Below are positions 1 to 64,000 of a stretch of DNA of 64,000 nt, piece by piece; within the stretch, counting starts at the first letter, position 1; each line of letters starts with the position of its first letter. The stretch is taken from the NCBI RefSeq assembly GCF_900119165.1, contig NZ_FPJG01000006.1, positions 6,510,001 to 6,574,000 of the forward strand, read 5' to 3'. This DNA is from Amycolatopsis australiensis. Its GTDB lineage: Bacteria; Actinomycetota; Actinomycetes; Mycobacteriales; Pseudonocardiaceae. Position numbers and translations under genes: made by a program. The notes beneath the pieces are model-generated. The model made no database searches, was not told the DNA's origin, and was given only the letters and a program-made list of their open reading frames with translations.

Positions 1-642
1 CAGCATGTTGTGGGAGTGGATCTCGATCTCGGCGCCGTCGATCGCCACGAGACCGGCGACCAGTTCGGCGCAGTCCTGCGGCCGCAACGTGGCGACGGTT
101 TCGGCGAGCCTGAACCGGTCCGCTCCCGCAGCGAACCCCGCGGCCACATAGTCGTTGAGCCGTTCGACGTCGGTGCGTGCGGCGTCCTCGCCACTGAAGG
201 TGACGTGAAAGCCGCGGTCCTTGGCCTGAGTGATCGCCGATTTCGCGAGAGTCTTCAGGTAGCCGAGGCTCGACGAGGCCAGCTTCAGCTCCGCGTGCCT
301 GGCCGAAGTGGGTATCGAGAGCATGATCGAGCGGCAGCCGAGCCGGCCGGCCTCCTCGAGCGCCCCGGCGACCTGCTTGCGGTCCCGGACCATCACCAGG
401 CTCAGGCTGCGTTCGGGGCCCACTTCGCCGTGCACCGCGGAGATGAGTTCGGCGTCCGGCGAACCGGCCGCCGAGATGATTCCCACTTCGACCAGATCGA
501 CTCCGACCCCGACGAGAAGGCTGGAGATGCGGGTCGCGTCCTCAGGAGTGAACTCCACGCCCGCCATGTGCGCGGAATCTCGCAACGTGGCGTCGGAAAT
601 ATGCGGAAGCCTGTATTTTTGTGCAGCGTCTGCGGAATTCAT
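1..642 (-). CDS. DRE-TIM metallolyase, LeuA/homocitrate synthase-like (3' end beyond window)
   Basis: Only the first 214 residues lie in the window; the gene runs off the left edge. Residues 15-22 read ISDATLRD, matching the metal and substrate loop of the isopropylmalate/homocitrate/citramalate synthase family. An EDAART segment follows mid-protein, and the visible end reaches a metal-binding HSHN at about residue 210. Members condense acetyl-CoA or a similar acyl-CoA with a 2-oxoacid. Two positions are unusual: the Gly-Glu-Gln that normally follows TLRD is Ser-Ala-His, and Met follows HSHN where Asp is usual, so the substrate may differ from leucine or lysine precursors. The start at 642 has a GAAAG about 7 bases upstream; in-frame alternatives are ATG 687 and GTG 711. 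It diverges from the LysE-type exporter. The family is firm, the substrate is not. Confidence 0.75.
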   Translation of the reverse strand, partial: MNSADAAQKYRLPHISDATLRDSAHMAGVEFTPEDATRISSLLVGVGVDLVEVGIISAAGSPDAELISAVHGEVGPERSLSLVMVRDRKQVAGALEEAGRLGCRSIMLSIPTSARHAELKLASSSLGYLKTLAKSAITQAKDRGFHVTFSGEDAARTDVERLNDYVAAGFAAGADRFRLAETVATLRPQDCAELVAGLVAIDGAEIEIHSHNML

Positions 643-687
643 TGGACAGCTTTCTACGACATGGGCAGCGTAATTGACGTTCGACAT

Positions 688-1097
688 GATTGGCAGCGCC
701 CGCTTGTTCACTCACCCCCCGGCGGAATCGCGCTTGGCGAAACTACGCATCATCCGGTATACCGCACGGATCTTGGCGGCGCAACCCGTCCCAGGCCGAA
801 CATCAGCGCGTTTACGTCGCCGATCGATCGCAGGATCGCGCCTCGACCCACCCGGCAGCACGACTGAACAGGCAAGAAAAAGATCTTTTTAATTCATGTT
901 TATCGTCAGAATTTCGAATTCCAACCCCGCTTGGGGCTGAACTGCGGTTTCTGACGCGACGCGGGTGCGGTATGACGTTTTTCGTGCCCACCATGGCAGA
1001 CCACGAATGGGTGATCTTGGCGCGACTCGCCGCTTTCCACCACCTGCCGTGCATGAGCAGGGTTCCAATGGCGTCGCATCGGTGCTTTAATGGCTTG
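688..1097. other. Intergenic spacer of lower GC between divergent genes
   Basis: About 410 bases separate the divergent DRE-TIM synthase and the exporter. A/T runs are more frequent here than elsewhere in the window. No convincing protein is seen on either strand. It should hold the promoters of both genes, but no clear operator could be picked out by eye. Confidence 0.5.
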
Positions 1098-1730
1098 ATG
1101 GACCTGGGACTGATCCTCGGTTTCGCGGGAGCATGCGTGGCGCTCAACCTGGTGCCGGGGCCAGGGATGATGTTCATGATCGCTCACGGAATCGCCGGCG
1201 GGCGCCGCGGGGGGATCGCCGCCACGTTGGGGATGGCCAGCGGTACGGTCGTCCATACAGTGGCAGCCGCGTTAGGCCTGAGCGCACTCTTGCGCGCGGC
1301 TCCTGCCGCGCTTGAAATCGTAAAGATCATCGGCGCGGTTTTCCTGTTGTACCTGGCAGTGACGACATTGGTGTCAGCCAGGAGATCGGCCACACCTTTC
1401 ACGCTGCGCGCGAGCGCACGGACCACGCTGCGCAGGACCTACATGTCGGCGGTGTTCACGAATCTCGCGAACCCGAAGGTCGTTCTCTTCTACCTGGCCT
1501 TCGTGCCCCAATTTCTCACGCCGGGCGGCTGGCCTGTATCCGCTCAGATACTGACGCTCGGAACACTGCTGATCGTCATCGGTATCGTCATGGACGGTGC
1601 GGTCGGGATCGCTGCCGGCACATTCTCCGCATTGCTGCTCCGAAAACCGAAGTTCCAGCGTCGCCTCAAGGAGCTTTCCGCAGCGATTTTCGGCGGCTTG
1701 GCGATCCGATTGTTCACCGAGAGTTTATGA
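1098..1730 (+). CDS. LysE/RhtB-family amino-acid (metabolite) exporter
   Basis: A 210-residue inner-membrane protein of the LysE/RhtB superfamily, whose members export amino acids or related small molecules by proton antiport. The N-terminus carries the family signature: a hydrophobic helix followed by LVPGPGMMF at about residues 17-25. A second conserved block (FTNLANPKVVLFYLAF) is near residue 120, and the length and roughly six hydrophobic helices fit the family. ATG 1098 was chosen because it places the PGP motif at the usual distance from the N-terminus; in-frame ATGs upstream would add an unrelated leader. It is divergent from the DRE-TIM synthase, so it may export that enzyme's product or a toxic analogue (inference). 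Confidence 0.85.
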   Translation: MDLGLILGFAGACVALNLVPGPGMMFMIAHGIAGGRRGGIAATLGMASGTVVHTVAAALGLSALLRAAPAALEIVKIIGAVFLLYLAVTTLVSARRSATPFTLRASARTTLRRTYMSAVFTNLANPKVVLFYLAFVPQFLTPGGWPVSAQILTLGTLLIVIGIVMDGAVGIAAGTFSALLLRKPKFQRRLKELSAAIFGGLAIRLFTESL

Positions 1731-1965
1731 GACGTACGTTCACGTCGATGTCAGCAAGGAGGGCCCCGCGACGATTCCGTCGGTAATCGCAGCCGGCGGG
1801 ACGACGTTGACCAAGGGCGGAAGCGCCTGCGGCTGGAACGAACGGGCGTGGGCGGGTGCGGGCAGCGGCTGCTCCGGCTGGTACGACAAGCCGGCCTGGC
1901 AGCACGACACCAACTGCCCGATGCGCTTCGTCTCCGACGTCTCCGCGGTGGGTGACACCTTCGCT
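1731..1965 (+). pseudogene. Fragment of S53-family (sedolisin/kumamolisin-like) secreted serine peptidase
   Basis: Directly after the exporter stop, the same frame continues with a stretch resembling the end of an S53 peptidase catalytic domain: VIAAGGTTLTKGG, then ACGWNERAW, GSGCSGWYDKPAWQ, and FVSDVSAVGD. These blocks occur in this order in actinomycete sedolisin-like peptidases. There is no start codon of its own, no N-terminal prodomain and no continuation after about 1965, so it is a dead fragment of roughly 78 codons, probably left by a deletion that joined it to the exporter. It is unlikely to be translated into anything functional. Confidence 0.6.
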
Positions 1966-1984
1966 GATGCCTTCGGGCCTGGCG

Positions 1985-2160
1985 CTATGGATGAGCGGCC
2001 TCCGCGCTACCGGTGGCACGGGGGCGCTCAAGTCCGCTGCGAGGATCGCGTGGGCCAGGACCGGCGGGATCGCGTTGCCGATCTGCTGGAACACCGCCGG
2101 GTTCGCCGGGACGAGGTCCGGCGGCAGCGCCAGGTTTCGCGGGGCACGGATCGAGGGCGC
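1985..2160 (-). pseudogene. C-terminal fragment of a DNA (cytosine-5) methyltransferase
   Basis: On the minus strand a short stretch reads NPAVFQQIGNAIPPVLAHAI, which matches motif X of C5-cytosine methyltransferases (the QxGNAxPP helix near the C-terminus that completes the AdoMet site). The catalytic PCQ motif, the ENV motif and the rest of the enzyme are absent, so only the last 50 or so residues survive. It abuts the S53 fragment tail to tail and looks like another deletion remnant. A lone motif supports it, so the call is moderate. Confidence 0.45.
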
Positions 2161-2466
2161 CGCACCGACGGCGCACCGCGCCAACGCGATGCTGGTGGAT
2201 GTGCCGTACCGGCGGAGGCCGACCGGCCACTTCGTCAGTGGCGCTCGCGATACTCGGCGTTCTGATCCTGGACCCCATGGACGATGACGACTGCTCCAGC
2301 GTCCGCTCATGCCGCGGGTGGCACGCTCCTCCCGGCCTCGTGCATGGAGCGTTCTCACCAGCATCCGGGGGCCGCGCAGCCACCAGAGCAGGACGACGGT
2401 GTTACGAATGGCGGCCGGGGCGTCCCCGGGTCGCTATACCGGCTCGACCGCCGGAACCTCCGGCGC

Positions 2467-2990
2467 TCACCGGCCGGTCAACGAGAGCTCCGGCCGGTGC
2501 CGGCCTAGGAGGTCGGGATCATCCTTGATCAACTCGTCCTCGAACGCCCGCCGGCCATTGATGCCTACAAACTCGGCTTCACGTCGGGAAATCGGCACCA
2601 ACCAGACGATCACCGCGCGATGTCCGTCGTCAAGGTGCCGCGAAGTCATCGTCGTAACAAACCGGCGACGCGCCGTACCGAGCTTCCATCCGGCTCCCCG
2701 GTACGAGCGCCCGCCGAGGACCGATCACGTCGCCGCGCAGAACCGCCCGACCCGATCCCACCACCTCCTCGGCAACCTGTCCGACCAGGCCGGGAAGGAA
2801 TCCGTCCCCGGTCCGCCTCGCTCACCTACCAGAAGTTCTAACCGCACCTTGCGCGCCCCGACCTCGGTGACACCAGGTCGTCTCTGCTCAGCCCGATCAT
2901 CGAAGAAGGACTGGACCCCGGGCAGCGCTCCTTCGGCGGACGAAGCGACACGGAACGGCCACGGCCGCCCGTCCGCGTCCTTGGACCAGC
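2467..2990 (-). pseudogene. Frameshifted suppressor-of-fused (SUFU) domain protein
   Basis: Three consecutive minus-strand frames give one continuous protein once two frameshifts are allowed. The first segment contains LPGVQSFFDDRAE and VTEVGARKVRLELLVGE, the second AEEVVGSGRAVLRGDVIGP and ALVPGSRMEA, and the third AVIVWLVPISRREAEFV. The last block is typical of bacterial suppressor-of-fused domain proteins, several of which act as immunity proteins for polymorphic toxins. Frame changes fall near 2770 and 2640. No toxin gene is recognisable next to it. Two independent breaks argue for a pseudogene rather than one sequencing error. The domain name is fairly likely; an immunity role is only a family possibility. 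Confidence 0.55.
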
Positions 2991-3000
2991 CACGTGCTTC

Positions 3001-3966
3001 CTACATCTCCTTGGGTGTCAGAGCTGCGGCGAAGCGCGTGGCGACCGACGCGACCGCGGCGCGCAGTTCGTCTCCTCCGTCGACGCGGAAGTCGAACGGT
3101 ATGGTGGCCAGCCATTCCTGCGCGTACATCGCTGGATTGCTGGTACTGCCGGTGAGCACACATCCGTCGCCTAATGGGCGAAGCTGTCCCATGGGAGGCC
3201 GGACCCAGGGCGCCACCTCGGCCGGCGGGGCGTCGAACACGATGCGGGCGGGAAACTCCCAGCCGGTGCCCAGGTTTTCTTCCAGCGCCGCGACGGGGTC
3301 GAGGTCGACGGGTGGCACGAACTCGTGTGCTGTCTGCCTGACCGCGCGGACTCGGTCGATCCGGTAGGTGCGGATGGCGTCCGCTCGATGGGAATGGCAC
3401 AGCAGGTACCAGCGCCCGTGGCGGGCCACGACCGCCCACGGGTCTACCTCGGCCTCGCAGGCGTTGCCGGTCTCGCTCCGGTAGGCGATCAGCACCCGGC
3501 GCCTGGCTGCGACGGCGGCGACGAGTGCGCTGGTGGTCGCGGGATCCGGGCGGGCCGAGTGTCGGTCGGGCGCGGCTTTGGCATGCGCGCGCAGTGCGGC
3601 CGCCTGCCGGCCGACGTTCTCGGGCAGCGCCTGGATGACCTTGCCGAGGGCGGCACCGACCGGGTCGTCGGTTTCAGTCGCGGTCGGCTTGCCGTCGAGC
3701 ACCGCCATGACCAGGTCCAGTGCCTCGGTCTGGGTGAACACGATCGGCGGCAGCCGTGTTCCGCGCCGGAGCCGGTACCCGCCGTGCGGGCCCCGGGCCG
3801 ATTCGATCTGGATGCCGGCTTCGCGGAGGATCCCGACGTAGCGGCGAGCGGCGCGTTCCGTGACGCCCAGCTGCGCGGCGAGCTGGTTGGCCGTGGTGCC
3901 GGGGCGGCCCTGGAGGATCTCCAGTGCCTGCAGCGCCCGGGCGGTGGGACTGACCTCAGCCGACAT
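3001..3966 (-). CDS. WYL-domain transcriptional regulator
   Basis: A 321-residue regulator. The first 60 residues form a winged helix-turn-helix of the HTH_11/DeoR-like type (ANQLAAQLGVTERAARRYV is the helix-turn-helix). The C-terminal half carries the WYL ligand-binding domain, with GRWYLLC holding the Trp-Tyr-Leu signature and the usual YRIDRVRAV strand after it. Proteins of this layout sense small ligands or nucleic acids and control neighbouring genes. It is divergent from the alpha/beta hydrolase at 4084 with a 117-base spacer, so that hydrolase and the following GNAT gene are the probable targets. No strong ribosome binding site precedes ATG 3966, so a leaderless transcript is possible. 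Confidence 0.85.
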   Translation of the reverse strand: MSAEVSPTARALQALEILQGRPGTTANQLAAQLGVTERAARRYVGILREAGIQIESARGPHGGYRLRRGTRLPPIVFTQTEALDLVMAVLDGKPTATETDDPVGAALGKVIQALPENVGRQAAALRAHAKAAPDRHSARPDPATTSALVAAVAARRRVLIAYRSETGNACEAEVDPWAVVARHGRWYLLCHSHRADAIRTYRIDRVRAVRQTAHEFVPPVDLDPVAALEENLGTGWEFPARIVFDAPPAEVAPWVRPPMGQLRPLGDGCVLTGSTSNPAMYAQEWLATIPFDFRVDGGDELRAAVASVATRFAAALTPKEM

Positions 3967-4083
3967 CTAGGCAGGCTAAGCGATCAACACCCGTACCGGA
4001 AGCGGACTGTCCGGAATTGGCTTTAGCGTGATGGTCGACGCACCGCGGTGAGCCCACCGCGTGGATGGAAGAGAGAACTGATC

Positions 4084-4761
4084 ATGGACATCTTGCTCAT
4101 CGCCGGGCTGTGGTTGGACGGATCGGCCTGGGACGACGTGGCGTCCGCGCTCCGGTCGCTCGGCCACCGCCCCGTGCCGCTGACCCTGCCCGGCCAGGGT
4201 GACGGACCGAGCTCCGCCACGCTGGACGATCAGGTGGCGGCCGTGCTCGCTGCCGTGGACGCAGCTTCCGGTAAGCCCATGGTGGTCGGGCACTCGGCCG
4301 CGGCCACCCTGGCGTGGCTGGCCGCGGACGCGCGCCCGGACCAGGTTGCGAAGGTCGTACTCATCGGCGGTTTCCCGGTCGGCGACGGGAGGCCCTACGC
4401 CGACTTCTTCCCGCTGCGGGACGGCGTCATGCCCTTCCCGGGCTGGGACCCGTTCGCGGGGCCGGACTCGGCCGACCTGGATGAGGAGGCCAGGCACGCC
4501 TTCACCGCCGCCGTGATCCCCGTTCCCGGCGACGTGGCCACCGGCATCGTGCGGTTGACCGACGAGCGACGCTTCACGGTCCCGGTCGTCCTCGTGTGTC
4601 CCGAGTTCACCCCGGCCCAGGCCCAGGCGTGGATCAACGCCGGTGATGTAGCCGAACTCGCGCAGGTCACACACCTCGAATTCATCGACATCGATTCCGG
4701 CCACTGGCCTATGCACACCAAGCCGGCCGAACTCGCCCGGTTGCTCGCCGCGGCGGCCTGA
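4084..4761 (+). CDS. Alpha/beta hydrolase
   Basis: A 225-residue cytoplasmic hydrolase of the small alpha/beta fold group. The N-terminus (LLIAGLWLDGSAWDDV) resembles the first strand and oxyanion loop. The nucleophile elbow is VVGHSAAA with Ser71, and a candidate catalytic His lies in DSGHWPMH near residue 207. Substrate cannot be read from sequence; relatives include esterases and lactonases. ATG 4084 has a GAGAGA ribosome binding site upstream. It is followed 34 bases later by a GNAT gene on the same strand, so the two are probably co-transcribed, and it diverges from the WYL regulator, which likely controls it. Confidence 0.8.
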   Translation: MDILLIAGLWLDGSAWDDVASALRSLGHRPVPLTLPGQGDGPSSATLDDQVAAVLAAVDAASGKPMVVGHSAAATLAWLAADARPDQVAKVVLIGGFPVGDGRPYADFFPLRDGVMPFPGWDPFAGPDSADLDEEARHAFTAAVIPVPGDVATGIVRLTDERRFTVPVVLVCPEFTPAQAQAWINAGDVAELAQVTHLEFIDIDSGHWPMHTKPAELARLLAAAA

Positions 4762-4795
4762 GCGGCCGCTGGCGAGGTCGGGGAAGGAGACACGC

Positions 4796-5362
4796 GTGTC
4801 GTACATCATCCGGCCGCTGGACGCCGCGACGTGGGACGCGTTCGCGGAGCTCGTCGAGCGCAACAACGGGATCTTCGGGGGCTGCTGGTGCATCGGCTAC
4901 CACCCCGAACGCGGCCAGAAAGGGATCAGCCACCGGGCGGTCAAACAGGACCGGGTCCGGACCGACCGAGCCCATGCCGCGCTCGTGCTCGACGAAAACG
5001 GCCTGGCACAGGGATGGTGCCAGTACGGCAGCCCCGAGGAACTGCCCGCCATCAAACACCGACGCGAGTACGACAAGGACGCACCACCGCGGCCGGACTG
5101 GCGGATCACCTGCTTCTACGTCGACCCGAAACATCGCGGCCAGGGCATCGCACGAGCGGCGCTCGGCGGCGCGCTCAACCAGATCTCCCGAGCCGGCGGA
5201 GGTCTTGTCGAGGCGATCTCCGAGGTGACCACCGGTCGCCATGCTCCGGGCCGGTTCCTGTTCAGCGCGACCGTCGAACTGTTCGAGCAGTTCGGCTTCA
5301 CCCGCGACCGGCAAGTCGGCAAGCACGCGTGGATCGTCAGCCGAATGGTTGATCCGATCTGA
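4796..5362 (+). CDS. GNAT-family N-acetyltransferase
   Basis: A 188-residue acetyltransferase of the GNAT superfamily, which moves the acetyl group of acetyl-CoA to an amine. The acetyl-CoA pyrophosphate loop is seen as HRGQGIARAAL at about residues 116-126, after the beta-strand ITCFYVDPK. The N-terminal third contains CWCIGYHPER, a Cys/Trp-rich patch typical of the subgroup annotated as GNAT proteins with an FGGCWC-like motif. GTG 4796 is supported by GAAGGAGA just upstream. It lies directly downstream of the alpha/beta hydrolase, suggesting one transcript. The substrate is not predictable. Confidence 0.85.
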   Translation: MSYIIRPLDAATWDAFAELVERNNGIFGGCWCIGYHPERGQKGISHRAVKQDRVRTDRAHAALVLDENGLAQGWCQYGSPEELPAIKHRREYDKDAPPRPDWRITCFYVDPKHRGQGIARAALGGALNQISRAGGGLVEAISEVTTGRHAPGRFLFSATVELFEQFGFTRDRQVGKHAWIVSRMVDPI

Positions 5363-6124
5363 ACACCGCCGCCCGGTCATCGGCCGCACGCCCGACAGGG
5401 CCGAGCCCGCAGAATCAGGTCATCCGCACACGCCGCTGTGTGCACAAGCACATGCCGCCGACCGCTGCTGCCGCCACGATGATCGGCTGGGTAACGCGGA
5501 CGACCTCGCCGTATTCACACAGTTCCCCAGAACTGCCCGCCGGCCAGGTTGGGGACCGGGTCGGTCATGCCGCGAACGGCAAGGTACCCCAGCTGTGCGA
5601 GGTCGAGCCGGGCGGCGAGGCCGACATCGACGGCCCAGCGGTTGGCCGTGGTGATACCAGGTGGCCGGGTACCGGCCTGCGACGAGGCCAGAGCCTCCCA
5701 CAGCAGGGTCAGCGCCGTTCCCGGATCGGCCGCGACAGCAGGGTGGCCCGCCTCTGATCGTCGATGCAGACGTAACCGGGGGTGGTCCGGGCGCGGATCA
5801 CGACCAGTCGCGTGCTGTTCATCAGCTACTCGTGGTCAGGGCCATATCCCGCGCCGCGCAGCCGTGCGTCGAGCCGGTCCATCCACTCGGCGTCGTCGGA
5901 CTGTCCCTCGCACAGGCCGGTCACCGGGGGGCAGGGTGACCCCGTCGGCCGTACCCACCATGCACATCTGCAGGCGCAGCAGGAATCCCCGCCATCCGGT
6001 AGCGCCAGGTCGCAGCGGGGGTGCACTGTGGAGAACATGCCCGGCCGGTCGCCGGCGTGCGCGAGCACGGCGTCCAGCAGCCGCTTGCCGGCTCCCTCTA
6101 CCCTGCAGCCCGGTCCGCACGCCG
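5363..6124. other. Decayed region, unrecognised remnants
   Basis: No intact gene. On the minus strand near 5440-5700 a readable stretch (TTANRWAVDVGLAARL, then LGYLAVRGMTDPVPNL) ends at a stop but has no recognisable family and no upstream continuation in frame. Near 5950-6120 a minus-strand stretch (GLQGRGAGKRLLDAVL) faintly resembles an acetyl-CoA loop but is fused to the istB remnant and frameshifted. I treat the whole stretch as debris. Confidence 0.35.
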
Positions 6125-6560
6125 TAGGTCGCCCTCCCGATGATGCCGGCGTCGAAAGTGAGTCGATCGGCAATCGCGGCGCATAGGCGCGGGGTCGGCG
6201 ACGGTGCGCGCTCACCCACTGATCGCCGAGTTGCTCGCGATCGCGCTGCTCGAGCGTTCTCCCCCTCGGTGAAACCTGGAACGGCAGTTCTGCGCCGCAC
6301 CGGTCCGGTTCGAGATGGCTCAGCCCATCAAGGCAGGGAGACCGGCGCGTCCGTAGCAGGCGATGGCTCTGGACAGGTGCTGTCGTTGGCGGCCTCGACG
6401 AGCTCGTTGACCAGCGCCGCGGCCGTGACGTAACAGATCCGGAACCCGGCCTCCGCCGCCGCGGTGCCGAAGCCGCGCAATAGGCGGGACTTGCCGGTGC
6501 CCGAGTCACCGTCCAGGCAGACCGGCCGCCCCACGTGCATCCCCGCGCCCTTCGGCCGGA
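6125..6560 (-). pseudogene. istB: IS21-family IstB helper ATPase remnant
   Basis: The minus strand carries pieces of IstB, the AAA+ helper of IS21 transposition. Around 6530-6400 the Walker A region reads GDSGTGKSRLLRGFG and is followed by AAALVNELVEAAND. After a frame change come HLEPDRCGAEL (sensor/Walker B neighbourhood) and, after another, RLCAAIADRLTFDAGII, the conserved IstB tail. At least two frameshifts break the gene and the Walker B DELG block is degraded, so it cannot work. The N-terminal DNA-binding part is not recognisable. Together with the istA remnant near 8.2 kb it marks an old IS21 insertion. Confidence 0.65.
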
Positions 6561-7117
6561 GTGTGCACCTGAACCCTGCGGATGTGGGCCATGACACGTT
6601 CCCCTTCCTGGAAGTGTTGCTGAGCAACTGGTCGTAGGCCCCGACCGATGGCGGGGCGGCCAGGACTCGAGCGGCAGGTCGGTGATGCGGCGACGTTCGG
6701 GCAGCGAGAAGACATTGCTGCCGCTGCACCTCAGCGTGGACAGTTCCTCCGCGGTCCCGAACTTGTCTCCCGCGCGGACGCTGTGACCTCGGGTTTCCGG
6801 CGTCGAGCAGGTCGAACACGTGCCCGCCGCGGCCCGGCGCCGATGGGGGCTCGCCAAGGTAGAACATCGGGCGCTGCACGGTCCTGATGAACACTCGATC
6901 CTTCGGTCCGCCTGCGGCACGGAAGTCCGGCGCGACGAGGTAGTCGCCGCGGGTCATGACGACCCACAGCAACGGTGAGGTGGCCCGGTGCTTGTCCAGG
7001 CCCCAGTCGGCGCGGATCCCCGGGTCGCGGTGCCGCTGCTAGGCCTGCAGCTCGGCGGCGAACGGCCTCCCAGGAGGCGACCGGAATCCGCCAGCCGGCC
7101 GGTGCGCGGCACAAGCC
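6561..7117. other. Unrecognised degraded stretch between istB and the lipoprotein gene
   Basis: A minus-strand reading near 6960-6760 (LWVVMTRGDYLVAPDF, then VFIRTVQRPMFYLGEP, then GGHVFDLLDAG) looks like real coding sequence by codon use, but it is frameshifted at both ends and matches no family I recognise. It contains no IS21 motif, so it may be a separate gene interrupted in the same rearrangement. Confidence 0.3.
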
Positions 7118-7606
7118 TTACCGCTGAACCGGCGGGCAGGTTCCGGTAGCCTCGCCGATCGAATTGATCTCAGCATTGGCACGCGAATCCCCCGCGTAGT
7201 CATACAAGTTGGTGCACGACGCCTCCCCCGTCCGCGGCCCCGGCGGCGTGTTCACCTTGCCCCGCAGAACCGGCGGGCAGGTTCCCGTGGCCTCGCCGAT
7301 CGAATTGATCTCAGCATTGGCACGCGAATCCCCCGCGTAGTCATACAAGTTGGTGCACGACGCCTCCCCCGTCCGCGGCCCCGGCGGGGTACGTCCACCC
7401 GAGCGCTTCACCGGTGCTTGTTTCTGCGTCGTGCCCGCGGCAGACGTGGCAGTGGTCGCGGTCGTGGTGGGCGCCGGCGACGAGACGAGTGCACTGCCGG
7501 CGGTGTTCGACGGCGACGAGCAGCCGGTCAGCAAAGCTCCGGCCAGAACGGCTCCCGTCGACAGCAGAGCGGCCGCGCGGAAGTTTCGCAGTGATTGCGG
7601 GAACAT
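7118..7606 (-). CDS. Small lipoprotein with two near-identical 41-residue repeats
   Basis: A 162-residue exported lipoprotein. Residues 10-29 form a signal peptide ending in the lipobox LLTGC, with Cys29 as the lipidated residue. A Ser/Thr/Ala-rich linker spans about 30-70. Residues 73-113 and 120-160 are two copies of the same module (begins TPPGPRTGEASC, ends GEATGTCPPV), each with two cysteines that could form one disulfide. The repeats are also nearly identical in DNA (period 141 bases), so the duplication is recent. ATG 7606 is preceded by AAGGGGAAG. No family is recognised; it should sit on the outer face of the cell membrane. Its neighbours on both sides are IS21 debris. Confidence 0.75.
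   Translation of the reverse strand: MFPQSLRNFRAAALLSTGAVLAGALLTGCSSPSNTAGSALVSSPAPTTTATTATSAAGTTQKQAPVKRSGGRTPPGPRTGEASCTNLYDYAGDSRANAEINSIGEATGTCPPVLRGKVNTPPGPRTGEASCTNLYDYAGDSRANAEINSIGEATGTCPPVQR
7126..7387 (-). repeat. Tandem duplication inside the lipoprotein gene
   Basis: Two copies of about 121 bases start at 7126 and 7267, a period of 141 bases. They differ at only a few positions (for example ggttccggta against ggttcccgtg near the left end). The spacing is a multiple of three, so the duplication preserves the reading frame. Confidence 0.85.
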
Positions 7607-8019
7607 TGGTCTTCCCCTTCTTTCGATGCCGGCCGGGGCGATTTCCTCTTTGCTCGGAGGACGCCCCGTTACCGGCCGGGTTGCTTCGTCTGGGCGCGTT
7701 GCCCGAAGAGCCAGCCGGAGCTGCCCTCGATACCAACGCGGTTCCGGTCACCTCACCAGACCACGGGCGGCCACACGTGGTCGGGCGTCAGACCGTGGGA
7801 AACGGTTCCACCACGGCCAGCGTGCGCTCACGGGCCTCGCATGTGAGGCGATAGTCCTCAGTGGCCGCTGCCAGCTCCAGGTTTCCCGGGCAAGCCGGTA
7901 CTATCCGGCATCACGCCACGCGATGCCCGCGTGCAACGTCACTTCCCCGGCTCGGCTCGTCAGGCCTTCGCGGGCGCACTCCGTACACATGTGTTGCGGC
8001 TGAACTCGTGCCGAACTTC
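7607..8019. other. Spacer with no supported gene
   Basis: I see no convincing protein on either strand between the lipoprotein start and the istA remnant. The lipoprotein promoter should be in the left part of this stretch. Confidence 0.4.
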
Positions 8020-8313
8020 GTTTTCCTGAGTCAGCCACCAGCACGGGGAGCTCGGCAATCGCTTGCTCGTAGCAGCCCAGTGCCTGCAGGACCCGGCCCG
8101 GCCGCAGGCGCGTGTGGACGGCCGGGCGGACCGCGGCCACCACCGCCCCGAGGATTTCCTTCGGTCAGTAGTCCGTCGCCGCCCTCCCGGGCCCGCCTGT
8201 GCGGCCTGGACGTATCGGCGGACGGTCTTGCGGTCCAGCCCGGCCACCTCACACAACGAGTGGCCCGTCAGCCACAGCACCTCCTTGATCTCGATCACAC
8301 CACACGACACGTC
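8020..8313 (-). pseudogene. istA: IS21-family IstA transposase N-terminal remnant
   Basis: The minus strand begins with IEIKEVLWLTGHSL, CEVAGLDRKTVRRYVQAAQ, which is the N-terminal helix-turn-helix of IS21 IstA transposases. After about 40 residues the frame breaks (near 8190), and a further piece in another frame (ILxAVVAAVRPAVHTRLRP-like) follows before similarity is lost. The DDE catalytic core is missing. It lies upstream of and in the same orientation as the istB remnant, as in an intact IS21, but about 1.5 kb of unrelated sequence including the lipoprotein gene now sits between them. Confidence 0.6.
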
Positions 8314-8699
8314 CCATCAGCGGCAAACCCTGACTCGAGGCCCTGATCGAGGCGGGCCATCCACATGGCGAACAAGCGCACGGATGGTCCCATGCTCGTG
8401 GCAGACGACAGCGAGTCAAAGCACAAAGCGTCCGGTCTGTTCGGCGGCGTGTCCTATCTTCGTTGCCGGTCGGCAACGTTATAGGCCCGGCGGCCGGGAG
8501 TCGTCACCGTTTGGGGACATCTGTGCGTAGCTCGCGCGGGGCACAAAGTGCCACCTGGCCGGCGCCGTCGGCGTTGACACGCGGGACATTCGGGCAGGCT
8601 CGCGTGTACGGGAGTCTTTGCCGACGACTGGATCGAGTACGCCGCGGGAGCTGTCGTGTAGACCTGGTCCAGGCTTCCGCTACGAGTGAAGGAGTTCAT
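8314..8699. other. Spacer upstream of small secreted protein
   Basis: No supported gene. The downstream end holds the ribosome binding site GAAGGAG at about 8688-8694 that decides the TTG start of the next gene. Confidence 0.4.
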
Positions 8700-8975
8700 T
8701 TGTTACGCAAGGTTGTCACCGGGTTCGGTGTTGCCCTGGCGATGTTCGTCGGCATGGTTTCGACTTCAGGGCTCGCTCAGGCCGCTCCGAACGACGGCAG
8801 CGTGCCGCCCGTTCCGGGTGGGGGGACCTGGGTCTACGTCCGGTGGTACGAGGGACACACCATGGAGTCCTATGCGCGCTGCAGCGACGATGGCGCTCAC
8901 CTCTACCCCGGCCGCCTCTACCAGTGCAGGCAAGCGGACAATCCTGCCACAACCCAATTGTGGGTGCTGTACTGA
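8700..8975 (+). CDS. Small secreted protein of unknown function, TTG start
   Basis: A 91-residue protein with a clear signal peptide: MLRK, a hydrophobic core (VVTGFGVALAMFVGMV) and an Ala-X-Ala type cleavage region AQAAP near residues 26-30. The mature part is about 62 residues, Trp/Tyr-rich (GTWVYVRWYEG) with two cysteines (about 61 and 76) that probably form a disulfide, and ends in LWVLY. Similar small Tyr/Trp-rich secreted proteins are common in actinomycetes and have no known role. TTG 8700 is chosen because GAAGGAG lies about 6 bases upstream and the signal peptide starts right there; a longer in-frame reading from 8463 has no such signal. It has no evident operon partner. Confidence 0.7.
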   Translation: MLRKVVTGFGVALAMFVGMVSTSGLAQAAPNDGSVPPVPGGGTWVYVRWYEGHTMESYARCSDDGAHLYPGRLYQCRQADNPATTQLWVLY

Positions 8976-9189
8976 AAACCAACGTGGTGTCGCGTTGCGG
9001 CAGAGCTTGACTGTGAGGCGCCACGGTCGCTCGGAGACTATCGGAGATGGTCCGGTCGGACCTGAAGGGAGTCGTCCGTGGCAGCACGAGGAAGTACCGC
9101 GGTGAGCTGAGGGCTCGGGCTGTCCGGTCGTGTCGGGAGTCGGATCCCAAGCCGGTGATCCGGCGGCCGACCGGGCAGCTCGGAGTGCG

Positions 9190-10410
9190 TCACGAGGGCG
9201 ATCACCGTCCTGTCCGCGACCGGAGACACCATCAGCCGGCGGGAGCCGATCTGGTTCGCCATCCTGACGGCCGCGTCGATCGTGCACCTGGAAGCGGCGC
9301 GCATGATCGAGCGACGCCGCGAGCAGGCACCCAAGCATTCCCCCTACACCAACCTGAAGTCACTGTGGGTCTTCGCCGCGGTGCTGCTGGTCCCGTTACC
9401 GCTGGTCATCGCCTGACCGTCGTCTCCTACCTGTACTGCTGGCTGCGTGTCTACGGCCCGACCGTCGCCGTCCGGAAGGTCTACTCCGCGAGCACCTTCG
9501 TGATCGCCTCTGCCACCGCCGAGCCGTCCTGCACGCCGGCGGCCTTGTTACCGCGCCTCGCCTGCCGACCGGCGCCTGGTCCCTGCTCATGGTGGTCGCC
9601 GCGGCCGCGGCCTGGTGGCTGACCAATTACGCCCTTGTTGTACTGGCGATCGTGCTGTCCTCCGCCGAACGCATCAGCGCCAAAGCTGCCCTCGGACACC
9701 CCGCCGACCAGCTGGTCGTCGCGGCCGCGCTCGGCCTCGGGGTGACCATGGCGGTGGTGCTGGTGCACTCCCCGTGGGTGCTGCCCGCCCCCATGCTGGC
9801 CGTGCTGTGTGCGCACCGCGACCTGCTGCTGCCCCAGTACATGCACCAGGCCCGCACCGGCCAGAAACCGGCCTCGCCGCCCTGTCTACTGGTCCGACGC
9901 CCTGGCGGCCGAACTGCGCCGTGCCAAGCTAGCCCACACGTCAATCGGTGTTCTGTTCCTCGACCTGGACAGATTCAAAGAGATCAACGACATCTACGGG
10001 CACCCTGCCGGGGACCAGACCATCGCCAACCTGGTGCAGGCCGAGGTCCGCTCCTCGGATCTGGTAGCCCGCTGGGGCGGCGACGAACTGGCCATCATGC
10101 TGCCCGACCTCGGGCATCAGCAGCTCCTTGATGTCGCCGAACGCATCCGTTCCGGCTCGCCAGCACACCAATCACCCTGACCGCCACCAGCGACGGCAAG
10201 CAGCACATCCTGCGCGGAGTGACCACGTCCATGGGCGCCGCCTCCCTCCCCCAGGCCGGCGACACCCCCGACGAGCTTCTTCTCGCCGCCGCCCGGGCAC
10301 TGCTGCACGCGAAAAAGACCGGCCGCAACCGCGTCGTTCTCGCGGTACCCACCGAACTCGCCACCGCGGATGGCTCCGCCGCCGACCCAACCACGACACC
10401 GACCGCGTAA
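9190..10410 (+). pseudogene. Membrane-anchored GGDEF (diguanylate cyclase) protein, multiply frameshifted
   Basis: Pieces in successive frames build one protein. The N-terminal sensor begins with TVLSATGDTISRREPIWF and AASIVHLEAARMIERRRE, followed by several hydrophobic helices (AWSLLMVVAAAAAWW, LVVAAALGLGVTMAVV). The cyclase domain has VLFLDLDRFKEINDIYGH and the active-site loop RWGGDELAIM, then LLAAARALLHAKKTGRN at the C-terminus. Frame changes are needed near 9413, 9530, 9890 and 10170. The signature loop is GGDEL, a tolerated variant of GGDEF. In intact form it would make cyclic di-GMP; here four breaks make it a pseudogene unless the assembly is faulty. Confidence 0.7.
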
Positions 10411-10671
10411 CGACCGCGCGCGTGCTGAGCAGGGCCAGCCCCGCCGCGGCTTGCCCGACGGCCCCATGCCGCGCTGGTCCACCGCAACGACCACCGGCGC
10501 CAGGCTATGGCCGCGTCCTGATTGCCGCGCGCTCGCCCGTACGCCCGAATACACGTGGACCGCGCCGTGCTGGGACCCGGCCACCCCACAACCACGCCAC
10601 CCAGGCCGATCCGGACCATGCTGCCCCGGTGGCCTCGCGTTCTTCCCAGCGGCAGCTGCTACGGCCAAAGG

Positions 10672-11255
10672 GCGGCGGCGCGGGTCGAGGCGATCAAGAC
10701 CGGTCTCGGGATCGGCGCGGGCACCACCGGCATCTTCGCGCTGCCGCTGGCGGTGCGGCGCCAGCAGCACAACGAGAGCGACGCGACGGAGAAGAACGTC
10801 ACCGAGCTCTACACCAAGGCCGCCGACCAGCTCGGCTCCGACGAGGCCAGGTCCGGCTGGCCGGGTTGTACGCGCTCGAGCGGCTGGCCCACAACAACCC
10901 CGGCCAGCGCCAGAGCATCGTCAACGTCATCTGCGCCTACCTGCGGATGCCCTACACCCCGCCGGGGACACCCAGCCAGCCGCCGCGGCCGACGAGACGC
11001 AATTGAAGGAGCATCAGCGCCAGGTGCAGGAGCGGGAAGTCCGGCTCGCGGCCCAGCGCATCCTCGCCGAGCATCTCCAGCCCAAGGAACGCCGAACGAC
11101 CTCGACCTCACCAACGCCCACCTGATCAACTTCACCCTGGAGAGCTGCCGAGTACGGACGACCTCCTTCAGCGGCGTGACCTTCACCGGCGGCGCTCGGT
11201 TCGACGGTGCGACCTTCGACGGCGCCACCTTCGACGGCCGCGCCCCGGTTCAACG
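10672..11255 (+). pseudogene. Pentapeptide-repeat protein, frameshifted
   Basis: Successive frames give VEAIKTGLGIGAGTTG (a short membrane segment), NVTELYTKAADQLGSDEA, LAGLYALERLAHNN, QSIVNVICAYLRMPY, then LRxx-rich linker residues and finally pentapeptide repeats (DLTNAHLINFTLESC, then ARFDGATFDGATFDG). Frames change near 10855, 10990 and 11105. The layout, a transmembrane anchor followed by an A(L/I)YALERLA block and C-terminal repeats, is the same as the intact gene at 36,135, so the two are paralogues and this one is broken. Confidence 0.65.
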
Positions 11256-11459
11256 ACGCCACAGAGCCGGCAGCCGAAGACCTACACCTGCCCCTTTGCC
11301 AGGGGCGCTGCTCGCGATGACGCCGCACACGCTGCGCTTTCCCGAGAGCGACCGGGACCGCACGCGCCATGCGCACATCGCGTGCGTGGCGGCGCAGCAC
11401 AAGGCCGGGAAGCTGCTGACCCGTGCCGAGTGGGAGCGCAGTCAGCGCCCGCAGAGCGC

Positions 11460-12392
11460 TCACTCAGGCACGTCGTGGCGGAGGTTCTCGCTCTGGATGC
11501 GGCGTTGGCCGGCGTCGGGAGACCCGGACTCGGTTCCTGCCAGGAAGTCGCGCAGCAGGCCGAGGTAGGCGTCGCCGACCTCGAAGAACGGCATGTGGCC
11601 GGCCTCGAGCACGACGAGCTCGGCGTGGGGAAGGGACGAGGCGAGCGTCGCGGCGAGCGAGGGGACGCACTGGTCCCGCGTGCCGCCCACCACCAGCGTC
11701 GGGACCTCGAGGGTGGCGAGCCGGCCGGTCGCATCCCAGGCCGACCACTGGCCGTCAGCGGAGAACCACGACGAGCCGTGCATCCGCTCGTACACCTCGC
11801 CGCCGGAGCTCATCTGTGCGCGCACGAGCGGCTCGGGCATCTCGCCGGGCAGGATGAAGCGCGAGACGAACTCGCCCAGTGCCGGCCCGTAGGCCTCGCC
11901 GGAGGGGCCGTCGCGCAGCGCCTTCCCGTGCTCCGGATCCAGCTCCGAGAGCCGCGCATCCCAGCCGGCTGAGAGGCCGGCGACGCTCGGGAACGTGTTC
12001 GACAGGGTCACCGAGAGCACGTCCGCGGGTCGCCGGCGCAGCAGGTACTCCAGCAGCAGGGGGCCGCCGTAGGAGTGCGCGAACAGGTGGACCGGCCCAG
12101 GTGCGAGCCGGTCGCGCACGGTGGCGAGCTCGTCGACGAACAGCTCGACGTCGTACTCGCTCGGGTCGGCGGCGCGGTCGGAGCGCCCGCAGCCGTACTG
12201 GTCGTAGAACACGACCGGGCGCTCGCTGCGCAGCGCCGCCAGCGGCTCCAGGCAGTCGTGCGGCATGCCGGGGCCCCCGTGCACCGTGAGCAGCGGCGGG
12301 GCGGTACCCCCGGGCGACTCGGCGCGTCCCCACCACACCTGGTGGCCGCGGTGCGAGAGAGTGCCCTCGGTGCTCATCTCCGGCGCTGTCAT
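11460..12392 (-). CDS. Proline iminopeptidase-family alpha/beta hydrolase (S33)
   Basis: A 310-residue cytoplasmic peptidase-like hydrolase. The family oxyanion motif HGGPG is at residues 38-42, FYDQYGCGRSD near 62-72 matches the second conserved block, and the nucleophile elbow AHSYGG places Ser107. The acid is expected at GTRDQCVP (about 252) and the His at EAGHMPFFE (about 280). Members remove N-terminal proline or act as amidases on related substrates. ATG 12392 (MTAPEMST) is chosen; 12377 is a close alternative. The open frame extends further upstream into the decayed hydrolase next door, but that extension belongs to the pseudogene. No operon partner is evident. Confidence 0.8.
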   Translation of the reverse strand: MTAPEMSTEGTLSHRGHQVWWGRAESPGGTAPPLLTVHGGPGMPHDCLEPLAALRSERPVVFYDQYGCGRSDRAADPSEYDVELFVDELATVRDRLAPGPVHLFAHSYGGPLLLEYLLRRRPADVLSVTLSNTFPSVAGLSAGWDARLSELDPEHGKALRDGPSGEAYGPALGEFVSRFILPGEMPEPLVRAQMSSGGEVYERMHGSSWFSADGQWSAWDATGRLATLEVPTLVVGGTRDQCVPSLAATLASSLPHAELVVLEAGHMPFFEVGDAYLGLLRDFLAGTESGSPDAGQRRIQSENLRHDVPE

Positions 12393-12479
12393 GCCAGCAC
12401 TGTAGGGCCGTTCCACCGTCCGCGCCCGCGGATTCGGGAACCTGCCTGCCCGGCTTGGATCGTGGCCCGTGACGCACGG

Positions 12480-13124
12480 TGCCCGAGGATGACCGGGCGG
12501 TCTACGGCGCGATCTACCCGACCCGCTTCGCGCTCCCCTCCAGCGCAGCTGGTGCTCGACGATCGGGGACGTCTCCGGCTCGCCGATCGTGCTCGCCACG
12601 GACTTCCGCCACCCTTTTCGCCGAGCAGCGACAGCAGCACCGCCTTCACGACGGACCCCTTCTTCATCGGGCCGAGGCCGGTCGGGCACCGCAGCGCCAG
12701 CGCGGCGACGCGCTCGGGGCGCCGGGTCGTGTGGTCGAGGGCGAGCCAGCCGCCGAACGACGAGGTCAGGTACGCCGTTCGCGAGGCGCCGAAGTGGTCG
12801 AGCACCGCGTAGCGCGCGTACCGGTCGCTGTCCAGCGGCGGCGCGCCTCGGCGCTCAACCCCGGCTCGCCGATGATGTCGACGGCGTAGCCCCGGAACCG
12901 GTCGGTCAGCGCCGGGATCCGCGGCGCCCACTCCGCCGCGTTGCTGCCGGACCCGTGCAGCAGCACCAGGGGCGGGCGCCGGCCGGACCCGAGACCACGA
13001 CGAACGTCTCGCCGCCCGGCGTCGGGACGCGCACCTCCTCGCGGGCGCCGGGCCACGCCTTCAGCGCCTCCCGGTAGCGCTCACGCAGGAGGCGCGCCGG
13101 CTTCGGACTTGTATATCGTCATGC
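12480..13124 (-). pseudogene. Alpha/beta hydrolase, multiply frameshifted
   Basis: The minus strand starts MTIYKSEAGA, then in other frames YREALKAWPGAREEVRVPTP, PLVLLHGSGSNAAEWAPRIP, DRFRGYAVDIIGEPGLSAEA, YAVLDHFGASRTAY, GGWLALDHTTRRPERVAALA, then SVASTIGEPETSPIVEHQL. This is an ordinary alpha/beta hydrolase of the type found in many actinomycetes. At least four frame changes are needed, and the nucleophile elbow is corrupted (SSFGGW). The tail of this reading is in frame with the proline iminopeptidase downstream, which explains the long open frame there. Confidence 0.65.
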
Positions 13125-13167
13125 AAAGTACTCTATCCTTCCTCATCAAGTGGATAATGAGGAGTGA

Positions 13168-13824
13168 TCAAGAGCCTGGCCGCACCAGTCCGGACTCGTA
13201 GGCGAAGACGACCGCGTGCACCCGGTCGCGCAGCCGCAGCTTGCCGAGGATCCGCCCGACGTGCGTCTTCACGGTCGTCTCGCCGATGTACAGCTTCGCC
13301 GCGATCTCGGCGTTGGACAGCCCGCGCGCGATGAGCCCGAGCACGTCCTTCTCGCGTTCGGTCAGGACGCCGAGCTTCGCGACATCGACCGGGTCGCGGC
13401 CGTCGCCGAGGTAGCGGTCCAGCAGCCGCCGCGTGACGGACGGCGAGACCATCGCGTCGCCGCGCAGCACCCCGCGGATCGCGACGAGCATCTCGTCCGA
13501 CGGCGCATCCTTGACCAGGAACCCACTGGCACCGGCGCGCAGCGCGGCATAGGCGTACTCGTCGAGGTCGAAGGTCGTGATGACCAGGACGCGCACGTCC
13601 GGCAGTTCGGCGCAGATCCGCCCGGTCGCGGCGACGCCGTCGAGCACCGGCATCCGGACGTCCATCAGCACCAGGTCCGGCCGCAGCTCACGCGCCTTCG
13701 CGACGGCTTCTTCGCCGTTCGCCGCCTCCGCCGCGACGACGAGGTCGTCTTGGCTTTCGACGATCATCCGGAGTCCGACGCGCACCAGTTCCTGGTCGTC
13801 GCAGAGCAGCACCCGCGTGGTCAC
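13168..13824 (-). CDS. NarL/LuxR-family response regulator
   Basis: A 218-residue two-component response regulator. The receiver domain starts VLLCDDQELVRVGLRM, with the acidic pair at residues 9-10, the phospho-acceptor Asp55 in LVLMDVRMPV, the conserved Thr in VLVITTFD and Lys in FLVKDAP. A LuxR-type helix-turn-helix occupies about 150-210 (LTEREKDVLGLIARGLSNAEI, then ETTVKTHVGRIL). GTG 13824 overlaps the stop of the kinase gene by four bases (GTGA), so the pair is translationally coupled. The target genes are not evident from the sequence. Confidence 0.93.
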   Translation of the reverse strand: MTTRVLLCDDQELVRVGLRMIVESQDDLVVAAEAANGEEAVAKARELRPDLVLMDVRMPVLDGVAATGRICAELPDVRVLVITTFDLDEYAYAALRAGASGFLVKDAPSDEMLVAIRGVLRGDAMVSPSVTRRLLDRYLGDGRDPVDVAKLGVLTEREKDVLGLIARGLSNAEIAAKLYIGETTVKTHVGRILGKLRLRDRVHAVVFAYESGLVRPGS

Positions 13825-14978
13825 GGCGCGACCACCAGGCTCGCGCTGACCCGGTACCCGCCGTCGGGCAGCGGCCCGGCGGCCAGTTCGCCGTGGTACA
13901 TCTCGACGCGCTGGCGCATCCCGGCCAGCCCGCGCCCGGACGAGGGCAAGGCGGGCGCCGGCGGCGACTGCCCGCCGGTGTTCGTCACCTCGATCCGGAT
14001 CTTCTCCCGTTCGAAGGCGACTTCGACGCGGCCGGTCGCGTCGGCCGGTGCGTGCTTGATCATGTTGGTCAGAGCCTCCTGGACGATCCGGTACGCCTGC
14101 AGCGCGGCGCTCGCGGGCAAGCCGCCGGGGTCGCCGGTGACCTCCAGCGCAACGGCGCGCCCGCACTGCTCGACGAGCCCGCGCAGCTCGGCGGTGGTCG
14201 GCTGGGGGCTGCACGCCGCCGGCCCGGCGTGCAGGACTTCGAGCAGGCGCCGCAGCTCCGCGAGCGCGTCCCGGCCGGTGCGGCCGATCGTGTCGAGCGT
14301 GCGGTCGACGGTTTCGGGGTCGCGGTGCCGCGCCAGCTTCGCGCCCTCGGCGTTCAGCACGATCACGCTCATGCTGTGCGCGAGGACGTCGTGCAGCTCG
14401 CGCGCGATCCGGGTGCGCTCCTCGGCGATCGCCGCCCGGGCCTGCGCCTCGGCGCGCCGGTTCTCTTCCGCGGTCAGCTGGGCCTTGGCGTGGAAGAACT
14501 CGCCGAGCGCCCACGCGGCGACGTGGACGGGGATGATGACGACGACGTTCAGGACCGGGTTCTGCGTGTCAGGGCCCCGGCCGATGCCCCACAGCACGTC
14601 GAGCGCGAGGATCCCGCCCGCGGTCAGCGCGGCGAACCGGCGGTCGCCGCGCCGGACGAGGTTGAACAGCACCACGGCCATGCTCAGCTCGGCGCGGCCC
14701 CGGTCGTAGGCCCAGATCCCGTTCGTGTAGGCGACGAGCGTGGCGGCCAGGATGAGCACCGCGACCGTGCGCGGGAACCGGCGCCGGACCAGCAGGGGAA
14801 GCAGGAACAACATCGGGATCGCCCGCAGCACCCACGGGTCCGGGCCGATCCAGCCGGGCGCGAGGAAGACGAACACGGCGTACAGCGGCAGGTCCACCGC
14901 CCACCGGTGCCTGCGCACCCACTTCACGAGCCGTTCCACGAGCCGAACGTAACGCGGCGACGGGGCCCGCGGCGTCAT
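13821..14978 (-). CDS. NarL-family sensor histidine kinase (HisKA_3)
   Basis: A 385-residue membrane sensor kinase. Four to six hydrophobic helices occupy about residues 20-150 with no large extracellular domain, so it probably senses a membrane signal. The dimerisation/phosphoacceptor block is RTRIARELHDVLAHSM, with the His in ELHD, and the ATPase domain ends with ALTNMIKHAP (N box) and SSGRGLAGMRQRV (G box). The short N-terminal sensor and this kinase type match the DesK/LiaS-like class that pairs with NarL-type regulators. ATG 14978 (MTPRAPSP) is chosen over a longer open frame; internal GTG codons 30-60 bases further in are alternatives. Coupled to the regulator by a GTGA overlap. Confidence 0.9.
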   Translation of the reverse strand: MTPRAPSPRYVRLVERLVKWVRRHRWAVDLPLYAVFVFLAPGWIGPDPWVLRAIPMLFLLPLLVRRRFPRTVAVLILAATLVAYTNGIWAYDRGRAELSMAVVLFNLVRRGDRRFAALTAGGILALDVLWGIGRGPDTQNPVLNVVVIIPVHVAAWALGEFFHAKAQLTAEENRRAEAQARAAIAEERTRIARELHDVLAHSMSVIVLNAEGAKLARHRDPETVDRTLDTIGRTGRDALAELRRLLEVLHAGPAACSPQPTTAELRGLVEQCGRAVALEVTGDPGGLPASAALQAYRIVQEALTNMIKHAPADATGRVEVAFEREKIRIEVTNTGGQSPPAPALPSSGRGLAGMRQRVEMYHGELAAGPLPDGGYRVSASLVVAP

Positions 14979-15595
14979 CCCGGCGGCTCGACATGGTCCT
15001 CCCGTGGGAGGACGCGAACCGGCCGGTCCGGCGGATTCGCGGCCACCCCGGCCGTACCTGGCGTCGCCGGCATGTCGATCACCAGGGAATTCCTCCGCCC
15101 CCCCGATGCTGACGGGCGCGCGTGCATCTGGTCGACGAGGCGCGGGTCCGTCTCGATGCGGCACGCCACCGCAGTCCTTCGGACGGAGCAGGGGCCGCGC
15201 GTCGGCGATGACACAGCGCCGGACGCGACTTGACAACTACATAGGGACGCCCCTTTACCTCGACAGGCGGCAACATCGGAGGTCAGCCAAATCTGCCACC
15301 AGCAGAATCCAGCACCTGTGCTGCTTCCCCATCGACTAACACGTGCCGATCGAATACGCGTCGTTTCCAGTACTTCACGTCGCGGTTTTCCTTGCTGCTG
15401 GGATGGGAGCGTGCCAGTAGCAACTCCACGCCGGTCGGCGTGAACCGCCAGTTCATGGGGCCGTCCGGGTACGTCCGAAGGTCCGGCACGCCCGCTTGAG
15501 CGTCTCGATCACAGAGGGGTTCGGCTCGGCGGCAGAACGCCCCCGTCTGCCGCCGAGACCTACCGTCGCTGCCAACCGGAATGACGGAAACTATG
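14979..15595. other. Spacer with one weak open frame
   Basis: A minus-strand 68-codon open frame (GTG 15489 to 15283; contains VKYWKRRVFDRHVLVDGEAA) has plausible codon use but no family, no clear ribosome binding site and no partner, so I do not call it a gene. The rest of the stretch shows nothing recognisable. The histidine kinase promoter should lie near 15,000-15,240. Confidence 0.35.
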
Positions 15596-15870
15596 TCACC
15601 GTGCGGGCAGCGGAGCCCTGGTCTCGTCGAGCTCGGCGAGAAGGTCGCCGTGCTGCTGCACGCGGTCGAGGACGTCGTCGGCGGCGAAAGTCAGCTGACT
15701 GACGTGCTCGCACGACTCGACTTCGTCCCAGGTGATCGGGGTGGACACGGTCGGGGTGTCGCGCCCGCGCAGCGAGCACGGCGCGATCGTGGTCTTCGCC
15801 GGGTTGTTCTGGCTCCAGTCGATGAACACCCGCCCGGTGCGCTGGGCCTTGGTCATCACCGCGGTCACGA
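15596..15870 (-). pseudogene. LigD polymerase-domain fragment (copy 1)
   Basis: The minus strand reads AQRTGRVFIDWSQNNPAK, TTIAPCSLRGRDTPTVSTP, ITWDEVESCE, which are the C-terminal blocks of the primase-polymerase domain of bacterial LigD (non-homologous end-joining): the FxDWSQN strand and the P(T/L)TWDEV loop. The catalytic Asp pair, the ligase and the nuclease domains are missing. It ends with DDVLDRVQQHGDLLAEL, the usual helix at the end of the domain, so only about 90 codons remain. Confidence 0.65.
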
Positions 15871-16138
15871 CCAGCAGCGTATCCGGCAGCGGCAGCGTGC
15901 CCAGCTGTAGTTTCCCGGCCTATCCAGGGCTGTAACCCGGCGATCAGGCAGCTCGCCGGCTAGTCCGCCGTCGTGCTCGCCGCCACCTGCGGCGGTACGT
16001 TGGTGCCAGGAATCGATCCACAACCGGTCCCGATCGGCCGTGGCGTCCCTATCGATCTCGATCGCGGGGGTCAAGGGAGTGCTCTGCACAGCGCGCTGCA
16101 GGCGGGCGGACAGCACCTCGGTGTCGATGACTTCGTGG

Positions 16139-16410
16139 TCACGGGTTCGTCCGGCTCAGCGCGCCACGCGGCGCCGCCGATGATCGCGGCGGTGCCGACG
16201 CCGCCCGGCAACGCGCCGTACGCGAGCCCGCAGTCGGGCTCCAGCCGGGTCGCGCAAAAGACGTCCGCGACCGCGGTGCGCCCGTGGCGCGCCCTTGCAG
16301 CGCGAGCGCCATGTCCTCCATCAGGCGCCGGGCTCCGGCCTGGACCGCGTCGAAGTCGGCGCTGCGACCAGCGCGGCCAGCTTGCCGGGCAGCAGCAGCG
16401 CGGGCGCTGC
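16139..16410 (-). pseudogene. AidB-like acyl-CoA dehydrogenase C-terminal fragment
   Basis: In two minus-strand frames: DAVQAGARRLMEDMALALQG, then VADVFCATRLEPDCG, LAYGALPGGVGTAAI. This order matches the end of actinomycete acyl-CoA dehydrogenases of the AidB group (alkylation-response type), where the last helices are followed by a short Gly-rich tail. The FAD-binding core is absent and a frameshift lies near 16,260. A dead fragment; the family is a reasonable but not certain reading. Confidence 0.4.
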
Positions 16411-16457
16411 AGCCGCGGTTCGTCAAGTGCGAACCACGGGAAGAGCGCTCGGCCCGT

Positions 16458-17288
16458 TCAACGCGCGTGGTGTGTGGTGGCCTGGAGGCTGCTGAGCAGT
16501 GCGAGGGCGTGGGCGCTGGGTGTGCCGGGTTCGGCGTGGTAGATGATCAGTTGTTGACCGGGGACGCTGCGCACGTCGAATGCCTGGTAGGTGAGGGTGA
16601 GCGGGCCGACGTCGGGGTGCACGAGGTGTTTGGATTCGCGTGTCTTGCCGCGCACCTGGTGGGTTTCCCACAAGGCGCGGAAGTGCGTGCTGCCCTCGCT
16701 GAGTTCGGCCACTAGGCGCCGCAGATCAGGATCGTGTGGGTCGAAGCCCATGGCGACCCGCAGGTTCGCCACGGTGGCCTGTGCGGTCCAGTCCCAGCGT
16801 GCGTAGAACCGTCGTCCCGCGGGGTCGAGGAAGGTCATGCGGGCGAGGTTGTCCACCGCGCGGAATGGTGAGAACAGCGCGTCGGCGAGGGCGTTGGTGG
16901 CCAGTACGTCAAGGATGCGGTTGAGCACGAAAGCGGGCGTGTGCGGGTAACCGTCCATGAGTTGCCGCAGTTCGGGGCTCACGGCCTGAGGCGTCGGCGC
17001 GGGGGTGTGGTCTGGTGTGGCGCCGGCCAGCCGGTACAGGTGCTCGCGAGCGTCGCAGCCGAGATCCAGCGCGCGGCAGAGGGCATCGAGCACGTGCGGG
17101 GACGGGTGGGTCTCGCGGCCCTGTTCCAGGCGGGTGTAGTAGTCGGCGTTCACCCCGGCGAGCACGGCGACTTCTTCGCGGCGCAGTCCGGGCACCTTGC
17201 GCCGGCCGGAGTAGAGCACGCCCGCGTCTTCCGGAGACCGCCCCGCGCGACGCGCTCGCAGGAACGCCCCCAGCTCACCACTGGCCAT
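16458..17288 (-). CDS. XRE-family regulator with MmyB-like ligand-binding domain
   Basis: A 276-residue regulator. Residues 1-75 hold a Cro/CI-type helix-turn-helix (LRREEVAVLAGVNADYYTRL followed by LEQGRETHPSPHVLDAL), preceded by the LRARRAGRSPEDAG lead typical of this group. The C-terminal two thirds match the MmyB-like domain (FVLNRILDVLATNALADALF, then FRALWETHQVRGKT), which binds fatty-acid-like ligands in related proteins. It diverges from the Atu4866-like gene with a 101-base spacer. In this regulator class the divergent SDR genes are usually the targets, so it likely controls 17,390-19,226. ATG 17288 has no strong ribosome binding site. Confidence 0.9.
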   Translation of the reverse strand: MASGELGAFLRARRAGRSPEDAGVLYSGRRKVPGLRREEVAVLAGVNADYYTRLEQGRETHPSPHVLDALCRALDLGCDAREHLYRLAGATPDHTPAPTPQAVSPELRQLMDGYPHTPAFVLNRILDVLATNALADALFSPFRAVDNLARMTFLDPAGRRFYARWDWTAQATVANLRVAMGFDPHDPDLRRLVAELSEGSTHFRALWETHQVRGKTRESKHLVHPDVGPLTLTYQAFDVRSVPGQQLIIYHAEPGTPSAHALALLSSLQATTHHAR

Positions 17289-17389
17289 GTCACGAGAGTA
17301 GATCGCTCGCCGCCCGGTTGGGAGGGTGCGGCACACCCAGCCACCACAGGTCCTGCCATCGCCTGTCACCGTCGCCGACGCTGGACGGT

Positions 17390-17665
17390 ATGACGAGCGA
17401 AATCCACGTGGTCGGCCTGTGGAGCACCGCGGACGGACACATCCGGCAACAGCTGCGCGCTGACAGGCGCTACCACGAAGCGCGCGGCGAACGGCGCGGC
17501 GCCTACACCAGTCGCTACACGGTGACCGGGAACCACCTCAACCACGTGGACGACACCGGCTCCACCGCGACGGGCGACATCAGCGACGGCGTGCTCTACC
17601 ACGAGCATCTCGTCCTCTATTGCGAGTCCGCCGCTGCTGATCACCGAGGGCAGGCACGGCGATGA
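17390..17665 (+). CDS. Atu4866-family small protein
   Basis: A 91-residue protein matching the family named after Agrobacterium Atu4866: VVGLWSTADGHIRQQL, then YHEARGERRGAYTSRYTVTG, NHLNHVDDTGSTATGD and DGVLYHEHLVLY. The family forms a small lipocalin-like beta-barrel of unknown role, and its genes often sit beside SDR oxidoreductases under an XRE regulator, as here. It has no signal peptide. ATG 17390 starts the conserved block. Its stop overlaps the start of the next SDR by four bases (ATGA), so the two are coupled. Possibly a ligand-binding or isomerase partner of the SDRs (inference). Confidence 0.85.
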   Translation: MTSEIHVVGLWSTADGHIRQQLRADRRYHEARGERRGAYTSRYTVTGNHLNHVDDTGSTATGDISDGVLYHEHLVLYCESAAADHRGQARR

Positions 17666-18435
17666 GCGTGCCACCCACCGGCAGCGAGTTCGTGGGCCAT
17701 GACCTGCAGGGCAAAGTCGCGCTGGTCACCGGTGCCGCCCGCGGGGTCGGTGCGGCCACGGTCGCCTGGCTGCACGCCCGCGGCGCGCGAGTGCTGGCCA
17801 CCGACCTCCGCCCTGAAGTGGGCGATCTCGCCACCCGGTCCAACGGCGTGTCCACCCTGGTCGGCGACGTGTCCCGGGAGGACACCGCGGTGCGGTCGGT
17901 CGCCGCGGCGATCGACCGGTTCGGCAGCCTGGACATCCTGGTCAGCAACGCCGGCCGATCGGTGAACAAGCCAATCACCGAGACCACCGCGTCCGACTGG
18001 GACGAGCTGATGTCGATCAACGCCCGCGGGGCGTTTCTGCACGCCCGGGAGGCATTCCGGGCGATGCGCGAACGCGGCGGAGGTGTGATCGTCACCGTCG
18101 GGTCGTTCGCCTGCACCGTCGGGATGGTCGAAGCCGCGGCCTACAGCGCGTCCAAGGGGGCACTGGCGCAGTTGACCAAGGTGCTCGCGCTAGAGGGCGG
18201 CCCGCACGGCATCCGGGCCAACGTCGTCGCCCCCGGTGTGATCGAGACCGACATGCTCGACAACTTCCGGGCCGACAGCCGGGAGTATCTGCGCTCCTTC
18301 GGCGACGCCCACCCCTTGCGCCGGGTCGCGCAACCCGAGGAGATCGCCGAGGTGATCGGTTTCCTGGCCTCGCCCCGCTCCGGCTTCATCACCGGCGCGG
18401 TCGTCGCCGCCGACGGCGGCTACACCGCGGCCTGA
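17662..18435 (+). CDS. SDR-family NAD(P)-dependent oxidoreductase
   Basis: A 257-residue classical short-chain dehydrogenase. The cofactor loop is TGAARGVGAAT near residue 24, Asp at ATDLRP suggests NAD preference, and the catalytic residues are Ser in TVGSFAC and Tyr/Lys in YSASKGA. The NNAG motif reads SNAG. The C-terminal GAVVAADGGYTAA is typical. It is in an operon with the Atu4866-like gene (overlapping by four bases) and a second SDR 35 bases downstream, under the divergent XRE regulator. Substrate unknown. Confidence 0.9.
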   Translation: MSVPPTGSEFVGHDLQGKVALVTGAARGVGAATVAWLHARGARVLATDLRPEVGDLATRSNGVSTLVGDVSREDTAVRSVAAAIDRFGSLDILVSNAGRSVNKPITETTASDWDELMSINARGAFLHAREAFRAMRERGGGVIVTVGSFACTVGMVEAAAYSASKGALAQLTKVLALEGGPHGIRANVVAPGVIETDMLDNFRADSREYLRSFGDAHPLRRVAQPEEIAEVIGFLASPRSGFITGAVVAADGGYTAA

Positions 18436-18470
18436 CACCCCACAAACCCAACGAGAGGAAAGAGCACATC

Positions 18471-19226
18471 ATGCCTGGACGCCTCGCCGGCAAAGTCGCG
18501 TTGATCACCGGCGCGACCGGCGGCATCGGACAAGCCACCGCGGAACTGTTCGCCCACGAAGACGCCCACCTGGTCGTCACCGACATCGCCCAGGACGCGG
18601 CGCGGGAGCTTGCCGCGCGACTGAAAGCCACCGGCACCGAGGTGCTGGCTGCCCGCTTGGACGTCTCCTCATCCGAGAACTGGCGCGAGATCATCGAACT
18701 GACCCGGCAACGATTCGGCCGGCTCGATGTCCTGGTCAACCTCGCCGGCATCGTGGACTGGCCCGGCGTCGAGGACACCACACAGGACTCCTGGGACCGG
18801 GTGATCGCGATCAACCAGACCGGCACCTGGCTCGGAATGAAGACCGCCATGCCTTTGCTGCGCGCCTCCGGTAACGCCTCGGTCATCAACACCTCCTCGG
18901 TGCTGGGCCTGGTCGGCAGCGGAGCCGCCGCCGCGTACCAGGCGTCCAAGGGAGCAGTGCGGCTGCTGACCAAGACCGCCGCCGTCGAATACGCGACCCG
19001 TGGCGTCCGGATCAACTCGGTGCACCCCGGAGTCATCGCCACCCCGATGATCCAAGAACTACTCGACGAGCAGGGCGACCAACAACCCGACATCATGCGC
19101 ACCCCCATGCGCCGCGCAGGCAGCCCCGCCGAGGTCGCTCCCACGATGCTCTTCTTGGCCAGCGACGAATCCTCGTTCGTCACCGGAACCGAACTCATCG
19201 TCGACGGCGGACTCACCGCGCACTGA
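18471..19226 (+). CDS. SDR-family oxidoreductase, hydroxysteroid-dehydrogenase-like
   Basis: A 251-residue classical SDR, closest in feel to bacterial 3-alpha/20-beta hydroxysteroid dehydrogenases and cyclohexanol-type SDRs. Cofactor loop TGATGGIGQAT, Asp in VTDIAQ for NAD, NLAG in place of NNAG, catalytic Ser in INTSSVLGL and Tyr/Lys in YQASKGA. A ribosome binding site (GAGAGGAAAG) precedes ATG 18471. It ends the XRE-controlled unit; a weak GGGCG/CGCCC hairpin follows at about 19,245-19,263. Two different SDRs next to each other suggest sequential redox steps on one alcohol or ketone (inference). Confidence 0.9.
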   Translation: MPGRLAGKVALITGATGGIGQATAELFAHEDAHLVVTDIAQDAARELAARLKATGTEVLAARLDVSSSENWREIIELTRQRFGRLDVLVNLAGIVDWPGVEDTTQDSWDRVIAINQTGTWLGMKTAMPLLRASGNASVINTSSVLGLVGSGAAAAYQASKGAVRLLTKTAAVEYATRGVRINSVHPGVIATPMIQELLDEQGDQQPDIMRTPMRRAGSPAEVAPTMLFLASDESSFVTGTELIVDGGLTAH

Positions 19227-19487
19227 ACCCCGAGGGACCAAGTAGGGCGGACACCTTTCGCCCATCGAGCGATCATGTCATGGGGAAACACCAGGTCGTG
19301 CGGCCCGCCGGAGCTGCACCTTTCCTGTCGAAAACCACACTTTCCCGTCGGGTTTACCGGCACGCCCGGCGGAGGCAAGCTGGTTCCATAGATTTACTAT
19401 TCCACTTCAAGACGGCGAGAACCCAGATATACTCGGGCCGTGGAACACCACCTTCTGTCACCGGAAAGCGTGAACACCTCTCCGCCG

Positions 19488-20039
19488 ATGAAACGGGTCG
19501 ATCTGGGGAGGTTTCCTACGACCGCGCCATCGCGGATATGCGGCGCTGGGTCGAGGAACGGCGGGCGGGCGCGTACGGGGACCGGCTGTTCCTGCTCACC
19601 CATCCACCGGTGATCACCTACGGCAAGCGCACTGACCCGCGAGACGTGCCCACCGCGCTGCCGGGTGTGCCGACCGTGCCGGCGGACCGGGGCGGCCGTC
19701 CGCCGGTTCGAACGAGGGCTGATCCAAGCGCTGGACACCCTCGGGTTCACCACGCTGCGGCGGGATACACCGCGCGGTGCGAGCAGTCTGGCCGGAGTGT
19801 GGACGCCCGAGCACCGCAAGCTCGTGTCAATCGGCATGCGCATCCGGTCCGGCGTCACCAGCCACGGCTTCGCGGTCAACGTCGACCCCGACATGTCGGC
19901 GTTCCGGAGGTTCACCGCCTGCGGGATGCCCGACGTGGAGATGACGTCCCTGCGGGAGATCTCCGCCGAGCGAGGCCTGCGCATGCCCTCCGACAAGGAG
20001 ATACGAGATGCGATAGCGACAGCTCTCGGTGCCGCCTGA
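19488..20039 (+). pseudogene. lipB: LipB octanoyltransferase, broken
   Basis: Pieces of lipoate-pathway octanoyl-ACP:protein transferase LipB are present in order: VDLG then GEVSYDRAIADMRRWVEERR, LFLLTHPPVITYGKRT, LPGVPTVPADRGG, and in another frame IQALDTLGFTTLRRDTPRGA, SLAGVWTPEHRKLVSIG, VTSHGFAVNV. Frameshifts lie near 19,508 and 19,690. The conserved block between RGG and the next helix (which holds the HGPGQ motif needed for substrate binding) is deleted. The catalytic Cys region survives as FTACGMPDVEMTS. It cannot be active; a functional lipB must lie elsewhere if the pathway is used. Confidence 0.7.
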
Positions 20040-20046
20040 GCGGCCG

Positions 20047-22247
<2,201 letters not shown>

Positions 22248-22248
22248 G

Positions 22249-23001
22249 TCAGACCGCGGTGTAGCCGCCGTCGACGAGGATTTCGGCGCCGGTGACGTAG
22301 GACGCTTCGGCGCTCGCGAGGAACAGGATCGTGTCGGCGACCTCCCGCACCTCCCCTTCCCGCCGCATCGGCACCGCCGCGATCTGCTGCGCACGCCAGG
22401 CCGGGTCGGCGGAGCCGCGTGACGTGCGCATCGGCGGCAGCATGCCCGGCGCGACGGCGTTGACCCGGATCCCCTGCTCCGCGTACTGCACCGCAGCCGT
22501 CCGCGTCATCGCCTTGACCGCGGCCTTGGACGCGCCGTAGCCCAGGTGGATCCCGAACTGGCCGACGGACGCGGAGATCGACGACAGGTTGACGATCGAA
22601 CCCCCGCCGGTGCGCGCCATGGCGGCCGCGGCGTGCTTGATGCCGAGGAAGACACCCTTGGCGTTGACGAGCATCAGCTGGTCGTAGAAGGCCGTGCTGC
22701 TGGGGTCGGGGTCGAACGAGCCGCTGATCCCGGCGTTGTTGACCAGCACGTCAAGCCGGCCGAACCGGGCGGTGACCTCGCCGATCACCGCGGTCCACGC
22801 GTCCTCGTCGGTGACGTCCAGGTGCCGGTACTGCGCTTCGCCGCCGGCGGCGCGGATTTCCGCGGCGGTCTTCTCGCCGTCCTCGTCGAGGATGTCGGCG
22901 ACCACGACCGTCGCGCCTTCGCGGGCGAACGCCTCGGCGGTCGCGCGTCCCATTCCCCCGGCCGCGCCGGTGACGAGCGCGATCTTGTCCTTCAACCGCA
23001 T
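22249..23001 (-). CDS. SDR-family oxidoreductase (last gene of hydroxyquinol operon)
   Basis: A 250-residue classical SDR. Cofactor loop TGAAGGMGRAT, Asp in VADILDED for NAD, NNAG intact, catalytic Ser in NLSSISASV and Tyr/Lys in YGASKAA, and a C-terminal VTGAEILVDGGYTAV. Ribosome binding site AAAGGAAC precedes ATG 23001. It is 17 bases downstream of the MFS gene and the last member of the minus-strand hydroxyquinol operon, so it likely oxidises an alcohol in the upper part of that pathway; the substrate is not visible from sequence. Confidence 0.9.
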   Translation of the reverse strand: MRLKDKIALVTGAAGGMGRATAEAFAREGATVVVADILDEDGEKTAAEIRAAGGEAQYRHLDVTDEDAWTAVIGEVTARFGRLDVLVNNAGISGSFDPDPSSTAFYDQLMLVNAKGVFLGIKHAAAAMARTGGGSIVNLSSISASVGQFGIHLGYGASKAAVKAMTRTAAVQYAEQGIRVNAVAPGMLPPMRTSRGSADPAWRAQQIAAVPMRREGEVREVADTILFLASAEASYVTGAEILVDGGYTAV

Positions 23002-23018
23002 GGTGGTTCCTTTCGTGG

Positions 23019-24353
23019 TCAGGCCGCGACGGGTTCGGGCTGGGTCGCCCGCGCCGAGCGGGCCTTGAGGACGACCGCGAGGACGCAGCAGGCAGCGGGC
23101 AGCAGCAGGGCGAGGAAGACCTGCCGGTAGTTCAAGCCGACGGCGACGAGCACGGTACCGGCGGCCGCGCCGGCGATCGCGCCGAACCGGGCGATGCCGG
23201 TCGCCCAGCTCGTCCCGGTGGCGCGGATCGACGTCGGGTAGAAGTCCGCTGACAGGATCGGGAAACCGGTACCGACGGTGTTGGTGAACATGCCGAGCAC
23301 GAAGATCAGGATGCCGACGACCAGGACGTCCTGCGGCGCGACCGCGACGAGGACCAGGAGGACGGCGGCGCAGCCCATGGCCGCCGCGACCGTGCGGTGC
23401 AGGCCGAAGCGGTCCATCAGCCAGCCGATGCCCAAGTTGCCGACCGTGCCGCCGGCCTGCAGCAGCAGCCCGATGGTCGCGGCGGCGGTCAGCGAAAAGC
23501 CGACGTCGGTCATCAGGATCGGCAGCCAGCTGTTCATCAGGTAGACGATGAAGAACGCGGCGACGAACCCGGCCCAGATCGTGAGGGTGCCGGTGCGGAA
23601 CCGGCGGGTCAGCAGCCCGGCCACCCGTACCTTGGCGGCGACGGCCGGCTCGTCCAGCACGAAGCGCGTGCCGGCGGGAAACGTCTCGGGCACGAGGCGG
23701 CTCACCAACGCGGCCAGCTCGGCGTGCCGTCCTTCCTGGCGGGCGAGGAACTTCGGCGATTCGGGCAGTGCGGCGGCGATGACCACGGCGTAGGCCAGCG
23801 GGAGCGCCCCGCCGGCGACGAGCGCCCAGTGCCAGCTCGCGACCTGGACGAGCGCGTTGGTGAGGTACCCGGCCACGGCACCACCGAGGGTCATCCCGCA
23901 GTAGGCCAGCGACATCATCGCACTGCGGCGGCGCGCGGGGGCGTACTCGGACACGAGCGTGGTCGCGTTCGGCAGGGCGGCCCCGAGACGGAACCCGGTC
24001 AGCACGCGCAGGATCGAGAAACCGGTGACGCCCGTCGTCAGCGCGGTCGCGGCACTCATCAGGCCGAAGAACACGAGCGAGGCGATGATGACCTTGCGGC
24101 GGCCGAGCCGGTCGGCGAGCGGCCCGGCGACGAGGGAGCCGAGGGCGAGGCCGAGCAGCCCGCTCGTGACCACCGGGCCCAGCTGGGCTTTGGTGATGTG
24201 CCAGTCGGAAATGAGCGACGGGCCGAGGTAGCTGACCATCGCGACGTCGATCCCGTCCAGCGTCACCACGCCGAGGCACAACAGAAGGACACGCCGTTGC
24301 AGGCGGCCGACCCGGTGGCGGTCGATCAGGGCGTGCAGTTCGAGAGTGCTCAT
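23019..24353 (-). CDS. MFS transporter, aromatic acid:H+ symporter (BenK/PcaK-like)
   Basis: A 444-residue, 12-helix uptake transporter. The N-terminus carries LGVVTLDGIDVAMVSYLGPS, where the DGID motif in the first helix is typical of the aromatic acid:proton symporters (BenK, PcaK, MhpT, GenK). The loop 2-3 motif is GPLADRLGRRKVI and loop 8-9 has GWLMDRFGLHR. ATG 24353 has GGAGGACTC upstream and overlaps the maleylacetate reductase stop by four bases. In context it should import an aromatic or cyclic carboxylate that feeds hydroxyquinol. Confidence 0.9.
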   Translation of the reverse strand: MSTLELHALIDRHRVGRLQRRVLLLCLGVVTLDGIDVAMVSYLGPSLISDWHITKAQLGPVVTSGLLGLALGSLVAGPLADRLGRRKVIIASLVFFGLMSAATALTTGVTGFSILRVLTGFRLGAALPNATTLVSEYAPARRRSAMMSLAYCGMTLGGAVAGYLTNALVQVASWHWALVAGGALPLAYAVVIAAALPESPKFLARQEGRHAELAALVSRLVPETFPAGTRFVLDEPAVAAKVRVAGLLTRRFRTGTLTIWAGFVAAFFIVYLMNSWLPILMTDVGFSLTAAATIGLLLQAGGTVGNLGIGWLMDRFGLHRTVAAAMGCAAVLLVLVAVAPQDVLVVGILIFVLGMFTNTVGTGFPILSADFYPTSIRATGTSWATGIARFGAIAGAAAGTVLVAVGLNYRQVFLALLLPAACCVLAVVLKARSARATQPEPVAA

Positions 24354-25402
24354 GAGTCCTCCGTTGGACGTCCGCCGGTGAAGGCGGTGTGGAGCAGCCG
24401 CCGCAGAACGGCTTCGGTGACGGGTACGGGATTGGCGTAGGGTGCGGCCAGCGTCCGGTCGATGACCGCGTCGATGCCGTTTTCGGGCAGGCCGAGGGCT
24501 TTCAGCGACATCTCGGCGCCGAGGCCCTGCGCCAGGCGGAATACGTGCCCGGCCGGGTCCGGGGTGTTCCACGCCGACTCCAGCGCGGCCCTGGCCGTGG
24601 GGGCGGCGGGCAGGTTGACCGCGAGGACGTGCGGGAGCACCGCGGTGTGGACCGGCGCGTGCGGCAGGTCGAAGGCGCCGCCGAGGATGTGGCAGAGCTT
24701 GTGGTGCAGCGACATTGTGGTGGCGCCCAGCGCCGTTCCGGCGAGCCAGGAGCCGTAGAGCAGGTCCGCGCGCGCGTCGAGGTTCAGCGGGTCCGCGGAC
24801 ACCCGCGGCAGGGCGGCGGCCGTGACGCGCGCCGACTCCTTCGCGACGAGCGCGGTGACCGGCGAACAGTCCGGCGCGTAGAGCGCCTCCGCGACGTGGG
24901 CGAGGGCGTTCATCCCGCTGGTCACCGAGAACTCCGGCGGGAGCGAAAGGGTCAGCTCGGGGTCGTAGACGACGAGGACGGGCCGGACCTTCGGGTCGCG
25001 GCCGGTGGTTTTCCCGGTCTCGTCGGTGATGCCCCAGATGGGAGTCATTTCCGAGCCCGAGTAGGTCGTCGGCACGGCGGCGACCGGCACCCCGGTCTCC
25101 TTGGCGACCGCCTTGGCCAGGCCGACCGCGGAACCCCCGCCGACGGCCACGCAGCTGTCGGCCCCGGCCGCGGCCGCCACGGCTTCGGCGGCGACCGCGG
25201 CGGGGACGTGCATCGCCGCGCGGGGATGCAGTTCGGCGCCCGGGGGTGCCAGCTCGGCCGCGAGGTCCGCCTCACCGGGGGCGCACACGACGAGCGGCCG
25301 GCGCAGCCCGGCCCGCTCGAGTTCCCCGGGCAGCCGATGCCGGGCCCCGGCGCCGAAGACCACGCGGCCTGGAAGGTTTTCGTGGACGAAGGCGCGGGTC
25401 AT
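24350..25402 (-). CDS. Maleylacetate reductase
   Basis: A 350-residue iron-type alcohol dehydrogenase-fold enzyme that reduces maleylacetate to 3-oxoadipate with NAD(P)H. VVFGAGARHRLPGEL starts the protein, the nucleotide loop is SCVAVGGGSAVGLAKAV, followed by VPTTYSGSEMTPIWG, and the His-rich metal/active-site helix is MSLHHKLCHILGGAFDLPHA, with the HHKLCH pattern that marks maleylacetate reductases. Length matches the family (about 350). It sits immediately after hydroxyquinol 1,2-dioxygenase (GTG/ATG overlap of four bases), which makes its substrate, so the assignment is strong. Confidence 0.93.
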   Translation of the reverse strand: MTRAFVHENLPGRVVFGAGARHRLPGELERAGLRRPLVVCAPGEADLAAELAPPGAELHPRAAMHVPAAVAAEAVAAAAGADSCVAVGGGSAVGLAKAVAKETGVPVAAVPTTYSGSEMTPIWGITDETGKTTGRDPKVRPVLVVYDPELTLSLPPEFSVTSGMNALAHVAEALYAPDCSPVTALVAKESARVTAAALPRVSADPLNLDARADLLYGSWLAGTALGATTMSLHHKLCHILGGAFDLPHAPVHTAVLPHVLAVNLPAAPTARAALESAWNTPDPAGHVFRLAQGLGAEMSLKALGLPENGIDAVIDRTLAAPYANPVPVTEAVLRRLLHTAFTGGRPTEDS

Positions 25403-26268
25403 CGCGGCACCTCCGCGAGGACGACGTCGAACTCGAGGAGCCGGAAGGGGTTCTCCACGCCGAACCGCGCCGCCCGCGCGGGGTCGTCGACGGTCGTGAC
25501 CGGCCGGACGAGCGTCTCCTTCACCCCGAACACCGTGTCGGAGTCCAGGTACGGGCTGCCCTCGACGAAGACGTGGGTGGTGACCGGGACGTGGCCTTCC
25601 GCACCGGCGATGACGTGGATGTGCGCGGGGCGGTTCGGGTGCCGTCCGGTGGCGGCGAGCAGCCTGCCGACCGGGCCGTCGTCCGGGATCGGGTAGTACC
25701 GCGGCACGACGGTCCGCAGCCAGAAGCGGCCGGACTCGTCGGTGGTGAACAGCCCGCGCAGGTTGCGTTCGGGCTGCACGCCGGGCTGCTGGACGTCGTA
25801 GAAGCCGGCTCCGTTGGCCTGCCACACGTCGACCAGCGCGCCGGGCAGCGGCGTGCCGTCCGAAGAGGACACCCGGCCGGTGAACACGCACGGCTCGCCG
25901 TTGTGGTCCAGCGAGATGTCGGCGCCCAGCTCCCGTGGCGGGGAGTCGACCAGGTGGAACGGGCCGAGCACGGTGGTCTCGGTGGCGCCGGCGGGCTTGC
26001 GGTGGTTGATCGCGTCGACCAGCATCGACACCCCGAGCACATCGGACAGCAGGACGAACTCCTGCCGGGTCTCGTCGCACATCCGCCCGGTGGCGGTGAG
26101 GAAATCGACGGCCCGCTGCCATTCCGCTTCGGTCGGTTCGATGTCCTTGACGAACGCGTGCAGGTGCTCGACCAGGCTGGTGACGATCCGCTTGAGCCGC
26201 GGATCGGGGGTGCCGGCGAAACTCGCGGTGACGACCTCGGCCGAGGTCTCTTCGGAGAAGCCGGTCAT
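25399..26268 (-). CDS. Hydroxyquinol 1,2-dioxygenase
   Basis: A 289-residue intradiol ring-cleavage dioxygenase that opens hydroxyquinol (1,2,4-trihydroxybenzene) to maleylacetate. The N-terminal helical dimerisation domain (about 1-95) is of the catechol 1,2-dioxygenase type. The ferric iron ligands appear as Tyr in GAGFYDVQQPG, Tyr in VVPRYYPIPDDGP and two His in RPAHIHVIAG. The residues LVDVWQANG and LRTVVPRYYPIP fit the hydroxyquinol subgroup, and the next gene, maleylacetate reductase, uses its product. ATG 26268 overlaps the upstream isomerase-like gene by four bases. Strict operon context makes hydroxyquinol the most likely substrate. Confidence 0.92.
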   Translation of the reverse strand: MTGFSEETSAEVVTASFAGTPDPRLKRIVTSLVEHLHAFVKDIEPTEAEWQRAVDFLTATGRMCDETRQEFVLLSDVLGVSMLVDAINHRKPAGATETTVLGPFHLVDSPPRELGADISLDHNGEPCVFTGRVSSSDGTPLPGALVDVWQANGAGFYDVQQPGVQPERNLRGLFTTDESGRFWLRTVVPRYYPIPDDGPVGRLLAATGRHPNRPAHIHVIAGAEGHVPVTTHVFVEGSPYLDSDTVFGVKETLVRPVTTVDDPARAARFGVENPFRLLEFDVVLAEVPR

Positions 26269-27086
26269 CGGGCCGCCTCCAGGTTCGTGCGCCAGGCCGG
26301 CGCGGCGAGCCCCGCGGAATCGAGGACGGCGGCACCGGCGTCGAACGCCAGCCGGGCCGCTTCGGCGGCCGGGCGCGCGTCGAGGTCGTCGGAGAAGACC
26401 TCGACGGAGACCGGCGCGGTGACGCCGTGCTCACGCAATGCCCGCAGGACGCCCGCGGTGTCCCCGGCGCCTCGGCCGGGGAGCAGGCGGCGGTGCCGGG
26501 CTTCGTCGGTGAGGTCCGGGCCGGGCTCGGGCCGCACGTCGTTCAGCTGGACCGTCGTGATCACCGATGCCGGTACGTCCGCGAGGTCGGCGGGCCGGGC
26601 GCCGGAGCGGAACCAGTGCCACAGGTCGAGCGTGATGCCGCCGTTCGGGCGGTCCGCGGCGGCCACGACCTCGGCCACCTCCGCGATGGTCCGGACGTGG
26701 CTGTAGGGCAGGAACTCGAACCCGACCAGGACACCGTGGCGGGCGGCGCGGTCGCAGAAGGCGCCGAAGGGCTCGATCAGGTCCCGCACCGGGTGCGGGA
26801 AGAACATCGGGATGTTGAGGTGCCGGAACCCGACGTGGTCGGCCAGCCGCCACATCGCCTCCTCTGCCGGATCCTTCCCGGCGGCCCAGTCCCAGGTGTG
26901 CTCCAGCTCGAGGATGCGGACGCCGTGGCGGTCGAGCAGGTCGCGGATGTCCCCGTCGGACAGTCCGGCGTCGAGGTAGTCGGCCAGGCGCAGGCCGATC
27001 CCGGTGAAGCCCGCCGCGGCCGCCGAAGCGACGCGGGTGGGCAGGTCGGCGAAACGCAGCGTATTGGCGCTGCAGGTCAAGAACAT
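26265..27086 (-). CDS. TIM-barrel sugar-phosphate isomerase/epimerase-family protein
   Basis: A 273-residue AP-endonuclease-2-type TIM barrel, the fold shared by xylose isomerase-like epimerases, IolE inosose dehydratase and 3-dehydroshikimate dehydratase. Metal-site residues are suggested by ILELEHTWDWA, VGFEFLPYSHV (Glu), ITLDLWHWFRSG (Asp, His), VQLNDVRPEP and VSVEVFSDD (Glu). Of these activities, a lyase/dehydratase on a cyclic polyol or enone would fit a pathway leading to hydroxyquinol better than sugar isomerisation. ATG 27086 has GAAGGGC upstream, chosen over an in-frame extension. Transcribed with hydroxyquinol 1,2-dioxygenase (four-base overlap). Confidence 0.82.
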   Translation of the reverse strand: MFLTCSANTLRFADLPTRVASAAAAGFTGIGLRLADYLDAGLSDGDIRDLLDRHGVRILELEHTWDWAAGKDPAEEAMWRLADHVGFRHLNIPMFFPHPVRDLIEPFGAFCDRAARHGVLVGFEFLPYSHVRTIAEVAEVVAAADRPNGGITLDLWHWFRSGARPADLADVPASVITTVQLNDVRPEPGPDLTDEARHRRLLPGRGAGDTAGVLRALREHGVTAPVSVEVFSDDLDARPAAEAARLAFDAGAAVLDSAGLAAPAWRTNLEAAR

Positions 27087-27097
27087 GTTGTAGCCCT

Positions 27098-27703
27098 TCA
27101 GTGCGGGTCGCCGGCGGTGGCCGAACCGGCCAGCCACCGGTCACCCTCGTCGTACAGCCGCTCGACCGCCGTTCCGGTCAGGCCGGGCAGCCCGTCCTTG
27201 ACCGTGAACCCGGCTTTGGTCTGCAGGTAGCCGAGGTGGCGGTACCCGGCCGGGAAGCGGCCGAGCAGTTCGGGGTCGAGCACCGGCCGGGCGGCCGGGT
27301 CGACCGGGTCGAGCCGGTCCTTCTCGTAGATCGGCTGCCGGCGCACGATCTTCCACTCCCCCTCGTGCCGGGTGCAGAAGTCGTAGAACCGGCCGGTGCA
27401 GACGACGTCGACCTCGACACCGTCCACAGTGGCCCGCTGATCGATCCTCATCTTCGTCTGCGCGATCGCCCGGTCGCCGCGGATCTCGGCGGTGTGCCCG
27501 CCGAGGAAATGCAGGATGCTGACCCCGCGGTCGAACCCGGCCTTGCTGGCGGCGATGAACTCCTTCGCCGGGCCCTGGAACCAGGTCGCCGTCATCCAGC
27601 CGTCGACCGGGTGCCAGACGGTGGCGAAGCGGTCCCAGTCGCCGGAATCGCGCCACAGGGCCCAGTTCTCGACGAGCTCCCGCACCGCGAGACGGTCTTC
27701 CAT
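27098..27703 (-). CDS. NTF2-like (SnoaL-type) protein
   Basis: A 201-residue protein with a cone-shaped NTF2-like fold of the SnoaL_4 type: RLAVRELVENWALWRDSGDW is the first helix, WHPVDGWMTATWF the start of the sheet, ILHFLGGHTAEIRGDRAIAQ and VVCTGRFYDFCTRHEGEWKI the following strands. Relatives include scytalone dehydratase, steroid isomerase-like and ring-hydroxylating dioxygenase small subunits. With no partner large subunit nearby, a dehydratase or isomerase role is more likely. The C-terminal 60 residues go beyond the usual domain. AAGGAG precedes ATG 27703. Confidence 0.8.
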   Translation of the reverse strand: MEDRLAVRELVENWALWRDSGDWDRFATVWHPVDGWMTATWFQGPAKEFIAASKAGFDRGVSILHFLGGHTAEIRGDRAIAQTKMRIDQRATVDGVEVDVVCTGRFYDFCTRHEGEWKIVRRQPIYEKDRLDPVDPAARPVLDPELLGRFPAGYRHLGYLQTKAGFTVKDGLPGLTGTAVERLYDEGDRWLAGSATAGDPH

Positions 27704-27720
27704 CACGTTCTCCTTGCTGG

Positions 27721-28467
27721 TCAGGGGATGAACGGCGCGAGCTGTGTCCCGGCCGTGACGTGCAGGACTTCGCCGGTGATGGCGCGGGCGCGGTCGGAGA
27801 GCAGGAACGCGACGGCCCCGGCGATGTCGGCGGGCTCGACGAGCCGGCCCAGTGGCGACGCGGCGGCGAACCGGCGGGCGTAGGCTTCGACGAACCCGGC
27901 GTCGCCCTTCTCGGCGTTCAACGGGGTCCGCACGAAACTCGGTGCCACCACGTTCACCGTGACCCCGAGCGGGCCGAGTTCCCGGCACGCTTCCCGGGTC
28001 AGGCCGACGAGTCCCGCCTTCGACGCGGAGTACGAGCCGGTCGCGCCGCCGCCGAGCCACACCCGCGAGCCGATGGACACCACCCGGCCCCCGCCCTGGC
28101 GGCGCCACCGGGGGACGCAGTGCTTGATCAGCAGCGCGGGCCCGGTCAGGTTGACTTCCAGCGTGGCGCGCCAGGTCGCCGGGTCCAGCTCCTCGAGCGA
28201 GTGCTGCGGTTCGATTCCGGCGTTGTTGACCAGCGCGTCGATCCGGCCCCAGGTCGCCTCGACCTCGTCGAGCGCGGCGCGGACCGCGGTTTCGTCGGTG
28301 ACGTCCGCGGTGATGCCGGTGGCGGATTCGCCGAGCCGTCCGGCGGCTTCCCGCGCGCCACGCCGGTCGAGCAGCGCGACGCGGAAGCCGTCGGCCAGCA
28401 GGGTCGAGGCGATGGCCTGGCCCAGGCCGCCGGCGCCGCCGGTGACGATCGCGACGGGAGCGCTCAC
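27721..28467 (-). CDS. SDR-family oxidoreductase
   Basis: A 248-residue classical SDR: cofactor loop TGGAGGLGQAI, Asp in ALLDRRG, NNAG intact, catalytic Ser in SIGSRVWLGG and Tyr/Lys in YSASKAG, then VTAGTQLAPFIP. GTG 28467 is preceded by GAAGGAGG and overlaps the upstream hydrolase stop by four bases (GTGA). Together with the SDR at 22,249 it gives the operon two alcohol/ketone oxidoreductases. A ring-alcohol dehydrogenase step before aromatisation is possible (inference). Confidence 0.9.
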   Translation of the reverse strand: MSAPVAIVTGGAGGLGQAIASTLLADGFRVALLDRRGAREAAGRLGESATGITADVTDETAVRAALDEVEATWGRIDALVNNAGIEPQHSLEELDPATWRATLEVNLTGPALLIKHCVPRWRRQGGGRVVSIGSRVWLGGGATGSYSASKAGLVGLTREACRELGPLGVTVNVVAPSFVRTPLNAEKGDAGFVEAYARRFAAASPLGRLVEPADIAGAVAFLLSDRARAITGEVLHVTAGTQLAPFIP

Positions 28468-29168
28468 GCCGTCGCCTCCTTCGCGAAGCCGGTGATCGCG
28501 CCGGCCAGCGCGGCCGGCATGGACAGCATCGGCGAGTGGCTCGCCGCGAGCTCGCTCCACGAGCCGGTCCGGCTCGCCAGCTTGCGCTGCACGTCCGGGG
28601 TGCACGCCCGGTCCGCCGTGCAGACGACGAAGTGCGACGGGACGGCCCGCCAGGCCGCCCGGGACACCACGGTGGTGCGTGTGCTGACGTGTTCGGGGGT
28701 CAGCCGCTCGGCCGCGCGGGCCGCGTCGGCGGGGTCGCAGTCGTGGTAGAACGCCGCTCGTGCGGTGTCCGGGTCGATGACGAGGTGGTCGCCGACCTCT
28801 CTTATGTCGTCGACGCCCGCCTCGGAACCGGCTTGGGCGTCGTTGACCGATGCGACCGACTCCCCCGGCTCGAGGCAGAACGCGCTGACGAACACCATGG
28901 CCCGGACGCCTGGGGCGTCGCCGGCCTCGGTCAGCACCGCCCCGCCGTAGGAGTGGCCGACGAGCACGACGTCGCCCGGCACGTCGGCGAGCACCCGGGT
29001 GAGGTGGGCGCAGTGCCCGGCGAAGGTCTCGTCCCCCGGGGCCCGGCCCCGGCCCGGGAACGTGACTGGCACGCACGGGTGGCCGTCCGCTTCGAGGAGG
29101 GCTGCGACGCGGTCCCAAGCCCAGCCGCCGTGCCACATCCCCGGCACGAGCACGATCGTCGGTTTCAC
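28464..29168 (-). CDS. Alpha/beta hydrolase, methyl-esterase-like
   Basis: A 234-residue alpha/beta hydrolase of the type related to plant methyl esterases and hydroxynitrile lyases: IVLVPGMWHGGWAWDRV at the N-terminus, nucleophile elbow VLVGHSYGGAV (Ser about 78), VSAFCLEPGES, and ELAASHSPMLSMP with the catalytic His. Members usually cleave methyl or short aryl esters. GTG 29168 overlaps the MFS gene by four bases. In the operon it could release the free acid or phenol from an ester substrate after uptake. Confidence 0.85.
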   Translation of the reverse strand: MKPTIVLVPGMWHGGWAWDRVAALLEADGHPCVPVTFPGRGRAPGDETFAGHCAHLTRVLADVPGDVVLVGHSYGGAVLTEAGDAPGVRAMVFVSAFCLEPGESVASVNDAQAGSEAGVDDIREVGDHLVIDPDTARAAFYHDCDPADAARAAERLTPEHVSTRTTVVSRAAWRAVPSHFVVCTADRACTPDVQRKLASRTGSWSELAASHSPMLSMPAALAGAITGFAKEATA

Positions 29169-30406
29169 GCGGCTGTCCTTTCCGGAGTGTGGGTCGTGGT
29201 GACCACCCGGGTGCGGTCCCGGAGGCAGTAGGTCAGGCCGATGCCGAGCACGTAGGTACCGGAGATGGCCCAGACCGTGCCGCCGACACCGAGCGGGCCC
29301 ACGAGCCCGGCCACCGCCGGGCCGAGGAACTGGCTGATGCCCGCGCCGAGGTTGAGGATCGCGACGGCGCCGCCGACGTGCTGGGGCGCCAGCGAAGGCA
29401 GGATCGCCGAGAGCGGGACGAACCCGGCGAGCGCGGCACCGTAGACCACGGCGACGCCGAGGATCGCCCAGAAGTTCGGGCCGACGAGGTGCGGCACGTA
29501 GTACAGGGCGGGCACGCTGACCGCGCAGGCCAGCCCGCCGCACCACGCCACGGTCCGCACCCGGCCGATCCGGTCGGCGACGTAGCCGAACAGCGCGTTG
29601 GCCAGGACGTTGACGAGCAGCATCGTGCCCCACACCGTCTGCCATTCCGCTGTGGACAGTCCGACGTCGCGGACCATGTAGGTGGTCAGGAAGACCACGA
29701 AGGCGTAGAAGCCGAGCGTGTTGATCACCCGGACGATCCCGCCGATGCCGACCTTCGGGCGTTCGAAGACGATGGTCACCGCACCGAAGACCGCGCGGAG
29801 CCCACCACCGCGCTCGGCCCGGCCGCGGGCCTTGACCAGCAGCGCGACGATGAGCCCGCCCGCGCCGATGAACGCCAGCGACGACGCCAGCGTGGCGAAC
29901 TCGCCGATCAGCGGGATGACGAGCCCCGCGTAGTAGGAGCCGAGCACGCCCAGCCCCAGCATGGCGAAGAACCAGTACCAGCCGACAGCCTTGCCCAGCA
30001 CCGCTTGCGGCGTCTCCATCGCCACCCAGACCAGGAAGCCGTAGGAGAACAGCGGATAGCCGAGGCCGCGCACCCCGAAGGTGACCGCCATGAGCCCGAA
30101 GTCCCCGCGCGCCAGCGCGAGCAGGAACGCCACCTCGAACAGCACCCAGACCGCGAACCCCGTCAGCATCACGCGCTTGGGGCCGAAGGTCTCCGCCAGC
30201 GCGCCCGCCAGCCAGGCCGCCACCGCGACGACGAGCCCGTAGACGCCCCACAGCACGGACACCTGCCCGGAGCCGAAGCCGCGCTCGTCGAGGTAGGGCG
30301 AGAGGAAGCCGGACTCGATGCCGTCGCCGACCATGAACAGGGTCAGCGCGGCGAACCCCCAGCGGAGGTGGGGGACGATGCCCTGTCGGGCCCAGAACCC
30401 GCTCAT
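29165..30406 (-). CDS. MFS transporter (first gene of hydroxyquinol operon)
   Basis: A 413-residue, 12-helix MFS protein with LFMVGDGIESGFLSPYL in the first helix and ETFGPKRVM in loop 2-3. It is a different subfamily from the aromatic acid symporter at the other end of the operon; relatives are often annotated as RbtT/DalT/CsbX-type polyol transporters, where LGFYAFVVFL and YVADRIGRVRTV blocks occur. A polyol or cyclitol transporter would fit the TIM-barrel dehydratase next door. ATG 30406 is chosen; GTG 30418 lies inside the operator palindrome and would add only four residues. It is the operon's first gene, divergent from IclR. Confidence 0.85.
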   Translation of the reverse strand: MSGFWARQGIVPHLRWGFAALTLFMVGDGIESGFLSPYLDERGFGSGQVSVLWGVYGLVVAVAAWLAGALAETFGPKRVMLTGFAVWVLFEVAFLLALARGDFGLMAVTFGVRGLGYPLFSYGFLVWVAMETPQAVLGKAVGWYWFFAMLGLGVLGSYYAGLVIPLIGEFATLASSLAFIGAGGLIVALLVKARGRAERGGGLRAVFGAVTIVFERPKVGIGGIVRVINTLGFYAFVVFLTTYMVRDVGLSTAEWQTVWGTMLLVNVLANALFGYVADRIGRVRTVAWCGGLACAVSVPALYYVPHLVGPNFWAILGVAVVYGAALAGFVPLSAILPSLAPQHVGGAVAILNLGAGISQFLGPAVAGLVGPLGVGGTVWAISGTYVLGIGLTYCLRDRTRVVTTTHTPERTAA

Positions 30407-30413
30407 CGCGGCA

Positions 30414-30426
30414 GCCACTCAGTGGC
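30414..30426. promoter_or_regulatory. Palindromic operator 1 (GCCACTCAGTGGC), probable IclR site
   Basis: A perfect inverted repeat, GCCACT-C-AGTGGC, directly upstream of the MFS start codon (30406). The 16-base sequence from here to 30429 recurs exactly at 30547-30562. Position over the start region suggests repression of the hydroxyquinol operon by the divergent IclR protein. Confidence 0.7.
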
Positions 30427-30545
30427 AGTTTGACAGGGGGCACACGATCGTTCTTCGGCACCGGTCAGCACGGCGAGAACCTCCTTGTTCGGGTCGTCCG
30501 TGCCACTGATCCTCAGCTCTGAGACCTTAAGAAGCCAGCGCGCGT

Positions 30546-30560
30546 TGCCACTCAGTGGCA
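30546..30560. promoter_or_regulatory. Palindromic operator 2 (TGCCACTCAGTGGCA), probable IclR site
   Basis: A perfect inverted repeat with seven-base arms and one central base, 20 bases upstream of the iclR-type start (30581). It shares a 16-base core with the copy at 30414; the centres are 133 bases apart. Likely the regulator's own operator, giving autoregulation and joint control of both directions. Confidence 0.72.
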
Positions 30561-30580
30561 GTCCCGGCTACCCTGGCCTG

Positions 30581-31330
30581 GTGGCCGGACGGACGAACAA
30601 CCCCGGGCAATCCGTTTCGCGGCGGTTGCTCTCGGTCTTGGACTGTTTCGACGTCGCCCACCCGGCGCTGTCGCTCACCGAAGTGGCCACGCGCAGCGGC
30701 TTGTCCGTGTCCACCGCCCGCCGGCTGATCGGCGAACTCCGGGCGTGGGGTGGTCTGGAACGGCTGGAGGACGGTCGCTACCGGATCGGCATCCGGCTGT
30801 GGACGATCGGCTCGCTCGCCCCGCGGCAGCGCGACCTGAGAGAGGCCGCGCTGCCCTACATGCACGACCTCTTCCAGGCGACCCAGGAGAACATCCAGCT
30901 GACCGTCCTGGACGGCACGGAAGCGCTCTGCATCGAGAAGATCTCCAGCACCAAGGCGGTCCCCACCTTGACGCACGTGGGTGGGCGGCTGCCGTTGCAC
31001 GCCACCGGGGTCGGCAAGGCGATCCTGGCCTTCTCCGGCCGGGAGCTGCTCGCCGCCGTCGCGGCGGCCGGCCTGCCCCGGATGACCCCGAACACCATCA
31101 CCCAGCCCGGCCGGCTCGCCGGGGCGCTGAAGGAGGTGCGGCGGACGGGCGCCGCCTACTCCTACGAGGAAATGACGCTGGGCGCGGCGTCGGTGGCCGC
31201 CCCGATCCTGCGGCTGGACGGTGGGGTCCGGGCCGCGCTCGGCATCGTGGCCCATTCGCGCGCCGCAGTCGACCGGCTCGCTCCCGCCGTGCGCACCGCC
31301 GCGCTCGGCATCGCGCGCGCGACGAACTGA
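30581..31330 (+). CDS. IclR-family transcriptional regulator
   Basis: A 249-residue IclR regulator. Residues 15-75 form the winged helix (LSLTEVATRSGLSVSTARRL is the helix-turn-helix). The effector domain has LREAALPYMHDLFQATQEN, VGGRLPLHATGVGKAILAF and YSYEEMTLGAASVAAPIL, all characteristic of IclR. Such proteins commonly control aromatic catabolic operons (PcaR, PobR, CatR types). GTG 30581 lacks a clear ribosome binding site but gives the usual N-terminal length. It is divergent from the hydroxyquinol operon and the spacer holds two copies of one palindrome, so it is the likely pathway regulator, with the ring compound or an intermediate as effector. Confidence 0.92.
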   Translation: MAGRTNNPGQSVSRRLLSVLDCFDVAHPALSLTEVATRSGLSVSTARRLIGELRAWGGLERLEDGRYRIGIRLWTIGSLAPRQRDLREAALPYMHDLFQATQENIQLTVLDGTEALCIEKISSTKAVPTLTHVGGRLPLHATGVGKAILAFSGRELLAAVAAAGLPRMTPNTITQPGRLAGALKEVRRTGAAYSYEEMTLGAASVAAPILRLDGGVRAALGIVAHSRAAVDRLAPAVRTAALGIARATN

Positions 31331-31340
31331 GGACCCGGCC

Positions 31341-31988
31341 TCACCACCGGTCCCAGTGCAGCACTTCGTCGACCGGAACCCGGCGTGCGGGCCGGAATTC
31401 CGTGCCGATGGTGTGCGCGACCGGGATGAGCGCGCCCTGCATCACCGACTCGTACGGAATGCCCAGCAGCGCGGCCACTTCCCGCTCCACGGCCATGTTC
31501 CCGGTGGTCCACACCGTGCCGAGCCCGTGCAGCCGCGCGGCGAGCAGGAAGCTCCACACCGCGGGCAGGAGGGAGCCCCACTTGCCCGCCTGGCGGTCGG
31601 CGCCGAGGCCGTCGGTGCGTCCCTCGATGCAGGGCACCACCAATGCGGGCGCCCGGTGCAGATTGTCCCCGAGGTACCGCAGTCCGCTCCAGACCTTCTC
31701 CATCGAGCCCGGTTTCGCGTAAGCGCGACGCCGGTCGTCCGCGGACATCGGGTGATCGCCCTGGCCGAGACCGCGGCGCCAGAGCCGGGCCAGTTCGGCG
31801 CGGCGCTCCGGATCGGTGACCACGACGAAACTCCAGCCCTGGCTGTTGCGCCCGCTCGGCGCCTGCAAGGCCAGTTCCACGCATCGGCGCAGGACCGCGG
31901 GGTCCACCGGCCGGTCGAAGTCCAGCCGGTGCCGGACCGCGCGGGTGGTGGTCAGCAGTTCTTCGGCGGTGAGATCGAGTCGGTCCAC
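31341..31988 (-). CDS. Nitroreductase-family protein
   Basis: A 215-residue FMN-dependent nitroreductase-fold protein. TTTRAVRHRLDFDRPVDPAV matches the N-terminal FMN phosphate-binding block (RxxRxF-like), QAPSGRNSQGWSFVVV is the conserved second block, and the C-terminal LAARLHGLGTVWTTGN and LLGIPYESVMQGALIPVAHT complete the FMN site. Members reduce nitro groups, quinones or enones, or dehalogenate aromatic rings. GTG 31988 lies 37 bases inside the end of the MFS gene, so translation is coupled. It is the last gene of the LysR-adjacent operon. Confidence 0.88.
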   Translation of the reverse strand: MDRLDLTAEELLTTTRAVRHRLDFDRPVDPAVLRRCVELALQAPSGRNSQGWSFVVVTDPERRAELARLWRRGLGQGDHPMSADDRRRAYAKPGSMEKVWSGLRYLGDNLHRAPALVVPCIEGRTDGLGADRQAGKWGSLLPAVWSFLLAARLHGLGTVWTTGNMAVEREVAALLGIPYESVMQGALIPVAHTIGTEFRPARRVPVDEVLHWDRW

Positions 31989-33328
31989 GGCACACCTCCC
32001 AGGGGTTCAGCGGTCCTCCGGCGCAGACGCGCCGCAGCGACGGCGGCGAGCAGGAAAACGAATGCCTCGTAGCCCATCGCCGCGTCCATCGCTCCTTCGG
32101 CGTAGACGACACCGGCCAGGGCCACCCCCACCGTGCCGCCCAGTTGCTGCGCGGTCGGCAGCAGGCCCGACACCGAACTGGCGGCTGGGGGCGGAACCCG
32201 GCTCAGCACCAGGGAAAACGCGGACGCGGTGAACAGACCGAACGCGAACCCGCCCGCGCCCAGCACCACCCACAGGACCGGCGCGGGCGCGGCCAGCGCC
32301 GGAACGACCAGCAGCGACACCGCGGCGAGGCCGCCCGACGCGGCGGCCAAGGTCGCGGCGCCGAACCGGCGTGCCGCCGCTTCGGCGAGCCGGCTGCCCG
32401 GCACGGCACCGATCGCATAGGGCGCCACCGTCATCGCGGTCACCAGCGGATCGCGGTGCAGTGCGCCCTGCAGATGCAGGGAAAGCAGCAAGCTGAACGA
32501 CGGGATGCCGGCGTTGAACAGCAGCACCGCGGCGATGCCCCAGCGGGTCGTCGCCGCGGTCAGCGCTTCGGGGTGCACGAGGGGGTGCCGGACTCGCCGC
32601 TGCGAAACGCCGAAGGCGGCGAGCAGGCCGACGGCCAGCACCGCGCTCAGCCAAGTCCACGCCGGCCAGCCCGCGTCCTGGCCCAGGGTCAGCGGCAGCA
32701 CGAGCAGCACCAGCCCGGTCAGGGACAACGCGGCGCCGACGGGGTCGACCCGGCCGGTGCCGGCCGGCCCGCGTCCGTCGGGCAGGATCCGGACCGAGGC
32801 GAGCGCGGCGAGCCCGACCGGCACCGGCAAGGCCAGCGCGATCCGCCAACCGGCCCCGAACGGGTCGAAGTGCAGCAGGACGCCGCAGCACAGCGGTCCG
32901 GCCAGCGCCGCGATGGCCATCGTCGCCCCATACCGGCCCAGCACACCCGCGCGCCGGTCCGCGGGCACCGCGGTCTGGATCAGCGACAGGATCTGGGGCG
33001 CGACCACACCGCTGCCCGCGCCCTGCAGCAGCCGGGCGGTCACCAGCGTCCCCATGTCCGGCGCGGCGGCGGCAGCCAGTGACGCGGCGGTGAACACGAC
33101 CGTGCCGAGCACGAACAACCGCCGGTAGCCGAACCGGTCCCCGAGCCGAGCCGCGGTGATCAGCGCGCACGCGAAGGTCAGCGTGTAACCGGCCAGTGCC
33201 AGCTGCCCCGCCCCCGAGCCGGCGGCGAGGTCGTGCCGGATGCGCGGGACGGCCAGCTGCATCACGGTGACGCTCATCAGCTGCACGAACGTCCCCGACA
33301 GCAGCACGGCTTGCGCGGCGGGCCTCAT
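31952..33328 (-). CDS. MFS transporter, DHA2 drug-efflux-like
   Basis: A 458-residue MFS exporter with about 14 hydrophobic helices, as in the DHA2 family. The first helix contains FVQLMSVTVMQLAVPRI, motif A is ARLGDRFGYRRLF and the family motif C-like GRYGATMAIAALAGPLCCGV follows. DHA2 proteins export drugs or small aromatic molecules by proton antiport. ATG 33328 overlaps the hydrolase stop by four bases. Encoded between a hydrolase and a nitroreductase under a divergent LysR, it may expel the compound these enzymes act on. Confidence 0.9.
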   Translation of the reverse strand: MRPAAQAVLLSGTFVQLMSVTVMQLAVPRIRHDLAAGSGAGQLALAGYTLTFACALITAARLGDRFGYRRLFVLGTVVFTAASLAAAAAPDMGTLVTARLLQGAGSGVVAPQILSLIQTAVPADRRAGVLGRYGATMAIAALAGPLCCGVLLHFDPFGAGWRIALALPVPVGLAALASVRILPDGRGPAGTGRVDPVGAALSLTGLVLLVLPLTLGQDAGWPAWTWLSAVLAVGLLAAFGVSQRRVRHPLVHPEALTAATTRWGIAAVLLFNAGIPSFSLLLSLHLQGALHRDPLVTAMTVAPYAIGAVPGSRLAEAAARRFGAATLAAASGGLAAVSLLVVPALAAPAPVLWVVLGAGGFAFGLFTASAFSLVLSRVPPPAASSVSGLLPTAQQLGGTVGVALAGVVYAEGAMDAAMGYEAFVFLLAAVAAARLRRRTAEPLGGVPWTDSISPPKNC

Positions 33329-34170
33329 GCCTGCTTGGCGATCCGCGCGACGAGCTCCGCGAGCTCGCCGGGCCGGGTCAGGAACGGCGAATGCCCGCCC
33401 GGCAACGAGTACACCGAGAACGGGGAGTCCGGCGCCAGCCGGTCCGCCTCGGCGATCATCAGGTCCTGGGTGACCGGAGGCAGGGCGAGGTCGCCGGTCA
33501 GCCGGATGTAGCTGCGGGGGACCCGGCCCCACCGCCCGGCGGTCACGGGGAACTCCCCCGCCAGCGACACCAGGGGTTCGTCGGGATGGAGGGTGAGGCG
33601 CCAGCCGTGCCGGTCCGCGGGCCAGTCGTTCAGGAACGCCCGCCGGATGACTGCCACCTCGGCGGGATCCGAGGAGAGCGGGTTGATCCGGAACGCGCCG
33701 ATCACCTCGGGATCGCCGGAGTTGGGCACGCGCACGGCACCGGCGTTCTCCGGCGCGCCGACGTAGTCGAGGAAGCGCGACCGGCCCGCCGGCACGAACG
33801 CCGACAGGTAGACGACGTGGTCGGCCAGCCCCGGTTGCCGTTCGAGGGCGGCCGAGACCGGGCCGCCTCCTGCGCTGTGGGCCACGAGGACCACCCGCGC
33901 GAACCGGTGGCGTACCTCGACGAGGTCGGCGACCAGCGCGTCCACCAGCGCGCTGGTGGTGAGCCCGGCCAGCGCGGACGGCTCGGTCGCCAGGGCGGGT
34001 TGACCGGGCCGCAGGTATCCGGAGGGCATCGGCGCGGTCACGCCGTGGCCGGGCAGGTCGACGGCCACGCCGGCCACGCCGTGGGCGGCCAGCGCCCGCT
34101 GGGTCGCGGCCCAGTGCAGCGAAGAGTGCCAGGCACCGTGGACGAAAACACAGGTGGTGGTCTCGTTCAT
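33325..34170 (-). CDS. Alpha/beta hydrolase
   Basis: A 281-residue alpha/beta hydrolase: CVFVHGAWHSSLHWAATQ at the N-terminus, VDLPGHGVTAPMPSG, nucleophile elbow VLVAHSAGGGPVSAAL with Ser, VVYLSAFVPAGRS, and SLPGGHSPFLTRP with the catalytic His. It belongs to the esterase group that also includes methyl-esterase-like enzymes. AAAGG precedes ATG 34170. First gene of a three-gene operon with the DHA2 exporter and nitroreductase, divergent from a LysR regulator. Confidence 0.85.
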   Translation of the reverse strand: MNETTTCVFVHGAWHSSLHWAATQRALAAHGVAGVAVDLPGHGVTAPMPSGYLRPGQPALATEPSALAGLTTSALVDALVADLVEVRHRFARVVLVAHSAGGGPVSAALERQPGLADHVVYLSAFVPAGRSRFLDYVGAPENAGAVRVPNSGDPEVIGAFRINPLSSDPAEVAVIRRAFLNDWPADRHGWRLTLHPDEPLVSLAGEFPVTAGRWGRVPRSYIRLTGDLALPPVTQDLMIAEADRLAPDSPFSVYSLPGGHSPFLTRPGELAELVARIAKQA

Positions 34171-34237
34171 GACGACCTTTCGAAGGGAGGAGGTACAGCT
34201 CCACTCCACCGCGCCTCGGCTTCGGTCATCCACTTTC

Positions 34238-34263
34238 ATATCTGGATCACCCACGCTTGATAT
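34238..34263. promoter_or_regulatory. ATATC-N16-GATAT inverted repeat, candidate LysR operator
   Basis: An inverted repeat of five-base arms sits in the 102-base spacer between the divergent hydrolase and LysR genes, ending 10 bases before the LysR start codon. AT-rich dyads in this position are the usual LysR binding sites. Weak because the arms are short. Confidence 0.4.
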
Positions 34264-34272
34264 GTTCTGAGT

Positions 34273-35238
34273 ATGGAGTCGCGACACCTCCGGTACGCCC
34301 TGGCCCTCGCCGAGCACCAGCACTTCGGCCGCGCGGCCGCGTCTCTCGGGATCGCCCAGCCGCCGCTGTCCACCCAGATCGCCGCGCTGGAACGCGAAGT
34401 CGGCGAGCGGCTGTTCGACCGCACGCCCCGTGGCGTGTTCCCCACCGCCGCGGGCGCCGCGTTCCTCGCCCGGGCCCGGCGGGCACTCGGGGAAATGACG
34501 GCCGCGGCGGTCGAAGCGGGCCGCGCGGCGCGCGGCGAAACCGGCAGGCTGCGGATGGGCTTCATCGGCTCGGCCTTGCTGGCGCCGCTGCCCGGAGTAC
34601 TGGGCCGGTTCCGCCGGAGCCGGCCCGACGTGCGGCTCGACCTGCGCGAGATGAGCAGCCCGGAGGCGGCCGCGGCCCTGGTCGCCGGTGAGCTCGACGT
34701 GGCGGTCGGCCGCGGTGCCCCGCGCGGCGCCGGAGTCGAAGGGCTCGTGACCGTCCCGATCGGCGCCGACCACCTGGTCGCCGTCGTCGGGGTCGCGCAC
34801 CCCTTCGCCGGCCGCGCCGAAATCCGGCTCGAGCAGCTGGCGGCCGAGCACTTGATCATGTCGGCTCCCGAACAGGAGCCGGCGGTGGCCGCTCACCTGC
34901 GCAGCCTCTTCGGCCCGGAATCGACGGCGCTCGACGCGGCCACCGTGTCCCGCGACGTCCACACGATCATCGGCTTGGCGGCCTGCGACGTCGGCGTGGG
35001 CCTCGGTCCGGCCCGGATGCGGCTGGTCACCCGCAAGGACATCCGGTTCTGCGACGTCGTCCCGCGCGTCCGCCTGCCGGATCTGCAGCTGTCCTTCCGC
35101 GCGGCCGACGACTCCCCCGTGCTCGCCGCGTTCCTGGACGTCGTCCGCGCGAACTGCGCCGAAGTCGGCTCCCTCCTCGACGACATCCTCGCCGACCGCC
35201 GGAAACGCACCATCACACCGGCTCCCGGTCGCGGCTGA
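34273..35238 (+). CDS. LysR-family transcriptional regulator
   Basis: A 321-residue LysR regulator. Residues 1-60 contain the winged helix (LALAEHQHFGRAAASLGIAQ, PPLSTQIAALEREVG). The effector domain starts GRLRMGFIGSALLAPLPGVL and continues as a periplasmic-binding-protein-like fold. This N-terminus (MESRHLRYALALAEHQHFG) is typical of LysR proteins regulating aromatic or small-acid metabolism (BenM/CatM-like). It diverges from the hydrolase/MFS/nitroreductase operon, its probable target. Confidence 0.93.
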   Translation: MESRHLRYALALAEHQHFGRAAASLGIAQPPLSTQIAALEREVGERLFDRTPRGVFPTAAGAAFLARARRALGEMTAAAVEAGRAARGETGRLRMGFIGSALLAPLPGVLGRFRRSRPDVRLDLREMSSPEAAAALVAGELDVAVGRGAPRGAGVEGLVTVPIGADHLVAVVGVAHPFAGRAEIRLEQLAAEHLIMSAPEQEPAVAAHLRSLFGPESTALDAATVSRDVHTIIGLAACDVGVGLGPARMRLVTRKDIRFCDVVPRVRLPDLQLSFRAADDSPVLAAFLDVVRANCAEVGSLLDDILADRRKRTITPAPGRG

Positions 35239-35379
35239 CCACGCCGTGGCCGACAACCACGAGTGGACAGCGCCGTCGCTTCAGCGCAGGAGCGCGTGCA
35301 GGACACGGGCATTGCTGTCCGGGTCCGGTGCGTTGCCGGTGATGGCCGGGGTGTGGATGAAGGACCCGGTGATGCGCAC

Positions 35380-35757
35380 GGTCGCCTAGGCGGTCGAGGA
35401 CGTCCTCGGCGGTGAACACCAGCTGGACGGCGTGCCGACAGGCGCGGACTTCGTCCCAGGTGATCGGGGTGGACACGGCCGGGGCGTCGTGGCCGCTCAG
35501 CGAGTACGGCGCCATCGTGAGGCCAGTTCGTCCACCTCGAGATCGATGCCGGTGGTCCGGTCGCGCTCCCGGGCCGCGCTGTTGTTTCGCCGGGTTGTTC
35601 TGGCTCCAGTCGATGGACACCCCGTTGGCGCGTTGGGCTTGGCCATCACCGCGGTCACCCGATCGGACGTTTCGCGGGCCAAGTGCCGGGCGAGGCGTTT
35701 CGCGTAGGCCGAGGGCGCCGCGGGGTCGGTGGTGTCGATGCCGCAATAGAGCTGCAT
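35380..35757 (-). pseudogene. LigD polymerase-domain fragment (copy 2)
   Basis: Minus-strand frames give MQLYCGIDTTDPAAPSAYAK, RLARHLARETSDRVTAVMAK, then NGVSIDWSQNNPAK, then MAPYSLSGHDAPAVSTP, ITWDEVRACRHAVQL, TAEDVLDRLGD. This is the same LigD primase-polymerase region as the copy at 15,596 but a little longer on the N-terminal side. At least two frameshifts break it. The copies differ in sequence, so they are two separate decayed genes or one old duplication. Confidence 0.65.
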
Positions 35758-36134
35758 GCTTCACCGGACGACGAACCCATGCTGGCGATCGGCACCGGTA
35801 GGGGCACTGCAACGACGCGCTCGACCAAGCGGTCATCACGGTGAGCCTGTCAGCGGTACGGACACGTCCATCCCCGTATTGGCGTCGTCAAGACCTGCCA
35901 CAGTGATGTCGGGAGTCGTCGGGACGTCACCGAGTGCGACGGAATGACCTTCGGCGCGCGGCCCGTGTCAGAGCGCTCCCTGCGCAGTTACGATCATGCC
36001 GTTGACGACGATCTATTCATATGTTTGCTTCCGGCGGTCGACGGCTTCGTTCCGTTCACCTGTCAACGAGCCCTTTGCGGCCCGGCCGGCTGCGCCGGCC
36101 CGCGTCGCCGCGTCAATCTGTCAACAGGCGTCGC
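35758..36134. other. Spacer with no supported gene
   Basis: Nothing recognisable between the LigD remnant and the pentapeptide protein. It should contain the pentapeptide gene promoter. The longer open frame that starts at 36,021 has no family similarity before ATG 36135. Confidence 0.35.
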
Positions 36135-36920
36135 ATGAGCGTGAACTGGCCGGCAATGACGTCGGTGATCACGGCGCTGACCGCGGTTGGTGCGTTGATC
36201 TTCACCGCGCTGTCGCTCAATGCCACTCGGGCCCAAGTGGCATTGTCTGAGCAGGGGCAGGTCACCGGTCGTTTCACCACGGCCGTTGAAGAGCTCGACA
36301 AGGGCGGCGGCGAGCATCTGCAGGCTCGTCTGGGTGCGCTCTACAGTCTCGAACGGTTAGCCCACGACTCCCCTCGCGATCAGCCGACCATCATCGAGGT
36401 CATCTCGGCCTTCGTTCGCACCATCGCACCCCTGCCCAGTACCCGGCAGGGGTCTTGCCCGTGGCCCGGCGCGGATGTGCAGGCGGCGCTCACGATCCTC
36501 GGACGCCGTGACGTCAGCCAGGACCACGGCGCGTATATCAACCTGGCCCGAACATGCCTGAGCGGAACCAGTCTTCGTGGAGCGGACCTGGCATACGGCA
36601 GCCTTGCCGGGGCGAAAATCGAGGAGGTCGATCTCACGGACGCGAATCTCACTGGAACATCACTACGGGACGCGAGCCTACGGCGTGCCATACTCACAAA
36701 CGCCAACCTCAGCCATTTGAACGGCGACAACGCCAACTTCTATTGGGCAGCGCTTGACCAAACTGATTTCACTGGGTCAAGCCTGTACGGGGCAGATTTC
36801 ACTATTAGCTTCGGAACGAGAACAAATTTCAACGATGCGTCCTTGACCAACGCCAAGCATGACCACGCGTCTTTTTATGATACCATCTCCAACCGGGGTA
36901 CCCAGGACAAATGGTGGTAG
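36135..36920 (+). CDS. Membrane-anchored pentapeptide-repeat protein
   Basis: A 261-residue protein. A transmembrane helix lies at about residues 8-30 (VITALTAVGALIFTALSL), then RFTTAVEELDKGGGEHLQAR, LGALYSLERLAHDSPRDQ and IIEVISAFVRTIAP, a block common in actinomycete proteins of this kind. Residues from about 140 on are pentapeptide repeats of the A(D/N)LXX type (LRGADLAYGSLAGAKIEEVD, DLTDANLTGTSLRDASL, ILTNANLSHLNGDNANF), which fold as a right-handed beta-helix. Function is unknown; DNA-mimic roles are known only for soluble relatives. The 3' half is less GC-rich than its surroundings. A broken paralogue lies at 10,672. Confidence 0.82.
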   Translation: MSVNWPAMTSVITALTAVGALIFTALSLNATRAQVALSEQGQVTGRFTTAVEELDKGGGEHLQARLGALYSLERLAHDSPRDQPTIIEVISAFVRTIAPLPSTRQGSCPWPGADVQAALTILGRRDVSQDHGAYINLARTCLSGTSLRGADLAYGSLAGAKIEEVDLTDANLTGTSLRDASLRRAILTNANLSHLNGDNANFYWAALDQTDFTGSSLYGADFTISFGTRTNFNDASLTNAKHDHASFYDTISNRGTQDKWW

Positions 36921-37239
36921 GAGTAAACGGGCTCGGCCGCGGCCGTCCGCACGGTATATCCGATGCGGAGCGGCCCACCAGCCCGAACGACGGTCGCAGC
37001 ACCGGCAGCCGTTTCCGGGGCCAGCACGGCACGCCGACTACCACGCTGGACCTACGTGCGGCCCGTCCCATTCGGAAGCACACCGGCAGCTGCTGGTCCG
37101 CAGCTACCTGCACACGTCGTCCCGACGCCGACGAGGCAGTCACGCTCGCTGAGCACGCCATCCCCATCTGGAGAACATCGCCCACGTCCGAACGCTGCGC
37201 GGGCAACCTCCGCCACCTGGTCACCGTCCTGGCCCCGTG
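36921..37239. other. Spacer with a possible TPR-like fragment
   Basis: On the plus strand near 37,125-37,240 a short stretch (DADEAVTLAEHAIPIW) resembles the last TPR of actinomycete XRE-type regulators, but there is no start and no continuation. Otherwise nothing is seen. Confidence 0.25.
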
Positions 37240-37505
37240 CCGCGTCCATGCGGCGAGCGCTGCGACGGCGGCGCCACGGCCTTCCAAGGTGGAGCAGGCG
37301 CCGGTCCACGATCCTCACTGAGATCGTCACGCCATCGCCGGCCGGCTCGGCGGCGATCCGACGAGCGCAGTACTTCCGCTGCCGACGCGCAGCTGCTCGA
37401 TCCGGGCCACCACCGCGGCAGAGATGGCGGTCGGCCGGCGGCGCGGGACGCTCGGGTGATCGAGCAGCCGGGCTTCGCCGGAGCCTCCTCGAAGCGCAGA
37501 GCCGT
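37240..37505 (-). pseudogene. IS481-family transposase N-terminal remnant
   Basis: Two minus-strand frames give EARLLDHPSVPRRRPTAISA, AAVVARIEQLR, then ARRIAAEPAGDGVTISV and VDRRLLHLG. This is the helix-turn-helix region that precedes the integrase core in IS481/IS3-like transposases (RSSRPHRSPRxTP, then RIAxELxxxGVTIS in intact members). The DDE core is missing and one frameshift interrupts it. Confidence 0.5.
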
Positions 37506-37599
37506 CCGACCGCGGCGGCAGCACAGCGGTGCATGACCCGATCGGACGAAAACGACGAAAAGTCCGAGACATTGGGTTCAACGCAGCGATACTCGTCAG

Positions 37600-38598
37600 A
37601 TGGGGGTTGGTCTGGAGGCAATCGGTCGCCCGCTGCTGGCCGCGGCGCGCGAAGCGGACACGGCGAGCGAGTTCACCGACGAGGTGGCCCGGCTGATCAG
37701 GCCCTGGATACCGCACGATTCGTACCTGGTCAGCGGCCAGGACCCGGTGACCGGCGCGAGTTGCCTGTGGCTGGCCGACCAGCGCTACCTCGCCGAACTC
37801 ACCGAACGGCTGTACGAAATCGACGTCCCGCTGTACTGGTACGGGCCGTGGTCGGCCGGACGCGCGGCGGCCTCCGCCCCGGTGCGGCTCCTCGACGGTC
37901 GGCGCGCACGCGGTTCCGGCGAGCGGACGCACAAGTTGGTGAGCCTACTGGCAGAGGGCGGGCGCGCCCTCGGATCGCTGACCCTGCTCCGCGTGGGCCG
38001 CCAGCCGTTCACCACCGCCGACGTGGAACTCGCGGGCGCCCTGTCCGAACCGCTGGCCAAGGCGCTGCGCAGATTCATCGCCGGTGGGACTCTGCGGCCA
38101 CCCCGCCGCACCGTCGCTCCCGGGGTGGTGACTGTTGGCGCGGACCATGACGTCCTGGGCATCACGCCGACTGCCCGAGAATCACTCCGCGTGCTGCGAC
38201 CGGATGATCAGGCGGTCGACGACCGGCAGCTGGTGAGCGTCCTGTGGAACACGGTCTATTTGGCCCGCCAGGGTTGCCGTCGCGCGCTGAGCCGGCTTCC
38301 CACACCGGACGGTTGGCTCGCGGTGCACGCCGAACCGTACGAACTCAACGGTTCACGCGCGGTGGCGGTGACCGTCGAAGCGGCACAGGGCGAGTTGCTG
38401 CTGCCCGTGCTGGCCACGTGGTACCGCGCCTCGCCAGCCGAGCTGGGGGTGGTCCGCCAGGTGATCGCGGGGCTGCCCAGCAAGCAGGTCGCCCGCCGGC
38501 TCGAGCTGTCCGTGCACACCGTGCACGACCACCTGCGGTCGGTCTACCGCAAGACCGGGGTGGCCGGGCGGGACGAACTGCTCGCCCGCCTCGGCTGA
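37600..38598 (+). CDS. LuxR-family transcriptional regulator
   Basis: A 332-residue regulator with a C-terminal LuxR helix-turn-helix at about residues 270-325 (ASPAELGVVRQVIAGLPSKQ, VARRLELSVHTVHDHLRSVY). The N-terminal 200 residues are a GAF-like sensory region (PWIPHDSYLVSGQDPVTGAS, then FTTADVELAGALSEPLAKAL). Such one-component regulators respond to a small ligand. There is no phospho-receiver domain. It converges on the three-gene lysozyme cassette at 39,132-42,836 with about 530 bases between, so linkage is possible but unproven. No clear ribosome binding site precedes ATG 37600. Confidence 0.85.
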   Translation: MGVGLEAIGRPLLAAAREADTASEFTDEVARLIRPWIPHDSYLVSGQDPVTGASCLWLADQRYLAELTERLYEIDVPLYWYGPWSAGRAAASAPVRLLDGRRARGSGERTHKLVSLLAEGGRALGSLTLLRVGRQPFTTADVELAGALSEPLAKALRRFIAGGTLRPPRRTVAPGVVTVGADHDVLGITPTARESLRVLRPDDQAVDDRQLVSVLWNTVYLARQGCRRALSRLPTPDGWLAVHAEPYELNGSRAVAVTVEAAQGELLLPVLATWYRASPAELGVVRQVIAGLPSKQVARRLELSVHTVHDHLRSVYRKTGVAGRDELLARLG

Positions 38599-39131
38599 CG
38601 ACCGTGTACCCGGGCAATTCCCGCCATTGCAGGTCGCGTGACGAAGGTGGGAGGTTCCTATGAAGGGATTCTGGAGCTTCCTGTTACAGGACGACGTAGG
38701 CGACCGGGCCGCAGGCAGCGTCGTGTTCCGTGCGGCGTGGATCGAGCCGATGCTCGCCAAGCCCGCCGGCGGCCGGCTCTGGGCGGGCCAACGAGATCAG
38801 ACTCCACTGTTGTCAGGGTTTGCAGCTGTTGGCCAACCGTGCCGTGCTCGCTGCCAAGAGCGGCACGGACACCGCCACGGTTGACGGAAGATCCGCGCCG
38901 ACAGTGGAAAGAATCAACATGCCCAGCCGGATTCGAACTCGATGATTTGGCGCGGGAGCGCCGCGTGGTCGAGTCGGCCTGGGGCCCGGTGCCCCCGATC
39001 GCTGCCGGTCCGTTTCCCCAGGCCGCTGGTAAAACCCCGAGCGGCTCTTCGGCATCAGCGGCTTCTAGTCGCGTCTCCCTGATCGTTCGGGTTCGGCCAG
39101 GGCCGGCTAGTACATCGCTTCCGACTGTCCG
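38599..39131. other. Spacer between convergent units, nothing recognised
   Basis: No supported gene on either strand. A short plus-strand open frame (38,660-38,884, begins MKGFWSFLLQDDVG) has a GGGAGG-like signal upstream (GTGGGAGGTTCCT), but no family and poor codon use after the first 40 codons, so I leave it uncalled. Confidence 0.35.
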
Positions 39132-40277
39132 TCAGGGTTGCGCCGGCGGTAGGGGCTGCGGGATCTCGCAAACCCACATCAGCACCTGGACGCCGGGGAT
39201 CAGCAGCGTCGCCCTGGCACCGCCGTCGTCGGCGGTGGCCATGGCCTGCGCGTCACCGTCGACGGGGACGAAGGTGGCCCCGGCGAGGTGGAACGGTCCA
39301 TAGCCGATTGCCTCCAGGGCAAGCTGGGTGTCGCCGGCCGTCCAATCGGCTGTGATGGCCACATTCTTGACCGCCACGAACCCGATCGGAGTGGCCGGCA
39401 GCAGCTGATTGCCGGCGGTCGGGTCGCCCGCGGCGATACTGCGCGGCGGATAGCCGGGCACGGCCCAGCCAGGGCCGCGGAACCACAGTGGATCCAGCCA
39501 CCCGCGGTGCAGCGTCACGTAGCAGTAGTCCAGCCGCACCCCGATGTCCGTGCTGGTGGACGGAACCGCCTCCAGGTCGTCGGTGGGTGGCAGCACGCCC
39601 TTGCCTGCGGGATCGTCGCCGACCTGGATGCCGTTGCCGGGGTCGCCGGAGACCGCGGCGAAGGACATCTCCGGTGGCCTGACGATGATCGGTGGCCCCT
39701 CGGGATCCGGGTCACCGCCGCCGGGTTTGCGCGGCTTGACCTTCCACTCCCAGCTCGGCGGCGGGTTCGGCGGAGCCGGCGGCGGAATCACCGGGTCCGG
39801 GGTGTGCAGGCTGGACCAGTGCGGCGCGGCCGCGTCCCACCAGGAGACGGGCTCCTGGTCGGTCGGCAGGTAGGTGGTGGCCGCGCCGCCGACCGTGCCG
39901 ATGCGGCTGTTCTCGACAAGCTTGCGGGCGGCAGAGACCCGCCCCGCGACGAGTGCGGCCTCGTCAGGGGTCAACGCCGACGAAGGGCGAGCCGAGCCGA
40001 CGATATCGCTGTAGAGAGAGGAGAACTGGTAGCTCGCCGGCCAGAACGCGGCACCGGGCTGGGGGACTTGATCGACGAACAAGGACGCGGCCTGCCGGTT
40101 GGCCACCGCATTGCCCTTGCTGAAATCGACCGGGTCCACCGGTTGCCCCGGCGCGGCGAACAGCAAAGTCGTCGCACCGGGGCCGGTGCCCGTCGGCGCC
40201 GGCAGCTGGGCGGCGATCGCGTCGTGCAGCGCGGTCGCGAGCAGTGCCGCGATCTCCGCAGAGCCGGGACCGGTCAT
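39132..40277 (-). CDS. Protein of unknown function, paralogue of the next upstream gene
   Basis: A 381-residue protein with no signal peptide and no membrane segment. It is related to the 548-residue product just upstream: both start with an Ala-rich helix (AALLATALHDAIAAQL), then a (V)DPxDF element, and their C-terminal parts share VRLDYCYVTLHRGWLDPLWF, then LLPATPIGFVAVKNVAITAD, and end with LIPGVQVLMWVCEIPQPLPP. The middle is a Pro/Gly-rich linker (PPAPPNPPPSWEWKVKPR). I do not recognise the family. It starts only 3 bases after the upstream stop, so the genes are co-translated. It may be a structural or toxin-delivery component; no catalytic motif is visible. Confidence 0.75.
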   Translation of the reverse strand: MTGPGSAEIAALLATALHDAIAAQLPAPTGTGPGATTLLFAAPGQPVDPVDFSKGNAVANRQAASLFVDQVPQPGAAFWPASYQFSSLYSDIVGSARPSSALTPDEAALVAGRVSAARKLVENSRIGTVGGAATTYLPTDQEPVSWWDAAAPHWSSLHTPDPVIPPPAPPNPPPSWEWKVKPRKPGGGDPDPEGPPIIVRPPEMSFAAVSGDPGNGIQVGDDPAGKGVLPPTDDLEAVPSTSTDIGVRLDYCYVTLHRGWLDPLWFRGPGWAVPGYPPRSIAAGDPTAGNQLLPATPIGFVAVKNVAITADWTAGDTQLALEAIGYGPFHLAGATFVPVDGDAQAMATADDGGARATLLIPGVQVLMWVCEIPQPLPPAQP

Positions 40278-40280
40278 GGG

Positions 40281-41927
40281 TCACGCCCCCGCTTGCTTGG
40301 GCAGGTCCGGGTCATCCAGCGGCGGGCATGCGGGGACCACTTCGGACAGCCAGGCGACGATCTGCGCGCCCTTGATGCCGACCACCCCATCGGTGAACGT
40401 GACGCCGTAGTCGCTGCGATCGTCGTGGCCCTCGGTGTGTTCCGCGGAGGCGCTGAAGTGGCTTTCCTGGTGCGAGCCCCCGCCGCCGAAGGAAATGCAG
40501 CCGAACATGCCGGCCACCCCACCGCTGGTCGAGCTGGACGTGAAAAGCGACTGGTCGTCACTCTGGCTGAACAGGTGCTCGAACGTGGCGTAGTCCGTGC
40601 TCTGGGTGTCGAGGGTGATCTTCACGTTGCGCACGACGAGGAAGTGCGTCGGGATCGTCGGCAGGAATGACGGCGGGTTCCGGTTGAGCTGCCCGGCCAG
40701 CGTGCCGTCGCTGACCGCCTTGGCGCTCTGGCCCTTCGCCCAGTAGTTGCGCATGTAGAACAGGTCGGACACCAGCCATGGCCGGTCGATCCGGCACAGT
40801 CCCCACTCCAGCTCGACGGACAGGTTCTTCGAGTCGTTGTGGAACTGCGCCGACTCCCACTGGTCGCTGCGGGTGTGCCCTTCGGTTTCCTCCTTGTGCT
40901 CGCCGTGAGAGGCGGTGAAGCCGAACCCGAAGATGCCCACCCCGCCGGTGCCACTGGACGTGGACGAGCTGGCCGACCAGTCTCCTGTGGTGATGGAAAG
41001 ACCGTGGCTCTCGTAGTGGCTGTGGTAGTCACCCGTGTCGATCTTGAGGTAGTTGAACCCGACGTCGTCGACGTTGTAATCGGCCCACTGACTCGGCGAG
41101 ACCGCCGAGTACGCCACTTTCGACGGAACGCCGGCCAGTGCGACCTGCCACTGGTCGTACAGCTTGCGGGCCTTGGCGATCATGCCCTGCTCCAGCGGGA
41201 TGCCCAGCGACTCCAGGGTGGCCAGCGCAGCCTCGATGTCGTCGGCGCCCTCCGTCTTCCACTGGTCGTAGGCGGTGTCCACCTTCTGCTGCAGCGACGC
41301 CGAGGTCTGCGGCCACCAGTCGGCCGAGCTCGGGTCGGCCACAGCCTGCGCCTCGGCCTTGGCGTACGCGGCTTTGGCGTCCTGGTACGCCTGCGCGTTG
41401 AGCTGGTACTGCTTGTACTTCGGCGTGACGATGTACGTGCCGTTCGGGTCGGTGTTGTACAGCCTCTTGGTGGCGTCGTCGATCGCGGCCTGCTCCGAGG
41501 CGCTGCGCGGCGGAGGCGGCGGTGCCTCGAGTGACTGCAGGAGCTGGCCGTAGGCCACTGAGAGCTTCCGACTCTGCGGCCAGCCCTTGTAGGTGCCGTC
41601 GTCCGTCGGCATGATCAAAGTGTCGACCAGTTCGCAGGTGTTGAACGCGGTCTGCTGTGCCTGCTTGGCCGAGGGGTCGCCCCCTGGGGGCGGCGTGGTG
41701 GGAGGCTTCCCGCCAGGTGCGCCCGGCGGTGTGCCACCGGCCGGAGTCCAGGCGTTGGCGAAGTCACGGGGGTCCACCAGCTGCCCGATGGGCAGCTGGT
41801 GGAACACGAAGCCGGTGGTCAGCCCGGATCCGTCGGTTTTGGTCGGGCGGCTCTCCTTGACCTGGCCGATGATGCTGGACAGCATCGCGGCCATCATGGC
41901 GGCGGGCTCATTGGCGATGTCAGACAT
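40281..41927 (-). CDS. Large protein of unknown function with Gly/Ser/His-rich beta region
   Basis: A 548-residue protein without signal peptide. Order: Ala/Met-rich helix (AAMMAAMLSSIIGQV), FVFHQLPIGQLVDPRDF, a Pro/Gly-rich linker, a helical region with Tyr/Ala/Gln-rich segments (about 95-270; AQAYQDAKAAYAKAEAQAVA), then a beta-rich part with two low-complexity Ser/Gly/His stretches (STSSGTGGVGIFGFGFTASH and SSTSGGVAGMFGCISFGGGG). Shared with the downstream paralogue: LSVELEWGLCRIDRPWLVSD, LPTIPTHFLVVRNVKITLD and GAQIVAWLSEVVPACPPL. The alternating Ser/Gly loops resemble pore-forming or adhesive beta-proteins but no family is recognised. ATG 41927 has GAAGGGAC upstream; 45 bases follow the lysozyme-like gene. 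Confidence 0.78.
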   Translation of the reverse strand: MSDIANEPAAMMAAMLSSIIGQVKESRPTKTDGSGLTTGFVFHQLPIGQLVDPRDFANAWTPAGGTPPGAPGGKPPTTPPPGGDPSAKQAQQTAFNTCELVDTLIMPTDDGTYKGWPQSRKLSVAYGQLLQSLEAPPPPPRSASEQAAIDDATKRLYNTDPNGTYIVTPKYKQYQLNAQAYQDAKAAYAKAEAQAVADPSSADWWPQTSASLQQKVDTAYDQWKTEGADDIEAALATLESLGIPLEQGMIAKARKLYDQWQVALAGVPSKVAYSAVSPSQWADYNVDDVGFNYLKIDTGDYHSHYESHGLSITTGDWSASSSTSSGTGGVGIFGFGFTASHGEHKEETEGHTRSDQWESAQFHNDSKNLSVELEWGLCRIDRPWLVSDLFYMRNYWAKGQSAKAVSDGTLAGQLNRNPPSFLPTIPTHFLVVRNVKITLDTQSTDYATFEHLFSQSDDQSLFTSSSTSGGVAGMFGCISFGGGGSHQESHFSASAEHTEGHDDRSDYGVTFTDGVVGIKGAQIVAWLSEVVPACPPLDDPDLPKQAGA

Positions 41928-41972
41928 AGTTGTCCCTTCGAAACGTGTGCAGCGGCGATCAATGTGGTGGTG

Positions 41973-42836
41973 TCAGACCTGGCGCGGAATGCCAGTGCCG
42001 AGCGCGGCCCAGCACGCCGCGCCGACGACACCGTCCGCAGTCAGCTCGTTGTCCGTCTGGAAGGCGCGCACGGCGTCGTCGGTGTCGGAGTCGAACGAGT
42101 CGGACGACGTGGCGAGATAGTCCAGAGATGACAGTCGTTCTTGGAGGAACGTCACGGCGTCTCCGGTCGCCCCGAGCCGAACGGTGGGCCGGTTGCCGGT
42201 GACCGTGTAGCCCATGGTGAAAGGGTCGTAGCCCTGCCCCGCCAGGTAGGCGGCAGTGCGGAACAGCGCCCGGTTCGCCGCGTTACGCGGAACCACCCCG
42301 GGGTTGCCGGTCTCGGTGATGCGGCAGGCGGCCGCGGCTGCGTCCCAGTCGTGCGCCCCGCAGGCGGCGCGGAAGGCCGGCCAGCCCGAGGCGAAGGCCG
42401 GGCCCAGTGCCCAGGCCATGCTGAGCAGGCCGAGTTGGGCATCCGCCGGCCAATCGTCGTAGTCGGCGAACTCGCTGGTCCGCCGCAACGTGCTCTCGTT
42501 CTGCTCGGCCTTCGACAGCACGAGGTCGTCGATCGCCTCGTCGGTGAGCATGAGCTTGGTCAGCGGCGCACAGGCTCGGTAGCCCCGCCGGGCCAGCGTC
42601 GGGTCGGACTTGACCGCGTTCCAGTCGGCCGTGATGTCGTCGACCGAGGCGGTCGTCGCGGGGTCGCTCTTGAACACGAACGGCAACGCCAGCGCCAGCG
42701 GGAGCGGGTCGACGAGGTTGCCAACGCCGATGGTCACCTTGTCCAGCACATCGACGTAGAGGTAGGGCACTCGCCCTTCGAACTGAGTGGAGAAATCGAG
42801 AAACACGTTGCGCACAGTCGGTTGCACGCCATTCAC
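41973..42836 (-). CDS. Lysozyme-like peptidoglycan hydrolase with C-terminal PG-binding domain
   Basis: A 287-residue protein. The N-terminal about 200 residues look like a phage-type (GH24/T4-like) lysozyme: FSTQFEGRVPYLYVDVLDK, with Glu in FEG as catalytic acid, VTIGVGNLVDPL, DDWPADAQLGLLSMAWALG and a final ANRALFRTAAYL helix. Residues about 220-285 are a PG_binding_1 domain (VRLGATGDAVTFLQERLSSL, AVRAFQTDNELTADGVVG). No signal peptide is seen, so release needs lysis or a dedicated system. GTG 42836 opens the frame; GTG 42827 has a better-placed GAGGGGG signal. First gene of a tight three-gene operon with the two paralogous unknown proteins. Confidence 0.82.
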   Translation of the reverse strand: MNGVQPTVRNVFLDFSTQFEGRVPYLYVDVLDKVTIGVGNLVDPLPLALALPFVFKSDPATTASVDDITADWNAVKSDPTLARRGYRACAPLTKLMLTDEAIDDLVLSKAEQNESTLRRTSEFADYDDWPADAQLGLLSMAWALGPAFASGWPAFRAACGAHDWDAAAAACRITETGNPGVVPRNAANRALFRTAAYLAGQGYDPFTMGYTVTGNRPTVRLGATGDAVTFLQERLSSLDYLATSSDSFDSDTDDAVRAFQTDNELTADGVVGAACWAALGTGIPRQV

Positions 42837-43562
42837 CCCCTCTTGCGGGTCACGGTGGCCTCTCCGCCGTGACCGGCGCGGCGTCGACCGGGGCCCCCTG
42901 CTGCCCGGCTCCTCCCACGCCGCTGAAACAACACAGTAGGCCGGTTGGCCGAACCACCCCTATCCCCAGCATTGAGGATGGCGCCGGTCGGTGATCAGTG
43001 CTCACAGGGCGGCAGTCCCCTAAGTCGTCGCAGCCAGAGGACGATGGCGGCGCTGGTGAGCTCGGCCTGGTAGTAGGCGGCGCGTTGGGCCCAGCCGGTG
43101 GCCGGGTGCTGCTTGCAGACCTCGGCGTCGAAACGTGGAGTCGCTCGCCACGGGAGCCTCTGCCCTGCGCGGGTCATCTGATTGTCCCGTTCCTGGACCT
43201 GGCCGGCCCGAAATCGAGGAACTCGTCGTCAGGGCCCGCACCGCGCAGCAAGGTCTCACCTCCCGCGGGATACGACGCCGACGAGGCAGGCCGGCGTGCC
43301 ACGCCGGCCGCCACACCGCCCTGGGCCCGGCACGGCCGATCACGTCGGTATCTGACGATGATCGGGATCCTCGCCCGCAATAACGTCGAGATCTCCTCGT
43401 CCGGGAACGATCCATGCTGTCCGGTCACGCCGGACTAGTACGTGATCCTGAACGGCGTGACCGGGGATCACCCCGAACGGAGCAATCGAGAAGGTCACGG
43501 GCTCCGGCGGCGAAGAAGGTCGGCCACGGACGACGTGCGAGTCCGCTTCACCCGGGGTTGAC
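42837..43562. other. Spacer upstream of the lysozyme cassette
   Basis: About 725 bases. A minus-strand piece near 43,000-43,100 (WAQRAAYYQAELTSAA) and one near 43,400 (FPDEEISTLLRARIPIIV) look coding for short distances but are broken and match nothing I know. The cassette promoter should be within the first 150 bases left of 42,990. Confidence 0.3.
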
Positions 43563-43598
43563 CCGCCTCGCGCCGCCTTGGCAAGCGGCGCGAGGCGG
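43563..43598. terminator. Strong hairpin, 14-bp perfect stem
   Basis: Arms 43563-43576 (CCGCCTCGCGCCGC) and 43585-43598 pair perfectly with an 8-base loop. It lies just downstream of the minus-strand secreted-protein fragment ending at 43612, where a terminator is expected. There is no U-tract, as is common in actinomycetes. Confidence 0.65.
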
Positions 43599-43611
43599 AG
43601 CGATCACCCGA

Positions 43612-43785
43612 TCACGGCCCCCAACAGTCCGGGGCGTTGAGCGTGGGGTTCTGCGCGGTCCCGGGCGTGTTGAGGTCGTGGTCGTTGATGTAGCCGACCG
43701 AGTTGTTGTTCTCGTCCTGCGCGTAGTACCAGAGCCGGTTCCCGTTCGGCCCGACGGCGTCGCCGTAGTCGTAGCAGTAAGGCCG
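43612..43785 (-). pseudogene. C-terminal piece of a small secreted protein
   Basis: Minus-strand reading PYCYDYGDAVGPNGNRLWYY, AQDENNNSVGYINDHDLNTP, then APDCWGP and stop. This resembles the mature part of small secreted actinomycete proteins with an SH3-like fold (Cys pair, Trp/Tyr-rich, GYINDHDL). No start codon or signal peptide is in frame upstream; the reading hits a stop near 43,787, so the 5' part is lost or frameshifted. Confidence 0.5.
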
Positions 43786-43795
43786 TCAATGTCGG

Positions 43796-44432
43796 CTAGG
43801 GCCTCCTCAGTGGCCCCCAGTCGCCGTCCCCGCGACCGGAACCGTTCCCCGTGTCGATGGACTGATCGTCGACGAACTTGGAGAACCCTTCCGGGTTGGA
43901 TCCGAACAAGCCAGGCGCCGGAGCCGGCCCAACTGTGATCTGGTGGTCGCTGAACCTGCCGAATTCCTTCCCCAGCTTCACCTCGACGCGTACAGCGTGG
44001 ACAGGTAGCGACGAGCCATTGAACACCCTAATGACAAAAGCCCCGGCGTGAAGCGACGAATTCGACGTCCAGGATCCTTCAGCGTCGCGAGAAGCGAGAC
44101 GGTCGATCCACACGTTCAACTTCGATGCCTGCTCCTGGCGCCGGTCCTCTTCCCGCTCGCGCTGAGCACGGTTTCCACCCCTCCAGCGCCACCCAAACGG
44201 CAACCATGGGCGCTGCGATAGAGCCCAGCCCTCCCACCCACTGGCCGGCCGAAGCCCACCAGTCCGTTCCGCGCTCGTAGCCCACGCCGAAAACGACAAG
44301 AACCAGCAGGCTAGTGCTCGCCAGAAAGACGGCCAGCATGCCGCCCTGTCCTAGTCTCACCCGACGATTCTCCTCGACGAGTCGATCCGGGGACACCGGC
44401 CACGATGAAGCATCCGGGTCAGCGCTGAACAC
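43796..44432 (-). pseudogene. Membrane protein of unknown function, frameshifted
   Basis: The first frame begins MFSADPDASSWPVSPDRL, VRLGQGGMLAVFLASTSLLV (transmembrane helix), GQWVGGLGSIAAPMVAVWVA (second helix). After a frame change near 44,180 the reading continues AQREREEDRRQEQASKLNVW, SLHAGAFVIRVFNGSSLPVH, VRVEVKLGKEFGRFSDHQI. Such two-helix proteins with a short cytoplasmic beta domain are common unknowns in actinomycetes. A single frameshift separates the halves, so a sequencing error is possible. Confidence 0.55.
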
Positions 44433-44585
44433 GCACTGTGCGGTGCGACCACCGAGCCACCCGACATCCGCTCATGCCGCTGAGAGCGTGTCCGGCTGGG
44501 TACCAATCGCTCTTTGGTACACCCCGGAGGTGGAGCTATGGGACTTGGCAGCCCGCTCGCTACACGTCGTCGATGTGGGAATCGG

Positions 44586-45236
44586 TCAGCCTTTCCTATG
44601 CCATTCAATGCCCAAACCAGCTGTATCGCCGAGCGCTTCGCCGACCACGCTCCATGCCAGCCTCATGTTCCGTGGACCGGCAGGCGCACGCGATGTGTCA
44701 CGGAGGCGGGCTGCTGCTCTGTCGATGAGCGCGTGGTCGGCGATCATGCGGCCGATGATGAGTGCCTGCGCGGCGCGCACTGACGGTTCGCCGTAAACCG
44801 GTCCCCATCGCAGCCCTTCCCGCAGGGGCTCGAGGTCCGGATCCAACAGGACATCCGCCAGCTCCGCCGGGCCGGCCGGGAAACTGGGAACCGGTTCCTC
44901 CAGGTCGGCCAGCAGCTCGCCGGGCAAGTCGTCACCGTCCTGGGGCCACGCATAGCAGCCGGCTCCGCGCCGGACCTCCGGAAGGCTGTAGAACAACGAG
45001 AGCGGAACGCTCAGGTTCGGCGCGCCGGGGACGTCGACGGCGACGTGGACCGCCAACGCCTTGTCGCCGTCGAGCCATCGTGCGTTGGGGTCCAGCTCGA
45101 ACGTCATCTCTCGGTGCAGCGTGTCTTCTTTGACCAGACGATTGGCGTCGGGTTTGTAGCCGAGGTCACCCAGCCGGTGTTCGGCCAGCCAGCGGGCGAT
45201 GCTGCGGGTCGTCCACTCCTTCGGGTTCGCGGCCAC
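44586..45236 (-). CDS. Hypothetical protein
   Basis: A 216-residue soluble protein with good actinomycete codon use and no family I recognise. It begins VAANPKEWTTRSIARWLAEH, contains LDGDKALAVHVAVDVPGAPN and ends in a helical part (RAAQALIIGRMIADHALIDR, LAWSVVGEALGDTAGLGIEW). The first 50 residues look like a small helical domain and the centre is beta-rich. GAGAGGAC lies 9 bases before GTG 45236. It is not in an evident operon. Confidence 0.7.
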   Translation of the reverse strand: MAANPKEWTTRSIARWLAEHRLGDLGYKPDANRLVKEDTLHREMTFELDPNARWLDGDKALAVHVAVDVPGAPNLSVPLSLFYSLPEVRRGAGCYAWPQDGDDLPGELLADLEEPVPSFPAGPAELADVLLDPDLEPLREGLRWGPVYGEPSVRAAQALIIGRMIADHALIDRAAARLRDTSRAPAGPRNMRLAWSVVGEALGDTAGLGIEWHRKG

Positions 45237-45272
45237 GTCGGCTGTGTCCTCTCGTCCTACCTGATGCGCAGG

Positions 45273-46720
45273 CTACTGTGCCGCCGGAACGTGAAGTGGC
45301 CGTGCTGGTTCACCCGATAGGTCCAGCGCCACGACCGCCAGAGGGTTTTTTCCGCGCGCGGCTAACTCGTCGACGCAGTGGTGCAGAACGTCCCGCCCCC
45401 GGCCGAGCTCTCCGGCCAGTGCGGTGGACATGCCGTAGTTGTACTGGGCCCACAGCTGGCCGCCGAGGTCGCCCTCGCCGCGGTGCAGAGCGGCCGATTC
45501 TTCGAACAGTGTGGCCGCTTCGGGCATGCGGTTGCCGATCAGCGCGTCGTAGCCGCGGACGAGCAGGGTGTAGGCCCGCGCCGACACGTCGTTGGTTGCA
45601 TCGGCCGCTGCGGTGGCCTCGGCGACCGTCTGCTCGTAGGCCGGCCGGTCGCCGTGGATTTGCGCCAGGAACGCGTAGGTCCACAGGTCGCTGCGCGCGC
45701 TCCGGCACATGCGGCGGTGCGGCGTCGAGCAGCTTGCGCAGGTGCAGACGGCCCTCGGCAGTGATCCCGCGGATGAGACAGAGCTTCATGCACTGCGCCG
45801 CGATGCGCAATCCGGCGACGGCGTCGTCCGGGTCTTCGGCGCAGAAGCCCAGCACAGCCCGCAGGTTGGCGTGCTCACGGCGCAGCCGGGCGCTCCAGGC
45901 CAGTTGGTCGGGTCCGATCCATGAACGACAGTAGCGGCCGGTCAGCTGCAGGCACCAGTCGCGGTGACGTCGGCGTAGCCGCGGCAGCTCGCCTGCGGCG
46001 ACCAGCTTCTCCTCGCCGAACTGGCGCAACGTCTCCAGCAGCCGGTACCGCACCATCCAGTGTTGCTCGACCCGCAGCAGCACCGACTTGTCCAGCAGCC
46101 CGTCGAGGACGTCGAGGACCTCGGCCGGCTCGAGCCCGTCCCCGGCGCAGACTCTTCGGCTGCGCCGAGGTCGAAGTCATGAGCAAACACTGACAGCCGA
46201 GCCCACAGCAACTGCTCGGCGGGCGTGCACAGCCGGTAGCTCCAGTCGGTCAGCGCGCGCAGCGTCTCGTGCCGGTTGGGGCCCACCTGCGGACCGCCCG
46301 CGGTCAGCAGCGTGAACTGCTCGTCCAGTCGATCGGCGATCTCGCCGGCGGGCAGTACGCGCAGTCGCACCGCGGCCAGCTCGATCGCCAGCGGCAGTCC
46401 CTCCAGAGAGCGGCAGAGCCGGACGGCGTCGCCGATGTTGTCCTCGCTGATTTCGACCGGATGCGCGCACACCGCGACCAGGTGTTCACAGTTGTCCAGC
46501 ACGAGCAGCGTGCGACGGGCCCGCAGGCCCTCGACCAGCACCTCCATCGGCGGCCGCGCCGAGCGGTCCACCAGATCCAGCTCTTCGGCGAAGGTGCCGG
46601 CCAGCAGGTCCGGGTCCTGCAGTTCGGCGAGGGAGACGAACACCACGCCATCGGCCCGTGCGGCCGGCATTCGCGCGTTGTGTTACCCCGCGCGCGCCGC
46701 CCTGTCACGATCCAGTGAAC
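45273..46720 (-). pseudogene. LuxR/AfsR-type ATPase-TPR regulator, decayed
   Basis: Minus-strand frames give GVVFVSLAELQDPDLLAGTF, RTLLVLDNCEHLVAVCAH (Walker B of NB-ARC/LuxR ATPases), LCRSLEGLPLAIELAAVRLR, LTDWSYRLCTPAEQLLWARL, then RYRLLETLRQFGEEKLVAAG, then TPR-like repeats (AYEQTVAEATAAADATNDVS, AATLFEESAALHRGEGDLGG). About 50 residues are missing between the Walker B block and LCRSLEG, the P-loop is absent and frames change near 46,075 and 45,715. It was a large regulator of the family that controls secondary metabolism or stress. Confidence 0.7.
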
Positions 46721-46725
46721 GGTCC

Positions 46726-46744
46726 CCGCACTCACGTCACAGAC
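46726..46744 (-). promoter_or_regulatory. 19-bp element copy C (read on minus: GTCTGTGACGTGAGTGCGG)
   Basis: One of four copies of a shared element. Its centre is 28 bases from a possible -10 hexamer GAGACT (46763-46768) of the plus-strand unit that starts at 46,774 or 46,804. Holds the TGTGA half-site. See the regulon finding. Confidence 0.6.
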
Positions 46745-46803
46745 TTTCGCGTCCCGGATGGCGAGACTCGGCCGTGAAGCACACGACGCCGAAGGGACAC
46801 ACG

Positions 46804-47178
46804 GTGATCACCCAACGAATCGACCCCGTGCCCGATCCGTGGTTCGGCCAGCGCGTGTGGGCGCTGACCGCGGGCCTGCGGCGGCGCGGCCTGGCCGGGA
46901 CCGGCACGATGCTGGTCGTGACGTGCGAGGCGCACGATGCCGACCGCGCGGTCGCGACTTCGGCCGCCGAGCGGACCGGCCTGCGCGTGACGCAGCTGGA
47001 CCCGGCCTCCGCAGAACTCGTCACCGCGCTCGAAACCCGGCCCACCGTCGTGCTGGCCTGCCGGGAAGGCAGCGCCCGGGTGGCCGCGACACGGGTGCCG
47101 TGCCGCATCTTCGGTGACCATCCGGGGATGGCGTGGTGGCGCCTGCTGGAACTGGCGCACGCGGACGGTGCCGCATGA
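46804..47178 (+). CDS. Unknown protein coupled to flavin reductase
   Basis: A 124-residue soluble protein; family not recognised. It reads RIDPVPDPWFGQRVWALTAG, GTMLVVTCEAHDADRAVATS, VTQLDPASAELVTALETRPT and ends MAWWRLLELAHADGAA. The strand-helix alternation suggests a small alpha/beta (Rossmann-like) fold. GTG 46804 has GAAGGGAC upstream; GTG 46774 is an alternative that would fit a leaderless transcript, because a -10-like GAGACT ends 5 bases before it. Its stop overlaps the flavin reductase start (ATGA), so the two are coupled. Confidence 0.7.
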   Translation: MITQRIDPVPDPWFGQRVWALTAGLRRRGLAGTGTMLVVTCEAHDADRAVATSAAERTGLRVTQLDPASAELVTALETRPTVVLACREGSARVAATRVPCRIFGDHPGMAWWRLLELAHADGAA

Positions 47179-47681
47179 CCTCGGTGCCGGACCTGCAGGC
47201 CGTCGAGCACCTCGGCGACCGGGAACTGCGCTCGGCGTTCGGGAGCTTCCCGACCGGCGTGACCGCGTTGTGCGCGCTCGGCGAGAACGGCCCGGACGGA
47301 ATGGTGGCCAGCGCGTTCACCGCCGCGTCACTGGCGCCTCCGCTGGTGACGGTGTGCGTGCAGCGGACGTCCGCGACATGGCCGCGGTTGCGCCGGCAGC
47401 CGCACCTCGGGGTGAGCATCCTCGCGGCCGGGCAGGAGGCGGCGTGCCGCTCGTTGTCGGCCAGGACCGGCGAGCGGTTCGCCGGCGTGGCCTGGGAAGC
47501 GGCCGGCTCCGGCGCGGTGTTCGTGACCGGCGCGGTGTCCTGGCTCGACTGCGTCGTGCACGACGAGCTGCCGGCCGGCGACCACGTCATCGTCGTCCTG
47601 CGGATCCGGCGGCTCCTGGCGACGCGGGACCGGCTGCCGCTGGTGTTCCACGCGAGCCGGTTCCGCGCCCTGGCCGGATAA
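47175..47681 (+). CDS. Flavin reductase (HpaC/two-component monooxygenase reductase)
   Basis: A 168-residue flavin reductase-like domain protein that supplies reduced FMN/FAD to a partner monooxygenase. LRSAFGSFPTGVTALCALGE is the conserved opening, GMVASAFTAASLAPPLVTVC gives the SxxFxxxSxxPP block, LGVSILAAGQEAACRSLSAR and LDCVVHDELPAGDHVIVVLR complete the flavin site. A luciferase-like monooxygenase lies at 54,390 in the same putative regulon and lacks its own reductase, so this is the probable partner. A strong bidirectional hairpin follows. Confidence 0.9.
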   Translation: MTSVPDLQAVEHLGDRELRSAFGSFPTGVTALCALGENGPDGMVASAFTAASLAPPLVTVCVQRTSATWPRLRRQPHLGVSILAAGQEAACRSLSARTGERFAGVAWEAAGSGAVFVTGAVSWLDCVVHDELPAGDHVIVVLRIRRLLATRDRLPLVFHASRFRALAG

Positions 47682-47684
47682 GCC

Positions 47685-47716
47685 CCGGGGTGCCGCGGGC
47701 GGCCGCGGCACCCCGG
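47685..47716. terminator. Bidirectional terminator hairpin, 14-bp stem
   Basis: Arms 47685-47698 (CCGGGGTGCCGCGG) and 47703-47716 pair perfectly around a 4-base loop. It sits between the convergent flavin reductase (ends 47681) and SMP-30 gene (ends 47726), exactly where both transcripts should stop. Confidence 0.8.
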
Positions 47717-47725
47717 ACATGGCGC

Positions 47726-48577
47726 TCAGGGCGAGCCGCCGGCCCGCACGGCCACCCGGCAGACCTCCACCCGGGCGAGCTTCCGGCCCGAGACGATGTC
47801 CTCGTGCGCGCCGGCATAGGTCAGGCCGAAGAAGGTGCGCCCGTCAGCCCCGCCCAGCGCACAGGCCACGGCCCGCCGGCCGGGCACCGGGATCACGTCG
47901 AGCACCTCTCCGCCCTCGCCGACCCGGACGAACTCGTCGGTCATGAACGACGAAACCCACACCGCGCCGGACGCGTCGAGGCAGATGCCGTCCGGCGTCC
48001 GCTCGCCGAGCGCCGCCCACACTCGGCGGCCGGACAGCGTGCCGTCGGCCGCGCGGGTGAAGGCGGTCAGCCGGTTGCCGAACGTCTCGGCGACGATGAG
48101 CGTGCCGCCGTCGGGCGTGATGACCGCGCCGTTCGGGAACTCCAGGCCGTCGGCGACGACCTCGAACCGGCCGCCCGGCCGGACCAGGAACAGTTCGGCG
48201 GGCTTGAAGTCGGCGCCGTTCACGATGTCGTACCCGACCGTGCCGACGTAGATGTTCCCGGCCCGGTCGGCCACGGTGTCGTTGAGGTCGTGGGGAACCG
48301 TCTCCGACAAGTCGGCGTACTCCGCGACGACGCCGTCCGCCGTCACCGACAGCAGCCGCCGGTCGGCCATGGAAACGACCACCACGGTGCCGTCCGGAAG
48401 CACGCTGATCCCCGACGGCCGCTGCGGGAAATCCGCGACCTTGGTGCGCTCGCCCGATTCCGCCAGCGCGTGCACGGCGTGCCCCCACTGGTCCGACAGC
48501 CACAGCTGGCCGTCGTGCCAGCGCGGCCCTTCGAGGAACACGAAGTCGTCGGAAAGGGTCTCCAGCCGGTATTCCAT
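47726..48577 (-). CDS. SMP-30/gluconolactonase-family lactonase
   Basis: A 283-residue six-bladed beta-propeller of the SMP-30/regucalcin/gluconolactonase family, metal-dependent lactone hydrolases. FLEGPRWHDGQLWLSD carries the metal-binding Glu near the N-terminus, HDLNDTVADRAGNIYVGTVG and LEFPNGAVITPDGGTLIVAE contain the central Asn ligands, and RTPDGICLDASGAVWVS the Asp. No signal peptide, so cytoplasmic. GAGGAGCGAT precedes ATG 48577. Last gene of the eight-gene operon that begins at 56,397. Opening a lactone formed by the monooxygenase would fit. Confidence 0.9.
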   Translation of the reverse strand: MEYRLETLSDDFVFLEGPRWHDGQLWLSDQWGHAVHALAESGERTKVADFPQRPSGISVLPDGTVVVVSMADRRLLSVTADGVVAEYADLSETVPHDLNDTVADRAGNIYVGTVGYDIVNGADFKPAELFLVRPGGRFEVVADGLEFPNGAVITPDGGTLIVAETFGNRLTAFTRAADGTLSGRRVWAALGERTPDGICLDASGAVWVSSFMTDEFVRVGEGGEVLDVIPVPGRRAVACALGGADGRTFFGLTYAGAHEDIVSGRKLARVEVCRVAVRAGGSP

Positions 48578-48585
48578 ATCGCTCC

Positions 48586-50202
48586 TCACCCGCGAATGCG
48601 CATGGCCTCGCCGGACCATTCCCGCTCGCGTAGTTCGTGCTTGCGTACCTTGCCCGTCGACGTCTTCGGCAGTTCGGCGACGATTTCGACCTCGCGCGGC
48701 GCCTTGTAGCGGGCGATCCGCTCCCGCACGTGCGCGAGAACGCCGGCCTCCGTGGGGTTTCGCCCCGGCCGCGGGACGACGAACGCCTTCGGCCGCTCGC
48801 CCCACCGGTCGTCCGGGACGCCGACCACGGCCACCTCGAGGACGTCGGGGTGCGCGGCGACGGCGTGCTCGACCTCGACGGTCGAGATGTTCTCGCCGCC
48901 GGAGATGATCACGTCCTTCGCCCGGTCGCGCAGCTCGACGTAGCCGTCCGGGTGCAGGACGCCCAGGTCGCCGGAGTGGAACCAGCCGCCCGCGAACGCG
49001 GCCGCGGTGGCTTCCGGGTCCCGGTGGTACCCGTGCATGACGGTGTTGCCGCGCATCACGATTTCGCCCATCGTCCGCCCGTCGCGGGGGACGTCGCGCA
49101 TGTCCCGGTCGACGACGCGGATGCCGTCCGACGGCAGCATCCCGACGCCCTGCCGGGCTCGCAGCGCCGCCCGCTCGCCGGCCTCCAGCCCTTCCCACGC
49201 CCGCTGGTGGACGTTCACCGCGTACGGGCCGTAGGTTTCGGTGAGCCCGTACACGTGGACGATCGAGAAGCCCATCCGCTCGGCCTCGGCGAGGGTCGTC
49301 GGGCTGGGCGGCGCACCCGCCGTCGTGACGACCAGCGGCCGGTCGAGCCGGTGCGCCCGCGGCGCGTTCAGGATCGTCGTCACCACGGTCGGCGCCCCGT
49401 TCAGGTGAGTGACGTGGTGCCGGTCGATCAGGTCCCAGACCCGGTCGCCCCGCACCTCGCGCAGGCAGATCTGCGTGCCGCCCGCCGCGGCCAGTGCCCA
49501 GGGCGTGCACCAGCCGTTGCAGTGGAACATCGGCAACGTCCACAGGTAGACGCTGTCCGCGTCGAAGGCGGAGTGGAAGATCTGCCCGAAGGAGTTCAGG
49601 TACGCGCCGCGATGGGTGTAGATCACGCCCTTGGGCCGGCCGGTCGTGCCGGAGGTGTAGTTGATCGCCAGGGGCGAGCGCTCGGACGTGACCGTCCACG
49701 CCAGTTCCCCGTCGTCGCGTGCCGCGCCGGCGAGCAAGTCCTCGAACGCGACCGCACCCGTGACTTCGACGCCGACGCCGGGCTGGGCCGGGTCGGCCGC
49801 GACGGCGATCGTGCGGACTGTCTCCAGCGTCCGGGCGACCGGCGCCACGCTGCCGGCGTACTCCGCGTCGAGGACCACCAGGGTGGCGCCCGAATGGTCG
49901 AGGATGTACCGGACCTCTTCAGGCGCGAGCCGCGTGTTGATCGCGACCAGCACGGCCCCGGCCAGCGGCACGGCGAACTGCGCGGCGAGCATTTCCGGCA
50001 CGTTCGGCATCAGATAGGCGACCCGGTCGCCGGGGCGTACGCCGGCCGCCCGCAGCATGCGGGCGCGCTGTTCGACCTTCGCGGCGAATTCCCGGTAGGT
50101 CCAAACGTCTTCGCCGTACACGACAGCCGGTTTGCCGGGGTGGACGTTCGCTGACCGGTGCAGGAACGAAAGCGGCGTCAACGGGCTGATCGAGGTTTCC
50201 AC
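48586..50202 (-). CDS. Acyl-CoA synthetase (AMP-binding, medium-chain type)
   Basis: A 538-residue ANL-superfamily acyl-CoA ligase. Adenylation motifs: INYTSGTTGRPKGVIYTHRG (A3), HVYGLTETYGPYAVN (A5), GGWFHSGDLGVLHPDGYVEL (A7) and RAKDVIISGGENISTVEVEH (A8), and the catalytic Lys in LPKTSTGKVRKHEL (A10). It activates a carboxylic acid to its CoA ester with ATP. This subgroup (LLINYTSGTTG, MFHCNGWCTPWA) acts on medium-chain or aryl acids. GTG 50202 has GAAGGGAATC upstream. In context its substrate would be the ring-opened hydroxyacid. Confidence 0.93.
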   Translation of the reverse strand: METSISPLTPLSFLHRSANVHPGKPAVVYGEDVWTYREFAAKVEQRARMLRAAGVRPGDRVAYLMPNVPEMLAAQFAVPLAGAVLVAINTRLAPEEVRYILDHSGATLVVLDAEYAGSVAPVARTLETVRTIAVAADPAQPGVGVEVTGAVAFEDLLAGAARDDGELAWTVTSERSPLAINYTSGTTGRPKGVIYTHRGAYLNSFGQIFHSAFDADSVYLWTLPMFHCNGWCTPWALAAAGGTQICLREVRGDRVWDLIDRHHVTHLNGAPTVVTTILNAPRAHRLDRPLVVTTAGAPPSPTTLAEAERMGFSIVHVYGLTETYGPYAVNVHQRAWEGLEAGERAALRARQGVGMLPSDGIRVVDRDMRDVPRDGRTMGEIVMRGNTVMHGYHRDPEATAAAFAGGWFHSGDLGVLHPDGYVELRDRAKDVIISGGENISTVEVEHAVAAHPDVLEVAVVGVPDDRWGERPKAFVVPRPGRNPTEAGVLAHVRERIARYKAPREVEIVAELPKTSTGKVRKHELREREWSGEAMRIRG

Positions 50203-50214
50203 GTCCGATTCCCT

Positions 50215-51192
50215 TCAGTTCCCGGCGATCCGCAAGACGACCTTGCCCACCGGCTGCCCCGCCACCCGCTCCTGTGCGGCGGCCACCCGATCCAGCGGAT
50301 AGGCGAGCACCGGCAACGCGGACAGGGCGCCGGCCGCCAGCGCCGCGGAGGTCCAGCGGACCGCGTCGGACAGCTGACCGGCCGACAGTCCGTACAGGAG
50401 GACGAAGGCGAGCGTGATGTTCGCCTGCATGAATTCGCCGACCGGCAAGGAAAGCTGCCCCGCCGCGGCGTAGGTGGCGATCGTGCCGCCGGGCCGGAGG
50501 ACGGCCATGTCGAGGGCCAGGTTCGCGCCGAAGGCGACCTCGACCACGCGGTCGACCGGACCGGCGAAGTCACGGATGCGCTCGGCGACGTCCCCGTCGG
50601 TGTAGCGGACGACCAGGTCGGCGCCCGCCCGTTCCGCGAGCGTGCGCTTGTCGTCGGAACTCACCGTCGCCACCACGCGGGCGCCGGCGTGCTTGGCCAG
50701 CTCGATCGCGTAGTGCCCGACCGCTCCGGCGCCGCCGGCGACGAGGACCGTCCGCCCTTTGACCGCGTCCGGGTCGCCACCGAGGCAGTGCGCGGCGGTG
50801 AGCGCGGGCACGCCCAGACAGGCGCCCAGGTCGTCGGACGCGTGGCCGGGCAACGGAACCACCCGCGCGGCGGGCACGATCGCGTACTCGGCCGCGGTGC
50901 CGTACCGGTTGCCGAACGCTGCCAGGTACAGCCACACCCGTTGCCCCGCCGTGAGCCCCGTGACGCCGCTGCCCACCGCGTCCACCACGCCGGCGCCGTC
51001 GTGGTGCGGGACCTGGAACCCGTCCGGCATCCGGCCGGTGAGCCCGGCGCGCGTCTTCCAGTCCGTGGGGTTGATCCCCGAGGTGACCATCCGGACCCGG
51101 ACCTCGCCCGGTCCCGGCTCCGGTCGCTCCAGCTTGACGACCTCGAGGACCTCGTCGGCGGGGCCGGGACGGCGGTAGACCGCCGCCTTCAT
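50215..51192 (-). CDS. NADPH:quinone oxidoreductase-type zinc-free MDR
   Basis: A 325-residue medium-chain dehydrogenase/reductase of the quinone oxidoreductase/crotonyl-CoA-like group: MKAAVYRRPGPADEVLEVVK, SGINPTDWKTRAG, VPHHDGAGVVDAVGSGVTGL, the Rossmann loop VLVAGGAGAVGHYAIELAKH and TVSSDDKRTLAERAGADLVV. Zinc ligands are absent. These enzymes reduce enones or enoyl compounds with NADPH. GGGGAAGCG precedes ATG 51192; 19 bases separate it from the epimerase gene upstream. Probably reduces a double bond in the substrate ring or side chain. Confidence 0.9.
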   Translation of the reverse strand: MKAAVYRRPGPADEVLEVVKLERPEPGPGEVRVRMVTSGINPTDWKTRAGLTGRMPDGFQVPHHDGAGVVDAVGSGVTGLTAGQRVWLYLAAFGNRYGTAAEYAIVPAARVVPLPGHASDDLGACLGVPALTAAHCLGGDPDAVKGRTVLVAGGAGAVGHYAIELAKHAGARVVATVSSDDKRTLAERAGADLVVRYTDGDVAERIRDFAGPVDRVVEVAFGANLALDMAVLRPGGTIATYAAAGQLSLPVGEFMQANITLAFVLLYGLSAGQLSDAVRWTSAALAAGALSALPVLAYPLDRVAAAQERVAGQPVGKVVLRIAGN

Positions 51193-51211
51193 CGCTTCCC
51201 CTGCCGCGAGG

Positions 51212-52174
51212 TCACGACCGGCGCGACTGCACCAGTTCGTGGTAGTGCCGGATCGCCCGGTCCAGGTCGAAGCGTGGCCGCCATCCCAACTCCTCCTCCA
51301 ATCGAGCGCCGTCCAGCGCCATGTAGTACGGATCCGGCATGGACATCGGGTCCGTGCCGGGTCCCACCTCGAGTGCCGCGCCGGGGATGACCCGCCGGAT
51401 CGCGGCCGCGAACTCGCGCATCGACACCGGGCGCCCGGCGGCCACGTTGTACGCCGGGTGGCGAAGCGGTTCCGGGGCCAGCGCGACGGTCGTGATGGCG
51501 TCCGCGACGTCCAGGACGTAGATGATGTCGTCCCGCTCGTCCCCACCGTGGTCCACCGTGAACGGCCGGCCCGAAGCCGGCAGCTCGATCATCGAGCTGT
51601 AGGTGTTGATCGGGCCGGCGTGCCGCTGCAGCCTGCCCGGCCCGAAGATCGTGGCGAAGCGGAGGCTGACGCAATCGAGGCCGTGGTTGCGGCCGTACCA
51701 CGCCATTACGTTCTCCGCGGCCAGCTTCGAGATGCCGTACATGCCGGTCGGGTGCAGCTCGCTGTCCTCCGCGACCGGCGCGTAGCCGGGAAAACCGCGC
51801 TCCCCGGTGGCCGGTGCGTACACCGCCTTCGAGCTCGTGTAGACCACTCGCCGCACGCCCGCGGCCACCGCCGCCGCGCAGACCGACGCCGTGCCACCGA
51901 CGTTCACCGAAATCGCCCGGTGCGGATCGCGCTCGCAGTCGACGAACGCCGCGAGGTGGATGATGCAGTCCGGCCTGAGCCGCGTCACCGTTTCGGCCAG
52001 CTGCCCGGGATCGCCGACGTCGCCGACCACGAACTCGACGTCGGCCACGACGTCCGCGATCAGCGTGGTGTCGGCCCGGTTTTCGAAGACCGCGGTCTCG
52101 TGGCCCCGGCCGACGAGGTCCCGGACCACCCACGAACCGTTGACACCCGACCCACCGGTCACCAGTACACGCAT
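51212..52174 (-). CDS. NAD-dependent epimerase/dehydratase-family (extended SDR)
   Basis: A 320-residue extended SDR. VLVTGGSGVNGSWVVRDLVG holds the TGGxGxxG cofactor loop, VVGDVGDPGQLAETV the Asp, IIHLAAFVDCERD the NAD-contact block, catalytic Thr-Ser-Ser in VVYTSSKAVYAP and Tyr/Lys in GMYGISKLAAENV. LRFATIFGPGR and DIIYVLDVADAI are typical of sugar epimerases and of related 3-beta-hydroxysteroid dehydrogenase-like enzymes. In this catabolic setting a hydroxy-acid or alicyclic alcohol dehydrogenase role is more likely than sugar epimerisation. GTAGGAGCC precedes ATG 52174. Confidence 0.88.
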   Translation of the reverse strand: MRVLVTGGSGVNGSWVVRDLVGRGHETAVFENRADTTLIADVVADVEFVVGDVGDPGQLAETVTRLRPDCIIHLAAFVDCERDPHRAISVNVGGTASVCAAAVAAGVRRVVYTSSKAVYAPATGERGFPGYAPVAEDSELHPTGMYGISKLAAENVMAWYGRNHGLDCVSLRFATIFGPGRLQRHAGPINTYSSMIELPASGRPFTVDHGGDERDDIIYVLDVADAITTVALAPEPLRHPAYNVAAGRPVSMREFAAAIRRVIPGAALEVGPGTDPMSMPDPYYMALDGARLEEELGWRPRFDLDRAIRHYHELVQSRRS

Positions 52175-52182
52175 CCGGGCTC

Positions 52183-53007
52183 CTACTGTCGTGTCTCGTC
52201 CGCCGCGAGGCGGCGGAACGACGGGACCATGGGCGCGTAGGCCGACATCCCGCCGTCGACGACCAGCACGTGCCCGTTGACGAAAGCCGACTCCGGCGAG
52301 GCCAGGAAGAGAGCGGCCAGCGCGACGTCGTCCGGCCTGCCGAGCCGGGGCGCGGACACGTGGTCGAGCATCACCTCGGTCTGCCGCGCGGAATACATCT
52401 TTTCGGTGGCGGGCGACACGATGTGCCCGGGCGCGATGACGTTGCAGCGGACGCCTTGCTTGCCGTACTCGGTGGCCAGCGTCTTGGACAGGCCGATCAC
52501 CCCCGCCTTCGCGGTCGCGTAAGCCGGGCGGCCTTCCAGGGAAAGCCACGCGGCGAGCGACGTCGCGTTGGTGATGCTGCCTCCACCGGCGCGGATCATG
52601 TGCGGCAGCGCGTGCTTCGAGGTGAGCACACAGCCCATCAGGTCCACGCCGAGCTGCCTCGACCACACCGACGGGTCGGCATCGGCGACGAAGACGTCCC
52701 GGCCGACCAGGCTTCGTTCCGACGCGTAGTTCTGCAGCACGTCGAGACCGCCGAAGCTGGCCACGGCGAACTCGACCAGGTCGGCGACCTGCGCCTCATC
52801 CGAGACGTCCGCCGCGAACGGCTCGCCCACCCCGCCGTCCTCGCGAATGCGCTCCGCTGTCTGTGCTGCCTTCGTCTCGTCGATGTCGGCGACGACCACC
52901 TTCGCGCCTTCGCGCGCGAAAAGTTCGGCTGTCACCGCCCCGATTCCCGAACCGGCACCCGTCACCAGCGCCGAGCGCCCGGTCAGCCGGCCCGTAGCCG
53001 TTCCCAT
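52183..53007 (-). CDS. SDR-family oxidoreductase with NYAS in place of NNAG
   Basis: A 274-residue classical SDR. Cofactor loop TGAGSGIGAVT, Asp in VVADIDETK for NAD, catalytic Ser in NATSLAAWLS and Tyr/Lys in YATAKAGVIGL. The usual NNAG structural motif reads NYAS (LDVLQNYASERS), a rare change at a position that shapes the active-site Asn network. The C-terminal tail (APMVPSFRRLAADETRQ) is about 15 residues longer than typical. GGAGGGAGTG precedes ATG 53007. Member of the eight-gene operon. Confidence 0.88.
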   Translation of the reverse strand: MGTATGRLTGRSALVTGAGSGIGAVTAELFAREGAKVVVADIDETKAAQTAERIREDGGVGEPFAADVSDEAQVADLVEFAVASFGGLDVLQNYASERSLVGRDVFVADADPSVWSRQLGVDLMGCVLTSKHALPHMIRAGGGSITNATSLAAWLSLEGRPAYATAKAGVIGLSKTLATEYGKQGVRCNVIAPGHIVSPATEKMYSARQTEVMLDHVSAPRLGRPDDVALAALFLASPESAFVNGHVLVVDGGMSAYAPMVPSFRRLAADETRQ

Positions 53008-53009
53008 GC

Positions 53010-54353
53010 TCACTCCCTCCGATCCGACGTTCCGGCGGACCGGACCCGGCCCACGCACGTGATCACGACCACCAGCGTCACCGCCCCGCCGGCCATCGCG
53101 TACCAGGCCGGGGAAACCTTGTTCCCCGACAGTTCGATCAGCAGCGTCGCGACGAACGGCGCGGTGCCGGCGAAGAGCGCGGACCCGAAGCCGTAGGCGA
53201 TCCCGAACCCGGAAACGCGCACCCGGGTGGGAAACAGCTCGGCGAACAGCACCGGGATGGCGCCACCGAACGCGGCGACGGGGATCCACAGGATCAGCTG
53301 CCCGAGCAGCGCCGCACCGAACCCCTTCAGCCCGATGACGAGCAGGGCGGGGACCGGCAGGAGCACCGTGAGGACGCACGCGAAGACGAGGATCGCCTTC
53401 CGGCTGTAGCGGTCGGACAGGTACCCGAACGCGAGCACGAGGAAGATCCCGACCGTGGTGGCGATGACCACGGTACCGAGCGCCTGCGCCGCGGGCAGGC
53501 CGACGACGCTGCGGATGTAGGTCAGCACGAAGGCCTGGACCGTCGACGACGCGATGTTGAAGCCGACGCAGATCCCGATCACGGTCAGGAAGCCCGGCCA
53601 GTGGTCCTTGAACAGGGCGCGCAGCGGGCTCTTCGCGCGGGCGCCGTCCGCCTTGAGCTCTTCGAACTCCGGCGACTCCGCGATGCGGTACCGCAGGTAG
53701 AGACCGATGGCCAGCAACGGGAAGCCCAGCAGGAACGGCACCCGCCAGCCCCAGGCCTCCAGCGTGGCGGGCGGCATCGACACCGTCAGGAGCAGGACCA
53801 CGACGGTGCCGAGCACGCTGCCCAATGTGGACGAGAAGAACGCGAACGCTCCGTAACGGCCGCGGCGGTCGCGGGGCGCGTGCTCGACGAGGAAACTGGC
53901 CGAGGTCCCGAACTCGCCGCCCACGGAAAGGCCCTGCAGCAGCCGGGCGACGCACAGCAGCAGCGGTGCGGTGATCCCCGCGGCCGGGTAGGTCGGCATG
54001 ACGCCGATGAGCACCGTCGTCAGTCCCATGATCAGCACCGCGATCGCGAGCGGGACCTTGCGTCCCCGCCGGTCCGCGAGCCGCCCGAAAACGATGGCGC
54101 CGACCGGCCGCATGACGAAACCGACGCCGAAGAGGGCGAACGTCGAGAGCACGGCGGCGATCGGGTCGCCGGGCGGGAAGAAGAGCTTCGAGATGACCGG
54201 GGTCAAGGACGCGAAGATCGCGAAGTCGTAGAACTCGAGCGCGTTGCCCGTCCCGGCGGCGACGATGGACCGCCGCGCGAGACGTCTGCCGTGCGGGCTT
54301 CCCGGTGCCGCCGGCAGCGGGCTTTCCGCGTCCAGGGAGGATGGTTGAGACAT
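53010..54353 (-). CDS. MFS transporter, MHS family (metabolite:H+ symporter)
   Basis: A 447-residue, 12-helix transporter of the metabolite:proton symporter family (ShiA, KgtP, ProP-like). NALEFYDFAIFASLTPVISK in the first helix and RPVGAIVFGRLADRRGRKVP in loop 2-3 are diagnostic, and GLSVGGEFGTSASFLVEHAP is the family's conserved GGE block. Substrates are organic acids or osmolytes. GGAGGGACAACG precedes ATG 54353. It is third in the operon, after the hydrolase-fold gene and monooxygenase, and likely imports the pathway substrate. Confidence 0.92.
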   Translation of the reverse strand: MSQPSSLDAESPLPAAPGSPHGRRLARRSIVAAGTGNALEFYDFAIFASLTPVISKLFFPPGDPIAAVLSTFALFGVGFVMRPVGAIVFGRLADRRGRKVPLAIAVLIMGLTTVLIGVMPTYPAAGITAPLLLCVARLLQGLSVGGEFGTSASFLVEHAPRDRRGRYGAFAFFSSTLGSVLGTVVVLLLTVSMPPATLEAWGWRVPFLLGFPLLAIGLYLRYRIAESPEFEELKADGARAKSPLRALFKDHWPGFLTVIGICVGFNIASSTVQAFVLTYIRSVVGLPAAQALGTVVIATTVGIFLVLAFGYLSDRYSRKAILVFACVLTVLLPVPALLVIGLKGFGAALLGQLILWIPVAAFGGAIPVLFAELFPTRVRVSGFGIAYGFGSALFAGTAPFVATLLIELSGNKVSPAWYAMAGGAVTLVVVITCVGRVRSAGTSDRRE

Positions 54354-54389
54354 CGTTGTCCCTCCGATCATCTCGGTGTGCTGGGGGAA

Positions 54390-55568
54390 TCAGACCGCGA
54401 CGCGGTCCGTCACGCGGTCGAGCGCCGGCACGACGTCCTCGGCGAACCGCCGGATCCCGCGAGCCGTCTCGTCGTGGTCCAGGTGGCCCGCCTGGCCCAT
54501 CAGGAGCAGGTGCCCGAAGCCGCCCACGTGCTCGTGGAACCGTTCGATCTGCGCCGCGACGCTGCTCGGGCTGCCCGCGAACAGGAGGCCGCGGTCGATG
54601 AGATCACGCACCGACAGGGAGGTCAGATCGGGGATCGGCGACGAGGCCGGCGCGCCGGAGCCGGAAGCCGCGCCACCACGAAGGCCGGCGGCGCGCACCG
54701 GGTACGGCATGTACCCGGGCGGGTAGGTGAACTCCTGCGTCACCTTGTTGCTGTGCAGGTACCACAGCAGTTTCCGCGCGCCTTCGAAACCCTCCTCGTC
54801 GGTTTTCCCGGTGTAGACCAGCGCGGCGTACCCGAACCGTTCGTCGCCCGGCTGTGGCTTGCCGGTTTCGGCGCACCGGTCGCGGTAGGCCTGGAAGACC
54901 TTCCGCGTCCCCTCGAACCCGGACAGGAACGTCCCGAGCCGGTAGCCGTGGTCGGCGATCCGCGGCACGCTGGCCGGGTTCACGGCGGTGACCCACACCG
55001 GCGGGCTGGGCTGCTGGTACGGCCGCGGCCAGATGTTCACCTGGCGGTGGTGGAAGAACTCGCCCTCCCAGTTGAACGGCCCGTCGTGCGTGGTCCAGGC
55101 CCGGGTGATCAGCTCGATCGCCTCCCACATGCGCTCGGTCATCCGGACCGGCTTGGCGTTGGTCGCGGCGACCTCGTACTGCACGCCGCGGACGAACCCG
55201 ACGTCGAGGCGGCCGTGGCTGAGCAGGTCGACCAGGGCCATCTCTTCGGCGATGCGGACCGGGTCGGGCCGGTTCGCGACCGGGTTCCCGAGGATGAGGA
55301 TCCGCGCCCGGCTGGTGACCCGCGCCAGCACGCCGGCGACCACGGGCGCCGCGGAGTTCATGCACGTGGCGGTCGAGTGGTGTTCGTTGACCATCACGTT
55401 CAACCCGCATTCGTCCGCGATCTCCCATTCGCGGATGTAGCGGTCCCACAGCCCGGCTGCGCGGCCGGGATCGATGACGCCGTTCGGCAGGGTGACGCGG
55501 ACCGAGGCGTACGTCTCCGGGTCCGGCAGGTCGGGGTACGCACACTCGCTGAAGTGCCAGAACTGCAT
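54390..55568 (-). CDS. Luciferase-like (LLM) flavin-dependent monooxygenase
   Basis: A 392-residue bacterial-luciferase-type TIM barrel, an oxygenase that uses reduced flavin from a separate reductase. MQFWHFSECAYPDLPD opens the barrel, VMVNEHHSTATCMNSAAPVV is the conserved first active-site strand, LVDLLSHGRLDVGFVRG the next, then WPRPYQQPSPPVWVTAVNPA and LFAGSPSSVAAQIERFHEHV at the C-terminus. Related enzymes do Baeyer-Villiger or C-H oxygenation of ketones and terpenoids. It has no reductase beside it; the flavin reductase at 47,175 shares the same promoter element. Second gene of the operon starting at 56,397. Confidence 0.9.
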   Translation of the reverse strand: MQFWHFSECAYPDLPDPETYASVRVTLPNGVIDPGRAAGLWDRYIREWEIADECGLNVMVNEHHSTATCMNSAAPVVAGVLARVTSRARILILGNPVANRPDPVRIAEEMALVDLLSHGRLDVGFVRGVQYEVAATNAKPVRMTERMWEAIELITRAWTTHDGPFNWEGEFFHHRQVNIWPRPYQQPSPPVWVTAVNPASVPRIADHGYRLGTFLSGFEGTRKVFQAYRDRCAETGKPQPGDERFGYAALVYTGKTDEEGFEGARKLLWYLHSNKVTQEFTYPPGYMPYPVRAAGLRGGAASGSGAPASSPIPDLTSLSVRDLIDRGLLFAGSPSSVAAQIERFHEHVGGFGHLLLMGQAGHLDHDETARGIRRFAEDVVPALDRVTDRVAV

Positions 55569-55599
55569 TTCCGAACGCTTCCTTCCTGTGTCCTTCGCC

Positions 55600-56397
55600 T
55601 CAGGCGGCGAGATCGGCGATCAGCTTCGCGACCGCGTCCGGGCACTCGACCTGGGCGCGGTGCCCGGCCCGGTCGATCTGCGCGAACCGCGCCCGCGGAA
55701 TCCGCTCGGCGATGCCGCAGCCGTAGCCGGGGCTGACGATGCCGTCCCGGCCGCCCCAGATGACCGACGTCGGCACCGCGATGCCCTCGATCGCGCGGGC
55801 CAGCCCGGGGTTGTGCAGGTAGGGCTCCCACCCGTAGGTCGCGAGCGCTTCTTCGTTGCGCGCCACTTCGAAGACGTCTTCCTCCGGTGCCTTCCCGAGG
55901 TCGCCGAGCCGGTACCGCGCGTCGGCGTAGAGGTAGCGCTCGAGCTCCGCCCGGGGGGTCGCGAAGACGTCGGCGATCTCCCGCTCGAGCGGACCGCCGA
56001 ATTTGACGCCCACCGAGCCGACGAGCGCCAGCCGGGAGATCCGCGCGCCGCCGCGCACCGCCATCTCCAGGGCCACCCAGCCGCCGAACTGGAGGCCGAC
56101 GAGCGTGACGTCGGTGTGCCCGGACCGGTCGAGCCAGCCGAGGTACAGCGCGGCGAGGTCGCCGACCGATGTGCACCAGTCCGGCCGGGGCGACCGGCCG
56201 AAGCCGGGGTGGCTGGGCGCCACGACGGCGAAATCCTCGGCCAGGGCCTCGATGAACGCGGCGTCCTCCGCGGCCCGCTCGGCTCCGGGCAGAACCAGGG
56301 CGAGCCGGTGGCCGTCGCCGGCGAAGCGGGTGTCGAGGTGGACACCGGGGCCGAACTCGACGCCGCTGACGGCGTCCACGAGGTCGAGCGTCTGCAC
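55600..56397 (-). CDS. Alpha/beta-hydrolase-fold protein lacking a nucleophile
   Basis: A 265-residue alpha/beta-fold protein. The elbow reads VTLVGLQFGGWVAL, with Gln at the position where Ser, Asp or Cys must act, so ordinary hydrolysis is not expected. The other triad members are present: Asp in WGGRDGIVSP and His in DRAGHRAQVE. SHPGFGRSPRPDW is the usual oxyanion-loop region. Such proteins may have become lyases, isomerases or binding proteins. GTG 56397 has TTGGAGG upstream. First gene of the eight-gene operon; the 19-bp element at 56,500 lies upstream. Confidence 0.82.
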   Translation of the reverse strand: MQTLDLVDAVSGVEFGPGVHLDTRFAGDGHRLALVLPGAERAAEDAAFIEALAEDFAVVAPSHPGFGRSPRPDWCTSVGDLAALYLGWLDRSGHTDVTLVGLQFGGWVALEMAVRGGARISRLALVGSVGVKFGGPLEREIADVFATPRAELERYLYADARYRLGDLGKAPEEDVFEVARNEEALATYGWEPYLHNPGLARAIEGIAVPTSVIWGGRDGIVSPGYGCGIAERIPRARFAQIDRAGHRAQVECPDAVAKLIADLAA

Positions 56398-56499
56398 AAT
56401 GCCTCCAACAGGTCGCGGCGGGTGTTCCTCCGGTGGCCGGCCCCGCTGGCCGGCTCCGTCGCGTCCGGTACGAGGAGTCTGCGCGCTCGCGGTGCCGAA

Positions 56500-56518
56500 G
56501 ACTGTGACTTGGGTCCGG
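56500..56518 (+). promoter_or_regulatory. 19-bp element copy B (GACTGTGACTTGGGTCCGG)
   Basis: Placed upstream of the minus-strand operon that starts at 56,397. Relative to that operon its orientation matches the other copies. The possible -10 hexamer CAGACT (minus strand, 56476-56481) begins 28 bases from its centre. See the regulon finding. Confidence 0.65.
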
Positions 56519-56522
56519 CGGC

Positions 56523-57740
56523 TCATCGGGCGAGTCCGCGCAGCTCGGCGCGGGCGAGCGCGGTCTTGTGGACCTCGTCGGGGCCGTCGGCGAACCGCAG
56601 CGCGCGGGCGAGCGCGGAGCCGTAGGCCAGCGGGAAGTCCTGGGACAGGCCGGCGGCACCGTGCACCTGGATCGCCTTGTCGACGATCCACCCGACGGTG
56701 CGCGGGGTGGCGATCTTGATGGCCTGGATCTCCGTGTGCGCGGCCTTGTTGCCCCGCGTGTCCATGAGCCACGCCGCCTTGAGCGTGAGCAGGCGCAGCT
56801 GCTCGATCCTGACGCGGGATTCGGCGATCCAGTCGCGCACGACCCCCTGTTCGGCCAGGGGTTTGCCGAACGCGACCCGCTCGCGGGCCCGTGCGCACAG
56901 CAGTTCGAGCGCGCGTTCGGCCACCCCGATCGCGCGCATGCAGTGGTGGATGCGGCCCGGCCCGAGCCGGGCCTGGGCGATGGCGAAGCCGTCCCCTTCG
57001 CCGCCGATCAGGTTGGCGGTCGGCACCCGGACGTCGTCGAAACGCAGTTCGGCGTGGCCGCCGTGCTCGTGGTCGTCGTAGCCGAAGACCCGCATGGCGC
57101 GGACCACGTGGAGGCCCGGGGTGTCCCGCGGCACCAGGATCATGGACTGCCGGTGGTGCCGGTCCGCGTCCGGGTCGGTCTCGCCCATGACGACGATGAC
57201 CGCGGCGTTCGGGTTCATCGCCCCGGTGATCCACCACTTGCGGCCGTTGAGCACGTAGTGGTCCCCGTCGCGCTCGATGCGCGTGGCGATGTTGGTGGCG
57301 TCGGAGGACGCGACACCGGGTTCGGTCATCGCGAACGCCGAGCGGATCTCCCCGGCCAGCAGCGGCCGGAGCCACCGCTCCCGCTGCGCCCGGGTGCCGA
57401 ACTGCGCCAGCAGTTCCATGTTGCCGGTGTCGGGTGCCGCGCAGTTCAGCGCGGCCGGCGCCAGCTGCGGGCTGCGGCCGGTGAGCTCCGCCAGCGGCGC
57501 GTACTGCTGGTTGGTCAGGCCGGCGCCGTGCTCCCCCGGCAGGAACAGGTTCCACAGCCCGCGCTCGCGTGCCGCCGCGCGCAGCTCGGCCAGGACGGGC
57601 ACCGAGTCCCACGCCCACCGATCGCGCAGCTCGGCCAGCTGCCGTTCGAACACCGGCTCCGCCGGGTGGACGTGGTCGCGCAGGAATTCGGCCAGCCGGG
57701 CACGCAGGTCCTCGGTCCGGGCGTCGTGAGCGAAGTCCAT
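56523..57740 (-). CDS. Acyl-CoA dehydrogenase, ACAD10/11-like
   Basis: A 405-residue FAD acyl-CoA dehydrogenase. AELTGRSPQLAPAALNCAAP, then IRSAFAMTEPGVASSDATNI (FAD-binding and substrate loop), RKWWITGAMNPNAAVIVVMG, VFGYDDHEHGGHAELRFDDV, GRIHHCMRAIGVAERALELL, and the C-terminal IQVHGAAGLSQDFPLAYGSA. The DTGN...GxHHCMR pattern and the adjacent phosphotransferase gene place it with ACAD10/ACAD11 and the bacterial LvaC group rather than with beta-oxidation dehydrogenases. Expected role: elimination of phosphate from a 4-phosphoacyl-CoA and conversion to the 3-hydroxyacyl-CoA. Shares TGATG with the phosphotransferase gene. Confidence 0.88.
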   Translation of the reverse strand: MDFAHDARTEDLRARLAEFLRDHVHPAEPVFERQLAELRDRWAWDSVPVLAELRAAARERGLWNLFLPGEHGAGLTNQQYAPLAELTGRSPQLAPAALNCAAPDTGNMELLAQFGTRAQRERWLRPLLAGEIRSAFAMTEPGVASSDATNIATRIERDGDHYVLNGRKWWITGAMNPNAAVIVVMGETDPDADRHHRQSMILVPRDTPGLHVVRAMRVFGYDDHEHGGHAELRFDDVRVPTANLIGGEGDGFAIAQARLGPGRIHHCMRAIGVAERALELLCARARERVAFGKPLAEQGVVRDWIAESRVRIEQLRLLTLKAAWLMDTRGNKAAHTEIQAIKIATPRTVGWIVDKAIQVHGAAGLSQDFPLAYGSALARALRFADGPDEVHKTALARAELRGLAR

Positions 57741-58768
57741 CAGCGATCCTCCTTGACGGCGGTCAGCCCGATCTCCAGCAACGGCTCGGCCAGCGCGCCC
57801 ATCCGGCCGGCCCCGGCGCCCGCGGCCTGCCCGTGCCGGTGGCGGTGCCGGACGCCGTCGGCGATCGCCGCGAGCTTGTACGCGGCGAGACCGAGGTGGA
57901 ACCCGAAGTGCCGGGGGTCGCGGCCGCCGCGTGCGCGATACCGGCTGAGCACCTCGTCCTCGGTGAGGTGTCCCGGCGCCGAAGCGGCGTCGGAGACGAC
58001 ATCGCCGCCGGTGACCCCGCTCAGCCGCTGGTAGGCGATCAGCAGGGCGAGGTCGGCCAGCGGATCGCCGAGGGTCGCCATCTCCCAGTCGATGACCGCC
58101 GCCGGGCGGCCGGCGGCGTCGATCAGCACGTTGTCGAGGCGGTAGTCCCCGTGCACGATGCCCGGCGCGGACTGCTCGGGCACGTTCGACGCCAAGAGGA
58201 CGCGCAGCTCGTCCGCCGCCGGCAGGGCACGGTCGCGCGTCGCTTCCAGCCGGTCGCTCCAGCGCCGCACCTGCCGGTGCAGGAAACCGTCCGCGCGGCC
58301 GAAGTCCGCCAGTCCCACCTCGGCCGGATCGACGGCGTGCAACGCGACGAGGGTGTCGACGAGGTGCTCCGAGATCGCGCGGACCCGCTCCGGACCGAGC
58401 CGGGCCAGCTCCGCCGCGCCGCGGAACGGCGTCCCGTCGACCTTTTCCATGAGGTAGAAGGGCGCGCCGAGCACGGAGTCGTCCGTGCACAGCGCGTAGG
58501 TCGCCGGAACCGGCACGCCGGTGCCCGCGAGGGCCGACATCACCCGGTGTTCGCGGCGCACGTCGTGCGCGGCGGCCGGCACGTGCCCGACCGGTGGCCG
58601 GCGCAGCACCCAGCGGCGTTCGCCGTCGCCGATCTCGTAGGTCAGGTTCGACCGGCCGCCGGCGATCAGGCGAGCCGACAACGTCCGCCCCGCCGCCTCG
58701 GGCAGCACCGCCGGCAGCCAGTCCGCCAGCCGGCGCAGGTCCAGGCCCGGCGGGTCCGCGGGGCCCAT
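57740..58768 (-). CDS. Aminoglycoside-phosphotransferase-fold kinase (LvaA/ACAD10-11 kinase-like)
   Basis: A 342-residue APH-fold kinase. SARLIAGGRSNLTYEIGDGE is the nucleotide loop, WVLRRPPVGHVPAAAHDVRR contains the Lys/Arg strand, GIVHGDYRLDNVLIDAAGRP the Brenner catalytic motif (His-Gly-Asp...Asn) and AVIDWEMATLGDPLADLALL the DxE metal motif. In human ACAD10/11 this domain is fused to the dehydrogenase, and in Pseudomonas levulinate catabolism LvaA phosphorylates the 4-hydroxyl of 4-hydroxyvaleryl-CoA before LvaC acts. The gene is directly coupled to the ACAD gene here, so the same job is likely, not antibiotic resistance. Confidence 0.88.
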   Translation of the reverse strand: MGPADPPGLDLRRLADWLPAVLPEAAGRTLSARLIAGGRSNLTYEIGDGERRWVLRRPPVGHVPAAAHDVRREHRVMSALAGTGVPVPATYALCTDDSVLGAPFYLMEKVDGTPFRGAAELARLGPERVRAISEHLVDTLVALHAVDPAEVGLADFGRADGFLHRQVRRWSDRLEATRDRALPAADELRVLLASNVPEQSAPGIVHGDYRLDNVLIDAAGRPAAVIDWEMATLGDPLADLALLIAYQRLSGVTGGDVVSDAASAPGHLTEDEVLSRYRARGGRDPRHFGFHLGLAAYKLAAIADGVRHRHRHGQAAGAGAGRMGALAEPLLEIGLTAVKEDR

Positions 58769-59556
58769 CAGGCCTCCCCCGCGGGGCCGGCCGCGGCCTC
58801 GATGTGCCGTTGCAGCTTGTTCATCCCGTCGAGCCACCGATCGGTGTCCGTGGCGCGCTGCCGGTAGAACCCCGCCACCCGCGGATGCGGCAAGATCAGG
58901 AAACGGTCGTCGTGCAGTGCCTGCCAGGTCGCCTCCGCCACTTCTTCGGGCGCGACGGCGTCGGCGGCCAGGACGTCGCGCAGCGGCCCGGCCGAGGCGA
59001 GCATGCCGGTCCGCACGCCCTGCGGGCAGACCGCCTGGACGACGATCCCGCGATGCCGGTAGGTGGCCGACAGCCACTCGGCGAACGCGACCGCGCCGTG
59101 CTTGGTCACCGAGTACGGCGCCGTGCCGAGCGCGGTCAGCAGTCCCGCGGCGGAGGCGGTGACCACGAACCGGCCGCCGCCGCGAGCCAGCCACCCCGGC
59201 AGCAGCGCGCGGGCGGCCCGCACGTGCGCCATCGTGTTGACCTCCCAGCTCGCCGCCCACTCCGCGTCGGTCGCGTCGAGGCCGCCGCCGCGCACGACAC
59301 CGGCGTTCGCGAACCAGGCGTCGATCTGCCCGAGGTGCTCCCGCGCGGCCGACACGAGCGCGCGAACGCCGGCGGCGGAGGCGGCGTCGCCCGGGACGGC
59401 ACGGGCGCCGATCTCTTCGGCCACGGCCGCCGTCGCGGCCGGGTCCAGGTCGTTCACCACGACACGGGCTCCCCCGGCCGCGAGGCGCGCCGCGAGCGCC
59501 TTGCCGATCCCGCCCGCCGCGCCGGTGACGACGACACCCCGGCCCGCGACCGTCAT
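58768..59556 (-). CDS. SDR-family oxidoreductase
   Basis: A 262-residue classical SDR. Cofactor loop TGAAGGIGKAL, Asp in VVVNDLDPA for NAD, catalytic Ser in VTASAAGLLTAL and Tyr/Lys in YSVTKHGAVAF. NNAG reads ANAG (WFANAGVV). A 30-residue C-terminal helix (FYRQRATDTDRWLDGMNKLQ) follows the Rossmann fold, as in the SDRs that occur beside ACAD11-type dehydrogenases in actinomycetes. Overlaps the kinase start by one base and the next SDR by four bases. Plausible as a hydroxyacyl-CoA dehydrogenase. Confidence 0.9.
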   Translation of the reverse strand: MTVAGRGVVVTGAAGGIGKALAARLAAGGARVVVNDLDPAATAAVAEEIGARAVPGDAASAAGVRALVSAAREHLGQIDAWFANAGVVRGGGLDATDAEWAASWEVNTMAHVRAARALLPGWLARGGGRFVVTASAAGLLTALGTAPYSVTKHGAVAFAEWLSATYRHRGIVVQAVCPQGVRTGMLASAGPLRDVLAADAVAPEEVAEATWQALHDDRFLILPHPRVAGFYRQRATDTDRWLDGMNKLQRHIEAAAGPAGEA

Positions 59557-60311
59557 CGGGCCGCCCCGCCCAGGGTGACCCCGCCGTCGACCACCAGCAG
59601 TTCGCCGGTGATCAGAGCGGCGTCCCCGGAAAGCAGGAACGCGACCGCGCTGCCGATGTCCTCGGGCTCGCCCAGGCGCTTGAGCGGGTACGCCGCGGCC
59701 ACCTGCTCCTCACGGCCCTCGTACAGCGCCGCGGAGAACCGCGTCTTCACCACCGCGGGGGCGACCGCGTTGACCCGGATCCGCGGGCCGAGCTCCACCG
59801 CGAGCAGCTTGGTGATCGCGACGAGCATGGCCTTGCTGGCGCCGTAGAACCCGACACCCGGTTCGGGCTTGATCGCCGAGTGCGACGCGACGTTGACGAC
59901 CGCGCCGCCGTGCTCGCGCAGCCAGGCGTGGTGGGCCCGCTGCACCCAGGACAGCGCCGCGAGGCAGTTGACTTCGACGATCTTGCGCGCCAGCACGAGG
60001 TCCAGCTCGACCATCGGGCCGTACCACGGGTTGATGCCCGCGTTGTTGACCAGCATGTCGAGGCCGCCGAACCGTTCGACGGCCAGCCGGACCGTCTCGT
60101 CCTGGTGCCCGGTGTCGTCGGCCTTCCCGGCGACACCGAGCGCGACCTCGGGGCCGCCGAGCCGCGCCACGGCCTCGTCGAGTTCGGCCTTCCGGCGGGC
60201 GGTGATCACCACGCGCGCACCGGCCGCGACCAGCCGCTCGGCGATCGCCAGCCCGATCCCGCGGCTGGCACCGGTCACGACGGCGGTCCGGCCGTCGAAG
60301 CTGTTGCTCAT
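59553..60311 (-). CDS. SDR-family oxidoreductase
   Basis: A 252-residue classical SDR of the FabG/glucose-dehydrogenase-like type: TGASRGIGLAI, Arg-Arg in ITARRKAEL (NADP preference), NNAG intact, catalytic Ser in NVASHSAIKP and Tyr/Lys in FYGASKAML. ALITGELLVVDGGVTL at the C-terminus. It may reduce a 4-oxoacyl-CoA to the 4-hydroxyacyl-CoA as LvaD does in levulinate catabolism. ATG 60311 overlaps the small protein stop (ATGA). Confidence 0.9.
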   Translation of the reverse strand: MSNSFDGRTAVVTGASRGIGLAIAERLVAAGARVVITARRKAELDEAVARLGGPEVALGVAGKADDTGHQDETVRLAVERFGGLDMLVNNAGINPWYGPMVELDLVLARKIVEVNCLAALSWVQRAHHAWLREHGGAVVNVASHSAIKPEPGVGFYGASKAMLVAITKLLAVELGPRIRVNAVAPAVVKTRFSAALYEGREEQVAAAYPLKRLGEPEDIGSAVAFLLSGDAALITGELLVVDGGVTLGGAAR

Positions 60312-60643
60312 TCCGTGTCTGCCTTTCGTCCGGCTCGGCCCCAGTCGACGTGCGCGCGGACCCGGCGGCCATCGGCGCTGAGCCAGCCGTGTGCCTCGGC
60401 GTGCCCGAGCATCGCCGCGAACCGGTCGTGCCAGCCGGCGTCGCGGTCGCCGGCCGCCGCCCGCAACCAGGCGACGTCGAGCCAGGCGTGCGCACCGGCC
60501 ACCTCGCCCGCGCCGGCGGCGCGCAGGGTCCGCGACAGCGTTTCCCAGCCGGGCGCGCTCGCCTCGGCCCGGACGGACAAGGAGCCGAAGTCGTCGGCGG
60601 CGCGCAGCCGCGGCGTCCCGGAGTCGGCGATGTGGACCAGCAT
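60308..60643 (-). CDS. Small protein, candidate LvaB-like partner of the kinase
   Basis: A 111-residue soluble protein. It reads LVHIADSGTPRLRAADDFGS, then PGWETLSRTLRAAGAGEVAG, AHAWLDVAWLRAAAGDRDAG and HAEAHGWLSADGRRVRAHVD. No catalytic motif. In levulinate catabolism LvaB is a small protein of similar size encoded beside LvaA and needed for kinase activity; position and size match here, but I cannot confirm homology by eye. ATG 60643 lies 7 bases after a -10-like CAGACT and has no ribosome binding site, so it is probably translated from a leaderless transcript. First gene of the operon. Confidence 0.7.
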   Translation of the reverse strand: MLVHIADSGTPRLRAADDFGSLSVRAEASAPGWETLSRTLRAAGAGEVAGAHAWLDVAWLRAAAGDRDAGWHDRFAAMLGHAEAHGWLSADGRRVRAHVDWGRAGRKADTE

Positions 60644-60675
60644 GGTGCGAAGTCTGCGGCCCGGACGGCGGCCAA

Positions 60676-60694
60676 GACTGTGACCTGGATCCGG
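60676..60694 (+). promoter_or_regulatory. 19-bp element copy A1 (GACTGTGACCTGGATCCGG)
   Basis: Upstream of the minus-strand operon starting at 60,643. Its centre (60685) is 29 bases from the -10-like CAGACT (minus, 60651-60656) and 42 bases from the start codon, which would be the transcription start of a leaderless mRNA. That is the classic distance for a CRP-type activator site. Confidence 0.68.
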
Positions 60695-60713
60695 GCATCT
60701 CGCCGCCGAGGCG

Positions 60714-60732
60714 CCGGACCTGGGTCACAGAC
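60714..60732 (-). promoter_or_regulatory. 19-bp element copy A2 (read on minus: GTCTGTGACCCAGGTCCGG)
   Basis: Upstream of the plus-strand operon at 60,797 and inverted relative to copy A1, so both divergent operons have the same arrangement. Its centre (60723) is 29 bases from a weak -10-like GACGAT (60752-60757). The inner GACCTGGGTC is itself palindromic. Confidence 0.62.
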
Positions 60733-60796
60733 GGGCTCGCCGCCGGTTGGCGACGATGAGCCGGATCGCCGGCCCCACCGCCCAGGAGGAGCAGAC

Positions 60797-61705
60797 ATGA
60801 CGACGTGTCCCCCGGTCGTGACATCCGACGGCGTCCGCCTGCACGTGACCGACACCGGGACCGGAAGCGCGGTGCTCTTCCTGCACGAATACGCGGGCGA
60901 CCACCGAAGCTGGTCCCGTCAGGTCGCCGGGCTCCGGGACGAGCACCGGTGCATCGCCTACGCCGCGCGGGGCTACCTGCCGTCCGACGTCCCGACGGAC
61001 CCGTCGGCCTACTCGTGGCAGCGGGCCGTCGACGACGCGATCGCCGTGCTCGACGCGCGGGGCGTCGAATCCGCCCACGTCATCGGCCTGTCGATGGGCG
61101 CGTACACGGCGCTTCAGCTCGGTCTGCGGCATCCGGCCCGGGTACAGTCGGTCATGGCTGTCAGCGTCGGATCGGGTTCGGACCCGGCGACCCGCGCCGC
61201 CCATCTCGAGGAGATCGGCGTGGTGTCGGACCGGCTCCGCACCCACGGAGCCGCCTTCGTCGGGCGCAAGGCCGCCGAAGGGCCGAGCCGGATCCAGCTC
61301 AAGATCCGCAACGAGCCGGCGTGGCGCGAGTTCGTCGACCAGTTCGCCGAGCACTCCGCGGAAGGGCTGGCGCTCACCATCCGCGAAGTCCAGGGTCGCC
61401 GGCCACCGCTGCACGACCTGGTGGGTGACCTGGAGGAGTTCTCCCGTCCCCTCCTCGTCGTCATCGGCGACGAGGACGACGCCTGCCTGTCGACCGGGCT
61501 GCTGCTGAAGCGAACCGTGCGCTCGTGCGGGCTGCAGGTCCTCCCCCACAGCGGGCACGTCCCGAACCTCGAGGATCCCGGGCAGTTCAACGCCATCGCC
61601 CGCCGGTTCCTGCAGTGCGCCGAATCAGGCACCTGGCCCGAACGGGACCCGAGGTCGCGGTGCACCGCGCAGTTCGGCCTCGACCGGCCGGACTCCGCCG
61701 CGTGA
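60797..61705 (+). CDS. Alpha/beta hydrolase
   Basis: A 302-residue alpha/beta hydrolase: LHVTDTGTGSAVLFLHEYAG, then CIAYAARGYLPSDVP, nucleophile elbow HVIGLSMGAYTALQLG with Ser, acid in IGDEDDACL and His in PHSGHVPNLEDP. This matches the lid-containing esterase/enol-lactonase type (PcaD-like). AGGAGGAGC precedes ATG 60797. First gene of the plus-strand operon that includes the CRP-like regulator; could open an ester or enol-lactone formed by the monooxygenase. Confidence 0.85.
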   Translation: MTTCPPVVTSDGVRLHVTDTGTGSAVLFLHEYAGDHRSWSRQVAGLRDEHRCIAYAARGYLPSDVPTDPSAYSWQRAVDDAIAVLDARGVESAHVIGLSMGAYTALQLGLRHPARVQSVMAVSVGSGSDPATRAAHLEEIGVVSDRLRTHGAAFVGRKAAEGPSRIQLKIRNEPAWREFVDQFAEHSAEGLALTIREVQGRRPPLHDLVGDLEEFSRPLLVVIGDEDDACLSTGLLLKRTVRSCGLQVLPHSGHVPNLEDPGQFNAIARRFLQCAESGTWPERDPRSRCTAQFGLDRPDSAA

Positions 61706-61729
61706 CCGCGACCAGGAGAGGAGGCGAGC

Positions 61730-62431
61730 ATGGATTCACCAGCGCCGGGCATCCCGGCCGCCGCGTTGGCGGCGTGGTCGAAGAGCTTTCTTTCCGGCCA
61801 GGACCCGGAAATCCGGGACACGCTGCTGCAGGGCAGCCGGGTCGTGTCGTACCCCGCCGGTGCGCTCATCTGCCGGGGCGACCCGGGCGACTACCGGGTC
61901 GCCCTCGTCCACCACGGCCGGGTGCGCGCCAAGGTGACCGCCTGGGACGGCCGTGAGGTCACCACCCGGTACCTGACCGCCGGCCACATCACCGCCGTGC
62001 CGGCGATGCTCACCGACGGCGCGCCGTCGTCGCTGGAAGCGGTGACCCCGTGCGAGGTGTCCCTGTTGAACCCGGACACGTTCCGGCGCCTCATGCGCAC
62101 CAAGGCCGAGCTCTGCTACCAGGTCGCCGTCTACCTGGCGGAGTCCACCTATGAATCCGTGGCCTACCTCGAAGACAACCTCTTCGGGTCGGTCCAGCAG
62201 CGGTTGAGCAGGCACCTGCTGGAGATGGCCACCCCGACCGTGAACGGGCTGCTCGTCCAGACCGACCAGACCGAGCTCGCCAGGGCCATCGGATCGGTGC
62301 GGGAGGTGGTCGCGCGTGCGCTCAAGAAACTCAGCGACACCGGCGCCATCCGCCGCTCCCGGCGCCAGATCTGGATCGAAGACCCGAAGCTGCTGCGGTC
62401 GTTCGCCTCGACGGACCTGCGGAGCCGTTGA
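61730..62431 (+). CDS. CRP/FNR-family transcriptional regulator
   Basis: A 233-residue CRP/FNR-type protein. Residues about 35-120 form the cyclic-nucleotide-binding-like beta-roll (GALICRGDPGDYRVALVHHG, TAGHITAVPAML), followed by the long dimer helix, and a winged helix at about 160-225: TDQTELARAIGSVREVVARA, then LKKLSDTGAIRRSRRQIWIE. The recognition helix has Arg-Glu-x-x-x-Arg (REVVAR) like E. coli CRP, which contacts TGTGA. No FNR-type N-terminal cysteine cluster. The CNB pocket lacks the usual RSA motif for cAMP, so the effector may be a pathway acid or CoA ester. Third-party target: the four 19-bp elements of this island. Confidence 0.9.
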   Translation: MDSPAPGIPAAALAAWSKSFLSGQDPEIRDTLLQGSRVVSYPAGALICRGDPGDYRVALVHHGRVRAKVTAWDGREVTTRYLTAGHITAVPAMLTDGAPSSLEAVTPCEVSLLNPDTFRRLMRTKAELCYQVAVYLAESTYESVAYLEDNLFGSVQQRLSRHLLEMATPTVNGLLVQTDQTELARAIGSVREVVARALKKLSDTGAIRRSRRQIWIEDPKLLRSFASTDLRSR

Positions 62432-62470
62432 GCCGCGACCATTCCCGCGGCCGTCCGGAAGTGAGGACCT

Positions 62471-63421
62471 TTGCGCAAGTACCGGATAGACACCGAGCTG
62501 GTGCGGTCGGCGGCGGCACTGCCGCGCATCGATCGCACCGACGTCGCGGCGGCCCGGCGGACCATGGCGGACCGCGTCGCGGATCGCCCGGACGGCTCCG
62601 CCGACGACGGCGTGACCACGGAGGACTGCTGGTGCGCCGGCGCCGACGGACGGCCCGTCGCCCTGCGCGTCTACCGCCCGGAACGCCGCACGAGGCGGGG
62701 CGCGATCTACCACGTGCACGGCGGCGGCTTCATCCTGGGCGACCTGCGGATGAGCCACCACCGGAACGTGGAGATCGCGCGTGAGACCGGCGCCGTCGTG
62801 GTGTCGGTGAACTACCGGCTGGCGCCCGAGTGGCCGTTCCCGGTACCCGCCGAGGACGTCTACAGTGGACTGGCCTGGCTGCACGAGCGGGCCGCCGAGC
62901 TGGCGATCGACCCGTCACTGGTGATCGTGCACGGCGTCAGCGCCGGTGGTGCGCTCGCCGCTTCGGCGGCCCTTCTGGCTCGCGACCGGAACGGGCCGCC
63001 GATCCGGTTGCTGTTCCTCGCGTCCCCGGTCCTGGACGACCGGCTCACGACCGACAGCGGCCGCCGGTTCACCGACACCCCGGCCCTGACCCGGCGTGAC
63101 GTCGAGGTGTGCTGGTCGGCGTATCTGGGCCGGCTCGACCGGGGGACCGGCGCGGTCCCGGCCTACGCCGCGCCGGCCCGGGCCGCCGACCTGAGGGACC
63201 TGCCGCCGGCGTACGTCTCCGTCGCGGAGTTCGATCCCCTGCGTGACGAGGCGATCGAGCACGCGCAGGCACTCCTGGCGGCAGGGGTTTCGGTCGAGCT
63301 GCACCTGTTTCCCGGCACCTACCACGGGTCCGCGGCCGTCCGCGACGCGGCGGTCAGCCGGCGCCAGCTGACGGAGGAGATCGCCGTGCTGAAGACCGCT
63401 TTGGAGCCGTCCCGTGCCTGA
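62471..63421 (+). CDS. HSL-family alpha/beta hydrolase (esterase/lipase)
   Basis: A 316-residue hormone-sensitive-lipase-type esterase. The HGGG oxyanion motif is in IYHVHGGGFILGD (about residues 77-81), the nucleophile elbow is VHGVSAGGALAAS with Ser, the acid is in VAEFDPLRDEA and the His in PGTYHGSAAV. It cleaves esters of short to medium acyl chains or related carbonyl compounds. TTG 62471 is chosen because GTGAGGACC lies 5 bases upstream and no ATG precedes the conserved part. Coupled to the CoA-transferase gene, whose GTG start lies inside its last codons. Confidence 0.88.
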   Translation: MRKYRIDTELVRSAAALPRIDRTDVAAARRTMADRVADRPDGSADDGVTTEDCWCAGADGRPVALRVYRPERRTRRGAIYHVHGGGFILGDLRMSHHRNVEIARETGAVVVSVNYRLAPEWPFPVPAEDVYSGLAWLHERAAELAIDPSLVIVHGVSAGGALAASAALLARDRNGPPIRLLFLASPVLDDRLTTDSGRRFTDTPALTRRDVEVCWSAYLGRLDRGTGAVPAYAAPARAADLRDLPPAYVSVAEFDPLRDEAIEHAQALLAAGVSVELHLFPGTYHGSAAVRDAAVSRRQLTEEIAVLKTALEPSRA

Positions 63422-64000
63422 TGCGAACACGCACTTCCTCAGCGGCACCCGGGTCCTGGACATCACCGGGGCGCTGGCGGGCCCGTACTGCACGACGATC
63501 CTGTCCGACCTCGGCGCCGAGGTCATCAAGGTGGAGCCGGTGTCGGGCGACCCGCTCCGGCGCCGGCTGGTCGGGCCGCGGCGGCGTCCGCTCCCGTTCG
63601 ACCTGATCCACCGCAACAAGCGCAGCCTCGCGGTCGACATCAAGACCGAGCGGGGCCGGGACATCGTCAAGGCGCTGGCGACGCGCTCGGACGTCCTGGT
63701 GGAGAACTTCCGGGTCGGCGCGCTCGCCCGCCAGGGCCTGTCCTACGACGACCTCAAAGGCGACTGCCCGGACCTGGTGTACTGCTCGATCTCCGGCTTC
63801 GGGCAGTTCGGGCCGTTGCGGGACGCGAAGGGCATCGACCTGGTCGCCCAGGCCTACGGCGGGCTGCTGAGCGTCACGGGCAGCACCGACGGGACGCTGG
63901 CGAAGGCCGGCTACCCGATCGGTGACCTCGGTACCGGGATGTGGGGCGCGATCGGGGTGCTGGCGGCGCTGCTGCGGGCTCGTGCCGGGCTCGGCGGATC
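63414..64000 (+). CDS. CaiB/BaiF family (class III) CoA-transferase, 5' part only
   Basis: The first about 195 codons are in the window. GTRVLDITGALAGPYCTTIL is the conserved N-terminus, LGAEVIKVEPVSGDPLRR the CoA-binding loop, RNKRSLAVDIKTERGRDIVK the next block, and GIDLVAQAYGGLLSVTGSTD holds the catalytic Asp. Class III enzymes move CoA between acids without ATP. GTG 63414 overlaps the esterase end and has TTGGAG upstream. Along with the acyl-CoA synthetase, it gives this island two routes to CoA activation. Confidence 0.92.
   Translation, partial: MPDANTHFLSGTRVLDITGALAGPYCTTILSDLGAEVIKVEPVSGDPLRRRLVGPRRRPLPFDLIHRNKRSLAVDIKTERGRDIVKALATRSDVLVENFRVGALARQGLSYDDLKGDCPDLVYCSISGFGQFGPLRDAKGIDLVAQAYGGLLSVTGSTDGTLAKAGYPIGDLGTGMWGAIGVLAALLRARAGLGG

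Follow-up and report, generated by a model that had tools for sequence, protein, structure and literature searches.

Candidate operators of a local CRP/FNR-family protein upstream of four transcription units in an Amycolatopsis catabolic island

Genes and candidate operators of the island

The right-hand part of the window, i.e. the whole 64,000-nucleotide stretch of DNA that was analysed, carries a catabolic island in which four transcription units are each preceded by one copy of a 19-bp element (P1 to P4). In the orientation of transcription, the consensus of this element is CCGGAYCYRGGTCACAGWC, and the copy at 46726 deviates most from it. The genes, the four sites with their scores under the site model described below, and the -10-like hexamers are located as follows:

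46726..46744, +, site P4, CCGCACTCACGTCACAGAC, weakest copy, 25.9 bits
46763-46768, +, -10-like GAGACT of P4
47175..47681, +, flavin reductase (family match)
47726..48577, -, SMP-30/gluconolactonase family protein (family match)
48586..50202, -, FadD-type acyl-CoA synthetase (family match)
50215..51150, -, zinc-type alcohol dehydrogenase/quinone reductase family (MDR), start not fixed
51212..52174, -, NAD-dependent epimerase/dehydratase family (family match)
52183..53007, -, SDR oxidoreductase (family match)
53010..54371, -, MFS transporter, nearest to the metabolite:H+ symporter subfamily (under that model's cut-off)
54390..55568, -, luciferase-like (LLM) flavin-dependent monooxygenase (family match)
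55600..56397, -, alpha/beta hydrolase, gene 1 of the P2 operon (predicted GTG start)
56481-56476, -, -10-like CAGACT of P2
56500..56518, -, site P2, CCGGACCCAAGTCACAGTC, 34.4 bits
56523..57740, -, acyl-CoA dehydrogenase (family match; putative LvaC-like role)
57740..58768, -, APH-family phosphotransferase (family match; putative LvaA-like role)
58768..59556, -, SDR oxidoreductase (annotation of an 80% identical R. opacus PD630 gene)
59553..60311, -, SDR oxidoreductase (annotation of a 79% identical R. opacus PD630 gene)
60308..60643, -, small protein of 111 aa without Pfam match at 1e-3, gene 1 of the P1 operon
60656-60651, -, -10-like CAGACT of P1
60676..60694, -, site P1, CCGGATCCAGGTCACAGTC, 30.7 bits
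60714..60732, +, site P3, CCGGACCTGGGTCACAGAC, 26.4 bits
60752-60757, +, -10-like GACGAT of P3
60797..61705, +, alpha/beta hydrolase, gene 1 of the regulator operon (end from the ORF; 60797-61600 scanned)
61730..62431, +, CRP-like regulator with cNMP_binding and HTH_Crp_2 and with GSVREVVAR as recognition helix, candidate reader of P1 to P4 (Pfam, alignment)
62471..63421, +, alpha/beta hydrolase, Abhydrolase_3 (Pfam)

P1 precedes a leftward operon for the small protein, two SDR oxidoreductases, the APH-family protein and the acyl-CoA dehydrogenase, and P2 precedes the operon with the hydrolase, LLM monooxygenase, transporter and FadD genes. P3 is located in front of an alpha/beta hydrolase gene, the CRP-like gene and an esterase gene, and P4 in front of a small ORF of uncertain standing and the flavin reductase gene. 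Beyond the window end, the gene at 62471..63421 is followed by genes for a CaiB-type CoA-transferase, an enoyl-CoA hydratase and an SDR. An earlier sequence-only reading of this DNA gave the positions and letters of all four copies correctly, and described the four promoters as divergent. The latter view holds for the sites at 60676 and 60714, which form the only back-to-back divergent pair, but not for the other two. The site at 56500 lies at most 25 bases from the stop codon of the acyl-CoA dehydrogenase gene (56523) and precedes a tandem operon, and opposite the site at 46726 there is only an apparent decayed regulator remnant.

The regulon would encode an oxidative acyl-CoA pathway, comprising the LLM monooxygenase with the flavin reductase, hydrolases, a lactonase, FadD, the APH kinase with the acyl-CoA dehydrogenase, SDRs and the CoA-transferase. 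For the hydrolase at 55600..56397, the closest solved structures by sequence are meta-cleavage-product hydrolases, which are distant. PMC12440821 describes an APH-type kinase together with an acyl-CoA dehydrogenase both in the lva operon (LvaA/LvaC) and in ACAD10/11, and by gene type the adjacent genes at 56523-58768 resemble this pairing; in the present case, the pair belongs to a larger island that also encodes an LLM monooxygenase. Our guess is that the substrate of the pathway could be a cyclic ketone, a lactone or a 4-hydroxy acid.

Ranking of the element in the genome and its spacing to the -10 region

Within the window alone, the pattern test for the element was not strong, as 6 matches with up to 3 mismatches were found where 2.31 were expected, a number reached by 5 of 100 shuffles. 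Over the whole genome, the test was decisive. Three of the copies match the pattern CCGSAYYYRRGTCACAGWC exactly and one has a single mismatch; the next best places in the genome have 2 mismatches and number 11, and up to 3 mismatches there are 186 sites compared to 78 for the reversed pattern. We also applied a site model, for which 38 sites were used, including 4 from the window (L066:448 was omitted and two sites with a weak distal half were included). When the top 150 of 14,853 first-look candidates in the 9.3-Mb genome were scored, there was no strong match other than the four copies (25.9-34.4 bits), the fifth site having 14.7 bits (E 0.39).

For each of the four copies, the distance from GTCACAG to the -10-like hexamer is 20-21 nt, and the earlier statement that the centre of the element lies 28-29 bases from this hexamer is therefore right. 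Reckoned from the predicted -10s, the centre falls at about -41.5, which agrees with the proposed location near -41 and with the spacing of class II CRP-dependent promoters; in E. coli, CRP sites at such promoters are centred at -41.5. Among 37 nonredundant sites, for whose selection GTCACA and the larger part of CGGAY were required, 34 have a -10-like A[GC]N[AC]T that starts at offset 21-22, as compared to 3 of 50 other GTCACA words (Fisher p 3e-17). Since the ATG at 60643 is located just 7 nt downstream of CAGACT, the P1 transcript may be leaderless.

We consider it very probable that the CRP/FNR-family protein encoded at 61730-62431 has the four elements as its operators and acts as class II activator of the island operons. 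CRP-family proteins can also repress from sites over the -35 region, which the elements span, and the CRP-like protein might accordingly block RNA polymerase until it is released by a ligand. This is quite unlikely, as no TTGACA-like -35 was seen by eye at the expected place, the -10s are weak (CAGACT, GACGAT), and their distance to the site is fixed to 1 nt, a feature needed for activation but not for repression.

Distribution of the site and the CRP-like gene in other genomes

As the sequence-only reading would have it, the element should also precede orthologous operons, and it was found there in other genera. The loci were retrieved through the CRP-like gene, and the presence of this gene in every locus is therefore by construction. 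All 14 close-ortholog loci (L061-L073 and L140), 13 of which are genomic and one of which is a Rhodococcus plasmid (R. opacus, L140), hold 2-6 matches with up to 3 mismatches, whereas the reversed pattern gave 0 in the same 14. GTCACAG occurs within 300 bp upstream of 29 of the 33 operon-leading genes, but of only 2 of the 104 other island genes (Fisher p 4e-23); both exceptions concern the LLM gene, namely in L061 and L199, where a site lies immediately in front of it. L068, a near copy of L067, had been removed before this count and before the count of recurring ORFs given below. Judged from these comparisons, the site is conserved, leads operons, keeps a fixed spacing to the predicted -10 and co-occurs with the CRP-like gene. 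Together with the RExxxR helix, this supports the earlier suggestion that the CRP-like protein of the island is a likely activator.

At the order level, 4 of 397 genomes have a close ortholog of the CRP-like protein (E<1e-100). A site at E≤0.001 was found in 4 of these 4 genomes versus 4 of the 393 others, with the qualification that the model was built with G260 as one of its loci and with others to which G211 and G331 are closely related (DNA identity of 95% and 91%, respectively, over 3.7 kb). In the sequences retrieved from three of the four site-bearing genomes without ortholog, island-type matches are restricted to generic SDR or FadD proteins of 30-34% identity, no CRP-like gene is present, and a -10 at a fitting spacing is missing in two; the fourth has no island-gene match in its 3-kb locus. 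At 29.2 bits (E 6e-6), a site in G356, which lacks the CRP-like protein, scores above two window copies, but this site has no fitting -10. Where only a distant relative of the CRP-like protein is present, one genome (G381) has no site and the other (G173) a single site with E 0.098. At the genus level, neither a CRP-like protein at E≤1e-60 nor a site above 22.3 bits was detected among 79 congeners. In both of these large searches, part of the first-look candidates were scored and stricter filters were used.

Asymmetric operators are common for AraC-type regulators or direct-repeat binders. As the element is asymmetric and the R. opacus PD630 island contains an AraC gene, another regulator of the island could read the element, the CRP-like gene being a co-travelling target. 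We regard this as very unlikely. At a cut-off of 45% identity over half the ORF, the ORFs shared with at least 4 other loci do not include the AraC gene, which was rejected as the common reader for this lack of conservation. The ORF of the CRP-like protein, in contrast, is present in 14 of 16 other sequences; moreover, the near half of the element is the one expected for an RExxxR CRP helix. The P. oroxyli genome (G260, L070) gave no LLM ortholog at E≤1e-140, and 0 of 15 other window genes tested were found in its 20.7-kb locus, where the site nevertheless stays with the CRP operon. None of the 397 genomes has an island, as traced by the LLM protein at E≤1e-140, that lacks the CRP-like gene, and some room is therefore left for another regulator inside the same island.

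Extension of the motif to CRP relatives of 33-45% identity (L074-L085) was not successful, as their sites are scattered and mostly incomplete. L078 and L085 each contain one site whose far half is good and whose -10 fits.

The CRP-like protein and its asymmetric site

The protein encoded at 61730-62431 has the domains of the CRP/FNR family, with PF00027 at 46.6 bits and PF13545 at 49 bits, both over the cut-off. The Arg-Glu-x-x-x-Arg helix noticed earlier was confirmed, since R191, E192 and R196 align with REx3R of E. coli CRP, and RExxxR is invariant in 23 aligned sequences (the window protein and 22 relatives). Such a CRP-type helix reads TGTGA. Of the E. coli CRP residues that contact cAMP, Glu72 is replaced by Leu (Val in the window protein) and Arg82 by Ser, while Ser83 is retained, a set that differs from that of a cAMP-dependent CRP. 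With Glu72 and Arg82 missing, the ligand is therefore probably not cAMP, and the earlier idea that a pathway compound may be sensed instead is strengthened.

The TGTGAC half of the element is promoter-proximal. The distal half, CGGAY, has no match to a CRP half-site, and TGTGA was found there in 0 of 48 sites (this set left out the coding-looking L063:19496 and L140:23206, the weaker L066:440, L066:8985, L070:8915 and L200:4891, and the L068 copies). Full palindromes of the form TGTGA-N6-TCACA were not detected in any of 19 island sequences; in this genome they occur at 5 places, none of which is within the island. The element keeps the near half TGTGAC, but is not the palindromic operator of a cAMP-dependent CRP (a CRP/GlxR orthologue).

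These observations bear on the view that a cAMP-bound, GlxR-type housekeeping Crp reads the sites and places the island under catabolite control. TGTGA in the near half is the classical CRP half, and three further CRP-family matches (28-30% identity) are present in the genome. Yet CRP-family matches were present in all 60 genomes (its own and 35 congeners included), whereas the 79 congeners have no site above 22.3 bits. This distribution and the missing palindromes led us to reject a housekeeping Crp as the reader, and we consider its involvement highly improbable.

The favoured candidate, i.e. the CRP-like protein of the island, resembles E. coli CRP at class II promoters in its CRP fold as judged by sequence, its RExxxR helix, the TGTGA half-site and the position relative to the -10. 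It differs in the replacement of Glu72 and Arg82 (by Val and Ser), in the CGGAY far half and in a regulon limited to one island. With GlxR and the actinobacterial Crp it shares the CRP family and an actinobacterial host, but GlxR is a global, cAMP-binding regulator and the 28-30% identical paralogues are separate proteins in this genome. GlxR sites, according to PMC5449483, resemble TGTGA-N6-TCACA, and the sites of this kind in the present genome are outside the island.

CprK, HbaR and others are local CRP/FNR-family sensors that are encoded beside the pathway they switch on and sense a pathway compound instead of cAMP. By description, the island protein is like these in being a CRP-fold regulator next to its own pathway, the hosts and recognition sequences being different. 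The CRP-like protein would bind a ligand other than cAMP, probably one of the substrates or intermediates of the island pathway. One subunit of the liganded dimer would then read the proximal TGTGAC and the other would sit on the distal CGGAY. Centred at about -41.5, the dimer would recruit RNA polymerase as a class II activator and switch on the island operons, including, via P3, that of the regulator itself (positive autoregulation).

The conserved asymmetry raises the question of how a CRP-type dimer reads two unlike half-sites. A broader reading, which we consider fairly unlikely, is that such CRP-fold activators form a family whose operator is permanently two-faced (TGTGAC proximal, conserved CGGAY distal). 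Differing DNA would be read by the two subunits, or by one subunit and a partner, for instance a second protein or the alpha subunit of RNA polymerase. For one regulator with a non-cAMP ligand, different outputs would then be set by two promoter subclasses, namely T18 with AGACT (mostly at enzyme operons) and A18 with ANNAT (mostly at regulator and flavin-reductase operons).

The proposed regulon is a new one of a known kind; no description of this regulator or island was found in the titles and abstract openings given by the literature searches. The regulon amounts to a testable single-regulator circuit of regulator, operator, -10 and target operons, in a catabolic island that is common to several actinobacterial genera, rearranged among them and plasmid-borne in one. 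The site model can be used for finding further islands and the inducing compound, and the inducer would name the pathway.

Lastly, AGACT-type promoters may have a CCGGA box close to where transcription is presumed to start, as CCGG occurs at offset 7-8 past the -10 in 12 of 27 cases.

Four copies of the element in the genome

The sequence-only reading had placed a 19-bp element at four positions in the catabolic island in the right-hand part of the window. All four copies are present there (given in the direction of transcription):

60694 to 60676, minus strand, before the small protein/SDR operon: CCGGATCCAGGTCACAGTC, then CAGACT
56518 to 56500, minus strand, before the hydrolase A/LLM operon: CCGGACCCAAGTCACAGTC, then CAGACT
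60714 to 60732, plus strand, before the hydrolase B/CRP-like/esterase operon: CCGGACCTGGGTCACAGAC, then GACGAT
46726 to 46744, plus strand, before the small ORF/flavin reductase: CCGCACTCACGTCACAGAC, then GAGACT

The gap to the -10-like hexamer is 20-21 nt in all four window copies. From the centre of the pseudo-palindrome TGTGAC-N4-GTCCGG to where the hexamer begins is about 29 nt. Because the hexamer comes 20-21 nt after each copy, the element is centred near -41.5, in agreement with the proposed location near -41. The description of four divergent promoters holds for one true divergent pair, 60676/60714, but not for the rest.

In the window alone the pattern is mildly unusual, with 6 matches at up to three mismatches versus 2.31 expected. 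A pattern scan of the whole genome (9,312,140 bases, 10 contigs) yielded three exact matches and one with a single mismatch, all four inside the island; the next best outside it were 11 matches with two mismatches. A site model using sequence only, built from 38 sites of which four come from the window, scored the window copies at 34.4, 30.7, 26.4 and 25.9 bits, and the fifth-ranked genome site at 14.7 bits (best 150 of 14,853 first-look candidates scored).

The site in related loci

A search with the CRP-like protein (61730-62431, plus strand) gave 84 matches, for the most part from actinobacteria where a source was named; the first 43 showed 58-92% identity. We scanned loci L061-L073 (67-86% identity; Prauserella, Thermocatellispora, Amycolatopsis, Pseudonocardia, Kribbella, Subtercola) and L140, a Rhodococcus opacus PD630 plasmid locus (80%). 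As the suggested check at orthologous operons had anticipated, the element was found in all 14 close-ortholog loci, with 2 to 6 matches per locus at up to three mismatches, L068 being nearly a copy of L067 and L064 sharing one contig with L072. The reversed pattern had no match in the same 14 loci. L063:19496 and L140:23206 are probable chance matches within coding DNA. Across these loci and the window, 703,512 strand-bases in all, GTCACAG turned up 50 times; control loci L002-L030 (210,744 strand-bases) had a single occurrence.

We used tblastn to map genes in 17 loci and stretches and looked for GTCACAG in the 300 bp before each gene, coding strand only. It preceded the flavin reductase in 5/6 cases, hydrolase A (55600-56397) in 8/8, the small-protein gene in 3/5 and hydrolase B (60797-61705), which leads the CRP operon, in 13/14. 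In total, 29 of 33 operon-leading genes had the site, versus 2 of 104 other island genes; both of the latter are the LLM gene, with a site immediately before it in L061 and L199. The site is kept at operon heads though genera vary in operon order and orientation. Back-to-back pairs like 60676/60714 also occur in L061, L062, L063, L065, L140, G331 and G211. A site at 4275 (minus strand) in L140 1930-4293 precedes a RibB/RibA-type riboflavin gene and a flavin reductase, which suggests that flavin supply belongs to the regulon. The 111-aa small protein of the window matches the N-terminal part of the L140 flavin reductase gene.

The distance to the -10-like hexamer is fixed. Among GTCACA words with at least 4/5 CGGAY matches in the promoter-distal (far) half (39 sites, 37 nonredundant), 34 of the 37 had A[GC]N[AC]T at offset 21 or 22, versus 3 of 50 other GTCACA words (Fisher p 3e-17); at least two of these three are evident sites whose far half is weak (L062:8658, L071:5485).

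The site is consistently asymmetric, an addition to the first interpretation. Among 48 sites hand-listed from locus scans, GTCACAG lay on the promoter side in 46 (the invariance of GTCACA partly reflecting how the sites were chosen) and the far half read CGGA[CT] in 31; TGTGA formed it in none of the 48. In 19 sequences, every GTCACA word had a far half that differed from TGTGAC at two or more positions. Two subclasses appear, by hexamer type and position 18: T or C in 22/27 sites with AGACT-type hexamers (fifth place C) and A in 18/21 with ANNAT-type hexamers (Fisher 6e-6, the 48 sites not being independent events because the subclasses track orthologous promoters). AGACT-type promoters often carry ACCGGAYGCGA near the presumed transcription start, at about 56455-56475 in the window and with equivalents in L062, L069, L071 and L140; CCGG stands at offset 7-8 past the -10 in 12 of 27.

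The putative reader and its co-occurrence with the site

Both CRP domains were found in the 61730-62431 protein. Its recognition helix, GSVREVVAR, lines up with the E. coli CRP helix, in keeping with the Arg-Glu-x-x-x-Arg residues named in the sequence-only reading, and key positions are invariant in 23/23 aligned sequences (the window protein and 22 relatives). In E. coli CRP, Glu72 and Arg82 contact cAMP; they align with Val and Ser in the window protein, and its ligand is probably not cAMP.

Within the genus, the CRP-like protein (E<=1e-60) was found in 1/80 genomes, the window's own. Sites at E<=0.01 occurred in 5/80: the own genome holds the four strong ones, and four others hold one weak site each (20.0-22.3 bits, without the -10 part). 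Among 397 genomes of the order, four have a close CRP-like protein (E<1e-100) and two a distant one, and sites at E<=0.001 were present in eight, namely those four and four others. Excluding the own genome, sites occur in 3/3 genomes with the close protein versus 4/393 others, a control that is partly dependent, as L070 belongs to G260 itself (100% identity) and DNA identity is 95% for G211-L063 and 91% for G331-L065. G356, one of the four genomes without the close protein, has a site of 29.2 bits, above two window copies. Apart from generic SDR/FadD matches, the 17-19 kb round the sites in G356, G427 and G279 are devoid of island genes and of CRP-like ones, and G427 alone has a correctly spaced -10; the G216 site has no island-gene matches within its 3-kb locus, the extent seen. 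When 11 genomes and records were searched separately at E<=0.1, G211, G331, G260, G463-G467 and the plasmid had 3-6 sites each, and the distant-relative genomes G381 and G173 none and one weak site, respectively. Some of the weaker sites at this threshold fall outside the islands and may be chance matches.

The housekeeping Crp is unlikely to be the reader of these sites: its family has matches in 60/60 genomes, yet strong sites are absent from 79 congeners, and the palindromic sites of the genome fall outside the island, with none in 19 island sequences. The relatives, co-occurrence and helix support the proposed local CRP-like protein as the putative activator, and the pair of regulator and regulon would be new, though within a known kind. 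In the 20.7-kb locus of P. oroxyli (L070, G260), 3 of 18 tested genes were found, the hydrolase, CRP-like and esterase genes, with a site upstream of them. The linkage of regulator and enzymes looks older than the regulon described here, because CRP relatives with only 36-45% identity also lie near a hydrolase A - LLM pair in L074-L079 and L083. In Pseudonocardia thermophila, L072 9296-10687 contains two tandem CRP-like stretches, and a 384-aa protein (P0001) combines CRP domains with PF01047 (MarR).

Proposed pathway and island edge

The island encodes an LLM monooxygenase and flavin reductase, three hydrolases, an SMP-30 family protein, FadD, SDRs, an MFS transporter and an APH kinase adjoining an acyl-CoA dehydrogenase; a CoA-transferase, an enoyl-CoA hydratase and an SDR follow past the window end. 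The APH/dehydrogenase pair is reminiscent of LvaA/LvaC, which process 4-hydroxy acids via a phosphorylated acyl-CoA (PMC12440821). A reasonable guess for the substrate, and no more, would be a cyclic ketone or lactone that enters as a 4-hydroxy acid. Window positions 44586-46670 (minus strand) hold broken pieces over several frames that resemble, by eye, an AfsR/LuxR-type NB-ARC regulator with a TPR-like tail; three of the pieces were scanned and had no Pfam match at 1e-3. These regulator-like pieces mark the left edge of the island.
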